Virus record (IMG/VR): IMGVR_UViG_3300014838_000047
Coordinates: 1-34,864 of that record
Length of the DNA stretch: 34,864 nt
Reading direction: 5' to 3' (one strand)
Origin: a virus
A program made the position numbers and the translations under genes. Below are positions 1 through 34,864 of the stretch, in pieces (position 1 is the stretch's first letter; each line of letters starts with the position of its first letter). Under the pieces are notes generated by a model that had not been told where the DNA came from, did not search any database, and was given only the letters and a program-made list of their open reading frames with translations.

Positions 1-13
1 AGGCGATTAGCGT

Positions 14-379
14 GTGCCGAAATCAGCGAAGCGAATCTGCCGCCATGCTGGATGCGGCAAACCGGGTGACGGCCGCGTGTGCGCCGAACATGCGAGTGAG
101 GATCCTCGGCGCGTTCATGATCGCGAGCGCGGATCCGCGGCGAGCCGCGGCTACGGCCGCCGGCATGAGAAGTGGCGCAAGCTCATTCTGCATCGCGATC
201 CGCTTTGCAAGATCGCTCGCTTCTGCGATGGCCTCGCGCCGAGCGTCGTTGCCGACCACATCACGCCGCTTCGCGCTGGCGGCGACTACAGCATCGAGAA
301 CGGACAAGGTGCATGCGAGCGCTGTCACAACTGGAAGCGCTCGATCGAGTCACGTAACTCCGCAGTCACCCATGGGTAG
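14..379 (+). CDS. HNH endonuclease (packaging-associated)
   Basis: A 121-residue HNH nuclease. An in-frame TAG at 8-10 makes the GTG at 14 the first possible start, so the gene appears complete. Visible motif: D81-H82 (ADH), N96 (ENGQ) and H105 in the CxxCH segment, with Cys65, Cys71, Cys101 and Cys104 placed to bind zinc. In many HK97-type phages an HNH protein encoded next to the terminase nicks DNA and works with the large terminase subunit during cos cleavage; the terminase genes begin about 950 bases downstream here. The packaging role is inferred from position and family. A homing nuclease is the alternative, but the small size and the place beside terS/terL favour a packaging factor. 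Confidence 0.88.
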   Translation: MPKSAKRICRHAGCGKPGDGRVCAEHASEDPRRVHDRERGSAASRGYGRRHEKWRKLILHRDPLCKIARFCDGLAPSVVADHITPLRAGGDYSIENGQGACERCHNWKRSIESRNSAVTHG

Positions 380-445
380 GTAGGGGGGTGAAATTCTTCG
401 GCGACCGGCCCCCCGCGGACCCCCGGGGGGTCGCGCACACACACC

Positions 446-468
446 CGCGAAATAAAATTTCGCGTTTT
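446..468 (+). terminator. AT-type hairpin terminator after the HNH gene
   Basis: A perfect 8-bp stem (cgcgaaat at 446-453, atttcgcg at 457-464) with an AAA loop is followed by TTTT. It lies at the end of the 94-base gap after the HNH gene, only 5 bases before the next ATG at 474. It could end the upstream transcript or cover the next gene's initiation region, which has no visible Shine-Dalgarno sequence. The first part of the gap is a run of G and C tracts (384-430) without a gene. Confidence 0.6.
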
Positions 469-473
469 AACTG

Positions 474-908
474 ATGCCAAAGGCTTTGCGGCGCAAAGGG
501 AAGCTGCTCGATCAGCAGCTGGTGACGGAGTTCGCAGAGTATCGCGCGCTCAAAAACAAGATCGAGAAGTGGGTGAAGGTTCTCAGCGAGGATTTTCTCG
601 CGAAGTTCGAGGCGGGGTTCGCGTGCCCGACGGATGGGCCGTTTCTGCTCGAGCGCGGCGGCGGCAAGCGGAAGAACATCGACTGGGAGCAGGAGTTTTT
701 CGAGCGGCTCAAGAGCGATTTCAAATCGAGCGGCAGCGCGGACGACGTCGCCGAGCAGCTCGCGATCGTGAAGATGGGCGAAATGGAACGGCTAGCCGGC
801 AAGACTCCGTACTACCAGGTGAACGTAAAGGTGAATCCGAGCTTCGCCGGCGAAGTGGTGCGCGCGATCGTGAAAAAGCTCGATTCGAGGAAAGCCCGCG
901 GCTTCTGA
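474..908 (+). CDS. Hypothetical protein near terminase
   Basis: A 144-residue, charged, mostly helical-looking protein that I do not assign to a family. It starts with a basic segment (MPKALRRKGK), has a Lys/Glu-rich N-terminal half and a C-terminal Lys/Arg-rich end. There is no signal peptide and no membrane segment. The ATG at 474 has no clear ribosome binding site and follows a hairpin (446-468). It lies between the HNH nuclease and the lysozyme-like gene, so a role in DNA packaging or as an accessory to terminase is possible but not shown. Codon use matches the surrounding phage genes, and the 2-base gap to the next ATG (911) suggests co-translation. Confidence 0.7.
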   Translation: MPKALRRKGKLLDQQLVTEFAEYRALKNKIEKWVKVLSEDFLAKFEAGFACPTDGPFLLERGGGKRKNIDWEQEFFERLKSDFKSSGSADDVAEQLAIVKMGEMERLAGKTPYYQVNVKVNPSFAGEVVRAIVKKLDSRKARGF

Positions 909-910
909 AA

Positions 911-1339
911 ATGCCGATTCAGATCTCCGACGCGCTCCTCGAGCGAATCATCAAGGCCGTAGGGAACGCCGAAGGATTCGGCCGACCGGACGCTCTTCCC
1001 ACCAGGTGCCACAATCCTGGAGATCTCACCGACGATGGCGACGTGGGATTCGGAACGGCCCGATCGACTGGAATCGGCGCGGCCGATATCACGATCTATG
1101 CCAGCGACGAAGATGGCTGGGAAGCCCTCCGCAGGAAGTTCCGGAGGATCTTCGCCGGCCAGAGCCATGTCTACAACGCGAGCATGTCGATCGAGCGGAT
1201 CGGGATGCTTTACAGCAAGGATCCCAACTGGGGAATCAACGTCGCGCGCGATCTCGGCGTTTCCGCGGACATGAGTCTCGCGCAGTTGGCCGCAACGCCG
1301 GAGAATCCATCGAGCCCCTCCGAACAGGTGAATGCCTAA
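911..1339 (+). CDS. Lysozyme-like / structural protein P5-like
   Basis: A 142-residue protein starting at ATG 911; the frame is open further upstream but that part shadows the previous gene. The N-terminal half holds NAEGFG (Glu21) and, after a short spacer, HNPGDL (residues 34-39). An early catalytic-type Glu followed by an NPGNL/NPGDL motif is typical of a lysozyme-like family often annotated as phage structural protein P5 or transglycosylase. It may be a virion-associated peptidoglycan hydrolase or the endolysin; no better cytoplasmic endolysin is visible in the window. No signal peptide is seen. It overlaps the small terminase gene by 8 bases, so the two are translationally coupled. Family assignment is from motif memory only. 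Confidence 0.65.
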   Translation: MPIQISDALLERIIKAVGNAEGFGRPDALPTRCHNPGDLTDDGDVGFGTARSTGIGAADITIYASDEDGWEALRRKFRRIFAGQSHVYNASMSIERIGMLYSKDPNWGINVARDLGVSADMSLAQLAATPENPSSPSEQVNA

Positions 1340-1847
1340 GGGATCTGGACGGCGGCCGCTGCCGACGGCCGTCAAGAAGCTGCGCGGCAACGCCGGCAAG
1401 CGAAAGCTGAACGACGCGGAGCCGAAGCCGAAGCCCGGCGATCCGGAGATGCCGGAGGGCCTCTCGGCCGCGGCGGCCGCCGAGTGGCGCTCGATCGTGC
1501 CGGAGCTCCGCCAGCTGGGCGTGCTCACGAAGATTGACGGCAAGGCGCTGGCGGCATATTGCCATGCGTTCGCGCGCTGGATGGAAGCCGAGGTCGAGAT
1601 CCGGCGCCTGGGGATCGTGGTGATGGAGCCGATCTTCAACGGCGAGCGATTCCTCGGCTGTAAGTACAAGAAAAACCCCGCGGTGACGATTTCAGAAACC
1701 GCCCAGAAAATCATGAAGGCTTTCCTCGTCGAGTTCGGGATGACGCCGAGCTCGCGATCGCGCGTCCGGATCGAGAAGCCGACGGAAGCGGATCCGATGG
1801 ACGAATTCCTGAAGGCTGCGAACCGCCCAGCGAAACATGTCAATTAA
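1332..1847 (+). CDS. terS: Terminase small subunit, P27 family
   Basis: A 171-residue small terminase subunit. The N-terminal stretch (MPKGSGRRPLPTAVKKLRGN, then a Pro/Lys-rich linker) and the following helical segment with AAAEWRSIVPELRQLGVL and DGKALAAYCHAFARW are characteristic of the P27 family. The protein recognises the phage packaging site and delivers DNA to the large subunit. The ATG at 1332 overlaps the previous gene by 8 bases and the stop overlaps the large subunit start by 11 bases, an arrangement expected for subunits made in fixed proportion. Length agrees with the family. Confidence 0.93.
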   Translation: MPKGSGRRPLPTAVKKLRGNAGKRKLNDAEPKPKPGDPEMPEGLSAAAAAEWRSIVPELRQLGVLTKIDGKALAAYCHAFARWMEAEVEIRRLGIVVMEPIFNGERFLGCKYKKNPAVTISETAQKIMKAFLVEFGMTPSSRSRVRIEKPTEADPMDEFLKAANRPAKHVN

Positions 1848-3570
1848 AATTGACACCTCTCATCCGGTCGAGCGCTACGCGCGCGACGTGATCAGTGGCG
1901 CGATCGTTGCTTCGAAGTGGGTGATCCTCGCCTGCAAGCGCCACGTGCTGGACCTGGCCGAAGGGACAGGTCGCGGCCTATACTTCGATACAGCCGCGGC
2001 GCAGCGCACGATCGACTTTTTCAAATTCCTCAAGCACTCGAAGGGGAAGTGGGCCGGCGAATCGTTCGCGCTGGAGCCCTGGCAGCAGTTCATCGTCTAC
2101 TCGATTTTCGGCTGGAAACACAAAGCCGACGGCATGCGCCGGTACCGCACCGCGCACGTCGAGGTCGCCCGCAAAAACGGGAAGACCACGCTGTGGGCCG
2201 GCGTGGGCCTGTATCTGTTTTTCGCCGACGGCGAGCCTGGCGCTGAGGTCTACTGCGCGGCCACCAAGAAAGACCAGGCGAAGATACTCTTCAGCGAAGC
2301 GGAGCGGATGCGCTCGGCCTCACCAGGCCTGAAAAAGCGCATCGCGAGCTTCCGCAACAACATGAACATCGTGGGCACCGCGTCTAAGTTCGAACCGCTC
2401 GGTGCCGACGAAGACACGCTCGACGGTTTGAATCCGCACGGCGCCCTCGTCGACGAGCTCCACGCCCACAAAACCCGCGGGCTCTGGGACGTCCTGGAGA
2501 CGGCGCTGGGTGCGCGCCGGCAGCCGCTGATGGCCGCCATCACCACGGCGGGCTCCGATCGCGAATCGATCTGCTGGAAGCAGCACGAATACGGCGAGAA
2601 GGTGCTCGAGGGGATCAACCACGACGACACCTTTTTCGTCTTCATCGCCTGCATCGACGAAGAGGACGACTGGGAAGACGAACGCAACTGGATCAAGGGC
2701 AACCCGAACCTGGGCGTTTCGATCAGCGTCGAGGATCTCCGTGATCGCGCGCTGAAGGCCAAGCAGATGCCCTCGGCGCGGAATTCCTTTCTGCGCCTGC
2801 GCCTGAACAAGTGGACCAACAGCGAGACCGCGGCGATCAAAGCGGAGGACTGGCGCGAATGCGTGGGATTCTCGCTGGCCGGCAAGGACGCGAAGGTGCT
2901 CCGCGGCGAGGTCGAGAAGCAGCTCGAGGGCCGCGAATGCTTTGAGACCGTGGACCTGGCCTCCACCGAAGACATCGCCTGCTCCGGCAAGCTGTTCCCG
3001 CCGCTCGAAGAGGGCGAGCCCTATATTTTCATTCCGCATTTTTACGTTCCCGAAGAGCGCCTCGACGAAAAAATCAAGCAGTGGCGGCAGCCCTACGACG
3101 TCTGGGCGCGCGAGGGCTGGATCACCGCGACCGACGGCAACGTGATCGATTACGACGTGATCCAGGAGCAGGTGCTCTCCGATTTCGAGCGCTACCAGGT
3201 CCGCGAGTTGGCCTTCGACCCGTGGAACGCCACGCAGTTCATCAACGGCCTGCAGAAGGCCGGCATCGCGATCGAGAAGATGGTGAAGTTCCCGCAGACG
3301 CTGACGACGTTCGCCGAGCCCACCAAGCAGCTCCTCGAGGTGCTGATCCCGAACCGCCGCATCGCGCACCTGGGCAATCCAGTGCTCGCCTGGATGGCCT
3401 CGAACCTCCTTACAAAATCCGACAGTAACGGCAACATGCGCCCGGTGAAGGGAACCGGCATCGGCAAGATCGACGGCATCGTCGCGCTGATCATGGGCCT
3501 CGGCCGCGCGATTGCCGATGGCGGCAGCAGCGCAAGCGTCTACGAAAACCGGGGCGTGATCACGCTGTGA
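1837..3570 (+). CDS. terL: Terminase large subunit (ATPase/nuclease)
   Basis: A 577-residue terminase large subunit of the HK97-like Terminase_1 type, the motor that pumps and cuts phage DNA. The ATPase half shows the Walker A variant ARKNGKTT (residues 111-118) and Walker B with the catalytic pair D206-E207 in GALVDELH. The nuclease half shows an acidic cluster with D373 in TVDLAST, a later Asp in LAFDPWNA, and a C-terminal Asp in KIDGIVAL, as expected of the RNase H-like fold. Length is normal. It begins inside the end of terS and its TGA overlaps the GTG of the next gene, so it sits in a tightly coupled packaging operon. Confidence 0.96.
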   Translation: MSIKIDTSHPVERYARDVISGAIVASKWVILACKRHVLDLAEGTGRGLYFDTAAAQRTIDFFKFLKHSKGKWAGESFALEPWQQFIVYSIFGWKHKADGMRRYRTAHVEVARKNGKTTLWAGVGLYLFFADGEPGAEVYCAATKKDQAKILFSEAERMRSASPGLKKRIASFRNNMNIVGTASKFEPLGADEDTLDGLNPHGALVDELHAHKTRGLWDVLETALGARRQPLMAAITTAGSDRESICWKQHEYGEKVLEGINHDDTFFVFIACIDEEDDWEDERNWIKGNPNLGVSISVEDLRDRALKAKQMPSARNSFLRLRLNKWTNSETAAIKAEDWRECVGFSLAGKDAKVLRGEVEKQLEGRECFETVDLASTEDIACSGKLFPPLEEGEPYIFIPHFYVPEERLDEKIKQWRQPYDVWAREGWITATDGNVIDYDVIQEQVLSDFERYQVRELAFDPWNATQFINGLQKAGIAIEKMVKFPQTLTTFAEPTKQLLEVLIPNRRIAHLGNPVLAWMASNLLTKSDSNGNMRPVKGTGIGKIDGIVALIMGLGRAIADGGSSASVYENRGVITL

Positions 3571-3776
3571 GCGACGGCCGGCGCGTGGCGGTGGAGCTGC
3601 TCGGCGAGACCGCGATCCAGAAGCTCGATCCCGGAGCGAAGTATCTCGTCGTGATTGGCGATCGCAACCTGACAGTGCGTTCCGCCGACCTCTTGCGCGA
3701 TTACCTGAGGTCGATGGATATCGAGATCGTGATTCTGCAGGCCGACGACGTTTCCATCTACGAGCTGACAAATTGA
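3567..3776 (+). CDS. Small hypothetical protein between terL and portal
   Basis: A 69-residue protein of unknown function. It starts with GTG in a GTGA overlap with the terL stop codon and ends in a TTGA overlap with the next gene, so both junctions indicate translational coupling. The sequence alternates hydrophobic and charged residues (YLVVIGDRNLTVRSADLLRDYLR), suggesting a compact alpha/beta fold. No metal-binding motif, membrane segment or signal is visible. Small genes at this place in HK97-type phages are common and usually uncharacterised. Confidence 0.75.
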   Translation: MSDGRRVAVELLGETAIQKLDPGAKYLVVIGDRNLTVRSADLLRDYLRSMDIEIVILQADDVSIYELTN

Positions 3777-3964
3777 GCGAGCAAAAGAAGCCGCGGCGGA
3801 TCGATCCCGAGGACCTGATCGGACTCGCAGGCCTCGCGCTCTTCGCCGCCGGCGCGTGGATGGCCTGGCGCCCTGCGGCACTGATTTTCGTGGGACTCAT
3901 GCTTTTCGTTTACGCCTGGGTGAAATCGCGATCGCAAACGCCGCCTGGGACGGGAACGGCCTAG
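3773..3964 (+). CDS. Small membrane protein, two TM segments
   Basis: A 63-residue protein with a TTG start overlapping the previous stop (TTGA). After a charged N-terminus (MSEQKKPRRIDPEDL) there are two hydrophobic segments, roughly residues 16-31 and 34-49, separated by an Arg-Pro turn (AWRPAAL), then a polar tail. This hairpin topology is what small holins look like, but position between terL and portal is not typical for a holin and the function is unknown. The overlapping non-ATG starts and match to neighbouring codon use support it being real. Confidence 0.7.
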   Translation: MSEQKKPRRIDPEDLIGLAGLALFAAGAWMAWRPAALIFVGLMLFVYAWVKSRSQTPPGTGTA

Positions 3965-3966
3965 AA

Positions 3967-5727
3967 ATGGGACTGCTGCGCGAATTCAGAAGCTCGCTGG
4001 AAAATCCGAGCACGCCGCTCTCGTTCCCCGCCGAGTGGCTGCTCGACATTTTCAACGGCGGCCGCACGGACTCCGGGATCCGTGTCTCGGAGATGACGGC
4101 GCTGCAGGTCTCCACCGTCTTCGCCTGCGTGCAGCTGATTTCCGGGGCCATGGGATTCCTCGACCTGAACGTTTACGAGCGGATCCTCTACAGCGACAAG
4201 CGCGCGGGGAAGCGCATCGCCTACGAGCACGACCTCTTCGACATTCTGGAAAACGAGCCGAACGACGAGATGTCCTCGTTCAGCTTCCGGAAGACGCTGC
4301 AGGCCCACGCCCTGCTGTGGGGAAATTGCTACGCTGAAATTCAGCGGGACAATGCCAATCGCATCGTCGCGCTGTGGCCGCGCAACCCGGCCCGGATTCG
4401 TCCATATCGCCTCACCGACCCGATGACGATCAAAGGCGAATCCGTTCCGCGGGGCGGCCTGATCTACAAAAGCACCGAAGGAATGGAAACTGCCAGCGTG
4501 GATCCGGCCGCGGCGCCTTATAACGACGGCCCGGAGCGTTCGATCCTGAAGGAAGACATGATCCACATCCCCGGCCTCGCTCTCGACGGCCGCGTGGGCC
4601 AGTCGGTGACGAACCTAGCGCGCCAGGCCATGGGCCTCGCGCTAGCGACGGAGAAGTTCGGGGCGAAGTTTTTTGGCAACGGCGCGCGGCCCTACGGCGT
4701 GCTGCAGCATCCGGCTGCACTGAAACCCGCGGCTCTGGAAAATCTGAAGAGGTCCATCCAGGAAGCCCTGGGCGGAGAGAACGTGCAGCGGCCGTTCGTG
4801 CTCGAGGAGGGAATGAAGTGGCAGGAAACCTCCACTAAGCCGAACGAGGGCCAGTTCCTCGAAACGCGCCAATTCCAGAAATCCGAGATCTGCTCGATCT
4901 TCCTGGTGCCGCCGCACATGATCGGCGACACCGAAAAAACCAACCGGGCCAACACCGAGCAGATCGGAATCGAGTTCGTCACCTTCACGCTTTCCCCCTG
5001 GCTGAAGGCCTGGAAGCAGGAGCTGAAGAGGAAGCTCTTCCCGAAGGTGGGCCGCTCGGCCAACAAATTCTTCGCCAACTTCGATACCAGCCCGCTGGTG
5101 ATGCCGGACGCCGAGAGCCGCCGCAATTTCTACAACAGCGGCAAGCAGTGGGGCTGGCTCTCTACCAACGCGATTCTCGAGCGCGAGCACATGAACCCGA
5201 TCGACAAGCCCTGGGCCGATGGGTACTGGATGCCCATCAACATGCAGGACGCCGAGACGGCGTTCAACGAACCCGCGCAGGGCCCCGGGCCGGCCGACCC
5301 GGACGCCGCGGCCGCGGGCGAGGGCGCCGACACCAAGCCGGCGAAGGACGACAAGCTCGGCAAGCGCTACGTTCGGGCCTATTTGAAGCTCTTTCGCGAT
5401 GCCTTTGGGCGCGTTCTCTCGCGCTCGTGGTGCGATTCGGAGGCCTTTAACAGGGCTTTCCGGCCCGTTTTCGAAACGATGGGCGAGGACCTATACCGGC
5501 TGGCCGCGGACGAATTCGGCGGCGAGGGCGAATCTGGACTCGCCGAATCCCGCTTTCTCGCGGATTACATCGAAGCCATGCGCACGCGCTTCCCGGAGTG
5601 GAAAGCGGCCAACGGCGACGCGGACAACGTCGCGGAGCGCGAGCTCGCGCGCGCCGTGAAGGCCATCTCGATCGAAGTCTACCGCGCGGCCGGCACGCAG
5701 CGCGCAAAACAGCTTGTGGAGGCATAG
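3967..5727 (+). CDS. Portal protein, HK97 family
   Basis: A 586-residue portal protein, the ring at the unique capsid vertex through which DNA passes. The open frame runs further upstream, but the ATG at 3967, two bases after the preceding stop, gives the expected N-terminus (MGLLREFRSS). Family-like features include AEWLLDIFNGG, VFACVQLISGAMG near the N-terminus, the stem/wing region with ALLWGNCYAEIQRD, and SEICSIFLVPPHMIGDTEKTN followed by TNAILEREHMNP in the core. The C-terminal 120 residues are an Ala/Asp/Gly-rich linker plus a helical tail that varies among phages. It precedes protease and capsid genes in the standard order. Confidence 0.95.
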   Translation: MGLLREFRSSLENPSTPLSFPAEWLLDIFNGGRTDSGIRVSEMTALQVSTVFACVQLISGAMGFLDLNVYERILYSDKRAGKRIAYEHDLFDILENEPNDEMSSFSFRKTLQAHALLWGNCYAEIQRDNANRIVALWPRNPARIRPYRLTDPMTIKGESVPRGGLIYKSTEGMETASVDPAAAPYNDGPERSILKEDMIHIPGLALDGRVGQSVTNLARQAMGLALATEKFGAKFFGNGARPYGVLQHPAALKPAALENLKRSIQEALGGENVQRPFVLEEGMKWQETSTKPNEGQFLETRQFQKSEICSIFLVPPHMIGDTEKTNRANTEQIGIEFVTFTLSPWLKAWKQELKRKLFPKVGRSANKFFANFDTSPLVMPDAESRRNFYNSGKQWGWLSTNAILEREHMNPIDKPWADGYWMPINMQDAETAFNEPAQGPGPADPDAAAAGEGADTKPAKDDKLGKRYVRAYLKLFRDAFGRVLSRSWCDSEAFNRAFRPVFETMGEDLYRLAADEFGGEGESGLAESRFLADYIEAMRTRFPEWKAANGDADNVAERELARAVKAISIEVYRAAGTQRAKQLVEA

Positions 5728-5756
5728 CGACTTCACGGAGCGCTAGGAGAAGACCG

Positions 5757-6533
5757 ATGGAACGCGAATACCGTATTCAGAAAAACGCCATCCGCGCGAA
5801 GAAGGGCGAGAAGCCCGGCATCGAGGGCCACGCCGCCGTGTTCAACCAGCTCTCCGTGGATCTGGGCTGGTTCCGCGAGCGGATTATGCCCGGGGCCTTT
5901 ACCGCCAACCTGAAGGCCAGCCCGGACGTCCGCTGCCTCTTCAATCACGACCCGAACCTGATTCTCGGCCGCACCACCGCCGGCACGCTGCGCCTGAAGG
6001 AAGACGACAAGGGCCTTTTCTACGATTGCGACACGCCGGACACGCAAACCGCCCGCGACCTGCAGACCTCGATCGAGCGCGGCGACGTGGACCAGTGCAG
6101 CTTCGGCTTTATGGTGCGCAAGCAAAAGTGGAGCGAAGAGCCGGATCCCGACGATCCCACGGGCAAATCGATGATGAATGTGCGCGAGGTTCACGAGGCG
6201 GAACTCTTCGACGTTTCTCCCGTCACCTACCCCGCTTACACCGGCACGGATGTGTCCAAGCGGATGAACACCCTGTTCCCCGATGGCGTTCCGGCCGAGG
6301 TCCGCTCGCACGTGCCGAAGCTCGATGAAGAAATCAAGCGCGCGGCGGCCGACTGCGAATGCGATTGCACCCGCTGCCAGCGCGACGATTGCGAGAACTG
6401 CACCAACAAAGAGTGCGACGACGAGAATTGCGAGGGCTGCCCGATGCAGGAGGGTGATCGCTCGGCGGTACCAGTGACGGCCGAGGAGCGCGAACGGCTG
6501 CAGGCGATTCTCGACCATGCCGCAATATTTTAG
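5757..6533 (+). CDS. Prohead protease (U35) with Cys-rich tail
   Basis: A 258-residue HK97-type prohead maturation protease, which digests the scaffold/delta domain inside the prohead. ATG 5757 follows a ribosome binding site (ctaggagaag). The catalytic His is in LFNHDPN (H64) and the Ser in DQCSFGF (S115), with FERIMPGAF-like ERIMPGAF at 41-48. The unusual part is a C-terminal cluster of nine cysteines within residues 200-228 (C200, 202, 204, 207, 212, 215, 220, 225, 228), interleaved with Asp/Glu. It could bind zinc or iron-sulphur or be disulphide-linked after release. The tail lies beyond the protease core, so it may act as a scaffold-like extension. Confidence 0.92.
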   Translation: MEREYRIQKNAIRAKKGEKPGIEGHAAVFNQLSVDLGWFRERIMPGAFTANLKASPDVRCLFNHDPNLILGRTTAGTLRLKEDDKGLFYDCDTPDTQTARDLQTSIERGDVDQCSFGFMVRKQKWSEEPDPDDPTGKSMMNVREVHEAELFDVSPVTYPAYTGTDVSKRMNTLFPDGVPAEVRSHVPKLDEEIKRAAADCECDCTRCQRDDCENCTNKECDDENCEGCPMQEGDRSAVPVTAEERERLQAILDHAAIF

Positions 6534-6541
6534 GAATTCCG

Positions 6542-6598
6542 TCCCAGGACCCCGCGCCGGATGCGGCTGCGCGTGATAGCGCGAGCGGGTACCGGGGA
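6542..6598 (+). other. Imperfect hairpin between protease and capsid genes
   Basis: Arms at 6542-6555 and 6585-6598 pair at 11 of 14 positions, enclosing a GC-rich inner region with its own short inverted repeat (gcgc at 6569-6582). It begins with tcccagg, like the dispersed junction hairpins elsewhere in the window, but it is too diverged to be counted as one. It lies 9 bases after the protease stop and 66 bases before the capsid ATG, so it could stabilise or separate the capsid mRNA. Confidence 0.35.
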
Positions 6599-6664
6599 AA
6601 TCGAGCCGCCGGGCGGTGAACGCCAGGCCGGGCCGAAATACACCACCAAAAAAGGAAAACGCAA

Positions 6665-7978
6665 ATGGCTCTGAGCCGAATTCGAGAACTGATGGAAAAG
6701 CGCGCGAAGCTGCATACCGACGCGACCGCGCTGATCCCCCAAGCAGGCGAGAAGTGGACTCCCGAGAACCGCGCGAAGTTCAACACCATGCACGACGACA
6801 TCGACACGATGGGCAAGGATATTGAAGCCCTCCAGCGCGACGCCGCCGTCGACGCGGAGCTCCGCGACACCAAGAAGCCTCCCGAAGCACAGCCTGGCGG
6901 CGAAGCCGAGCAGCGCAAACAGAAGGACGAAAAGTACTCGGTCGCTTTCCGCGATTACCTCCGGCACGGGCAGGCGGAAATGTCACCCGAGAGCCGCCAG
7001 CTGCTTTCGCAGCACAAGGCCGAATTCCGCGACATGGGAATCGGCACCAACACCCTCGGCGGCTACTTCGTGCCCCAGGGCTTCGTCTACAAGATCGAGG
7101 AAGCCCTGAAGTACTACGGCGACATGCTGAACGTCGCCGAGATCATGGACACGGCCACGGGCCAGACGTTGCCCTACCCGACCGATAACGACACCACGGT
7201 GGTGGGCGAGATCGTCGGCGAAGGCACGCAGGTTTCCACGGCGGATGTCTCCATCGGGCACATCAACTTCGGCGCGTTCAAATTCTCGACGAAGATGATC
7301 AAGCTCTCGCTCGAATTGCTGCAGGATTCCGCTTTCGACATGGAAGCCTACCTGCAGAAGAAGATGGCCGTCCGCCTGGGCCGCATTCTGAACACAAAGT
7401 TCACGGTGGGCGTCGGTACCACGGAGCCGAACGGAATCGTGACGGCGACTGTGGCCAACCAGGGCACGGCCCAGGTGTGGGGAACCGGATCGGGCGTCGG
7501 GATCCCTCTGATCGCGGCCGGCTCTTCGACCAACGATGGCGGATCGGAAACGGGCGGCACGTCGATCGGCTACGGCGACCTGGTGAACCTGGAACACTCC
7601 GTCGACCCCCTCTATCGCAAGGGCGCGAAGTTCATGTTCCACGACACCACGTTGCGGTACCTGAAGACGCTGCTCGATAAGTACGGGCGTCCTCTGTGGG
7701 TGCCGGGAATGACGGCCGGCGCTCCGAATACCGTGCTCACCTACGGCTATTCGATCAACAACGACATGGCGCAGATCGCCGTGAACGCGAAGACCGTGCT
7801 CTTCGGCGACCTGAGCAAATACCTGATCCGCCGCGTGAAGGAGCTCGGAATTTTGCGGCTCAACGAGCGCTTCGCGGATTACGGCCAGGTGGCTTTCATC
7901 GGCTTCGCCCGGTACGACGGCAACCTGCTCGACGCGGGCACGCACCCGGTGAACTACCTGGTGCAGGCGGCGAGCTAG
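6665..7978 (+). CDS. Major capsid protein, HK97 fold
   Basis: A 437-residue major capsid protein. The first ~100 residues (ELMEKRAKLHTDATAL..., DTMGKDIEALQRDAA) form the charged, coiled-coil delta domain that acts as internal scaffold and is normally removed by the prohead protease encoded just upstream. The mature part starts near the NTLGGYFVPQGF segment and includes an N-arm/E-loop region and the conserved LNERFADYGQVAFIGFARYDG near the C-terminus. A purine-rich ribosome binding site (aaaaaaggaaaac) precedes ATG 6665. Three hairpins, the last a strong terminator, follow the gene, as expected for a very highly expressed transcript. Confidence 0.95.
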   Translation: MALSRIRELMEKRAKLHTDATALIPQAGEKWTPENRAKFNTMHDDIDTMGKDIEALQRDAAVDAELRDTKKPPEAQPGGEAEQRKQKDEKYSVAFRDYLRHGQAEMSPESRQLLSQHKAEFRDMGIGTNTLGGYFVPQGFVYKIEEALKYYGDMLNVAEIMDTATGQTLPYPTDNDTTVVGEIVGEGTQVSTADVSIGHINFGAFKFSTKMIKLSLELLQDSAFDMEAYLQKKMAVRLGRILNTKFTVGVGTTEPNGIVTATVANQGTAQVWGTGSGVGIPLIAAGSSTNDGGSETGGTSIGYGDLVNLEHSVDPLYRKGAKFMFHDTTLRYLKTLLDKYGRPLWVPGMTAGAPNTVLTYGYSINNDMAQIAVNAKTVLFGDLSKYLIRRVKELGILRLNERFADYGQVAFIGFARYDGNLLDAGTHPVNYLVQAAS

Positions 7979-7984
7979 CCGTCC

Positions 7985-8004
7985 GGCCCCGGCGAGGGGC
8001 CTTT
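7985..8004 (+). terminator. Hairpin with GGCGA loop after the capsid gene
   Basis: A 6-bp perfect stem, ggcccc (7985-7990) and ggggcc (7996-8001), encloses the pentaloop GGCGA and is followed by TTT. Read on the other strand the loop is TCGCC, the loop seen in several other junction hairpins in this window. It starts 6 bases after the capsid stop codon. It may act as a first-stage terminator or as an mRNA 3'-end stabiliser. Confidence 0.55.
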
Positions 8005-8022
8005 CAATGTTGTATCCCCCAC

Positions 8023-8044
8023 GGGCCGCTCGCCTACGCGGCCC
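8023..8044 (+). other. Second post-capsid hairpin, TCGCCTAC loop
   Basis: A 7-bp perfect stem, gggccgc (8023-8029) and gcggccc (8038-8044), encloses an 8-base loop starting TCGCC. It lies between the first hairpin and the strong terminator, so the capsid gene is followed by three hairpins in about 110 bases. No T tract follows this one. Confidence 0.5.
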
Positions 8045-8056
8045 ACACCCCGGCGA

Positions 8057-8090
8057 AAAGGGGCCGCTTCGGCGGCCCCTTTCGTCTTTC
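8057..8090 (+). terminator. Strong terminator with UUCG tetraloop
   Basis: An 11-bp perfect stem (aaaggggccgc at 8057-8067 and its complement at 8072-8082) is closed by the very stable c(UUCG)g tetraloop and followed by a pyrimidine/T-rich stretch (8080-8090). This is the best intrinsic terminator in the window. It would stop most transcription after the capsid gene, giving capsid mRNA in excess over the connector genes downstream. Confidence 0.85.
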
Positions 8091-8105
8091 TGAAAAGAGG
8101 GAATT

Positions 8106-8366
8106 GTGGAATTCGACATTCCGAATGATCGGTGCACGCGGATCCGCATCAAGAGTTCCGGCCAGGTGATCGACGCGATCCCGGCCGTGGCGCGCGCCAT
8201 GCTCAACGGAGGCACCGCCGAACTTGTGAAGTCATCGGGCGGCGCCGCGCCCGAAACGGCGAGAATCGCGCCGCCGGAGCGCGCCGTGGCTCCCGCGCAA
8301 AACGCTCCACCGAAGAAGCCTGGCGACGCCCAGTCGCCAAAAGGAAAGGCACGGTCCGGGCGCTAA
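8106..8366 (+). CDS. Small hypothetical protein after capsid
   Basis: An 86-residue protein with GTG start at 8106, preceded by a good ribosome binding site (aaaagagggaa). The first ~45 residues look folded (MEFDIPNDRCTRIRIKSSG, then AIPAVARAMLNGGTAEL); the rest is a low-complexity Ala/Pro/Lys tail. It lies directly before the connector gene with no gap (stop at 8366, ATG at 8367). Small proteins of this sort between capsid and connector are frequent and mostly uncharacterised. The basic tail could contact DNA or be disordered. Confidence 0.7.
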   Translation: MEFDIPNDRCTRIRIKSSGQVIDAIPAVARAMLNGGTAELVKSSGGAAPETARIAPPERAVAPAQNAPPKKPGDAQSPKGKARSGR

Positions 8367-9254
8367 ATGGCAGGCCTGCAGATAGAGATCCCGCCGCCGG
8401 CGTTGCCGGTGTCGTTGAATGCGCTCAAGAGTCATTTGCGCATCGACATCAAAGACGACGACGAGCTGGTGAAGATCTACGCCCAGGCGGCGGTTGAGAA
8501 CGTGGAAGGCTTCACGCGCCGCACCACGGTGAACACGGGGTACGTGCAATCGCTCGACTCGTTCCCCTACTACACCGATTCAATGATGAGCCAGATGGCC
8601 TATCCGCCGGCGTATTACTCGCTGCCCCGGTATTCCACCACGCTGTGGAACTACTCGCAGATGATCAAGCTCTTCATGAGCCCGCTGGTGGAAGTCACCC
8701 GCATCGATTACGTGGATTCCGCCAGCGGCAACCTGCTGAGCCTGTATCCGGTGCTCGAAAACTGGGTGCCCGAGGTGCAGTACGAACTCGGCGACGAGAT
8801 CGAGGACCCGAACGGCAACCTGCAGACGGTCACTGCGATCGCCCAAGGGAAGAAGGGCATAAGCGGATCATCGACGCCCGCCTGGGCCACGATATCCGGA
8901 AACACCACGACGGACGGCGACCTGACCTGGACCTGCGGCCGCGCCGCTCCGGCGGGCAACTTCTTCGTGGATCGCGTGAGCGAGCCGCCGCGCATCTTTC
9001 CCGCTCCGGCGGGCACCACATGGCCGAGCGTGCTCTATGTGCCGAACGCCGTGCGCATTCACTACATCTGCGGCTATGGCAACACCGGTCTCAACGTGCC
9101 GGCGTGCGCGAAGGTGGCCATTCTTCAGATGTGCGGCAACTGGAACGAGAACCGCGAAAGCGTCTCGGATCAAACGCTGAAGACGATCCCGAATCACCTG
9201 CAGGAGCTTCTCTGGAATATCCGCGTTTTGGATTTCGCTCCGACGCGCGGCTGA
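8367..9254 (+). CDS. Head-tail connector (gp6-like) with inserted module
   Basis: A 295-residue head-tail connector. The N-terminal segment LPVSLNALKSHLRIDIKDDDELVKIYAQAA and VENVEGFTRRT is the classic start of the gp6-like/phiE125 gp8 connector family, whose members are usually about 100-200 residues. The extra length comes from an inserted module at about residues 139-192 (YELGDEIEDPNGNLQ ... TTTDGDLTWTCG), which follows the W/Y-x-G-D-x-V pattern of small beta modules related to carbohydrate-binding modules that recur on phage structural proteins. The C-terminal part (VRIHYICGYG...VCAKVAILQMCGNW) is again connector-like. Thus the connector ring may display a surface module. Confidence 0.85.
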   Translation: MAGLQIEIPPPALPVSLNALKSHLRIDIKDDDELVKIYAQAAVENVEGFTRRTTVNTGYVQSLDSFPYYTDSMMSQMAYPPAYYSLPRYSTTLWNYSQMIKLFMSPLVEVTRIDYVDSASGNLLSLYPVLENWVPEVQYELGDEIEDPNGNLQTVTAIAQGKKGISGSSTPAWATISGNTTTDGDLTWTCGRAAPAGNFFVDRVSEPPRIFPAPAGTTWPSVLYVPNAVRIHYICGYGNTGLNVPACAKVAILQMCGNWNENRESVSDQTLKTIPNHLQELLWNIRVLDFAPTRG

Positions 9255-9282
9255 AAATTCAAATCTCTCGGAGGAAAAGAAC

Positions 9283-9696
9283 ATGGCAGACGTAGCGGCA
9301 GTGAATTCCAACATCGGCAGCGCGGTGGCAGGCACTTCGCCCGACTATTCCACCAACATGGGGAAGGGCGAGAGCAAAAACGTGGAAGTCCACTCCGGCA
9401 CCGGCGGCGCGGGCGTCATCGGCATCACCAGCGGCAAGGTGATCATCACCGATTCCGGCGCGGCGCTGCTCACGCTGGTCGCTCCCACGGCCGGCACGAA
9501 GGTCTCCGGCGGCAACGACGGCGACCGGCTCACGATCTATTCCACCACGGCACAGGCGCACACCGTCACCACGCCGGCCAACAAAATCAACGGCAACAAG
9601 CTCACGGCCACGTTCGCGGCCGTCGCGGACCACATCGAGCTCGAGGCCTATAACGGCGTCTGGTACGCGATCAACAACAGCACCACGCTGAGCTAG
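9283..9696 (+). CDS. Decoration-type beta protein 1
   Basis: A 137-residue protein with a strong ribosome binding site (ctcggaggaaa) before ATG 9283. It is rich in Gly, Thr, Ser and Val, with a predicted all-beta core containing LTIYSTTAQAHTVTTPANK and ELEAYNGVWYAIN. This pattern recurs in phage head-decoration and tail-fibre proteins. It is related to the next gene (shared L-x-I-x-x-T ... AHTVT ... I-x-G) and to the fibre at 28438. Its own hairpin terminator follows. Capsid decoration is inferred from position and fold style; direct evidence is lacking. Confidence 0.7.
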   Translation: MADVAAVNSNIGSAVAGTSPDYSTNMGKGESKNVEVHSGTGGAGVIGITSGKVIITDSGAALLTLVAPTAGTKVSGGNDGDRLTIYSTTAQAHTVTTPANKINGNKLTATFAAVADHIELEAYNGVWYAINNSTTLS

Positions 9697-9717
9697 TTCT
9701 GATCTCTCGGTAACCCC

Positions 9718-9756
9718 GGGCGCGCCTTCAATTCGCATCGCGTGGCGCGCCCTTTT
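9718..9756 (+). terminator. Hairpin terminator after decoration gene 1
   Basis: A 9-bp perfect GC stem, gggcgcgcc (9718-9726) and ggcgcgccc (9744-9752), with a 17-base loop is followed by TTTT (9753-9756). It lies 21 bases after the stop of the first decoration-type gene and 24 bases before the next start, so it would partly insulate the two paralogous genes. Confidence 0.7.
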
Positions 9757-9780
9757 CAATTCCCCAGGAGGGAAAAGCAA

Positions 9781-10152
9781 ATGTCACAGACAGCACTTCC
9801 AGCAGTCAACGCGATTGTGGGGCCGTATCCGGCTTCGCTGCCGGTGAGCGCGGGCGCGCTCGCCGTCACCATGACGACGGCCGACGCCAGCAACGGCAAT
9901 TCGTTCGTCACCACCGGCACCGAAATCCTGCTGATTCAAAACACGGACTCGAGCGCCCACACGGTGACGATCTCTTCCGTGGCCATTAACGGGCGCACCG
10001 GCGATATCACCACCTACTCGGTGCCCGCGAACTCGATCGCCGCGTTCAGCTTCCGCGGCGGCCTGCAGGGATGGCAGCAATCCAATGGCAACGTGAACCT
10101 GGCCACGAGCTCCGCGCTGATCTACTTCGGCGTGATCAGGCCCTCGAGCTAG
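9781..10152 (+). CDS. Decoration-type beta protein 2
   Basis: A 123-residue, Ser/Thr/Ala-rich all-beta protein. ATG 9781 is preceded by a very good ribosome binding site (ccaggagggaaaa), preferred over the upstream in-frame start. The segment ILLIQNTDSSAHTVTISSVAINGRTGD aligns by eye with the first decoration-type protein (LTIYSTTAQAHTVTTPANKINGNK), and both end with an aromatic/Gly motif (GGLQGWQQ versus YNGVWYAI). It is probably a duplicated paralogue that forms capsid or tail decoration. The strong ribosome binding sites of both genes suggest abundant products. Confidence 0.7.
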   Translation: MSQTALPAVNAIVGPYPASLPVSAGALAVTMTTADASNGNSFVTTGTEILLIQNTDSSAHTVTISSVAINGRTGDITTYSVPANSIAAFSFRGGLQGWQQSNGNVNLATSSALIYFGVIRPSS

Positions 10153-10163
10153 TCAATTCCATC

Positions 10164-10204
10164 CCCAGGCTCGGCGGCTCCGTGAAAAGGGCCGTCGACC
10201 TGGG
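10164..10204 (+). repeat. CCCAGG/CCTGGG junction hairpin, copy A
   Basis: Outer arms cccagg (10164-10169) and cctggg (10199-10204), with secondary pairing tcg/cga inside them and ggc/gcc nearer the loop. This is one of five hairpins with the same outer stem in this window (others at 23415, 23967, 29432, 30832). The interior differs from the other copies while the outer stem is kept. Confidence 0.6.
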
Positions 10205-10219
10205 CGGCCGGCGCAAGGC

Positions 10220-10236
10220 GAGAAAACTGTTTTCTC
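10220..10236 (+). terminator. gagaaaa hairpin upstream of head closure gene
   Basis: A perfect 7-bp stem, gagaaaa (10220-10226) and ttttctc (10230-10236), with loop CTG. It lies 44 bases before the head closure start. Its A/T-rich arms end in Ts, so it may terminate weakly, or help by pausing. It is the second hairpin in the same 128-base gap. Confidence 0.4.
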
Positions 10237-10280
10237 TACCTTTTCGCTCCAAAAGTTCTTTCCGGTTGACAGCGCCATAA

Positions 10281-10652
10281 ATGCAAAACACGCGGATCGA
10301 GGCCGGCAAGCTGCGGCACCGGATCATCATCGTCAAGCCGACGCTCGCCCAGGACACGGCCGGCGGGTGGTCGGAAGACGCGGAGAACCAGGTGGCCACC
10401 ACTTGGGCATCGATCGAGGCCCTCACCGGCCGCGAGCTCTATGCTGCGCAGCAGCAGGTCTCGGAAGTGACGCACAAAATCACCATGCGCTACTGGCCGG
10501 GCATCACCGCGAACATGAACGTGTGGTTCCAGCAGCGGCAATTCCGCATCCTGGCGGCGCCGCTCGATCCCGATGAACGCCACAAGATGCTCGTGATGCT
10601 CTGCCTCGAACGCAACAATTCAGCCCGCGATGCCGGCGGCACCGCGGCCTAA
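10281..10652 (+). CDS. Head closure / head-tail adaptor protein
   Basis: A 123-residue head-tail adaptor of the SPP1 gp16-like family, which closes the connector after packaging. Family features: the N-terminal KLRHRIIIVKPTLAQDTAGGWSED with W-x-x-I-E-x-L-T-G-R-E-L, then THKITMRYWPGITANMNVWFQQRQFRI and a C-terminal segment with LVMLCLE. Length fits the family. There is no strong ribosome binding site at ATG 10281. It lies in the standard order between connector and HK97 gp10-like genes. Confidence 0.88.
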   Translation: MQNTRIEAGKLRHRIIIVKPTLAQDTAGGWSEDAENQVATTWASIEALTGRELYAAQQQVSEVTHKITMRYWPGITANMNVWFQQRQFRILAAPLDPDERHKMLVMLCLERNNSARDAGGTAA

Positions 10653-10656
10653 AAAC

Positions 10657-11163
10657 ATGCCCCCTGTAATCGAGGCGAAGGTTTCCGGGCTCGCCGGGAT
10701 CGAGGAGGCGCTGGAGCACGCACCGCTTCGCGTGGCCAAGCAGATCATGCGCAACGCGCTGGTGGCGGCCGGGCGCATCTGGAAATCCGAAATCGCGGCG
10801 CGGGTCCGGCGGGGCCCGCACCATCCGGACGGCGGCGGCAAGCCCGAATACGACGTCCTCGCCAATAACGTGCAGATCAGGACGCACGTTTCCGGCAGCG
10901 AAGTGCAGGGCTCCGTCTCGGTGGGCTTCAGCTCGAAATTCTACTGGGCCAAGTTCCTCGAACGCGGCACCGGCCCGCGCGAGCGCTGGAAAGGGAAGGG
11001 AAGCACGCGAGCAGCGTTTCGCGCGAAGGGCGCGGCGCGCCCGGGCGGCAATCGCATGCCGGCGTTTCCCTTCATGGCACAGTCGGGGCAGGCCCGCAGC
11101 CAGGACGTGCTCGATCGCTTCACCGAAGGCGTGCAGCAGGCCCTCAGCGAGGAATACCGCTAA
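10657..11163 (+). CDS. HK97 gp10-like morphogenesis protein
   Basis: A 168-residue protein of the HK97 gp10 family, involved in joining head and tail. Typical features: VSGLAGIEEALEHAPLRVAKQIMRNALVAAGRIWKSEIAARV, a mid region with SVSVGFSSKFYWAKFLERGTG and a C-terminal NRMPAFPFMAQSGQ. I place the start at ATG 10657, four bases after the upstream stop; an in-frame ATG at 10630 lies inside the previous gene and would add nine residues. Neither has a clear ribosome binding site. Confidence 0.88.
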   Translation: MPPVIEAKVSGLAGIEEALEHAPLRVAKQIMRNALVAAGRIWKSEIAARVRRGPHHPDGGGKPEYDVLANNVQIRTHVSGSEVQGSVSVGFSSKFYWAKFLERGTGPRERWKGKGSTRAAFRAKGAARPGGNRMPAFPFMAQSGQARSQDVLDRFTEGVQQALSEEYR

Positions 11164-11167
11164 TCCC

Positions 11168-11587
11168 GTGCTCGATGAAGGTCTGAATCAACTCATCGCG
11201 ACGTCCGCCACGGTGCTCGCGCAGGTAGGCGCGAGCCGCAAAGACAAGACGACCGGAATTTTCGGCGGCCAGGCCCCCGGGCAAACGCCTTTGCCCTTCG
11301 TGGTGATCGAGCAGATCGGCGGCGATCCCATCATGACGCTCGATGGCCCGCTGCTGACGCGCACGGCGCGCTTCAAGTTTTCGTGCCACTCGGATTCGCG
11401 GCTCGCGGCGAAGCGGCTGATGAAGGCCGTGCGCGGCACGCTGGAGAATTTCACCGGCATGCTGCCCGACGGCACCAATCTGCAGAACGCGGAGACGGTG
11501 CTCGAAGCGGATGCCTTCGAATACGCGCCGCTCGATTACGTGGCGCCGCTCGAAGTGGAGCTGCTGTACGACGACACCGGTTCCTGA
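11168..11587 (+). CDS. Tail completion / terminator protein (DUF3168-like)
   Basis: A 139-residue protein with GTG start four bases after the previous stop. MLDEGLNQLIATSATVLAQVG, PFVVIEQIGGDP, LTRTARFKFSCHSDSRLAAKRLMKAVRGTLENF and the ending YAPLDYVAPLEVELLYDD follow the layout of gp17-like/DUF3168 tail terminator proteins, which cap the tail tube and contact the head. Position directly before the tail tube gene agrees. Family recognition is by pattern only. Confidence 0.82.
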   Translation: MLDEGLNQLIATSATVLAQVGASRKDKTTGIFGGQAPGQTPLPFVVIEQIGGDPIMTLDGPLLTRTARFKFSCHSDSRLAAKRLMKAVRGTLENFTGMLPDGTNLQNAETVLEADAFEYAPLDYVAPLEVELLYDDTGS

Positions 11588-11600
11588 TTTCGTTTTTTCC

Positions 11601-11624
11601 GCCGACTAGCCGTCGGCAATTTTT
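11601..11624 (+). terminator. Hairpin with TAGCC loop and T tract
   Basis: A 6-bp perfect stem, gccgac (11601-11606) and gtcggc (11612-11617), with loop TAGCC is followed by AATTTTT (11618-11624). It starts 14 bases after the tail terminator stop codon. The loop differs by one base from the TCGCC loop of the next hairpin 12 bases further on. It would end the head-gene transcript. Confidence 0.7.
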
Positions 11625-11628
11625 CGTA

Positions 11629-11645
11629 GCCCACTCGCCGTGGGC
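11629..11645 (+). other. Hairpin with TCGCC loop before tail tube
   Basis: A 6-bp perfect stem, gcccac (11629-11634) and gtgggc (11640-11645), with loop TCGCC. It directly follows another hairpin with an unrelated stem and near-identical loop. A third weaker stem (ccgcc 11656-11660 / ggcgg 11676-11680) follows before the tail tube ribosome binding site, so three hairpins lie in this 115-base gap. Confidence 0.6.
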
Positions 11646-11702
11646 AAAATCTCGACCGCCGGGCCCGCAACGGCTGGCGGAATAAAAAAGGAGTGAACCA
11701 CC

Positions 11703-12125
11703 ATGTCAAGCACAGGTCTTGCGGGACGCGGCGCCCATCTGCAGCGCAGCCCAGACGGCGTCACCTACACCACTCTCGCGCAGGTCAAATCGTTTCAGCA
11801 ATCCGGATCGAAGCAGGATTACGACGACATCACCAACATGGACTCGCCGTCGTCCTTCCGGGAATACCTCGCGACCCTGAACGACAGCGGCGAGATGGGT
11901 TTCGATCTCATCTTTTTGCCGGGCAGTTCGATCCAGCAGCAGCTCCGCACGGATTTCAACAACCAGACGCTGCTCTACTGGAAAGTTGTGCTGAGCAACG
12001 GCACCAACGGCGTCAGTTTTACGGCCTACGTGCAATCGCCCGGCGACCTCGACAACAAGGTCGACAAGGCCGTGGTTCGGTCCGGCGCGAAGCTCAAGAT
12101 CACCGGCCCCGTCACCGAGTTCTAA
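11703..12125 (+). CDS. Tail tube protein
   Basis: A 140-residue tail tube protein, whose hexamers stack to make the tail tube. ATG 11703 follows aaaaaaggagtgaacc, a good ribosome binding site. The sequence is beta-rich with the features of small siphovirus tube proteins: GAHLQRSPDGVTYTTLAQVKSF, then DITNMDSPSSFREYLATLNDSGEMGFDLIF, and a C-terminal KAVVRSGAKLKITGPV. Length, the strong translation signal and flanking hairpins fit a major structural gene. The tape measure gene follows about 6 kb further on rather than the usual 1 kb. Confidence 0.88.
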   Translation: MSSTGLAGRGAHLQRSPDGVTYTTLAQVKSFQQSGSKQDYDDITNMDSPSSFREYLATLNDSGEMGFDLIFLPGSSIQQQLRTDFNNQTLLYWKVVLSNGTNGVSFTAYVQSPGDLDNKVDKAVVRSGAKLKITGPVTEF

Positions 12126-12135
12126 AATCTCTCGC

Positions 12136-12158
12136 CCGGCGGCGTCTAGCTTCGCCGG
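12136..12158 (+). other. Hairpin after tail tube gene
   Basis: A 6-bp stem, ccggcg (12136-12141) and cgccgg (12153-12158), with an 11-base loop containing CTAGC. It lies 11 bases after the tail tube stop. A shifted 5-bp alternative pairing gives a shorter 8-base loop around CTAGC. It resembles the TAGCC-loop hairpin before the gene, so the tail tube gene is bracketed by related hairpins. No T tract follows. Confidence 0.45.
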
Positions 12159-12210
12159 TTCAAACCCTGAAAAAGTCACCGGGCCACGCGGCCGCCGGGG
12201 CGATGAGAAA

Positions 12211-12609
12211 ATGATTTTCCGGATGGATCTGGACGTGAAGTCGATCGACAACATCGAGAAGCTGCCGCTGCTGCCCGATTCTCGCCTTAAAACGCCCACA
12301 AACGTGCAGCTCCATCTCGGCCGCAACTGGGTGCCGATCTACTGCGCGAGCTGCCACAAGGACAGCGGCACGTTCGTGATGGAGGAGAACTGCACGTTCG
12401 CGTTCTATCTGTGCGATCCGTGCGCGGCCCGGTTCGGAAATATTGACGGCACCTACGCGGTGCCGGACGAGGTTTTCTTCGAGCGCGTAAAGCAGGCCCA
12501 GCTCGAGGAGTTTGGAAGGGAACTCACCGTTCCGGAACTGATCGAGGCGGTGAGTCAGGAAGATCACATTCTGAGCAAGCTGGCCAAAGACAGGCCGGGA
12601 GGGAGATGA
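12211..12609 (+). CDS. Zinc-ribbon protein in tail operon
   Basis: A 132-residue protein with a central zinc-ribbon pattern: CASCH at about residues 46-50 and CDPC about 25 residues later, which together can bind one zinc. The C-terminal third is acidic and helical (VKQAQLEEFGRELTVPELIEAVSQED). ATG 12211 is used, although ATG at 12223 (MDLDVKS) is also possible; neither has a strong ribosome binding site. It lies where tail assembly chaperones often are, just after the tail tube, but it does not resemble those; the chaperone pair lies at 16982-17859. Function unknown. Confidence 0.7.
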   Translation: MIFRMDLDVKSIDNIEKLPLLPDSRLKTPTNVQLHLGRNWVPIYCASCHKDSGTFVMEENCTFAFYLCDPCAARFGNIDGTYAVPDEVFFERVKQAQLEEFGRELTVPELIEAVSQEDHILSKLAKDRPGGR

Positions 12610-12612
12610 GCA

Positions 12613-13092
12613 ATGCCATTCGTTTACGATATTTCGCTCGCAACCGCGGGTAACGTCACCACCAACGCTACCGGGGGAACCGAGAACAACACATTCTCGA
12701 TCAAGGCAGGAGCGGCCAACTGCGCCCTGCAGGCAATGTATGCCATCGGGAAGGGCGCCGCACTCACCTCGATTTCCGGCATCGTTCACCGCATCGTGCA
12801 CTGGGCCACCGCTTCCACCAGCGGCACGACGGTCACCCCCACGCCGAAAGACAGCCGCCTGCAGGGCAGCGTCTCCGCAAAGGCGACCGTCGTTTCGGCG
12901 GCCACCAACGGCTCGACGCGCACGAACAAAGTGGTCTTCGGCCACGGCGCGGCCGGGCCCGGCGGATGGGTTGCTCCCAATCCGGATTCCGCTGAAGCGC
13001 TGATCGCCAGCGGCTCGGATTCGATCGACGCGCTGAACGCCTCCGGAACGGCATCGCTGGCGTTCGAGTGGTCCGGCGAAATCGTCGAATAA
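12613..13092 (+). CDS. Putative structural protein
   Basis: A 159-residue, Ser/Thr/Ala/Gly-rich protein with beta-strand style, beginning MPFVYDISLATAGNVTTNATGG. There is a ribosome binding site within gggagatgagca before ATG 12613. The piece GGWVAPNPDSAEALIASGSDSIDALNASGT reads like surface proteins of phage virions. No catalytic motif or signal peptide is seen. A strong terminator follows, separating it from the accessory block. I infer a minor virion component, perhaps a tail decoration, from composition and position only. Confidence 0.65.
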   Translation: MPFVYDISLATAGNVTTNATGGTENNTFSIKAGAANCALQAMYAIGKGAALTSISGIVHRIVHWATASTSGTTVTPTPKDSRLQGSVSAKATVVSAATNGSTRTNKVVFGHGAAGPGGWVAPNPDSAEALIASGSDSIDALNASGTASLAFEWSGEIVE

Positions 13093-13120
13093 GCCGGTCG
13101 CAGGCAAAAAGCAAGACATC

Positions 13121-13150
13121 GGGCATCGCGCCTCGCGCGCGGTGCCCTTT
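13121..13150 (+). terminator. Long-stem terminator with CTCGC loop
   Basis: An 11-bp stem with one G-U pair (13121-13131 with 13137-13147) closes a CTCGC loop and is followed by a TTTCTCTT tract. It separates the structural gene at 12613 from the accessory block. The GTG at 13142, one possible start for the next gene, falls inside the 3' arm, which is why I prefer the later ATG at 13163. Confidence 0.75.
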
Positions 13151-13162
13151 CTCTTCGATACG

Positions 13163-14518
13163 ATGTTCATCACACAGCGGGAAAATCGCGTCGTCCTGAG
13201 GCCGCCCAGCGCCAGCGACTTTCGCGGCGCCTCGTCTCTATGCACGAATCCGGCAACGGCTCAGTCCACTGCGGGAACGATCAACGGCCACACGGTCTGG
13301 GTGGACAACAATGGAAACCTTCTGTCGTGGCTCGATCCCAGCGCGATGGACAGCTTCGACCTGTTCCTGAACGACATCACGAATTATGTCGTGAACGACT
13401 GGCCCGCCGCGGACGGTAAACCCAGCTACTATTTCTACTTTGCCGTCCCGAACGAGGTCTATCAGATCCAGCCGGCCGACACGTGCGCCGGATTCCTGCG
13501 GGCCGGTCTGGCGTGGCTCAATTTCTCGGGAACCCGCGGGCTACTGACGGCCGCCGAAGCGTGGGCCGACTACATCCTCGCGAACGGCCTTTCCAGCGGC
13601 GGGGTCTACAACGGCATTCCTTTTGCCGCTTCTCATTCGGCCACGACTCCCTACGACGGTTACGAACCCTACATTCTTCCGGAGACCCCCGAATACAACA
13701 CGCTCGAACCCGACAAGGCGGCGAACTTCGGCCTGCAGCTTCTCAGGGACTGGGAACTGACTGGAAACTCGAGCTACCTGTCCGCAGCTCAAACGATTGC
13801 CGCCTTCCTCGTGGCGACGAGAAACACTTCTCCCGACGCTTCCAATTCCCCCTGGCCGTGGCGCCTCGACGCCATTGAAGGCACCGTCTACGTCGCTTAC
13901 TGCTCGAGCGTCTATTCACAGATTGCTTTCTTCGACGAACTGATCGCGCAAGGGCTCGACAGCCTCGGGCACTATGCGACGGCGCGCGCGGCGGCGCTGG
14001 CGTGGCTCCTGGGTTCGAACGGTCCCATCGCGACGCAAAACTGGTCGAATTACTATGAAGACCAGCCCACGAGCCTCTCGAATGTCGTCAACACGCCGGC
14101 GCTGGAGACCGCCATCTATTTGTGCAAAAACCCCGGTGTGAACGCCAACGCGATCATCTATGGCGAAGCGATCATCGCCTTCATTCAATCGCAGCTCGGC
14201 GGCACTGATCTCGGAAATTCGACGACGATGGCCGAGCAGAACCCCCAGTACGATTACATCACCACCGACGCCACGTCGCGGTGGGCTCTGGCGAATGCGT
14301 GGCTCGCATCGGCGACGGGAATTTCCAGTTACAAGTGCCAGGCATTCCGCTCGTTCAACTGGGTCACTTACATGCTCCTCGCGAACTCCGGAGCGAATGA
14401 TGGAAAAGTGGTGATCGGGCCAAGCGATACCAGCGATGTGTCGCTCCGTGTGGGCTATACCGAACCGATTTACCAGCTGCTCGAAGCACTGACGCTTTTT
14501 CCTGAGTGGCTGCCGTGA
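13163..14518 (+). CDS. Six-hairpin glycosidase-like protein
   Basis: A 451-residue protein rich in Trp, Tyr and Ala helices. Repeated helix pairs such as CAGFLRAGLAWLNFSG, AAEAWADYILANGL, AAQTIAAFLVATRN, ATARAAALAWLLGSNG and SRWALANAWLASATG alternate with Gly/Pro/Tyr-rich loops (YDGYEPYILPETPEYN, NPQYDYITTDATSRW). This is the layout of (alpha/alpha)6-barrel glycoside hydrolases and lyases. No catalytic residue can be fixed by eye. ATG 13163 is chosen because GTG 13142 lies inside a terminator stem. Position in a tail operon suggests a capsule- or polysaccharide-active virion enzyme; this is inference. A/T-ending codons seem more frequent than in flanking genes. Confidence 0.65.
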   Translation: MFITQRENRVVLRPPSASDFRGASSLCTNPATAQSTAGTINGHTVWVDNNGNLLSWLDPSAMDSFDLFLNDITNYVVNDWPAADGKPSYYFYFAVPNEVYQIQPADTCAGFLRAGLAWLNFSGTRGLLTAAEAWADYILANGLSSGGVYNGIPFAASHSATTPYDGYEPYILPETPEYNTLEPDKAANFGLQLLRDWELTGNSSYLSAAQTIAAFLVATRNTSPDASNSPWPWRLDAIEGTVYVAYCSSVYSQIAFFDELIAQGLDSLGHYATARAAALAWLLGSNGPIATQNWSNYYEDQPTSLSNVVNTPALETAIYLCKNPGVNANAIIYGEAIIAFIQSQLGGTDLGNSTTMAEQNPQYDYITTDATSRWALANAWLASATGISSYKCQAFRSFNWVTYMLLANSGANDGKVVIGPSDTSDVSLRVGYTEPIYQLLEALTLFPEWLP

Positions 14519-15309
14519 AAATCAACCGCCAATTCGAGAAGCGCGGTCCTCTTTACGTTCCGAGGTATGAGCGCGAGCGCGTTCGTCCGTTTGAACGCTA
14601 CCGCCGTCGCTGGCAGCCTAGGGCATCGTTCGTGCAGGGCAACGATTACAGCTTTTCTACGACGCCCTTTACGAATGCCTTCAAGTCCGCGAATACAAAA
14701 GGTAACGCGCTGATCGCTTTCTTCGAGGGCGTGGGCACGTCGGGTGGCGTGAGCTTTTTAGACAGCAACGAAAACTTCTGGCACACGCTCTATAGTGGCA
14801 ACGGAAGTCCGGTGTCGGGGCAGGTCACCGGCATCGGCTTTGCATTTAACTGCAAGGCCGGCGCGAACACGGTCACCGCGAACGCGCCAGGAGTGACCGG
14901 CTCGAACATCGGCGGCGTCGCAATCGGCGAGTACTCCGGATTCAACGCACTCGACTCAAACAGCAACGCGACCTTCACCGGGACTTCCGGCTACACCGGA
15001 ACCGCGTCGATGACCACGCAGTTCCCAAACGAAACGTGTATCGCCTTTTTCATCTTCACCCAGGGATACGACTCCGTCAGCTCGCCGTTCACTTTCGAGA
15101 ACGGCATCGAATCCAGTCCGTTTTACTACGAGGTATTTGCGGACAACGTGGGCGTATCGATCGGCTCCCAAACTGCAACCGGGACCGCTCAGAACAACTC
15201 CGGCACCGTGTACGTGCTGCTCGCCGGATTCTTCCAGGCGGCTTTCGAGGAAGACGCTTTCAAGCCCTTCGCACTGAGAGCGGCGGACCAAAGCGTGAGT
15301 GTCTGGTAG
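14506..15309 (+). CDS. Jelly-roll-like putative adhesin
   Basis: A 267-residue protein with a basic N-terminus (VKINRQFEKRGPLYVPRYER...RRRWQPR, residues 4-39) followed by a ~210-residue Ser/Thr/Gly/Asn-rich beta domain with KGNALIAFFEGVG, AGANTVTANAPGV, VAIGEYSGFNALD and TVYVLLAGFF. This series (GN-aliphatic run, NTVT, EYSG, LD) is found in a beta-sandwich family common in secreted proteins of soil bacteria. A related domain begins the tail-tip gene at 24944. The GTG at 14506 overlaps the previous gene by 13 bases. The basic N-terminus may anchor it to the virion. Probable host-surface binding; inference. Confidence 0.65.
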   Translation: MAAVKINRQFEKRGPLYVPRYERERVRPFERYRRRWQPRASFVQGNDYSFSTTPFTNAFKSANTKGNALIAFFEGVGTSGGVSFLDSNENFWHTLYSGNGSPVSGQVTGIGFAFNCKAGANTVTANAPGVTGSNIGGVAIGEYSGFNALDSNSNATFTGTSGYTGTASMTTQFPNETCIAFFIFTQGYDSVSSPFTFENGIESSPFYYEVFADNVGVSIGSQTATGTAQNNSGTVYVLLAGFFQAAFEEDAFKPFALRAADQSVSVW

Positions 15310-15312
15310 CCC

Positions 15313-16629
15313 ATGCCAATTCTCTATCAGCACCAACCGGACGAACTTCCGATAGCGGCGCCGCCGTTTACCGTCGACGACGATAGTTCCGACTGGTGGG
15401 CGGGAGCAAAGCAGTGCTTCGCTTCCGTGGCCATTGCCGCGGCGCTCACGGTCGCAGCTTCGCAGACTCTCGTCGCGGCGAGAGCGCCGTTCAACCAGGA
15501 TGAAATCCCGGGGACTCTATCGGGCTGCGTCGACGAAGACGCGGGAATCGTTCAACCGCCGCGGTTCACCTATCCGTCCGTCGCAGCGTTTTCAGCCGAT
15601 GAAGACTTTCCGCTCGCGGCGGCGTTTTGCCCGGACGACGACGCGCAACCGTTCGGAGCGATCTATCCTCCACCGCGAACTCTCTACATCCAGCTGGGAG
15701 ACGCGGACGATTACTTTGCCCCGCCGCAGCTTCCCGTAGAGGAAGAGTGCTGGCCGAATCCCGCCCTGCCGGCCGTGGCGTTTGCCAAGCCGTTCGTGCC
15801 CTGGGCGGATGAAGAAATAGCGTATGCGCCGGCCGCCGCATCGTTCGATGATGATTTTTGGCGCAATCCAGTCGCGCCCGCTGCCTGGCAGAACGCGTGG
15901 CCGCAGCAGTTCGCCTTCGACGTCCAGGAGCCGGCTGGATCCCTGTACGGGCAGCCGGACGAGGATTCTTGGGCAAATCCTGTTCGTCCGATCCAGGCCG
16001 CCCTGCTATGGCCGAATCCGGCGTTCGACGCCGGCGAAATTGCGTATGCGCCGGCGTCCGCGGCGCCCGAAGAGGATTTCTGGGCCAATCCCGCGAGGCC
16101 CGTTCCCGGCGCGATCTATCAGCGCCTGCCGTATGGTCCTGATCCCGAGGAACTCCCATCCGGATCGCTTTACAACCCGATTGAGGAAGAGTCGTGGACA
16201 AACCCGGCGCCCCTCGCCGCGGTTGCGCCCTATCGGCAGCTCCCGCCGGATCCCGACGAGCTCCCGGCCGGCTCGATCTCGATCGAAGAAGACTCCTGGC
16301 CGGCTGCGCCGCGGCTATGCGTCCAGCCAGGCTCCGCGCCTCAGCCATTCATCGATCGCGACGATGCCTGCTTCGCGCCGGCCTCGCCAGGCGTCTTCGA
16401 AGAGGATTGCTGGCAAGCTCTCGCCGTTGCGGCTCGGTGGCCGAGCTCTCGGCCGCAGCCCTGGACCTTCGATTCGGAGGAGAGGCCTGTGCCGCTGGCC
16501 GGCCCTCTCGATTGGCTGGTCGCTACGGCCGGAACGAGCCAGGCCGTGGTGCCGATGGAAGCCATTGCCGGCGGCGCGGCGTACGGCATGGTTGCGGTCG
16601 CGGGAGGCGTGAATGTCATCGGCGAATAA
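15313..16629 (+). CDS. Acidic, Trp-rich tandem-repeat protein
   Basis: A 438-residue protein of unknown function built from a degenerate tandem repeat. The motif acidic-acidic-acidic-x-Trp-x-Asn-Pro (VEEECWPNP, FDDDFWRNP, PDEDSWANP, PEEDFWANP, IEEESWTNP, IEEDSWPAA, FEEDCWQAL) starts at residues 142, 178, 215, 252, 290, 324 and 362, a period of 34-38. Between motifs lie Pro-, Ala- and Tyr-rich segments with a second acidic point (DPDELP, DPEELP, DAGEIAYAP). A hydrophobic stretch at about 36-55 could be a membrane segment. The C-terminal 45 residues are hydrophobic and Gly/Ala/Val-rich. It lies 3 bases after the jelly-roll gene. Strong net negative charge. Not recognised. Confidence 0.75.
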   Translation: MPILYQHQPDELPIAAPPFTVDDDSSDWWAGAKQCFASVAIAAALTVAASQTLVAARAPFNQDEIPGTLSGCVDEDAGIVQPPRFTYPSVAAFSADEDFPLAAAFCPDDDAQPFGAIYPPPRTLYIQLGDADDYFAPPQLPVEEECWPNPALPAVAFAKPFVPWADEEIAYAPAAASFDDDFWRNPVAPAAWQNAWPQQFAFDVQEPAGSLYGQPDEDSWANPVRPIQAALLWPNPAFDAGEIAYAPASAAPEEDFWANPARPVPGAIYQRLPYGPDPEELPSGSLYNPIEEESWTNPAPLAAVAPYRQLPPDPDELPAGSISIEEDSWPAAPRLCVQPGSAPQPFIDRDDACFAPASPGVFEEDCWQALAVAARWPSSRPQPWTFDSEERPVPLAGPLDWLVATAGTSQAVVPMEAIAGGAAYGMVAVAGGVNVIGE

Positions 16630-16978
16630 CAATCCCTTTGCCACGGGCGCGATCGCGGATCCGTTTATCTTCATCCCGCAAAGCGACAACCTGCTCAGCT
16701 GGACCGTCGTCCGCGGCTCGGACGGCGTAACGCCGATTACCGACGGAACAGGTAGCGCGACTTTGTTCGATGAGTATGGCGAGGCCGTTCCGGGCGCCAC
16801 AAACATCACACTGGGCACCACCGGCGGCGGAGTCTACACCGGCACCATTCCGCACTCCGGATTCAACCCTCCGCCAGGCCGCAACTACCGCCTGCAGATC
16901 ACGCTCACATCACCGTCGCTCGGCGCCACCCGCAACTGGTGGGTGGACGCCTGGGTGGCAGAAGAGGATCAGGCTTAA
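16613..16978 (+). CDS. Small Ig-like beta protein
   Basis: A 121-residue protein; ATG 16613 overlaps the repeat-protein gene by 17 bases and has an upstream gggaggcgtga ribosome binding site. The pattern FIFIPQSDNLLSWTVVRGSDG, SATLFDEYGEAVPGATNITLG, GGVYTGTIPHSGF, NYRLQITLTSPSLG, WWVDAWVAEE is a regular series of beta strands as in Ig-like domains of tail appendages. No enzyme motif. It closes the accessory block and is followed three bases later by the tail assembly chaperone gene. Confidence 0.7.
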   Translation: MSSANNNPFATGAIADPFIFIPQSDNLLSWTVVRGSDGVTPITDGTGSATLFDEYGEAVPGATNITLGTTGGGVYTGTIPHSGFNPPPGRNYRLQITLTSPSLGATRNWWVDAWVAEEDQA

Positions 16979-16981
16979 AAA

Positions 16982-17572
16982 ATGCCAAACAAAAATTCGG
17001 CGCTGAGGCGCCGCGTACTGCCGTTCACGCCGCTCGACCTGATGCTCGAAGAGCAAGGCGGCGCGTTTTTTCGCGTTGAACTCAAACTCGCGTTCGATAT
17101 GAACGCCGGCGCGGCCATCCAGGAGCGCACCGCGAATCCGAAGTCGGAATTCCGCGGCTACCGGATCACCGACTTCATCGAGACCTGGTCGAACATCGCC
17201 GAGCCACAACTGCTGAAGGCCATGCTCTGGGGTTCGGTGCTCGCGCATCAGCCGGAATATAACTGCGATGAGGGCTTCGAAACCGTCGGTACGTTCATCC
17301 AGGAAAACAACGCGCAGGAAATCATCGACGCGATCGAGGCGGCCTACTTCAAATACCTGCCGAAGAACCGCGTGGACGACATCCTGAAGCTGAAGGCGGA
17401 ACTCGAAGCGAAGGCCAAGGGTGAACCAGGCCGCCCTTTGGCCAAGATGACGCCCGGAGTTCCGGAGAACGGGGGGACGGCCGCACCGATCTCGTGGGAC
17501 TCGGCTGGCTCGAACTCTGGGCCATCGCCCGTTACGACCTTGGAATCGGCCTCGGCGAATTCGGCGAGCTGA
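16982..17572 (+). CDS. Tail assembly chaperone G
   Basis: A 196-residue protein placed, like lambda gpG, just upstream of the tape measure gene and overlapped by a -1-frame ORF. MLEEQGGAFFRVELKLAFDMNAGAAIQERT, FIETWSNIAEPQLLKAMLWGSVLAHQPEY, TVGTFIQENNAQEIIDAIEAAY fit the helical N-terminal domain of these chaperones, which bind the tape measure during tail assembly. The last ~30 residues (after the G6 run at 17471-17476) are low complexity (GSNSGPSPVTTLESASANSAS), as expected if the frame is used mainly to terminate the short form. No shift gives G; slippage gives the longer GT fusion. Confidence 0.85.
   Translation: MPNKNSALRRRVLPFTPLDLMLEEQGGAFFRVELKLAFDMNAGAAIQERTANPKSEFRGYRITDFIETWSNIAEPQLLKAMLWGSVLAHQPEYNCDEGFETVGTFIQENNAQEIIDAIEAAYFKYLPKNRVDDILKLKAELEAKAKGEPGRPLAKMTPGVPENGGTAAPISWDSAGSNSGPSPVTTLESASANSAS
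17471..17476 (+). promoter_or_regulatory. Candidate -1 frameshift site (GGGGGG)
   Basis: Six G residues occupy two zero-frame Gly codons (GGG GGG) of the G gene, within the region 17425-17572 where both the G frame and the -1 frame are open. Moving back one base puts ribosomes into the frame running to 17859. Homopolymeric Gly codons are slippery, though the P-site tRNA would re-pair on CGG with one mismatch, so the heptamer is not ideal. Confidence 0.6.
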
Positions 17573-17859
17573 CCCTGGCGCAGTTCGAGGCGCTGCTCGA
17601 CCGGCACCACGAGGCGCACCGGCGGCGCATGGCGGCGGCCGGCGTGGTGGCCGCGGCCGTCTACAACTCGCAGCGGACCAAGGATTCCGATCCGCTGGTG
17701 AACGCGGTCGATTTCATCCCGGCTTCGCTCAGCGAACTCTCGCAAGCGGATAGCGAGCCGGAAGATGAAGGCGAGCTCACGCTCGACCTGCTGGCCGAAT
17801 TCTTCGGGGCGCGCAAGAAACCGAGCGTCATCCAGGTCCGCGAACGAAAAGATGGCTAG
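17476..17859 (+). CDS. Tail assembly chaperone T segment (GT by frameshift)
   Basis: The -1 frame is open from 17425 to the stop ending at 17859, entirely compatible with being made only as a C-terminal extension of the G protein. The translated T segment after the slip reads DGRTDLVGLGWLELWAIARY then GLGEFGELTLAQFEALLDRHHEAHRRRMAAAG, and ends in an acidic segment. A GTG at 17494 could start it alone but has no ribosome binding site. In lambda and HK97 the T domain recruits tail tube subunits to the tape measure. It overlaps the next gene by 8 bases. Confidence 0.78.
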   Translation, partial: DGRTDLVGLGWLELWAIARYDLGIGLGEFGELTLAQFEALLDRHHEAHRRRMAAAGVVAAAVYNSQRTKDSDPLVNAVDFIPASLSELSQADSEPEDEGELTLDLLAEFFGARKKPSVIQVRERKDG

Positions 17860-18055
17860 CGACGGAGCGGTGATCGAGTTTCTCGACGCTGGCATCGAGG
17901 GCTGCCCGGCATGCGGCTGCGACGTGCAAACCGTGGCCCGCGTGATCAACCGCGATTCCGGCGGGATGCCCACCATCGACCAGGCGCGCGCGGGACGCTG
18001 CGGCAACTGCGGGGCGCCCTTCGAAGGGCCGCTCGCGCCGAACGGTCTGAACTGA
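17852..18055 (+). CDS. Small zinc-ribbon protein
   Basis: A 67-residue protein starting at ATG 17852, overlapping the T segment by 8 bases; the longer upstream frame shadows T. Two cysteine pairs, CPACGC and later CGNC with AGRCGNCGAPF, about 40 residues apart, form a zinc-ribbon pattern. It lies between chaperone and tape measure. Small Cys-pair proteins here occur in some siphoviruses but have no assigned function. An unusually A/T-rich 28-base spacer (18056-18083) separates it from the tape measure start, which has no clear Shine-Dalgarno sequence. Confidence 0.7.
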   Translation: MASDGAVIEFLDAGIEGCPACGCDVQTVARVINRDSGGMPTIDQARAGRCGNCGAPFEGPLAPNGLN

Positions 18056-18083
18056 TTTTTCAAGTTTTCATAAAAACGTAAAA

Positions 18084-21000
18084 ATGCCGTCACTGTTCTC
18101 ACTCTTCGTCGACCTCAAAGCGAACACAGCCGATTTTGTGTCCGGCATGTCTACCGCGTCCTACGCGGCGAAAAAGGCCGGCCGAGATATCGAGGAATCG
18201 TTCTCCTCGCTCGGGAACATCGCCAGCGTGGCGCTTGCGCCCTTTGGCGAGCTGGGTGCGGTGATCGGGGAATCGCTCGGGAAGATCGGCGAGTACGCAG
18301 CCAGCGCTTCGGGCGGCTTCGCCAAGCTCGGCGGGGGAATGTCCGCGGTTGCCGTGGGTGGGGGCGTGGCCGTGGGTGCAATGGCCGCAGTGGGCGCCGG
18401 CGCGATCGGCGTGGCGCTGCACGTGGCCGAATCGGCCGCCAAGCTGCACGAGCTCTCGCAATCTACCGGCGTATCGGTGGAAGCGCTCTCCGGATTCAGC
18501 TTCGTGGCCAAGCAGACGGGTGTCGACACGCAGGTGATGACCACCGGCCTCGAGCGGCTCAGCAAATCCGCCGCCGCCGCCGCCGCGGCTCCCGCCGGCG
18601 CCGTGAATGCTTACAGCCGCCTGGGAATCTCGGTGCGCGACTCCGGCGGGAACATCCGCAGCGTGGAGAGCATTTTCGAAGATGTGGCGGACCGCTTCGC
18701 GAAGATGCCGGACGGCGTCACGAAATCCGCCCTCGCCATGCAGATCTTCGGTCGCAGCGGCGCCGAGCTGATCCCGATTTTAAATTCTGGCCGCGCCGGG
18801 ATCGAGGCCTATCTGGCCACGGCGCAGAAGCTCGGCGTGGTGCCCGATTCGCAGACGGCGGAAGCCGCGCATCAATTCGAGCAAAGCCTCGCCACGCTGG
18901 AAGCGGCCGCGCAGGGCGTGGGGCTGCAGCTCACCAAAGACATGCTGCCCGCGCTGCAGGCCATCACCGGCGCGATGGTGGAGCTGGCCGAGGGCGCGAA
19001 CAAGGGCACCGGGCCCGTCGCGGCGATCGCGGATTCGTTCAAATACTTCCTGCAGATCGCCGACTTCGTTTACACCGAGCTCGAGCTCGTCACCAGCTGG
19101 CTCGCGAAGACGGCCGTGGCCTGGGAAGTGTTTGGCGAGGGTGCCGCGGCCGCCGCGGGCAAACTGGCCCACCTCGATTTCAGCGGTGTGTCGGCCGTCT
19201 GGAAAGACACGTTCGCGCAACTCGACGCCATCCAGGCGGACTACATCGCGCGAGGAAAACAGAACTGGCAAAACTACCAGGAATTCGTCGGCAAGGTCTT
19301 CAGCAAGCCACAGCCTGCCGCACCCGAATCCGGAGCGAAGCCCACCGATCTCGGCGTCAAGCAGCCCGCCATCGCCGGGATCGCCTCGACGGACGTCGTC
19401 GCGGACCTGGTGACGAAGCTGGCGGCGCAGGCCTCCGCCGAGCTTTCGCTGGCCGGTGCGATCCAGCAATCCGTCGCGGCGATGACGCTCGCGAAAGCCG
19501 CGGGCGAAGCGGATGTGAAAATCGCCGAGACGCGCACGCAGCTGCTCGATCGCGAGAAGACGCTGCGCGAGCAGCTCGCCGGCGCGCAGAAGGGCGCGCA
19601 TCCGGAAGAAGCCGGGAAATTCACGGCGGAGATCGCCGCCGTGGAAGTCTATCTGGCGGAACTCGACCAGGCCGCGCCGCAGATCCGCGAGCGCTATATC
19701 GAAATCGCCGCGGCCAAGCTCGCCGTGAGCGCAAACCAGGAGCTGGGCAAGGAAACGCTGAAATTCGATTCGCAGATCGCCTCGCTCAACCAGGTGGCGG
19801 CGGCCTACAAGCAGGGCGGGGCAGCGATCGCCGCGGCCGATATCGGCAAGCAGCTCGAAGGCGATCGCGAGAAAGTGGCGGAGCTGGCGGAGGCCTACGC
19901 AATTCTCGCGGCCACCGAGCCCGAGAACATCACAGCCCTCGCGCAGCTGGGCTCCGGGCTGCTGCAGGCGAATGCCGCGCTCGACGCCCATGCGAAAGCC
20001 CTCCAGCAGATCCGCTCGCTCAGCATTTCCGAGCAGATCGCCAAAGATACCCGCGCGTTCCAGGATCAGATCCCGGCGCTCCAGCAGCTCGCCGCGGCCT
20101 ATGGCCAGGGCGCGGACGCGGTGCGCGCGGCGGAAGTGTCGCTGAAGGTCGCCGATTTCCAGGCCAAGAATCCCGGGGCCTCGGCCGATCAGATCGCGCA
20201 GATCAAAGCGCTCTACCAGCAGCAATCGAATGTGGGCCATGCCGGCGCGATCGCGCAGGAGGCCGCGCAATACAACCTGAACCAATCGCTCGCGGACGAG
20301 CTCGAAAAGCTGAACCAGATTCGCGAGGTGATGCAGGCGAACGGAGCTTCCACGCTCGCCGTCGATGCCGCAATCTACGAAGCGCAGCAGAAGAGCCTCG
20401 AACAGTGGGACGCGGCGGCGCTGAAGGTGGGCACGCTCACCGACAAGTACAAGGCGTTTCTGAACGAGATCCAGATTGCCGGGCAGGACCTGGGCGGGAA
20501 GATCTTCTCGTCGTTCTCGAAAGCGGTGGACGATATTTCCACGCAGCTCGCGAAGCTCGTGGTCACCGGCAAATCGAACTTCCACGAGCTGTGGCAATCG
20601 CTCGAGGAATCGATCGTGAAGGCCGGGATCCAGAGCGCCTTCGGGCATATCGCGGGCGCCTTCGGCGGAGGGCAGCTCCCGGGTTCTTCACCGAACGCGC
20701 CGGGCGGAACGGGCGGCACGCTGCCCGGAGGCCTCGGCCTGGCCGGGGGAATCGCCGGGATCTTCGGAATTAAAATGCCGGGCCTGGGAGGTGGATCCGG
20801 CTCGGCGAACGGAACGCAGGCCTCGCCGTTCTACACGATCCCCATGGATGCCTCCGGCAACGTGCTGCAGAACCTCACGGGCAAGCAGGTGGGCAGCATG
20901 TCCGCGATCGGCAATCTCTTCGGGCCGAATTCATCCGGAGGCGCTTCGAGCAGCTCTTCATCTTCCTCGTCTGGTTTTGGCGGCCTGGCCGCGAGCATGG

Positions 21001-21368
21001 GCAACTCGCTGAAGAGCTCTTTCTCCTCGATCTTTAGCTCCATCACCAGCACTATTTCGGAGCTCGGGAAATCGATCGGCAACATGGTGCACGGAATTGG
21101 CGGCTTGTTTGGCGGATTCCTCGCCGGCGGCGGGGACGTCACGAACAGCAAGGCCTACATCGTGGGCGAGAACCATCCGGAAGTGTTCTTGCCGCGCCAG
21201 GCGGGGCGCGTGGTGCCGTCGCTTTCCGGATCGCGCGGCGGCGGCACGGTCAACAATCACATCTACATCAACGGCGTGACGGACTTCGATTCGTTCCAGC
21301 GATCTTCCGCGCAGATCATGGCCGGGATCCACCGGCAAACCCAGATCGCGCTCGCGCGCAACGGCTAA
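18084..21368 (+). CDS. Tail tape measure protein
   Basis: A 1094-residue tape measure protein that sets tail length and is ejected with the DNA. Layout: N-terminal segment MPSLFSLFVDLKANTADFVSGM with helical continuation; an Ala/Gly-rich hydrophobic region at about 78-115 that could insert into membrane; a segment LHELSQSTGVSVEALSGFSFVAKQ typical of these proteins; a long Ala/Gln/Glu-rich helical body with LSISEQIAKDTRAFQDQIPALQQLAAAYGQG-type heptad stretches; a Gly/Ser-rich region with a poly-Ser run at about 954-961; and the characteristic C-terminus (FLAGGGDVTNSKAYIVGENHPEVFLPRQAGRVVPS). At about 3 bases per 1.5 A of tail this predicts a tail of roughly 160 nm. Confidence 0.95.
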   Translation: MPSLFSLFVDLKANTADFVSGMSTASYAAKKAGRDIEESFSSLGNIASVALAPFGELGAVIGESLGKIGEYAASASGGFAKLGGGMSAVAVGGGVAVGAMAAVGAGAIGVALHVAESAAKLHELSQSTGVSVEALSGFSFVAKQTGVDTQVMTTGLERLSKSAAAAAAAPAGAVNAYSRLGISVRDSGGNIRSVESIFEDVADRFAKMPDGVTKSALAMQIFGRSGAELIPILNSGRAGIEAYLATAQKLGVVPDSQTAEAAHQFEQSLATLEAAAQGVGLQLTKDMLPALQAITGAMVELAEGANKGTGPVAAIADSFKYFLQIADFVYTELELVTSWLAKTAVAWEVFGEGAAAAAGKLAHLDFSGVSAVWKDTFAQLDAIQADYIARGKQNWQNYQEFVGKVFSKPQPAAPESGAKPTDLGVKQPAIAGIASTDVVADLVTKLAAQASAELSLAGAIQQSVAAMTLAKAAGEADVKIAETRTQLLDREKTLREQLAGAQKGAHPEEAGKFTAEIAAVEVYLAELDQAAPQIRERYIEIAAAKLAVSANQELGKETLKFDSQIASLNQVAAAYKQGGAAIAAADIGKQLEGDREKVAELAEAYAILAATEPENITALAQLGSGLLQANAALDAHAKALQQIRSLSISEQIAKDTRAFQDQIPALQQLAAAYGQGADAVRAAEVSLKVADFQAKNPGASADQIAQIKALYQQQSNVGHAGAIAQEAAQYNLNQSLADELEKLNQIREVMQANGASTLAVDAAIYEAQQKSLEQWDAAALKVGTLTDKYKAFLNEIQIAGQDLGGKIFSSFSKAVDDISTQLAKLVVTGKSNFHELWQSLEESIVKAGIQSAFGHIAGAFGGGQLPGSSPNAPGGTGGTLPGGLGLAGGIAGIFGIKMPGLGGGSGSANGTQASPFYTIPMDASGNVLQNLTGKQVGSMSAIGNLFGPNSSGGASSSSSSSSSGFGGLAASMGNSLKSSFSSIFSSITSTISELGKSIGNMVHGIGGLFGGFLAGGGDVTNSKAYIVGENHPEVFLPRQAGRVVPSLSGSRGGGTVNNHIYINGVTDFDSFQRSSAQIMAGIHRQTQIALARNG

Positions 21369-21381
21369 GGAGAAACCAAAA

Positions 21382-21660
21382 ATGAGCTGGGGATACAACT
21401 TTATCGGCAAGCTTCCCGCGGTGCGCACGAAGGTGCAGGCGCTCAATCAGACGTTCACGGTGTCGGGCGAGCAGGAAATCTACGACGCCGCGAAGATCAT
21501 GGTGCTCGCGGCGCTCGACTGCGTCGACGATACGAAAGTCGTGAAGGTCGACGCTTCCGGATCCGCCTACGCCGGGGATACCGTCGCGCCGCCGCGCTTC
21601 GCCAAAGGCGGCAACGCGACCGTGCAGGTGGCGGAGATCTCCGGCTTCCTCGTCGAATAA
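21382..21660 (+). CDS. Small tail protein, unknown
   Basis: A 92-residue protein, ATG 21382 after a good ribosome binding site (aaggagaaacc). It is of mixed alpha/beta style (MSWGYNFIGKLPAVRTKVQALNQTFTVSGEQEIYDAAKIMVLAALDC, then KVVKVDASGSAY...ATVQVAEISGFLVE). No motif. It follows the tape measure gene and precedes DUF2460, a place often taken by a small tail-tip assembly factor. Not recognised. Confidence 0.7.
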   Translation: MSWGYNFIGKLPAVRTKVQALNQTFTVSGEQEIYDAAKIMVLAALDCVDDTKVVKVDASGSAYAGDTVAPPRFAKGGNATVQVAEISGFLVE

Positions 21661-21670
21661 TTCCTTCCCC

Positions 21671-21692
21671 CGGGGACACTGGGCGGCCCCTG
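21671..21692 (+). repeat. Partial junction repeat, copy D
   Basis: The stretch cggggacactgggcggccccTG matches the right part of the dispersed junction element (compare 23989-24004 and, inverted, 29424-29448) but lacks the cccagg left arm. It lies 8 bases before the next start codon, so it is probably a decayed copy sitting on the translation start region. Confidence 0.45.
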
Positions 21693-21699
21693 AAAAAAC

Positions 21700-22389
21700 A
21701 TGGCTTTTTTCGAGTGCGAATTCCCGCGGGCGATCCGCTACCGGCGGCTGGGGAGCCCGTCCGGCTGGTCGACGGTGGTGAACCAGGGATTCTCCGGGCA
21801 GGAATACCGCAACCGCAACTGGGCGAACTCGCGCGGCAAGTGGACGATCGACCTGCAGACGCCTTCGCCCAACCAAGTGAGCTCGCGCGCGGCGTTCATG
21901 CAACTGCTGCTGGCGTTCCACATGGTGGTAGGGGGCAAGGCGGATGCTTTCCGGCTGAAGGACCACACCGATTCGGGCTGGACCACGCCGCAGACGCTCG
22001 GCGTGGGCAACGGCACGCAGACCGTCTTCCAGCTCACCAAGACGTACACGATCGGCGGCCGCAGCTATGTGAAGAACATCACCAAGCCGGTGTGGAGCAC
22101 GGTCAACGATTACCAGGGCAACGCTCTGGCGAATTCCGTGACGATCGCGCTCAACGGCACGCCGACTTCGGCCTTCACGCTCGATGCCACCACGGGCCTG
22201 GTGACGATGACGAGCGCCCCGGCCGGCGGCGTGGTGGTGACGTCGCCCAGCGGATCCTTCCATTACGCTGCGCGTTTTGACTCCGACGATTTGCAGCTGC
22301 AAACAGAAGAATCCAATTTCACCGCCGGCCAGCCGATTGTCTCCGTGAACTCGGTGCAGATGGTGGAAGTGCTCCCGCCGAATTACTGA
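21700..22389 (+). CDS. DUF2460-like tail protein (GTA gp12-like)
   Basis: A 229-residue tail-tip protein. FFECEFPRAIRYRRLGSPSGWSTVVNQGFSGQEYRNRNWANSRGKWTIDL, then LLAFHMVVGGKADAFRLKDHTDSG and TKTYTIGGRSYVKNITKP are hallmarks of the DUF2460 (TIGR02217) family, the counterpart of Rhodobacter gene transfer agent gene 12, which forms the distal tail hub. Length is normal. The order DUF2460, DUF2163, NlpC/P60, tail-tip protein is conserved with GTA gene clusters and many phages. Start ATG 21700 lies 8 bases after a partial repeat. Confidence 0.92.
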   Translation: MAFFECEFPRAIRYRRLGSPSGWSTVVNQGFSGQEYRNRNWANSRGKWTIDLQTPSPNQVSSRAAFMQLLLAFHMVVGGKADAFRLKDHTDSGWTTPQTLGVGNGTQTVFQLTKTYTIGGRSYVKNITKPVWSTVNDYQGNALANSVTIALNGTPTSAFTLDATTGLVTMTSAPAGGVVVTSPSGSFHYAARFDSDDLQLQTEESNFTAGQPIVSVNSVQMVEVLPPNY

Positions 22390-22395
22390 TTTTTT

Positions 22396-22482
22396 ATGGC
22401 GCTCGATTCCTCGCGACCTGACCCGGCGCTCAGCGCGCGCGCTTACTTTCAAAGTCATATACCGGCCACTCATATACCGTGA
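22396..22482 (+). CDS. Possible 28-codon leader ORF
   Basis: A short frame, ATG 22396 to TGA 22480-22482, lies in the 89-base gap between DUF2460 and DUF2163. Its stop overlaps the GTG start of DUF2163 (GTGA), the same coupling used elsewhere in the operon. The peptide ends in a repeat, HIPATHIP, from the DNA direct repeat tcatataccg at 22455 and 22470. It might be a translated leader that couples translation to the next gene. No ribosome binding site is evident, so support is weak. Confidence 0.3.
   Translation: MALDSSRPDPALSARAYFQSHIPATHIP
22455..22479 (+). repeat. Direct repeat tcatataccg x2
   Basis: Ten-base direct repeats tcatataccg at 22455-22464 and 22470-22479, 15 bases apart, directly before the DUF2163 start. 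The second copy's last base is the first base of the GTG start. Unlike the GC-rich neighbourhood they contain TATA. They could be a protein-binding site or the residue of a small duplication. Confidence 0.5.
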
Positions 22483-23399
22483 AAACCGCTTCCTCAGGCC
22501 TGCTGACCGACATTGCCGCGGCGCAGACCACGCTCGCCTACCTCTGGAAAATCAAGCGCGCGGACGGCACTCTTCTCGGCTTCACCAACCACGACCTGAA
22601 CATCGGGCCTTACACCGACGGCGACGGCGACACCGTCACCTACCTCGCTTCCACCGGTTACCTGCCTTCCGCGATCGCGGGCAAAAGCGACCTCTCCGTC
22701 GACAACCTCGAAGTGACCGGCTTCCTCGAATCCGAATCGATCCAGGAAAGCGACCTGCGCGGCGGGATCTATGACGACGCGCTGATCGAGATTCGCCTGG
22801 TGAACTGGCAGAATCTCTCGCACGGCGACATGCTGCTGCGCGCCGGCACGCTGGGCGTGGTGAAGATGGTGAACGGGATGTTCCACGCGGAGATCCGCGG
22901 CCTGGCCTTCCGGCTCACCACGGTGCTGGGCGGCCTCTACGGGCCCACCTGCCGCGCGCAGTTCGGCAGCGGCAAAAACGGCATCGACATGCTTTCCACC
23001 TGGCTCTGCCAGATCGACGTGACGGCGTACCAGCAGACGGGATCGGTGGCGAGCGTCACCGACGGGCGCACGCTCGTGCCGAGCTCCGGGCTACTGATGA
23101 TAGGCTCGGCCACGCCGACGGCCGCGGCGCCGGCCGGATGGTTCGATAACGGGATCCTCACCTTTACGAGCGGCGTGAACGACGGCTTCAACTTCGAAAT
23201 CAAATCGTGGGACGGCACCACTCTGATTCTCTATCTGCCGATGCCTTATGCGCCCTCGGCCAGCGACACCTTCGTGATCGAGCCGGGCTGCGACCACTCA
23301 CCCGACGACTGCAACAACAAGTTCAACAACATCGTGAATTTTCGCGGCGAGCCCTTCATTCCGGGAATGGACGCCATCCTCGCCACTCCGGATGCGTAG
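22479..23399 (+). CDS. DUF2163-like tail protein (GTA gp13-like)
   Basis: A 306-residue tail-tip protein of the DUF2163 family (phage_BR0599/TIGR02218), equivalent to GTA gene 13, an iron-sulphur-type hub component in some relatives. Family features: LWKIKRADGTLLGFTNHDLNI, YLASTGYLPSAIAGKSDLSVDNLEVTGFL, DDALIEIRLVNW, FHAEIRGLAFRL and a C-terminal CDHSPDDCNNKFNNIVNFRGEPFIPG with CRAQFG earlier. The cysteines in CRAQ and CDHSPDDC are those expected to bind an iron-sulphur cluster in the family. GTG start at 22479. Confidence 0.92.
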   Translation: MKTASSGLLTDIAAAQTTLAYLWKIKRADGTLLGFTNHDLNIGPYTDGDGDTVTYLASTGYLPSAIAGKSDLSVDNLEVTGFLESESIQESDLRGGIYDDALIEIRLVNWQNLSHGDMLLRAGTLGVVKMVNGMFHAEIRGLAFRLTTVLGGLYGPTCRAQFGSGKNGIDMLSTWLCQIDVTAYQQTGSVASVTDGRTLVPSSGLLMIGSATPTAAAPAGWFDNGILTFTSGVNDGFNFEIKSWDGTTLILYLPMPYAPSASDTFVIEPGCDHSPDDCNNKFNNIVNFRGEPFIPGMDAILATPDA

Positions 23400-23414
23400 C
23401 GTGACATTTTATTC

Positions 23415-23457
23415 CCCAGGCTCGCCCTTTTTCAGGAAAGGGGCTCGTCGACCTGGG
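23415..23457 (+). repeat. CCCAGG/CCTGGG junction hairpin, copy B
   Basis: Outer stem cccagg (23415-23420) with cctggg (23452-23457); inner stem ccccttt-type pairing (23425-23430 with 23437-23442) and a 6-base loop. The 3' arm runs into gggagg (23455-23460), the likely ribosome binding site of the NlpC/P60 gene starting at 23466, so formation of this hairpin would compete with ribosome binding. Confidence 0.65.
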
Positions 23458-23465
23458 AGGCCCCT

Positions 23466-23963
23466 ATGACTACCACTGCCCAAATCGTCGCCAAGGCGCG
23501 CGAGTTCCTCGGCACGCCGCTTCATCACCAGGGCCGCATCAAGGGCAAGCGGATCGACTGCGTGGGCCTGGCGCTCTGCGTGGCCGAGGAGCTCGGCCTG
23601 CACGATAAGAACGGCAACGCGCTGCACGGCCGCGACCACCTGAACTACGGCCCGCAGCCGCTTGGCAACCTGGTGCACGAGACGGCGAAAGCGCGCCTGG
23701 CGCTGAAGTGGGAAGCCGCGCAGAAGGTTCCCATGCCCGCGATCGCGCCGGGGGACGTGCTCACGATCCGGAATCCGAACGCCGCCTGTCATGCGGGAAT
23801 TGTTTCTTCGCTGAACGGTTCGCTCGCGATCATCCACGCTTACGCATCGGGGCCCGCGCGGCCCGGGCCGCGGAACAAGCAGCGCGTTTGCGAGCACGTG
23901 CTCGATGCGAGCTGGCGCGCGCGCATCGAGGGCATCTTCGAATTTCCGGGAGTGACATCTTGA
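23466..23963 (+). CDS. NlpC/P60 family tail peptidase
   Basis: A 165-residue NlpC/P60 cysteine peptidase, tail-associated and able to cut peptide stems of peptidoglycan during infection (GTA gene 14 counterpart). The catalytic Cys is C32 in IDCVGLALC, the His is H109 in AACHAGIV and the third polar residue is H124 in IIHAYA. The N-terminal VAKAREFLGTPLHHQGR is typical. Length matches phage members. Start ATG 23466 with gggagg upstream, inside a hairpin arm. Confidence 0.93.
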   Translation: MTTTAQIVAKAREFLGTPLHHQGRIKGKRIDCVGLALCVAEELGLHDKNGNALHGRDHLNYGPQPLGNLVHETAKARLALKWEAAQKVPMPAIAPGDVLTIRNPNAACHAGIVSSLNGSLAIIHAYASGPARPGPRNKQRVCEHVLDASWRARIEGIFEFPGVTS

Positions 23964-23966
23964 TTC

Positions 23967-23995
23967 CCCAGGCTCGACTCGCCGTCGACACTGGG
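23967..23995 (+). repeat. CCCAGG/CCTGGG-type junction hairpin, copy C
   Basis: Arms cccaggctcgac (23967-23978) and gtcgacactggg (23984-23995) enclose loop TCGCC. The inner five pairs are perfect and the outer arm carries an extra base. It lies 3 bases after the NlpC/P60 stop and 13 bases before the next start, followed by cggcccctg as in copies B and D. Confidence 0.65.
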
Positions 23996-24008
23996 CGGCC
24001 CCTGTAAC

Positions 24009-24944
24009 ATGGCAAAAATTGCTCTCGCGGCGGCCGGCGCGGCCGCGGGATTCCTGATCGCCGGGCCGTTCGGCCTGCAGCTCGGCGCCACGGCCGTGCT
24101 AAGCGCCGTGAGTGAAGGCCTCGCCGTTGGTTCCACGCTCGGCTCGCTGCTTTTCCGTAATCCCGCGCAAGCCCCTCTTCAGTCTCTCCAGATTTCCGCA
24201 TCCGCGCCGGGCGCGCCGATTCCCTTCGGCTATGGCACCTGCCGCTTCGGCGGCCAGATCATCTGGTGCCCGGGAATCAACTACACCACGCAGACGCAGA
24301 AGGGCGGCCCGTCGTCGACGGCGTTCACCTATTACGCGAACCTCGCGATCGCTTTCGGAGAAGGCCCGTCCACGATCACACGCATCTGGGGCGATTCGAA
24401 AATTGTTTATAGCTCGCTGCCGGGCGACCAGAGCGATTTTCCGGTGGCCGATTATCCGCCGTGGAATTCGGGCACCACCTACAACCCCGACAACCTGGTG
24501 AGCTACGAGGGCCAGGTGTTCCAGTGCATCACGGCGAACAGCGGCCAGACGCCGAACGTGATCGTCCCCACCAGCGGCACGATCTACTGGGTGGTTGCGA
24601 GCAGTTACCCTCCGTGGCAAAGCGGGATCAGCTACCAGCAAGGGCAGACGGTGAGCTACCAGGGCGGTATTTACGTGGCGATGGAAAACGCTCCGGGCGG
24701 CCCTCCGGGGGAAGGCGACTGGGAATCGATCCAGCAGTATTACGGCACGCCCACGATCTATCCCGGCGACCAGCTGCAGGGAATCGATCCCGACATCCAG
24801 GCTTCCGAGACCTCCGCTTACACGCCGGCGTTCCGCGGGCTCTGCTACTTCAAGTGGATGCAATTCCCGCTGCTCAATTTCGGTAACCGCATTCCGAACT
24901 TTCGCGCCGAAGTGAACTTCCAGAAAGTGCTGAACGTGCTCTGA
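24009..24944 (+). CDS. Tail-tip protein, N-terminal part, with CBM-like modules
   Basis: A 311-residue protein equal to the N-terminal part of GTA gene 15/lambda J-type tail-tip proteins. It begins with a hydrophobic Ala/Gly segment (IALAAAGAAAGFLIAGPFGLQLGA), then PIPFGYGTCRFGGQIIWCPG and AIAFGEGPSTITRIWGDSKIVY. Two consecutive modules of about 50 residues (149-199 and 200-250) share YPPWxSGxxYxxxxxVSYxGxxxxxxxxxxGxxP, a pattern of carbohydrate-binding module 5/12. The protein ends LLNFGNRIPNFRAEVNFQKVLNVL, where relatives continue without a stop; the missing remainder is in the next gene, whose ATG overlaps the TGA (TGATG). Confidence 0.85.
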   Translation: MAKIALAAAGAAAGFLIAGPFGLQLGATAVLSAVSEGLAVGSTLGSLLFRNPAQAPLQSLQISASAPGAPIPFGYGTCRFGGQIIWCPGINYTTQTQKGGPSSTAFTYYANLAIAFGEGPSTITRIWGDSKIVYSSLPGDQSDFPVADYPPWNSGTTYNPDNLVSYEGQVFQCITANSGQTPNVIVPTSGTIYWVVASSYPPWQSGISYQQGQTVSYQGGIYVAMENAPGGPPGEGDWESIQQYYGTPTIYPGDQLQGIDPDIQASETSAYTPAFRGLCYFKWMQFPLLNFGNRIPNFRAEVNFQKVLNVL

Positions 24945-27505
24945 TGGCCGCGCCAGTCGTCGTACAGGCAAACGTCGGCTCCGGGCAGCCAGGTCCGGTA
25001 AACGTCGCGCTCCGCACCCCGCCTACAGCCGGGAATCTGCTCGTGCTCATCGCGCGGCAGCGCGGCTCGGCGCCCGCAAGCAGCGCGGGGGAGTGGAATT
25101 CCAGCACCGACTATACCCAGGGGTCGGTGGTTTCTATCGGCGGCGCCCTCTACCAATCATGGAACAGCCTGCAATTCGACAAGTGCGAGGAGGCAGAAAG
25201 GATTAATGAGGGCTACGTGCCCCCGAGCTACCTCCTTCCCACCCTGTGTTTCGCCGCCGCGTGGTGGGCAAATCATCCCGTCGTCAACGGCGTTCTAGGC
25301 GCCGGGGCCGCTCCGCCGGACTACGACGAATGGACTCTCGTGCAGCCGGGATTAGGGATCGCGATCTGGACCAAAACCTCCAACGGCAGCGACGGGGGAG
25401 CCGTGGTGGGCTTTGGCTACTTTCAATACGACATCGACGTGTACATGTTCGAGCTATCGAACGCAAGCCTCTTCGACATTGTGCCGGGGAGCGGAACCTC
25501 CAGTTCCGTTTCGGCCAGCGGCGACGGATTCTCCGTAACGGTACCGCTTTTTGCCAGCTTCAACTGGAACAGCTACCTCATCGTTTTTCAATCGCTCACT
25601 ACCACCGACAAAACCGCACTTCTGCTGATCACGCCTGTATCAGTAACATCGTGGATAACGCCGTATCCCGGGAATCCGCCTTCGGGGTGGGCCGCGATCT
25701 TTGGCACATGCTCGGAGGTGCTATCCAGCGCGGGATTGTCGCCGGCCCTGCCGACGAGTGACATCGTCACCGACATCTGCCTGCGCGCGGGACTGAGCTC
25801 TTCTCAGATCGACGTTTCGCTGCTCACCAACGCAAACGTCTTCGGCGGCAGCACGCAGGTGCTCGGCTATCTCGTCGAGCGGCCCACGGCCGCGGCGGAG
25901 ATCCTGAAGCCGCTGATGCAGGGCTACTTTTTCGACGGCTGCGAAACCAACGGGACCATGAAGTGGGTGCCGCGCGGCCTCTCGAGCGCGCTCACGATTC
26001 CGGAATCCGACCTCGGCCTGCTCTCCGATGGCGCCAAGGTGAAGCCGGAGCAGATCGCCCAGGAGCAGGACCTGCCGCTCGCCTTCACCGTGCTCTATAA
26101 CGACATCGCCCTCGATTACCAGCAGGGAAGCCAGCAGCGCACGCGCAGCTCGCGCGTGAAAAAGACCAAGCAGCAGACGATCATTTCGCTGCCGATCGTG
26201 ATGACGGCCACCCAGGCCCTACAGATCGCAGAAACCGCTCTCTACCTCGCGTGGCTCGAGCGCAATTCCTTCACCTTCAACCTGGGCTCGCCGAAGTATA
26301 TGCAACTCGACCCCACCGACGTGGTGCAGTTCGTCTACGAGGGCCTCACCTTCCAGATACGCATCGTGGAGAACTCGCTCGGCCAGGGATTTGCCGTGAT
26401 GATTTCTGGCGTGAACGAAGACGCGCGGAACTTCCTCTCGTCGCTCAGCGCGCCGCTGCCGGTAAGCTTCAATCCCGCGCCGACCCGGCTGGTGGGATCC
26501 TCGGTGCTTTTCCTTTTCGATATCGCGCTGCTGCAGGATACAGACTCGAACCCCGGCGGCACAGGCTTCTATTTCGCCATGGCCTCGGCCGTCACGAACT
26601 GGACCGGCGGCGTGCTGCTCGATTCGAGCGACAATTCGAATTTCTCCCAGGAAGACGCCACCAGCCTGAACGCCACCTACGGCTACGCCACCACCACGCT
26701 CGCCGCGCCGCGCGAGCCCTGGGAGCTCGACACAGTGAACACCGTGACGGTGCAGCCGGTGACGGGCTCGCTCGCCGGCGATACGCTGGCCAACGTGCTC
26801 AACGGCTCGAACGCGCTGATCCTTGGAAATGAAATCATCCAGTTCGTGAACTGCATCGACAACGGCGACGGCACCTACACGCTCAGCAATCTGCTGCGCG
26901 GCCGGCGCGGCACCGAATGGGCCTGCGGCACGCACGGCGCGAACGAACTATTTGTGATGCCCTCGAGCGGGGCGCAGCGCGTGCAGGATCCGCTTAGCGT
27001 GCTGGGCCAGACGCTCTATTACAAAGGCGTCACCGTGGGGCAGGATCCTTCCACCGTGACGTCGCAGACGCTGGCGATTTCCGGCGCGGACCTGAAGCCT
27101 TACGCGCCGGCGGGAATCGGCGGCACCGTCGACGGGAGCGGGAATATCACCATCACGTGGATCCGCCGCACGCGCATCGGCGGCGAAGCGGACTGGGCCG
27201 ACGGCGTGGCCGACGTGCCGCTCAGCGAGGACGCGGAACTCTACGACGTGGACATTCTGAACGGATCCACTGTGGTGCGGACCTTCACGAATCTCACGGC
27301 ACCAGTCTGCATTTACTACGCCGCGCAGCAGACGGCCGATTTCGGATCCACGCAGGCCTCGGTGACGGCGAACGTGTACCAGAAGTCCGCGCAGGTGGGC
27401 CGCGGCTATAAAGGTACCGGCGTGGCGCCCACCGCTGGCAGCTGGCCCGTGCCCTGGCCGGCGCCCCCAGGCGGCGTCGGGCAGTTCTACGTGAACGGAT
27501 CCTAA
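24944..27505 (+). CDS. Tail-tip host-specificity protein, C-terminal part
   Basis: An 853-residue tail-tip protein (phage-tail_3/GTA gp15-like). The family part starts near residue 273 with DIVTDICLRAGLSSSQIDVS, continues with RPTAAAEILKPLMQGYFFDGCETNGTMKWVPRG, LAFTVLYNDIALDYQQGSQ and YLAWLERNSFTFNLG, then GCGxxG-type C-terminal repeats with LLRGRRGTEWACGTHGANELFV and a fibronectin-like domain (GNITITWIRRTRIGGEADWADG). Residues 1-268 are foreign to the family: a beta-sandwich start like that of the 14506 protein (PTAGNLLVLIARQRG), an interrupted carbohydrate-binding-like module (EWNSSTDYTQGSVVSIGGALYQSW) and a further beta segment. Function: receptor contact and baseplate hub. Confidence 0.88.
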   Translation: MAAPVVVQANVGSGQPGPVNVALRTPPTAGNLLVLIARQRGSAPASSAGEWNSSTDYTQGSVVSIGGALYQSWNSLQFDKCEEAERINEGYVPPSYLLPTLCFAAAWWANHPVVNGVLGAGAAPPDYDEWTLVQPGLGIAIWTKTSNGSDGGAVVGFGYFQYDIDVYMFELSNASLFDIVPGSGTSSSVSASGDGFSVTVPLFASFNWNSYLIVFQSLTTTDKTALLLITPVSVTSWITPYPGNPPSGWAAIFGTCSEVLSSAGLSPALPTSDIVTDICLRAGLSSSQIDVSLLTNANVFGGSTQVLGYLVERPTAAAEILKPLMQGYFFDGCETNGTMKWVPRGLSSALTIPESDLGLLSDGAKVKPEQIAQEQDLPLAFTVLYNDIALDYQQGSQQRTRSSRVKKTKQQTIISLPIVMTATQALQIAETALYLAWLERNSFTFNLGSPKYMQLDPTDVVQFVYEGLTFQIRIVENSLGQGFAVMISGVNEDARNFLSSLSAPLPVSFNPAPTRLVGSSVLFLFDIALLQDTDSNPGGTGFYFAMASAVTNWTGGVLLDSSDNSNFSQEDATSLNATYGYATTTLAAPREPWELDTVNTVTVQPVTGSLAGDTLANVLNGSNALILGNEIIQFVNCIDNGDGTYTLSNLLRGRRGTEWACGTHGANELFVMPSSGAQRVQDPLSVLGQTLYYKGVTVGQDPSTVTSQTLAISGADLKPYAPAGIGGTVDGSGNITITWIRRTRIGGEADWADGVADVPLSEDAELYDVDILNGSTVVRTFTNLTAPVCIYYAAQQTADFGSTQASVTANVYQKSAQVGRGYKGTGVAPTAGSWPVPWPAPPGGVGQFYVNGS

Positions 27506-27511
27506 CTACCA

Positions 27512-27528
27512 GATCCCCTGAAGGGATC
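27512..27528 (+). other. Hairpin before fibre gene
   Basis: A 6-bp stem, gatccc (27512-27517) and gggatc (27523-27528), with loop ctgaa, 14 bases before the fibre ATG at 27542. The A-rich stretch after it (gaaacgaaaa) contains no strong Shine-Dalgarno sequence. It may act on expression of the fibre. Confidence 0.4.
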
Positions 27529-27541
27529 GAAACGAAAATTC

Positions 27542-28369
27542 ATGTCCGGACCAACCGAAGGAAATCTGAACGCCACCAATCCCGCGGCGCCGAGCGGCAA
27601 ACAGAATTGCAGTTTCCAGGCGAGCGCGCCTTACATCGATACGGCCACCGGGCTGCAGGAGCGCGACATCTCGGCGTACCCGCAACCCGCGACAGCATCT
27701 CTTGAAGGCACGATCATACTTGCCAAAGACATCGGCGGGACATCCGACCTTCCCGAGGTCGTCGGAGTCCAAGGAATTCCGATCGCTGGATCGGGTCCGA
27801 GTGACGGATACGTTCCGACTTACGTGTCGGCAAGTTCAAACATCCAGTGGAAAGCTGGCGGAGGCACACCCTCTCCAACGATTCAATCGAGCAACAACGG
27901 TATTGCGGAATCCACTTCCGCCTTCGCCATGAAGGGGAATCTAGTCGTTCCGACGCAGAACATCACCGTCTCTTACGTGTTCGGGAACATCTACGGCAAC
28001 TCGGGAGACGTGTATCAATGCCTGATCTACAGCATCACCGGGACTTCGACGATTGCAACCATCGTCGCGACTTCGTCGACGTACACTTTCGGATCGACAT
28101 TCACCGGCCCCATCGCTTTCAACATGGGGGCAGTGGCATTAACGGCGGGCACGACCTACGCGATAGTTTTCCAGATCACGAGCGGGACAAGCACGACGCC
28201 GTGCCAGATAGACATACCCGCGACTCCCTGGGAATGCGTAGGGTTCAAGGTTCTAAGCGGGTCCGTGAGTATCATCCGCAGCGCGAACGTCAGCCCGACA
28301 ACCGGAACGACACTTTCCACAAGTACCGGGGGCAACGCTTGCGCTCTGAATCTCGTCGTCAGTCCCTAA
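27542..28369 (+). CDS. Tail fibre protein
   Basis: A 275-residue fibre. The N-terminal third contains DIGGTSDLPEVVGVQGIPI followed by DGYVPTYVSASSNIQWKA, a motif pair very common where phage fibres attach and trimerise. The rest is a ~150-residue Ser/Thr/Ile beta domain (AMKGNLVVPTQNITVSYVFG, VYQCLIYSITGTSTIATI, AFNMGAVALTAGTTYAIVFQ) of jelly-roll style that probably binds the host surface. More A/T-ending codons than in the core tail genes suggest recent exchange, as is usual for fibres. Confidence 0.8.
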   Translation: MSGPTEGNLNATNPAAPSGKQNCSFQASAPYIDTATGLQERDISAYPQPATASLEGTIILAKDIGGTSDLPEVVGVQGIPIAGSGPSDGYVPTYVSASSNIQWKAGGGTPSPTIQSSNNGIAESTSAFAMKGNLVVPTQNITVSYVFGNIYGNSGDVYQCLIYSITGTSTIATIVATSSTYTFGSTFTGPIAFNMGAVALTAGTTYAIVFQITSGTSTTPCQIDIPATPWECVGFKVLSGSVSIIRSANVSPTTGTTLSTSTGGNACALNLVVSP

Positions 28370-28437
28370 GTGAGCCGACGCGGCGGAATCGAGCGATGCC
28401 TGTTTTCTGGGCCGGAATTTAGAGGAGAAGAAAACAC

Positions 28438-29118
28438 ATGAGCACGCCGAATTTGGGAATCGCGCTGCTGGCCGAATCGCAGAGCAGCAAGTATGTGACG
28501 ATGAACAACGCGCTCGATGCTCTCGACGAAGCGGTGGCCGGCTTCAGCTCGATAGCCATGAGCGATGCGAACCTCACGCTCTCGACCACCCAGGCCTATG
28601 GCTCCTTCGTGCTGGCGTTCACCGGCACGCTCACGGCCAACCGCAACATCGTGGTGCCGGCCACGGCCAAGCTCTACGTGATCGTGAACGCCACCACGGG
28701 CGGCTTCACTCTCACCGTGCTCACTTCGCATTCGGGCAGCAACGGAAGCGTGGCCGTGCTGCCGGGAGCCACCCGGCTGGTCTATTCGGACGGCACCAAC
28801 GTGGCCGCGGTGAATTCGCCGGCGAACGCCCAGAACTTCACCGGCACGGCCACTATGGGACTGGTGATCTTCGATCAGTTCGTTACGCTCGACGCCACCT
28901 CCGCCGCCTTCACGCTCACGCTTCCGGACGCGACAAAATGCTCGGGAACGAAAATCAGCTTCGTGAAAAAAGATTCCAGCGGGAACCTGCCCACACTGCA
29001 GGGCGCCAGCTCGCAAAACATCGGAGCCTCCAACACCTACACGGGCCTCTCGGCGCAATATAAGTCGGTGACGATCGCCTCCAACGGCACGCAGTGGTAT
29101 GTGACAGCTTCCAACTAA
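28438..29118 (+). CDS. Second tail fibre-type protein
   Basis: A 226-residue protein, ATG 28438 after a strong ribosome binding site (agaggagaag). The N-terminus STPNLGIALLAESQSSKYVTMNNALDALDEAV is typical of phage fibre proteins (DUF2793-like) where it mediates attachment. Then come two beta repeats: TLSTTQAYGSFVLAFTGTLTANRNIVVPATAKLYVIVN and FVTLDATSAAFTLTLPDATKCSGTKISFVKK, each like the decoration proteins at 9283 and 9781. Two-fibre arrangements are common after the tail-tip gene. Confidence 0.78.
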   Translation: MSTPNLGIALLAESQSSKYVTMNNALDALDEAVAGFSSIAMSDANLTLSTTQAYGSFVLAFTGTLTANRNIVVPATAKLYVIVNATTGGFTLTVLTSHSGSNGSVAVLPGATRLVYSDGTNVAAVNSPANAQNFTGTATMGLVIFDQFVTLDATSAAFTLTLPDATKCSGTKISFVKKDSSGNLPTLQGASSQNIGASNTYTGLSAQYKSVTIASNGTQWYVTASN

Positions 29119-29136
29119 AGTTACCCGGAGGGCCGG

Positions 29137-29421
29137 ATGAACCAGCAGATGCGCTTTTCGCCGCGGGTGGAAGAACGCCTGGCCGGCGCGGTGATGCGGG
29201 TGATGCGGAACTTCGCGAAAAAGTACGGCCGCGAATTCGTTATGGACCACGTTGATCACGCCGACTTCCGCGATGCGTTCGCGGAAGACATGCGGCCCGT
29301 GATCCACCGCGAGCTGCTGCGAGCGCGCATGGACGCTCTGCAGGTGCCGCCGGCGCAGCGCGAACAGGAGAAGCGCAAGGCGGTGATGGAGCTCGCCCAG
29401 CTCGACGAGATAACGAAGTGA
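29137..29421 (+). CDS. Hypothetical helical protein
   Basis: A 94-residue protein with a good ribosome binding site (ccggagggcc) before ATG 29137. It is charged and helical (VEERLAGAVMRVMRNFAKKYGREFVMDHVDHADFRDAFAEDM, then REQEKRKAVMELAQLDE). No membrane segment or motif. It lies between fibres and the small membrane proteins of the lysis block. Function unknown; might be a fibre chaperone or a regulator. Confidence 0.7.
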   Translation: MNQQMRFSPRVEERLAGAVMRVMRNFAKKYGREFVMDHVDHADFRDAFAEDMRPVIHRELLRARMDALQVPPAQREQEKRKAVMELAQLDEITK

Positions 29422-29431
29422 AAAGGGGCCG

Positions 29432-29459
29432 CCCAGGTCCCCGGCGAGGGGAACCTGGG
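29432..29459 (-). repeat. CCCAGG/CCTGGG junction hairpin, copy E (inverted)
   Basis: Outer stem cccagg (29432-29437)/cctggg (29454-29459), inner stem cccc/gggg, loop GGCGA (TCGCC on the minus strand). The conserved flank ggcccc lies on the left (29425-29430), so relative to copies B and C the element is inverted. It sits 8 bases before the next start codon. A preceding AAAA and following GGGGAAAA would favour termination on the minus strand. Confidence 0.65.
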
Positions 29460-29467
29460 GAAAAGTT

Positions 29468-29683
29468 ATGAACGGCATCCCGCTGAATGCGGTGATCTGG
29501 CTGGTGGGCGTGATCTTCGGCGCCGGATCCGCCTGGGCCGCGCTGCAGCGCACGCGCAAGGACCTGAACGGCGTGGGCGGCCGCCAGCGGCGCTTTGAGA
29601 AGAACGTGGTGCTCGCGCTGATGATCAACGCCGAGAAGCGCGAGGACCGCATGCTACTCGCGCAATTTCTCAAAGACCCATGA
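29468..29683 (+). CDS. Small membrane protein of the lysis block
   Basis: A 71-residue protein with one N-terminal membrane segment (about 5-26, LNAVIWLVGVIFGAGSAWAALQ) and a basic cytoplasmic tail (RTRKDLNGVGGRQRRFEKN...NAEKREDR). The start is close behind a junction hairpin. Its stop overlaps the next gene (ATGA). A single-TM protein with charged tail next to a spanin-like gene could be a holin or an accessory to lysis, but membership of a holin family cannot be recognised by eye. Confidence 0.7.
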   Translation: MNGIPLNAVIWLVGVIFGAGSAWAALQRTRKDLNGVGGRQRRFEKNVVLALMINAEKREDRMLLAQFLKDP

Positions 29684-29835
29684 AAATTTCGGAGAGTGAC
29701 TTCCGGCGCTGGCAGGACGAAGTGCGCGAGCGGCCGCCGATGCCGGAGCTCCAGCAGCCGCCGGTGCCAGAAGTGGAACCGGAGCCTGAGACCTGGATTA
29801 CGAAAATCCTGAAAATATTCCGGAGGAGCAGATGA
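29680..29835 (+). CDS. 51-residue protein with ATGA overlaps
   Basis: A short gene, ATG 29680 to TGA 29835, with ATGA overlaps at both ends (previous stop 29681-29683, next ATG 29832), which is strong support despite the length. The protein is 51 residues: a charged start (MKISESDFRRWQDEVRERP), a Pro/Glu-rich middle (PPVPEVEPEPET), and an amphipathic basic end (WITKILKIFRRSR). The C-terminal basic amphipathic helix might bind membrane. Function unknown, in the lysis block. Confidence 0.7.
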   Translation: MKISESDFRRWQDEVRERPPMPELQQPPVPEVEPEPETWITKILKIFRRSR

Positions 29836-30560
29836 CATCCGTACCAGCAACGCAGGCAACGGCCGGCCCCACAACGACGGCAACGCCGGCAGCGGCCGCG
29901 CCCGCCGCGCCGGCAACGGCCGGGGCCATCTTCGCGAAGCTGCTGATCTTCGTCTTGGCGATCGTCGCGGTGGCGTGGGCAGGGCATTCGTGGATCGCCG
30001 AGCACGACGCGCGGGTGAAGGCCGAGGCCTCCGTGGCAGCTTCGCAAAAGTCGATCGACTCCGCGGCTGCCGAGAAGAAAGAGCTCATCGACGAGCAGAA
30101 GGCGCGGGACGCGCAGACCGCTTCGCAGATCGACAAACTAGCGGCCTCCGCTGCGATGCAAAAAACGCCGCAGCAGATCGTGAAGTGGTTGCCGATGCAG
30201 CTCGGGCCGCTGCCGGCGCCGGTGAAAGCCTCGATCGCGCCGGCCACGCCGCAGGATCCCGCTCCGCCGGCCGTATTCACCGTTCCGCAGGCAGACCTGG
30301 CCGCCATGCGGGATCAGGTGGCTTCGTGCCAGAAAAACGCTGTGGCGCTTCCCAGCGCGCAGCAGGATGCATCCTCGTGCGAAGCCCGGGCGAAGCTCAG
30401 CGCGGAGCAGCTGGCGGCCGCCCAGGACCAGGTGAAGGCGCTCGATCTGGAATTGAAGGGGGGAACGTTCTGGCACCGGCTGAAGTCCGGCGCAAAGAAG
30501 GTGGGAATCGGGGTGGCGATCGGCGCCGCGGCCGTCTGCGCGTCTGGGCACTGTAAATAA
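29832..30560 (+). CDS. Spanin-like membrane protein with coiled coil
   Basis: A 242-residue protein. An Ala/Thr/Pro-rich N-terminus (~30 residues) precedes a membrane segment at about 33-52 (IFAKLLIFVLAIVAVAWAGH). A long Ala/Lys/Glu/Gln helical region (KAEASVAASQKSIDSAAAEKKELIDEQKA) follows, then a Pro-rich linker, a second helix (AKLSAEQLAAAQDQVKALDLELKGG) and a hydrophobic C-terminal segment (GIGVAIGAAAVC, ending in GHCK). N-terminal anchor plus periplasmic coiled coil is the design of inner-membrane spanins (Rz-like), and the C-terminal hydrophobic end may reach another membrane. No catalytic site. The role in lysis is inferred. Confidence 0.65.
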   Translation: MTSVPATQATAGPTTTATPAAAAPAAPATAGAIFAKLLIFVLAIVAVAWAGHSWIAEHDARVKAEASVAASQKSIDSAAAEKKELIDEQKARDAQTASQIDKLAASAAMQKTPQQIVKWLPMQLGPLPAPVKASIAPATPQDPAPPAVFTVPQADLAAMRDQVASCQKNAVALPSAQQDASSCEARAKLSAEQLAAAQDQVKALDLELKGGTFWHRLKSGAKKVGIGVAIGAAAVCASGHCK

Positions 30561-30564
30561 AAAA

Positions 30565-30593
30565 TTGACGATCGTCACGGCTTCCTTGACAAT
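30565..30593 (+). promoter_or_regulatory. Possible promoter in lysis-recombinase gap
   Basis: TTGACG (30565-30570), a 17-base spacer and GACAAT (30588-30593) give a moderate sigma-70-type match. The -35 overlaps a perfect palindrome gacgatcgtc (30567-30576). It could drive transcripts toward the small recombinase. The -10 matches only four of six bases. Confidence 0.35.
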
Positions 30594-30617
30594 CGCCTGG
30601 CTAAAACGCTGCAATCC

Positions 30618-30634
30618 GGGGCCTCGCGCCCCTT
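30618..30634 (+). terminator. Hairpin with CTCGC loop after lysis block
   Basis: A 5-bp stem, ggggc (30618-30622) and gcccc (30628-30632), with loop CTCGC and TT after it. The loop equals that of the terminator at 13121-13150. It lies 57 bases beyond the last lysis gene and may end the late transcript. Confidence 0.5.
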
Positions 30635-30831
30635 CCTCACCCCACATCGCGAGGCTCCGCTTTCCCTCCACCGTTACCGCCAATTCCCGCTAAACTGAGC
30701 GCGGACCGGGCCCCACTTTCTAGGGGAAGGCACGGAACTGCATCCCGCGACAAAACGTTTCTGGCGCTGTACACGCGGCGAATCGAGTGGGAGGAACTCG
30801 GCGGTTTCGGCGGGGGACCCGGTCCAGATGC

Positions 30832-30859
30832 CCCAGGCTCGACTCGCCATCGACCTGGG
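30832..30859 (+). repeat. CCCAGG/CCTGGG junction hairpin, copy F
   Basis: The best-preserved copy: outer stem cccagg (30832-30837)/cctggg (30854-30859), tcga/tcga inner pairing, loop TCGCC. It lies about 65 bases before the small recombinase start, outside the late operon, so the repeat is not confined to structural-gene junctions. Confidence 0.7.
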
Positions 30860-30923
30860 CGCTCCCACTTACTTCACAAACCCACTTCTACCGTCGATTA
30901 CCAAACGATAGCTGCTGTCCCCA

Positions 30924-31478
30924 ATGGAACACCTCTCCCGCGAGCAGCTGCTGGCCGTGCTGGGCCACGCGAAGGCGACGCGCGAGCGGGACTGGGTATT
31001 GCTGCTGGTGAGCTTCTGGCATGGTCTGCGCGCCAGCGAGGCGATCGGCCTCACCCCGGAGCATTTCGCCGACGGCTACCTGGCCGTGCAGCGCCTGAAG
31101 GGATCCCTGCGAACGGTGCAGCCGCTCGTCGCGGACGAGAACGAGCTGCTCAACGAGCGAGCCGCGGTGGGGAACTGGATCGAGAGCCATCTTGCCAAAC
31201 ACCCTGCCGACGGCCGCACGCGCCGGCTCTTCCCGATCTCCCGCGTGCAATTCTACCGGCTGATGCGCCGCTACGGCCGCCTGGCCGGCCTGCCGCAGCA
31301 TCTGTGCCATCCCCACGTGCTGAAGCACTCCATCGCCATGCAGTCGATCAGGGAAGCGGGAATCGAGAACGTGCGGCAGTACCTCGGCCATCGCTCGATC
31401 TCGAGCACCGGAGCTTACCTGAAGGTGACCGATGAAGCCGCGAGCGCGGCGGTGATCAAGAGCGCGGGGAAAAAGTGA
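30924..31478 (+). CDS. Small tyrosine recombinase (single domain)
   Basis: A 184-residue tyrosine recombinase consisting of little more than the catalytic domain. Active-site positions: R36 in HGLRASEA, K59 in QRLKGS, H131-x-x-K134 in HVLKH, H156 in LGHRS, and Y165 in TGAYLK. The second catalytic Arg of the canonical HxxR is Lys here. There is no N-terminal core-binding domain; an in-frame TAG at 30909 shows the ORF cannot begin much earlier. Single-domain phage recombinases of this sort exist, so it may be functional rather than a fragment. It ends 17 bases before a GTAAC-N13-GTTAC site. Expected role: site-specific recombination, perhaps using a partner for DNA binding. Confidence 0.88.
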   Translation: MEHLSREQLLAVLGHAKATRERDWVLLLVSFWHGLRASEAIGLTPEHFADGYLAVQRLKGSLRTVQPLVADENELLNERAAVGNWIESHLAKHPADGRTRRLFPISRVQFYRLMRRYGRLAGLPQHLCHPHVLKHSIAMQSIREAGIENVRQYLGHRSISSTGAYLKVTDEAASAAVIKSAGKK

Positions 31479-31495
31479 GGGGGTAGCCGGAAGGC

Positions 31496-31518
31496 GTAAC
31501 GAAATTTCGTATTGTTAC
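31496..31518 (+). repeat. Att-like site 1 (GTAAC-N13-GTTAC)
   Basis: Interrupted inverted repeat of exactly 23 bases: GTAAC (31496-31500), 13 bases, GTTAC (31514-31518), followed by CT. The inner part contains a palindrome acgaaatttcgt. It lies 17 bases after the small recombinase stop and overlaps the -35 of the promoter for the zinc-finger gene (31512-31539). Shares TTGTTACCT with sites 2 and (less one base) 3. Confidence 0.7.
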
Positions 31519-31539
31519 CTGGCGGCGAGCTGTTATATT
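31512..31539 (+). promoter_or_regulatory. Promoter for the 53-residue zinc-finger gene
   Basis: TTGTTA (31512-31517), 16-base spacer, TATATT (31534-31539): a good sigma-70-type match. The -35 lies within att-like site 1, so binding of a protein to that site would affect this promoter. A strong ribosome binding site (gggaggaa) follows at 31548-31555. Confidence 0.6.
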
Positions 31540-31558
31540 TCGACGCGGGAGGAATCCC

Positions 31559-31720
31559 ATGGAAACCCAGAGCAGTATGAAAAAGGTTGCTGAACAACTC
31601 TGTGAAAAGCACGGCCACTCGCTCGCACGGATCGAGCCCGCCACAGACGTTCTCTGTTCGAAGTGCGGCATGACCCTGGACGAGATTCGTGGAGAGGGCT
31701 TCAAAGCACGGGCGGCCTAA
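31559..31720 (+). CDS. Small zinc-finger-like protein
   Basis: A 53-residue protein (ATG 31559, stop 31720) with strong ribosome binding site GGAGGA and its own promoter. C15 and H18/H20 (CEKHGHS) with C33 and C36 (CSKC) form a likely zinc site. The remainder is charged and helical. The strong expression signals suggest it is real and made in the lysogen, since it is separate from the late operon. It lies between att-like sites 1 and 2. Function unknown, perhaps a regulator or anti-host factor. Confidence 0.65.
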   Translation: METQSSMKKVAEQLCEKHGHSLARIEPATDVLCSKCGMTLDEIRGEGFKARAA

Positions 31721-31824
31721 TCGATTTTACGCCGGTTCCTGCTTCCGTCTGAGCGGGCGGCTAGCCATACTCTAAAACCTACAACGACGACGCAAGGGCG
31801 GCGTCGGATCCGGCTCACGAGTCA

Positions 31825-31838
31825 GCCGTGTATACGGC
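31825..31838 (+). other. Small hairpin in the 31721-31919 gap
   Basis: A 5-bp stem, gccgt (31825-31829) and acggc (31834-31838), with loop gtat. It lies in the ~200 bases after the zinc-finger gene that otherwise hold no gene I can support; an ORF starting at 31839 has no ribosome binding site and unlikely composition. Nearby gggttcgcaccc resembles a tRNA T-arm but no tRNA can be built around it. Confidence 0.3.
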
Positions 31839-31919
31839 GTGAGCAGCGGGGTAGCTCCTGCCGGGTTCGCACCCACGGAAGACGGCGCCGCCCGCCGCGG
31901 TTTCAATCGAGACGCTTTC

Positions 31920-31942
31920 GTAACAATTCCTAGTTTTGTTAC
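31920..31942 (+). repeat. Att-like site 2 (GTAAC-N13-GTTAC)
   Basis: 23-base interrupted inverted repeat: GTAACAA (31920-31926), nine bases, TTGTTAC (31936-31942), followed by CT. It matches site 1 at 18 of 25 positions, including both arms. The stop codon of the minus-strand 51-residue gene (31943-31945) begins at the next base. Best-preserved symmetry of the four sites. Confidence 0.72.
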
Positions 31943-32098
31943 CTACCCGGTGATGCGAGCGTCGCCGCCTTCATCCCGTCCAACTTCGATGCTTCCGGCG
32001 CTCCAAAATCCGCTCACGTCGATATAATCGACCTCATCACCGTCCTTCACTCCGGCAGCTTCGACCGCCGACTTGAACTCCTGCCACGTCGCCATCAT
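31943..32098 (-). CDS. 51-residue acidic protein between sites 2 and 3
   Basis: A minus-strand gene from ATG 32098 (or the next codon, ATG 32095) to TAG 31943. A GGAG ribosome binding site lies 5-8 bases upstream (32103-32106). The product (51 residues) reads ATWQEFKSAVEAAGVKDGD, then EVDYIDVSGFWSAGSIEV and an acidic end; it is compact, acidic and without Cys. It exactly fills the space between att-like sites 3 and 2, with its stop abutting site 2. Function unknown; possibly a small anti-host or exclusion protein. Confidence 0.65.
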   Translation of the reverse strand: MMATWQEFKSAVEAAGVKDGDEVDYIDVSGFWSAGSIEVGRDEGGDARITG

Positions 32099-32106
32099 TG
32101 GACTCC

Positions 32107-32129
32107 GTCACATATCCCGATTTTGTTAC
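32107..32129 (+). repeat. Att-like site 3 (GTCAC-N13-GTTAC)
   Basis: 23-base interrupted inverted repeat with one changed arm base: GTCAC (32107-32111), 13 bases, GTTAC (32125-32129), followed by CT. TTTTGTTACCT is shared with site 2. It lies between the ribosome binding site of the 51-residue gene and the stop codon (32126-32128) of the minus-strand membrane protein gene, overlapping the latter. Confidence 0.65.
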
Positions 32130-32536
32130 CTCAGGCCGCCTTCGTGGTCCATCAGCACGACGTCCTTCCCGAACTTCGCGTAATGGCACTGCGCCCACAT
32201 CAGCTGCCCGTTTGCGCCAACGCGATAGTCTAGACCGACCCAGGCCTCCGCGTTCGGCATTTTGAGCTTGTGGGCGCCGGTGCTGGGAACCTCCCACGTA
32301 TCGATGACCTCTCCGACGCTTTGCCGGCTGTTCGCGCGGACGAATTTTTCGCAGCCGTAGGCGGCGGCGTCCACGATCTGCTGATGGCCATTTTGCGCCG
32401 CAGCGGCCTCGGGCGCAGACTGTGGCGCCGGCGCGGAATTTTCCTCGGAAAGAATGAACCAACCCAGCAGCAGCACTCCCAAGATGGCGAGCACCGGATG
32501 CCTCGCGACGGAATCGAGCATCGGGTGAGGCTTCAT
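32126..32536 (-). CDS. Single-pass membrane protein, unknown
   Basis: A 136-residue minus-strand protein. A short basic start is followed by a membrane segment at about 13-30 (HPVLAILGVLLLGWFIL), an Ala/Pro/Gln linker, and an extracytoplasmic domain with two cysteines (YGCEKF, QCHYAKF) and a VPSTGAHKLKMPNAEAWVGLDY segment. The periplasmic cysteines could form a disulphide. ATG 32536 overlaps the stop of the barrel-PDZ gene (ATGA), so the two are an operon. Function not recognised; probably envelope-associated. Confidence 0.72.
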   Translation of the reverse strand: MKPHPMLDSVARHPVLAILGVLLLGWFILSEENSAPAPQSAPEAAAAQNGHQQIVDAAAYGCEKFVRANSRQSVGEVIDTWEVPSTGAHKLKMPNAEAWVGLDYRVGANGQLMWAQCHYAKFGKDVVLMDHEGGLR

Positions 32537-33393
32537 TTCGCCGGCGGCACGATCGTGACGGTGCTATCGACCGACGCGATGCCTTTCGTGAGATAGGTGA
32601 CTTTGATCGACCCGGCGGTGATGTTCTTCCCGACCGCGATTTCGATATCGCGAATGCTGCGCACGCGCTCGCCGTTGATTGCGGTGATCACGTCGTCGAT
32701 CTCCACGCCGGCGCGATTCGCGACGGACTGATCGCGAATGAGCGTCACCTTCACGCCCGCCTGCGCCGGCACTCCGCCAATCCCCAGCAGAACGGACTCT
32801 TCGGGTTCCTCGCCGGCGGGACGTGTCGGCACGTTCCGCGCGGCTCTCGGCTCGCCCGGTCCGCGATTGCCAAAGGCGAAAGCCAGCCCCACGCTGAACC
32901 GGAGATTGTTTTGCGTGAGCGCCGGCCCTCCCGTAATGTTGTGCCGCGTAAGCGCGTAGTCCGCACCGGCCTGGATCGCCATCGAACGCGAAACCGGAAT
33001 CTCCACTCCGCCGCCAAACAAAGCGGCAAAGCCCTGCTGTGAGGCCGACGCTCCGAAGGCGCTTCCGCGCAGCGTGTCTCCTCCCGCGAGCGCATGCACG
33101 AACGCGGGGCGGAAGTTCACGCGGAGGCCTCCGACATAGGAATAGTCACTGATGCTCACCGGCTTAATTGTCTTGTAGGCTCCGGTCACGTCAAACTCCG
33201 CTGCGAACACGCGGCTGATGTTTGCCGTGAGCGCGGCTTCCCAGCCCTGCGCCGATTGCCGCGGGCCCAGATTGTTTGTGTCGATGTTCAGATACGAATA
33301 GCCGCCAAAGACTTCGGCCGCTGGAATCCCCTGGGCGCGAAGCGATGGCACGAACAGGGCCGCAAGCAGGCAAATTGAGCAGACGAGTTTCAT
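32533..33393 (-). CDS. Outer-membrane beta-barrel with C-terminal PDZ domain
   Basis: A 286-residue minus-strand protein starting at ATG 33393 (the ORF extends upstream, but this start gives a signal peptide: MKLVCSICLLAALFVPSLRAQ). Residues 22-178 are a barrel of alternating aromatic strands (EVFGGYSYLNID, GWEAALTANISRVFAAEFDV, YVGGLRVNFRP, LRFSVGLAFAFG), typical of small porin/OmpA-like proteins of acidobacteria. A Pro/Glu linker leads to a PDZ domain at 201-285 (VLLGIGG, NRAGVEIDDVITAINGERVRS, DIEIAVGKNITAGSIKVTYL). A small barrel joined to a PDZ domain is not standard. It may be cargo altering the host surface, possibly lysogenic conversion. Confidence 0.8.
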   Translation of the reverse strand: MKLVCSICLLAALFVPSLRAQGIPAAEVFGGYSYLNIDTNNLGPRQSAQGWEAALTANISRVFAAEFDVTGAYKTIKPVSISDYSYVGGLRVNFRPAFVHALAGGDTLRGSAFGASASQQGFAALFGGGVEIPVSRSMAIQAGADYALTRHNITGGPALTQNNLRFSVGLAFAFGNRGPGEPRAARNVPTRPAGEEPEESVLLGIGGVPAQAGVKVTLIRDQSVANRAGVEIDDVITAINGERVRSIRDIEIAVGKNITAGSIKVTYLTKGIASVDSTVTIVPPAK

Positions 33394-33490
33394 TCGGAGT
33401 TCCTCTCCTGCGGGGAACGGTACAATGCCACAAGCCGGGTAGGTGATCAAGTTTCAAATTGCTTAGTACGGCACCCGTCCGGAGGTGACA

Positions 33491-33511
33491 AAAACTGGCC
33501 ATATATGGCCA
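33491..33511 (-). terminator. Terminator of the minus-strand integrase
   Basis: A perfect 16-base palindrome tggccatatatggcca (33496-33511) followed on the minus strand by GTTTTT (33495-33490). As RNA it makes a 6-bp stem with a TATA loop. It begins 12 bases after the integrase stop codon and would end integrase transcription before the barrel-PDZ operon. Confidence 0.65.
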
Positions 33512-33513
33512 TG

Positions 33514-33536
33514 GCAACGGACTTATAGTCCGTTAC
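33514..33536 (+). repeat. Att-like site 4 (GCAAC-N13-GTTAC) with extended palindrome
   Basis: GCAAC (33514-33518), 13 bases, GTTAC (33532-33536), followed by C: the same 23-base span as sites 1-3. Here symmetry extends over 33511-33539 with one mismatch: an 8-bp perfect inner stem (aacggact/agtccgtt) with loop TAT. The integrase stop codon (33523-33525) lies in its centre. Location at the end of the integrase gene is typical for a phage attachment site. Confidence 0.6.
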
Positions 33537-34371
33537 CATGTGTTGCAAACAAAACCAGTTGCGGCTCCGCTTTTCGGGCCAGTTTTTCGACCGCCAGGCG
33601 GAGGTGTTCGTCCGAAACATGCGCATACCGCTGCGTCGTGACGATCGAGCGATGGCCGAGGAGCTTCTGCACGGACCGGATGTCCACGCCCTCCATCACC
33701 AAGCGAGAGGCGAAGGTGTGTCGTAGATCGTGCCAGCGAAAGTCACCGAGCCCAGCCCGCCGCACCGCTGCCTCAAACCAGTGGCGCTGAGTGCCCGGGC
33801 ACACAAACGAGGAGCCGCGCGACGCGCGATGCAGGCATAGGATCGCCGATCGCGCCTCCGGATTGATGGGCACGGTCCGCTGTCCTGTTTTCCCGTTCAC
33901 CGTGAGGATCCCGGCATTCAGGGAGACGCTTTCCCACTTCAGCGAATATTGCTCGCCGCGGCGGATGCCCGTGTACATCGCGAGCACCACTTCCGGCTCG
34001 CGCGGGCCGACGGCCGTGCGCAGCGCGCCCTCTTCGTCTGCTTCCAGAAAGCGGCTGCGGTTCTCGTGTTCGCGGAAGCGGGGAACTGAGGAAAGAGGAT
34101 TCGCGGCGACCAGGCCGCGGCGGCGCCCGAAGGCGAAAATGCTGGAGAGCAGCGACCGGTGCCGATTCGACGTGGGCCCGGAGGCGCGCGTCTTCACCTT
34201 GGCAAGAAATACCTCGATACGCGCCGGCGTCACGTCGGTCGGCTGCAGCTCGCCGAACTCGAAGATGATTTCGGCCGCACGCTGCTTGTCCGTCTTCCAC
34301 GAGCGCGGCGCCAGGCGCAGCTTTTTATCCGCCAGCGACGCCTCGACCAGCTCTCGAAACTTAAGTTCCAT
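33523..34371 (-). CDS. int: Tyrosine integrase
   Basis: A 282-residue tyrosine recombinase. I use ATG 34371 because the promoter and transcription start lie downstream of the two upstream in-frame ATGs (34467, 34527); a GGGAG lies a short distance upstream. The N-terminal core-binding domain (RSWKTDKQRAAEIIFEFG ... RIEVFLAKVKTR ... NRHRSLLSSIFAFGRRRGL) is short. The catalytic set is complete: R137 in TGIRRGE, K161 in NGKTGQ, H214-x-x-R217 in HDLRH, H240 in LLGH and Y249 in TQRYAH. It should integrate and help excise the phage. Its 3' end carries att-like site 4. The divergent RHH regulator shares its promoter region. Confidence 0.93.
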   Translation of the reverse strand: MELKFRELVEASLADKKLRLAPRSWKTDKQRAAEIIFEFGELQPTDVTPARIEVFLAKVKTRASGPTSNRHRSLLSSIFAFGRRRGLVAANPLSSVPRFREHENRSRFLEADEEGALRTAVGPREPEVVLAMYTGIRRGEQYSLKWESVSLNAGILTVNGKTGQRTVPINPEARSAILCLHRASRGSSFVCPGTQRHWFEAAVRRAGLGDFRWHDLRHTFASRLVMEGVDIRSVQKLLGHRSIVTTQRYAHVSDEHLRLAVEKLARKAEPQLVLFATHGNGL

Positions 34372-34448
34372 CCGCCAATTCTCCCGAGCCGCAAAACGAT
34401 AGCAGCGCCACCGGTGGAAATCCTGTGGACGCTGTTCAAAACCGCTCA

Positions 34449-34477
34449 AAAATAACACTTGACGCATGTTTGGACAA
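34449..34477 (-). promoter_or_regulatory. Integrase promoter
   Basis: On the minus strand: TTGTCC (34477-34472), a 17-base spacer, and TATTTT (34454-34449). Transcription would start near 34442, supporting the integrase start at 34371. It overlaps the divergent regulator promoter, so both share the ATGTTT repeats. Confidence 0.5.
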
Positions 34478-34488
34478 TGTTTTATAAC
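34459..34488 (+). promoter_or_regulatory. RHH regulator promoter
   Basis: TTGACG (34459-34464), an 18-base spacer, TATAAC (34483-34488), five of six bases in the -10. Start near 34495, leaving a short leader with the AGGAA ribosome binding site before ATG 34527. It overlaps the integrase promoter on the other strand. Confidence 0.65.
34466..34482 (+). promoter_or_regulatory. ATGTTT direct repeat, probable RHH operator
   Basis: ATGTTT occurs at 34466-34471 and 34477-34482, 11 bases apart (about one helical turn), inside the spacers of both divergent promoters. RHH dimers commonly bind tandem hexamers on one DNA face, so the encoded RHH protein probably represses both itself and the integrase here. 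Inferred from position and spacing. Confidence 0.5.
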
Positions 34489-34526
34489 TCCGTCCCATGC
34501 AGTCGGACCAAAAAGGAACGGAAGCA

Positions 34527-34691
34527 ATGAAGCGATCGAAGCGCACAGTGATGACCTTCGTGCGTCTGAGCCCCGAGGAGAAGAAGGCGTTCGAGGCCCT
34601 TGCCGAAAGGCTGGGAACGGACCTTTCTGAACTCATTCGCCAGGGCCTGCACGCGAAGCTCAGAACCGAAAAACAGGGACAGGCGGCCTAG
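34527..34691 (+). CDS. Ribbon-helix-helix (CopG/Arc-type) regulator
   Basis: A 54-residue regulator starting at ATG 34527, 9 bases after AGGAA; ATG 34497 in the same frame lies almost at the transcription start and would be leaderless. The sequence RSKRTVMTFVRLSPEEKKAFEALAERLGTDLSELIRQGLHAKL has the ribbon (TVMTFVRLS), helix A (PEEKKAFEALAERLG) and helix B (DLSELIRQGLHAKL) of the RHH fold. It lies divergent to the integrase and likely controls integrase and itself. An antitoxin role is possible, but no toxin gene is visible directly downstream. Confidence 0.82.
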   Translation: MKRSKRTVMTFVRLSPEEKKAFEALAERLGTDLSELIRQGLHAKLRTEKQGQAA

Positions 34692-34697
34692 AAACCG

Positions 34698-34864
34698 ATG
34701 AGATCTGAGGCGAGTGGTGGGGTTTTGTCAGGCACAACGGCTTCTGGTAATGGATACTTTCGTTACTGCTGGCTGAGCCAACATAATCGGCGAACGGTTC
34801 GCTCCGTGTTTCACGCCGCCGATTCCTCCCCCTTCACTCGCTCCAAGTGGTCTCCCAGGTGGCG
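34698..34864 (+). CDS. Possible partial ORF at window end
   Basis: An open frame from ATG 34698 that stays open to the end of the window (about 55 codons). It has no clear ribosome binding site, and the composition (Ser/Arg/Gly-rich, HNRRTVRSVFHAADSSP) is not convincing. It could be the beginning of a gene or non-coding sequence past the prophage edge. Apart from this the last 170 bases contain nothing I can support. Confidence 0.2.
   Translation, partial: MRSEASGGVLSGTTASGNGYFRYCWLSQHNRRTVRSVFHAADSSPFTRSKWSPRW

Follow-up and report, generated by a model that had tools for sequence, protein, structure and literature searches.

A probably mobile palindromic element of about 42 bp in temperate siphophages and an Acidobacteriota family

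Few features of bacterial genomes are as common, and as little explained, as small palindromic repeats. In the window (the whole 34,864-nt stretch of viral DNA analysed here) a sequence-only reading had listed nine hairpins in gene junctions, on which unrelated stems seemed to enclose the same or nearly the same loop, and had proposed that this loop is read by an RNA-binding protein or by the transcription machinery. The locus raises the question of what keeps a loop constant while the stems beneath it change.

A palindrome repeated in the window

All nine hairpins are present and fold as described. Their stems, however, are mostly not unrelated: hairpins 23967, 30832 and 29432 are copies of a single element of about 42 nt, the first two sharing 93% identity over 28 nt and the third being a minus-strand copy (63 bits with R1, our model of the element, whose seed alignment is A3). 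Three further copies, at 10164, 23415 and 21664 (the last truncated), had been overlooked. The copy at 29423..29464 belongs to the seed of the model, and the host and virus copies described below are independent of that seed. In the copy at 23962..24004 the outer internal loop contains one additional A.

Table 1. Copies of the element, hairpins of the same loop class and the small recombinase gene in the window
Position	Strand	Feature	Basis
7985..8001	-	Hairpin GGCCCC-TCGCC-GGGGCC, same loop class, without element frame	Folds as described
10159..10213	+	Element with enlarged terminal part	R1 29.5 bits
11601..11617	+	Hairpin C-TAGCC-G, same loop class, without element frame	Folds as described; in indel vs L283
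11629..11645	+	Hairpin C-TCGCC-G, same loop class, without element frame	In the same indel vs L283
21664..21692	+	Truncated or half element (GGGGACACTGGGCGGCCCCT)	R1 18.9 bits, E 0.03
23410..23466	+	Element, terminal loop and upper stem swapped for another small hairpin	R1 41.8 bits, outside seed
23962..24004	+	43-nt element, loop TCGCC, inner stem TCGAC/GTCGA, hairpin 23967-23995	R1 54.8 bits, outside seed
29423..29464	-	Complete 42-nt element; hairpin 29432-29459 with loop TCGCC and inner stem TCCCC/GGGGA	R1 63.2 bits, E 2.8e-15
30827..30868	+	Element, loop TCGCC, hairpin 30832-30859, upstream of small recombinase gene	R1 54.3 bits
30924..31478	+	Tyrosine recombinase of 184 aa, limited to the catalytic domain	Pfam PF00589

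The remaining hairpins on the list stand apart from the element. Those at 7985, 11601 and 11629 share with it only the loop, and lie outside what a family of mobile elements explains; about 55 nt around the latter two are missing from a related virus contig (L283), and an element-bearing contig (L081) contains a hairpin GGCCCC-TTGCC-GGGGCC comparable to that at 7985. Those at 13121 and 30618 (loop CTCGC) and at 8023 (8-nt loop) fall outside this loop class. The first of them, 13121, extends into the predicted start of the gene at 13142.

We compared the intergenic DNA of the window with dinucleotide shuffles. Pentaloops of the form C(TNNCC)G on stems of at least 5 bp number 5 in the window against 0.065 in the shuffles (0/1000), and on stems of at least 6 bp 3 against 0.015; two-layer hairpins with a loop of this type number 2 against 0.055 (0/200).

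The consensus of the element, ATCYCCCAGG-c-TCGAC-TNRCC-GTCGA-CCTGGG-(C/A)G(G)CCC, folds into a hairpin whose outer stem, CCCAG(G)/(C)CTGGG, is separated by a bulge on one side or by a small internal loop from an inner stem of 5 bp; on this sits the constant pentaloop TNRCC, closed by a C-G pair. The inner stem occurs in compensated versions (TCGAC/GTCGA, TCCCC/GGGGA and others) beneath an unchanged TNRCC loop. The change of stem under a constant loop noticed in the window is real, and the stems covary in relatives: over 68 aligned copies 98.2% of the cells are paired, the covariation score is 0.275 against 0.104 in shuffles, and 64 cells show double changes against 20 in shuffles. Two virus contigs, L078 and L314, share an orthologous junction at which their inner stems differ by a compensated swap under an identical loop, TTACC. 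The 68 copies are flanked by ATC, GATC or TTATC on one side and by (C/A)G(G)CCC on the other. The T tracts that had been noted after several hairpins are no feature of the family, in which the 3' flanks read GGCCCC or AGCCC followed by variable bases. Head-to-tail pairs in an exact 42-bp register were found in L522, L526 and L540. There are also nested copies, in which the element lies inside other palindromes. A search of the window with Rfam 15 at the gathering threshold gave no match.

Dispersal among phages, hosts and genes

About a dozen other virus contigs contain the element, antisense to the genes about as often as sense (roughly 17 to 11). In phages it sits mostly in short junctions whose flanking genes are co-directional. 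In one family of Acidobacteriota, 11 of 41 genomes carry the element, with 71 copies in total and 1-16 per genome, and these copies adjoin ordinary chromosomal genes. A strict pattern and shallow model search of 297 Acidobacteriota genomes had returned three weak matches only, all of them false and in coding DNA; the resulting view that the element is missing from hosts is wrong, because the deeper search of fewer genomes found the copies. Since the host genomes are drafts, some of their copies may lie in prophages, as those in genome G422 probably do. Named phages and plasmids gave short chance matches only, and no transposase-like neighbour stood out when the gene translations around clusters of host copies were read by eye. 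Among 49 loci of capsid relatives, none has the element other than L006, which is the same phage as the window.

Empty and filled sites could be compared directly. The junction of L364 orthologous to window 23963/24009 is devoid of the element, and that of L283 corresponding to window 10152 is shorter and also empty, while the L076 junction holds a copy; conversely, the L364 junction orthologous to the truncated copy at 21664..21692 contains a full copy in the other orientation. The restriction to gene junctions holds within the window; the family as a whole has copies inside genes as well. A phage coding gene in L193 has a 51-nt in-frame insertion that is missing from L078 and L314. An acyl-CoA dehydrogenase with the element gains 14 residues of the type GLPGPRQGEPG, placed at a turn of the fold by comparison with structures 4l1f and 5ol2. 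RHS-type genes carry, at the same site, a single copy in one genome and a tandem 84-nt copy in another; paralogs within the same genome are empty, and the site is lengthened by exactly 42 nt net. These unrelated genes show the in-frame insertion with empty orthologs or paralogs by which palindromic elements of the RPE type are recognised. No target-site duplication is visible flanking the RHS site, nor in the comparison of L193 with L078. Some of the turnover (L078/L314) could be due not to transposition but to gene conversion or homologous recombination between copies.

Dispersal in both orientations, presence and absence at orthologous sites and in-frame insertions in genes (42 nt, or 84 nt for the tandem pair) lead us to propose, with a probability of roughly 0.83 judged from sequence comparison, that these are small mobile palindromic DNA elements of about 42 bp, which reside in temperate siphophages of the group to which the window belongs and in the chromosomes of one Acidobacteriota family. 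A host enzyme acting in trans would bind the fixed loop and the bulge of the folded single strand and thereby move the unit; phages would pick up copies during lysogeny and may carry them between hosts, and insertions would be tolerated at gene junctions and in surface loops of proteins. A mobile palindrome that has to fold accounts for the constant loop better than an RNA at junctions does, and the loop may be read by a mobilising enzyme. A more specific and rather speculative version holds that the palindrome is recognised as a folded single strand via TNRCC, that the enzyme moving it is no known integrase and no Y1 transposase either, and that insertion favours the loops of existing palindromes, so that one hairpin comes to lie within another, with temperate phages shuttling copies between Acidobacteriota; hairpins 7985, 11601 and 11629, which lack the element frame, would then be further substrates of the same enzyme.

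Such a family offers a unit of defined length (42 bp), orthologs and paralogs in which the site is either empty or filled, and one site with single as well as tandem copies. Its constant loop suggests what is recognised and its phage carrier could explain transfer between hosts. It also serves as a warning that a hairpin at a phage gene junction, however conserved it looks, may be a piece of selfish DNA and not a regulatory RNA.

Other explanations

REPs of the GTAG and CGTC superfamilies are imperfect palindromes of 20-40 bp with short fixed loops, compensated stem variants and tandem or paired copies, and are defined by a GTAG or CGTC tag that is left unpaired at one end (PMC3733652). For the GTAG type, a RAYT is expected in carrier genomes. 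The element matches them in size, in its imperfect palindrome with conserved loop and compensated stems, in its intergenic and in-frame intragenic sites and in its tandem or paired copies (PMC3733652). Ordinary REPs mobilised by a RAYT (a Y1 transposase), the gene of which is missing from draft assemblies, are nevertheless an unlikely explanation: the tag is present at neither end of the aligned copies, 1-16 copies are few for REP-type repeats, and copies are present in phage late operons. Neither of two carrier genomes (G598, G449) and none of nine carrier virus records has a Y1 transposase (PF01797), an absence that is not final because these are drafts and fragments; G422 has one weak match. 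How repeats that lack a RAYT move is itself stated as open for CGTC REPs (PMC3733652).

It is quite improbable that the copies are junction RNAs whose constant UNRCC loop is read by RNA polymerase or by an RNA-binding protein of phage or host, as terminator, antiterminator or processing site. The constant loop on compensated stems, the placing of most phage copies in short co-directional junctions and the UNR that begins nearly all loops, which could form a U-turn, are what such a role would predict. The role remains unsupported because antisense copies are about as frequent as sense ones, so half of the RNAs would show GGYNA, because no T tract follows the stem, because the hairpins come and go at orthologous junctions, and because copies occur in chromosomes and within coding genes of phage and host; nor is there an Rfam match. 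Intrinsic terminators, which require a T tract directly after the stem, were rejected for the family, and the sole clear terminator is at 8057-8082, conserved in L007. An RNA of the phage lineage was likewise rejected because the 49 loci of capsid relatives, the same phage (L006) excepted, are without the element.

We do not favour the 184-aa recombinase of the phage as mobiliser, and an attC- or dif-like crossover site of this enzyme, folded or double-stranded, seems very improbable. Its gene adjoins the element in the window and in L363, where a copy also lies just upstream of the homologue; relatives at least 66% identical occur in four virus records, all of them element-bearing, and in having two layers, a bulge and a variable tip the hairpin resembles attC. 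Yet this co-occurrence is confounded by shared ancestry; a cognate recombinase is expected in every carrier of a crossover site, and this one has no close relative in the host genomes richest in copies (G491, G413 and G409) or in a 39-kb element-bearing virus record (G332); the arms of the element also differ within one genome. Finally, chance hairpins of GC-rich DNA, which the sequence-only reading had allowed for, may account for the outsiders 13121, 30618 and 8023, and terminator-like sites overall match shuffled expectation, but for the element copies chance is refuted by the shuffle controls and by R1 E-values near 1e-12 to 1e-15, leaving it a negligible prospect.

Comparison with known palindromic elements

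The palindromic elements of Rickettsia (RPE) and Wolbachia are dispersed between genes and, in frame, within coding genes, in surface loops, and have no known mobilising enzyme (PMC3767692, PMC10969869). The element resembles them in dispersal and in combining in-frame gene insertions with intergenic copies, but it resides in Acidobacteriota and their phages rather than in Rickettsiales, is GC-rich and phage-carried, has a constant TNRCC loop and exact 42-bp tandems, and its unit measures 42 bp against 100-150 bp in RPE. Membership of a described RPE family is unlikely because size and base composition differ.

MITEs (NEMIS/Correia, RUP, ERIC) are non-autonomous palindromic elements that are moved in trans and alter flanking transcripts. 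The element is likewise palindromic and would also be non-autonomous, moved in trans and able to alter flanking transcripts, but it is much shorter and shows neither separate terminal inverted repeats around a body nor a target-site duplication, the pair of features by which MITEs are recognised. PeSL mobile regulatory cassettes of T4-type phages are junction stem-loops that come and go at orthologous positions. The element, too, is gained and lost at orthologous phage gene junctions; unlike PeSLs it has no visible promoter part, and copies also occur in host chromosomes and inside genes. On our best reading of these sequence comparisons, it is to RPE and REP that the element is most aptly likened, as a putative mobile palindrome common to host and temperate phage.

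A recurrent loop and its palindromic frame

The window, a 34,864-base IMG/VR virus record, carries head and tail genes of an HK97-type siphophage. The sequence-only reading had listed nine hairpins at its gene junctions, regarded as one loop shared by unrelated stems, and all nine are present and fold as described. We found five C(TNNCC)G pentaloop hairpins with a stem of at least 5 bp in the intergenic DNA of the window, against a mean of 0.065 in dinucleotide shuffles, the control which that reading had proposed; none of 1000 shuffles reached five, so the excess of the loop is real. Most of the stems, in turn, are not unrelated: the hairpins starting at 23967 and 30832 are near-identical (repeat D20), and side-by-side reading revealed an outer frame common to the junctions, CCCAGG ... 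CCTGGG, then CGGCCCC or similar. The whole element is a palindrome of about 42 nt with this outer stem, a bulge, a 5-bp inner stem and a TNRCC pentaloop. A single loop family holds for the element copies and, by their loop, for the hairpins at 7985, 11601 and 11629, whereas those at 8023, 13121 and 30618 are not members. The former three, with a C(TNRCC)G loop and no element frame, are not due to chance, as the shuffles indicate, and may be either leftovers of the process that acts on the element or substrates for it. Separately, a strong hairpin (AAAGGGGCCGC-TTCG-GCGGCCCCTTT, 8057-8082), kept in locus L007, lies 3' of the capsid gene and is an ordinary intrinsic terminator.

When viral contigs were scanned by pattern, this frame turned up in other viruses too, combined with the loops TAGCC, TAACC, TTACC and TGGCC and with an inner stem of either TCGAC/GTCGA or TCCCC/GGGGA. 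A covariance model (R1), seeded with 15 copies of which two are from the window, has six matches there, four of them outside the seed. Among 49 loci of capsid relatives no element was found except in L006, the same phage as the window.

Element copies and recombinase-region features of the window
Feature	Position	Strand	Remark
Element	10159-10213		R1 match
Element, truncated	21664-21692		R1 match
Element	23410-23466		R1 match
Element	23962-24004		R1 match
Element	29423-29464	minus	R1 match
Element	30827-30868		R1 match
Small tyrosine recombinase	30924-31478	plus	184 aa, catalytic domain only
Repeat CGTAAC...GTTACCT (D3)	31495-31520		palindrome-like
Repeat CGTAAC...GTTACCT (D3)	31919-31944		palindrome-like
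Repeat CGTAAC...GTTACCT (D3)	32106-32131		palindrome-like
Outer-membrane barrel plus PDZ protein gene	32533-33450		between both recombinases
Tyrosine integrase	33523-34527	minus	full-length

The stems covary. In 68 copies from viruses and bacteria, standard pairs occupy 98.2% of pair cells and 64 cells show changes in both partners, compared with 20.0 after shuffling, a count leaning towards the model to which the alignment was fitted; the covariation score of this model-fitted alignment is 0.275, versus 0.104 shuffled and at most 0.079 in slid controls. The hand-picked, gap-free seed of equal-length copies agrees, with 14 double-change cells against 5.4. The inner stem varies in its central part and the outer stem between CCCAG/CTGGG and CCCGG/CCGGG, and almost every loop fits T-N-R-C-C (exceptions TATCC and TTTCC).

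Turnover in phages and copies in hosts

With genes called by codon usage, after training on those of the window, the virus copies fall mostly in short gaps separating co-directional genes, in both orientations (about 17 antisense and 11 sense). Between phages, the element is gained or lost at orthologous junctions: L364, whose aligned stretches match the window at 82-87% identity, has no copy at 23963/24009, and L283 lacks the copy found at 10164 as well as a 55-nt stretch bearing hairpins 11601 and 11629. At a junction of L078 and L314 with nearly identical flanks, two pairs of the inner stem have changed in a compensated way, with the outer stem and the loop TTACC unchanged. A small extra gene (21382-21660), between the tape measure gene and 21700, is absent from L364, which has a full element at this site; the window has half an element there, in the opposite orientation.

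Neither a strict pattern nor a shallow model search yielded a credible element in 297 Acidobacteriota genomes; when 18 genomes were searched more deeply, three had copies, G598 among them. The family of G598, which was drawn from the class of Acidobacteriaceae bacterium Centralia_MAG_86 (G001, locus L003), has the element in 11 of 41 genomes, with 1-16 copies each and 71 in total. A 300-kb sample of other G598 contigs held none, and copies are therefore few in this genome. Some host copies are nested: in L428, L429 and L432 the tip of an outer CCCAGG/CCTGGG copy holds a further copy, flanked by TGATCTCCC, and in L514, L515, L521, L523 and L531 the 42-bp element occupies the loop of a second, longer dispersed host palindrome, GGGTCAGTTTGAATTTT ... 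AAAATTCAAACTGACCC. In G598 and G449 several of the copies (L427-L431) are immediately preceded on the 5' side by a short motif, TTCCGGCCACTTCGTGGCCTCTTC, which forms a hairpin of its own and possibly belongs to a larger composite repeat.

Insertions within genes

The virus locus L193 carries a copy as an in-frame insertion of 51 nt (GGRPGPRQGEPGDK) that orthologs in L078 and L314 lack. Bacterial in-frame copies occur in a gene resembling lytic transglycosylases (G422, probably within a prophage), a gene for a cytochrome-like protein (G413), an acyl-CoA dehydrogenase gene (G378) and RHS-type genes (G409, G529). The acyl-CoA dehydrogenase aligns over its full length to the solved structures 4l1f and 5ol2, and its sole long insertion is at the element, before the C-terminal third, in a turn of the fold. 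The filled G409 RHS gene is longer by exactly 42 nt, two paralogs on the same contig being empty, and in G529 the corresponding site is occupied by two units (84 nt); the exact 42-bp tandem register recurs in L526 and L540.

A probable mobile element and its known counterparts

Sequence comparisons establish dispersal in host and phage, in both orientations and with presence and absence, as well as tandem units and in-frame insertion with empty paralogs; a mobile palindromic element fits these features best. We propose that it moves in single-stranded, folded form, that recognition would rest on the fixed loop and bulge, and that phages may transport it between hosts. Any transcript that runs across the element will fold into the hairpin and local mRNA effects are possible, but nothing in the data indicates that they are the reason for its presence, contrary to the earlier idea of a junction hairpin kept for an RNA role.

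High-identity relatives of the small recombinase occur only in element-bearing virus records, but element-rich host genomes have no close relative of it, which makes it an unlikely mobiliser. Near the small recombinase, and adjoining an element copy, a segment of about 120 bp is inverted between two related phages (L361 2730-2853, L209 3486-3651). The D3 repeats to the right of this recombinase gene in the window are possible operator or att-arm sites.

Since copies lack the REP tags GTAG/CGTC, and searches of G598, G449 and nine carrier virus records gave no Y1 transposase, we do not file the element as a REP. It resembles both REPs and RPEs in look and in its sites between and within genes (PMC3733652, PMC3767692, PMC10969869), and it behaves like a REP and, in its coding insertions, like an RPE.
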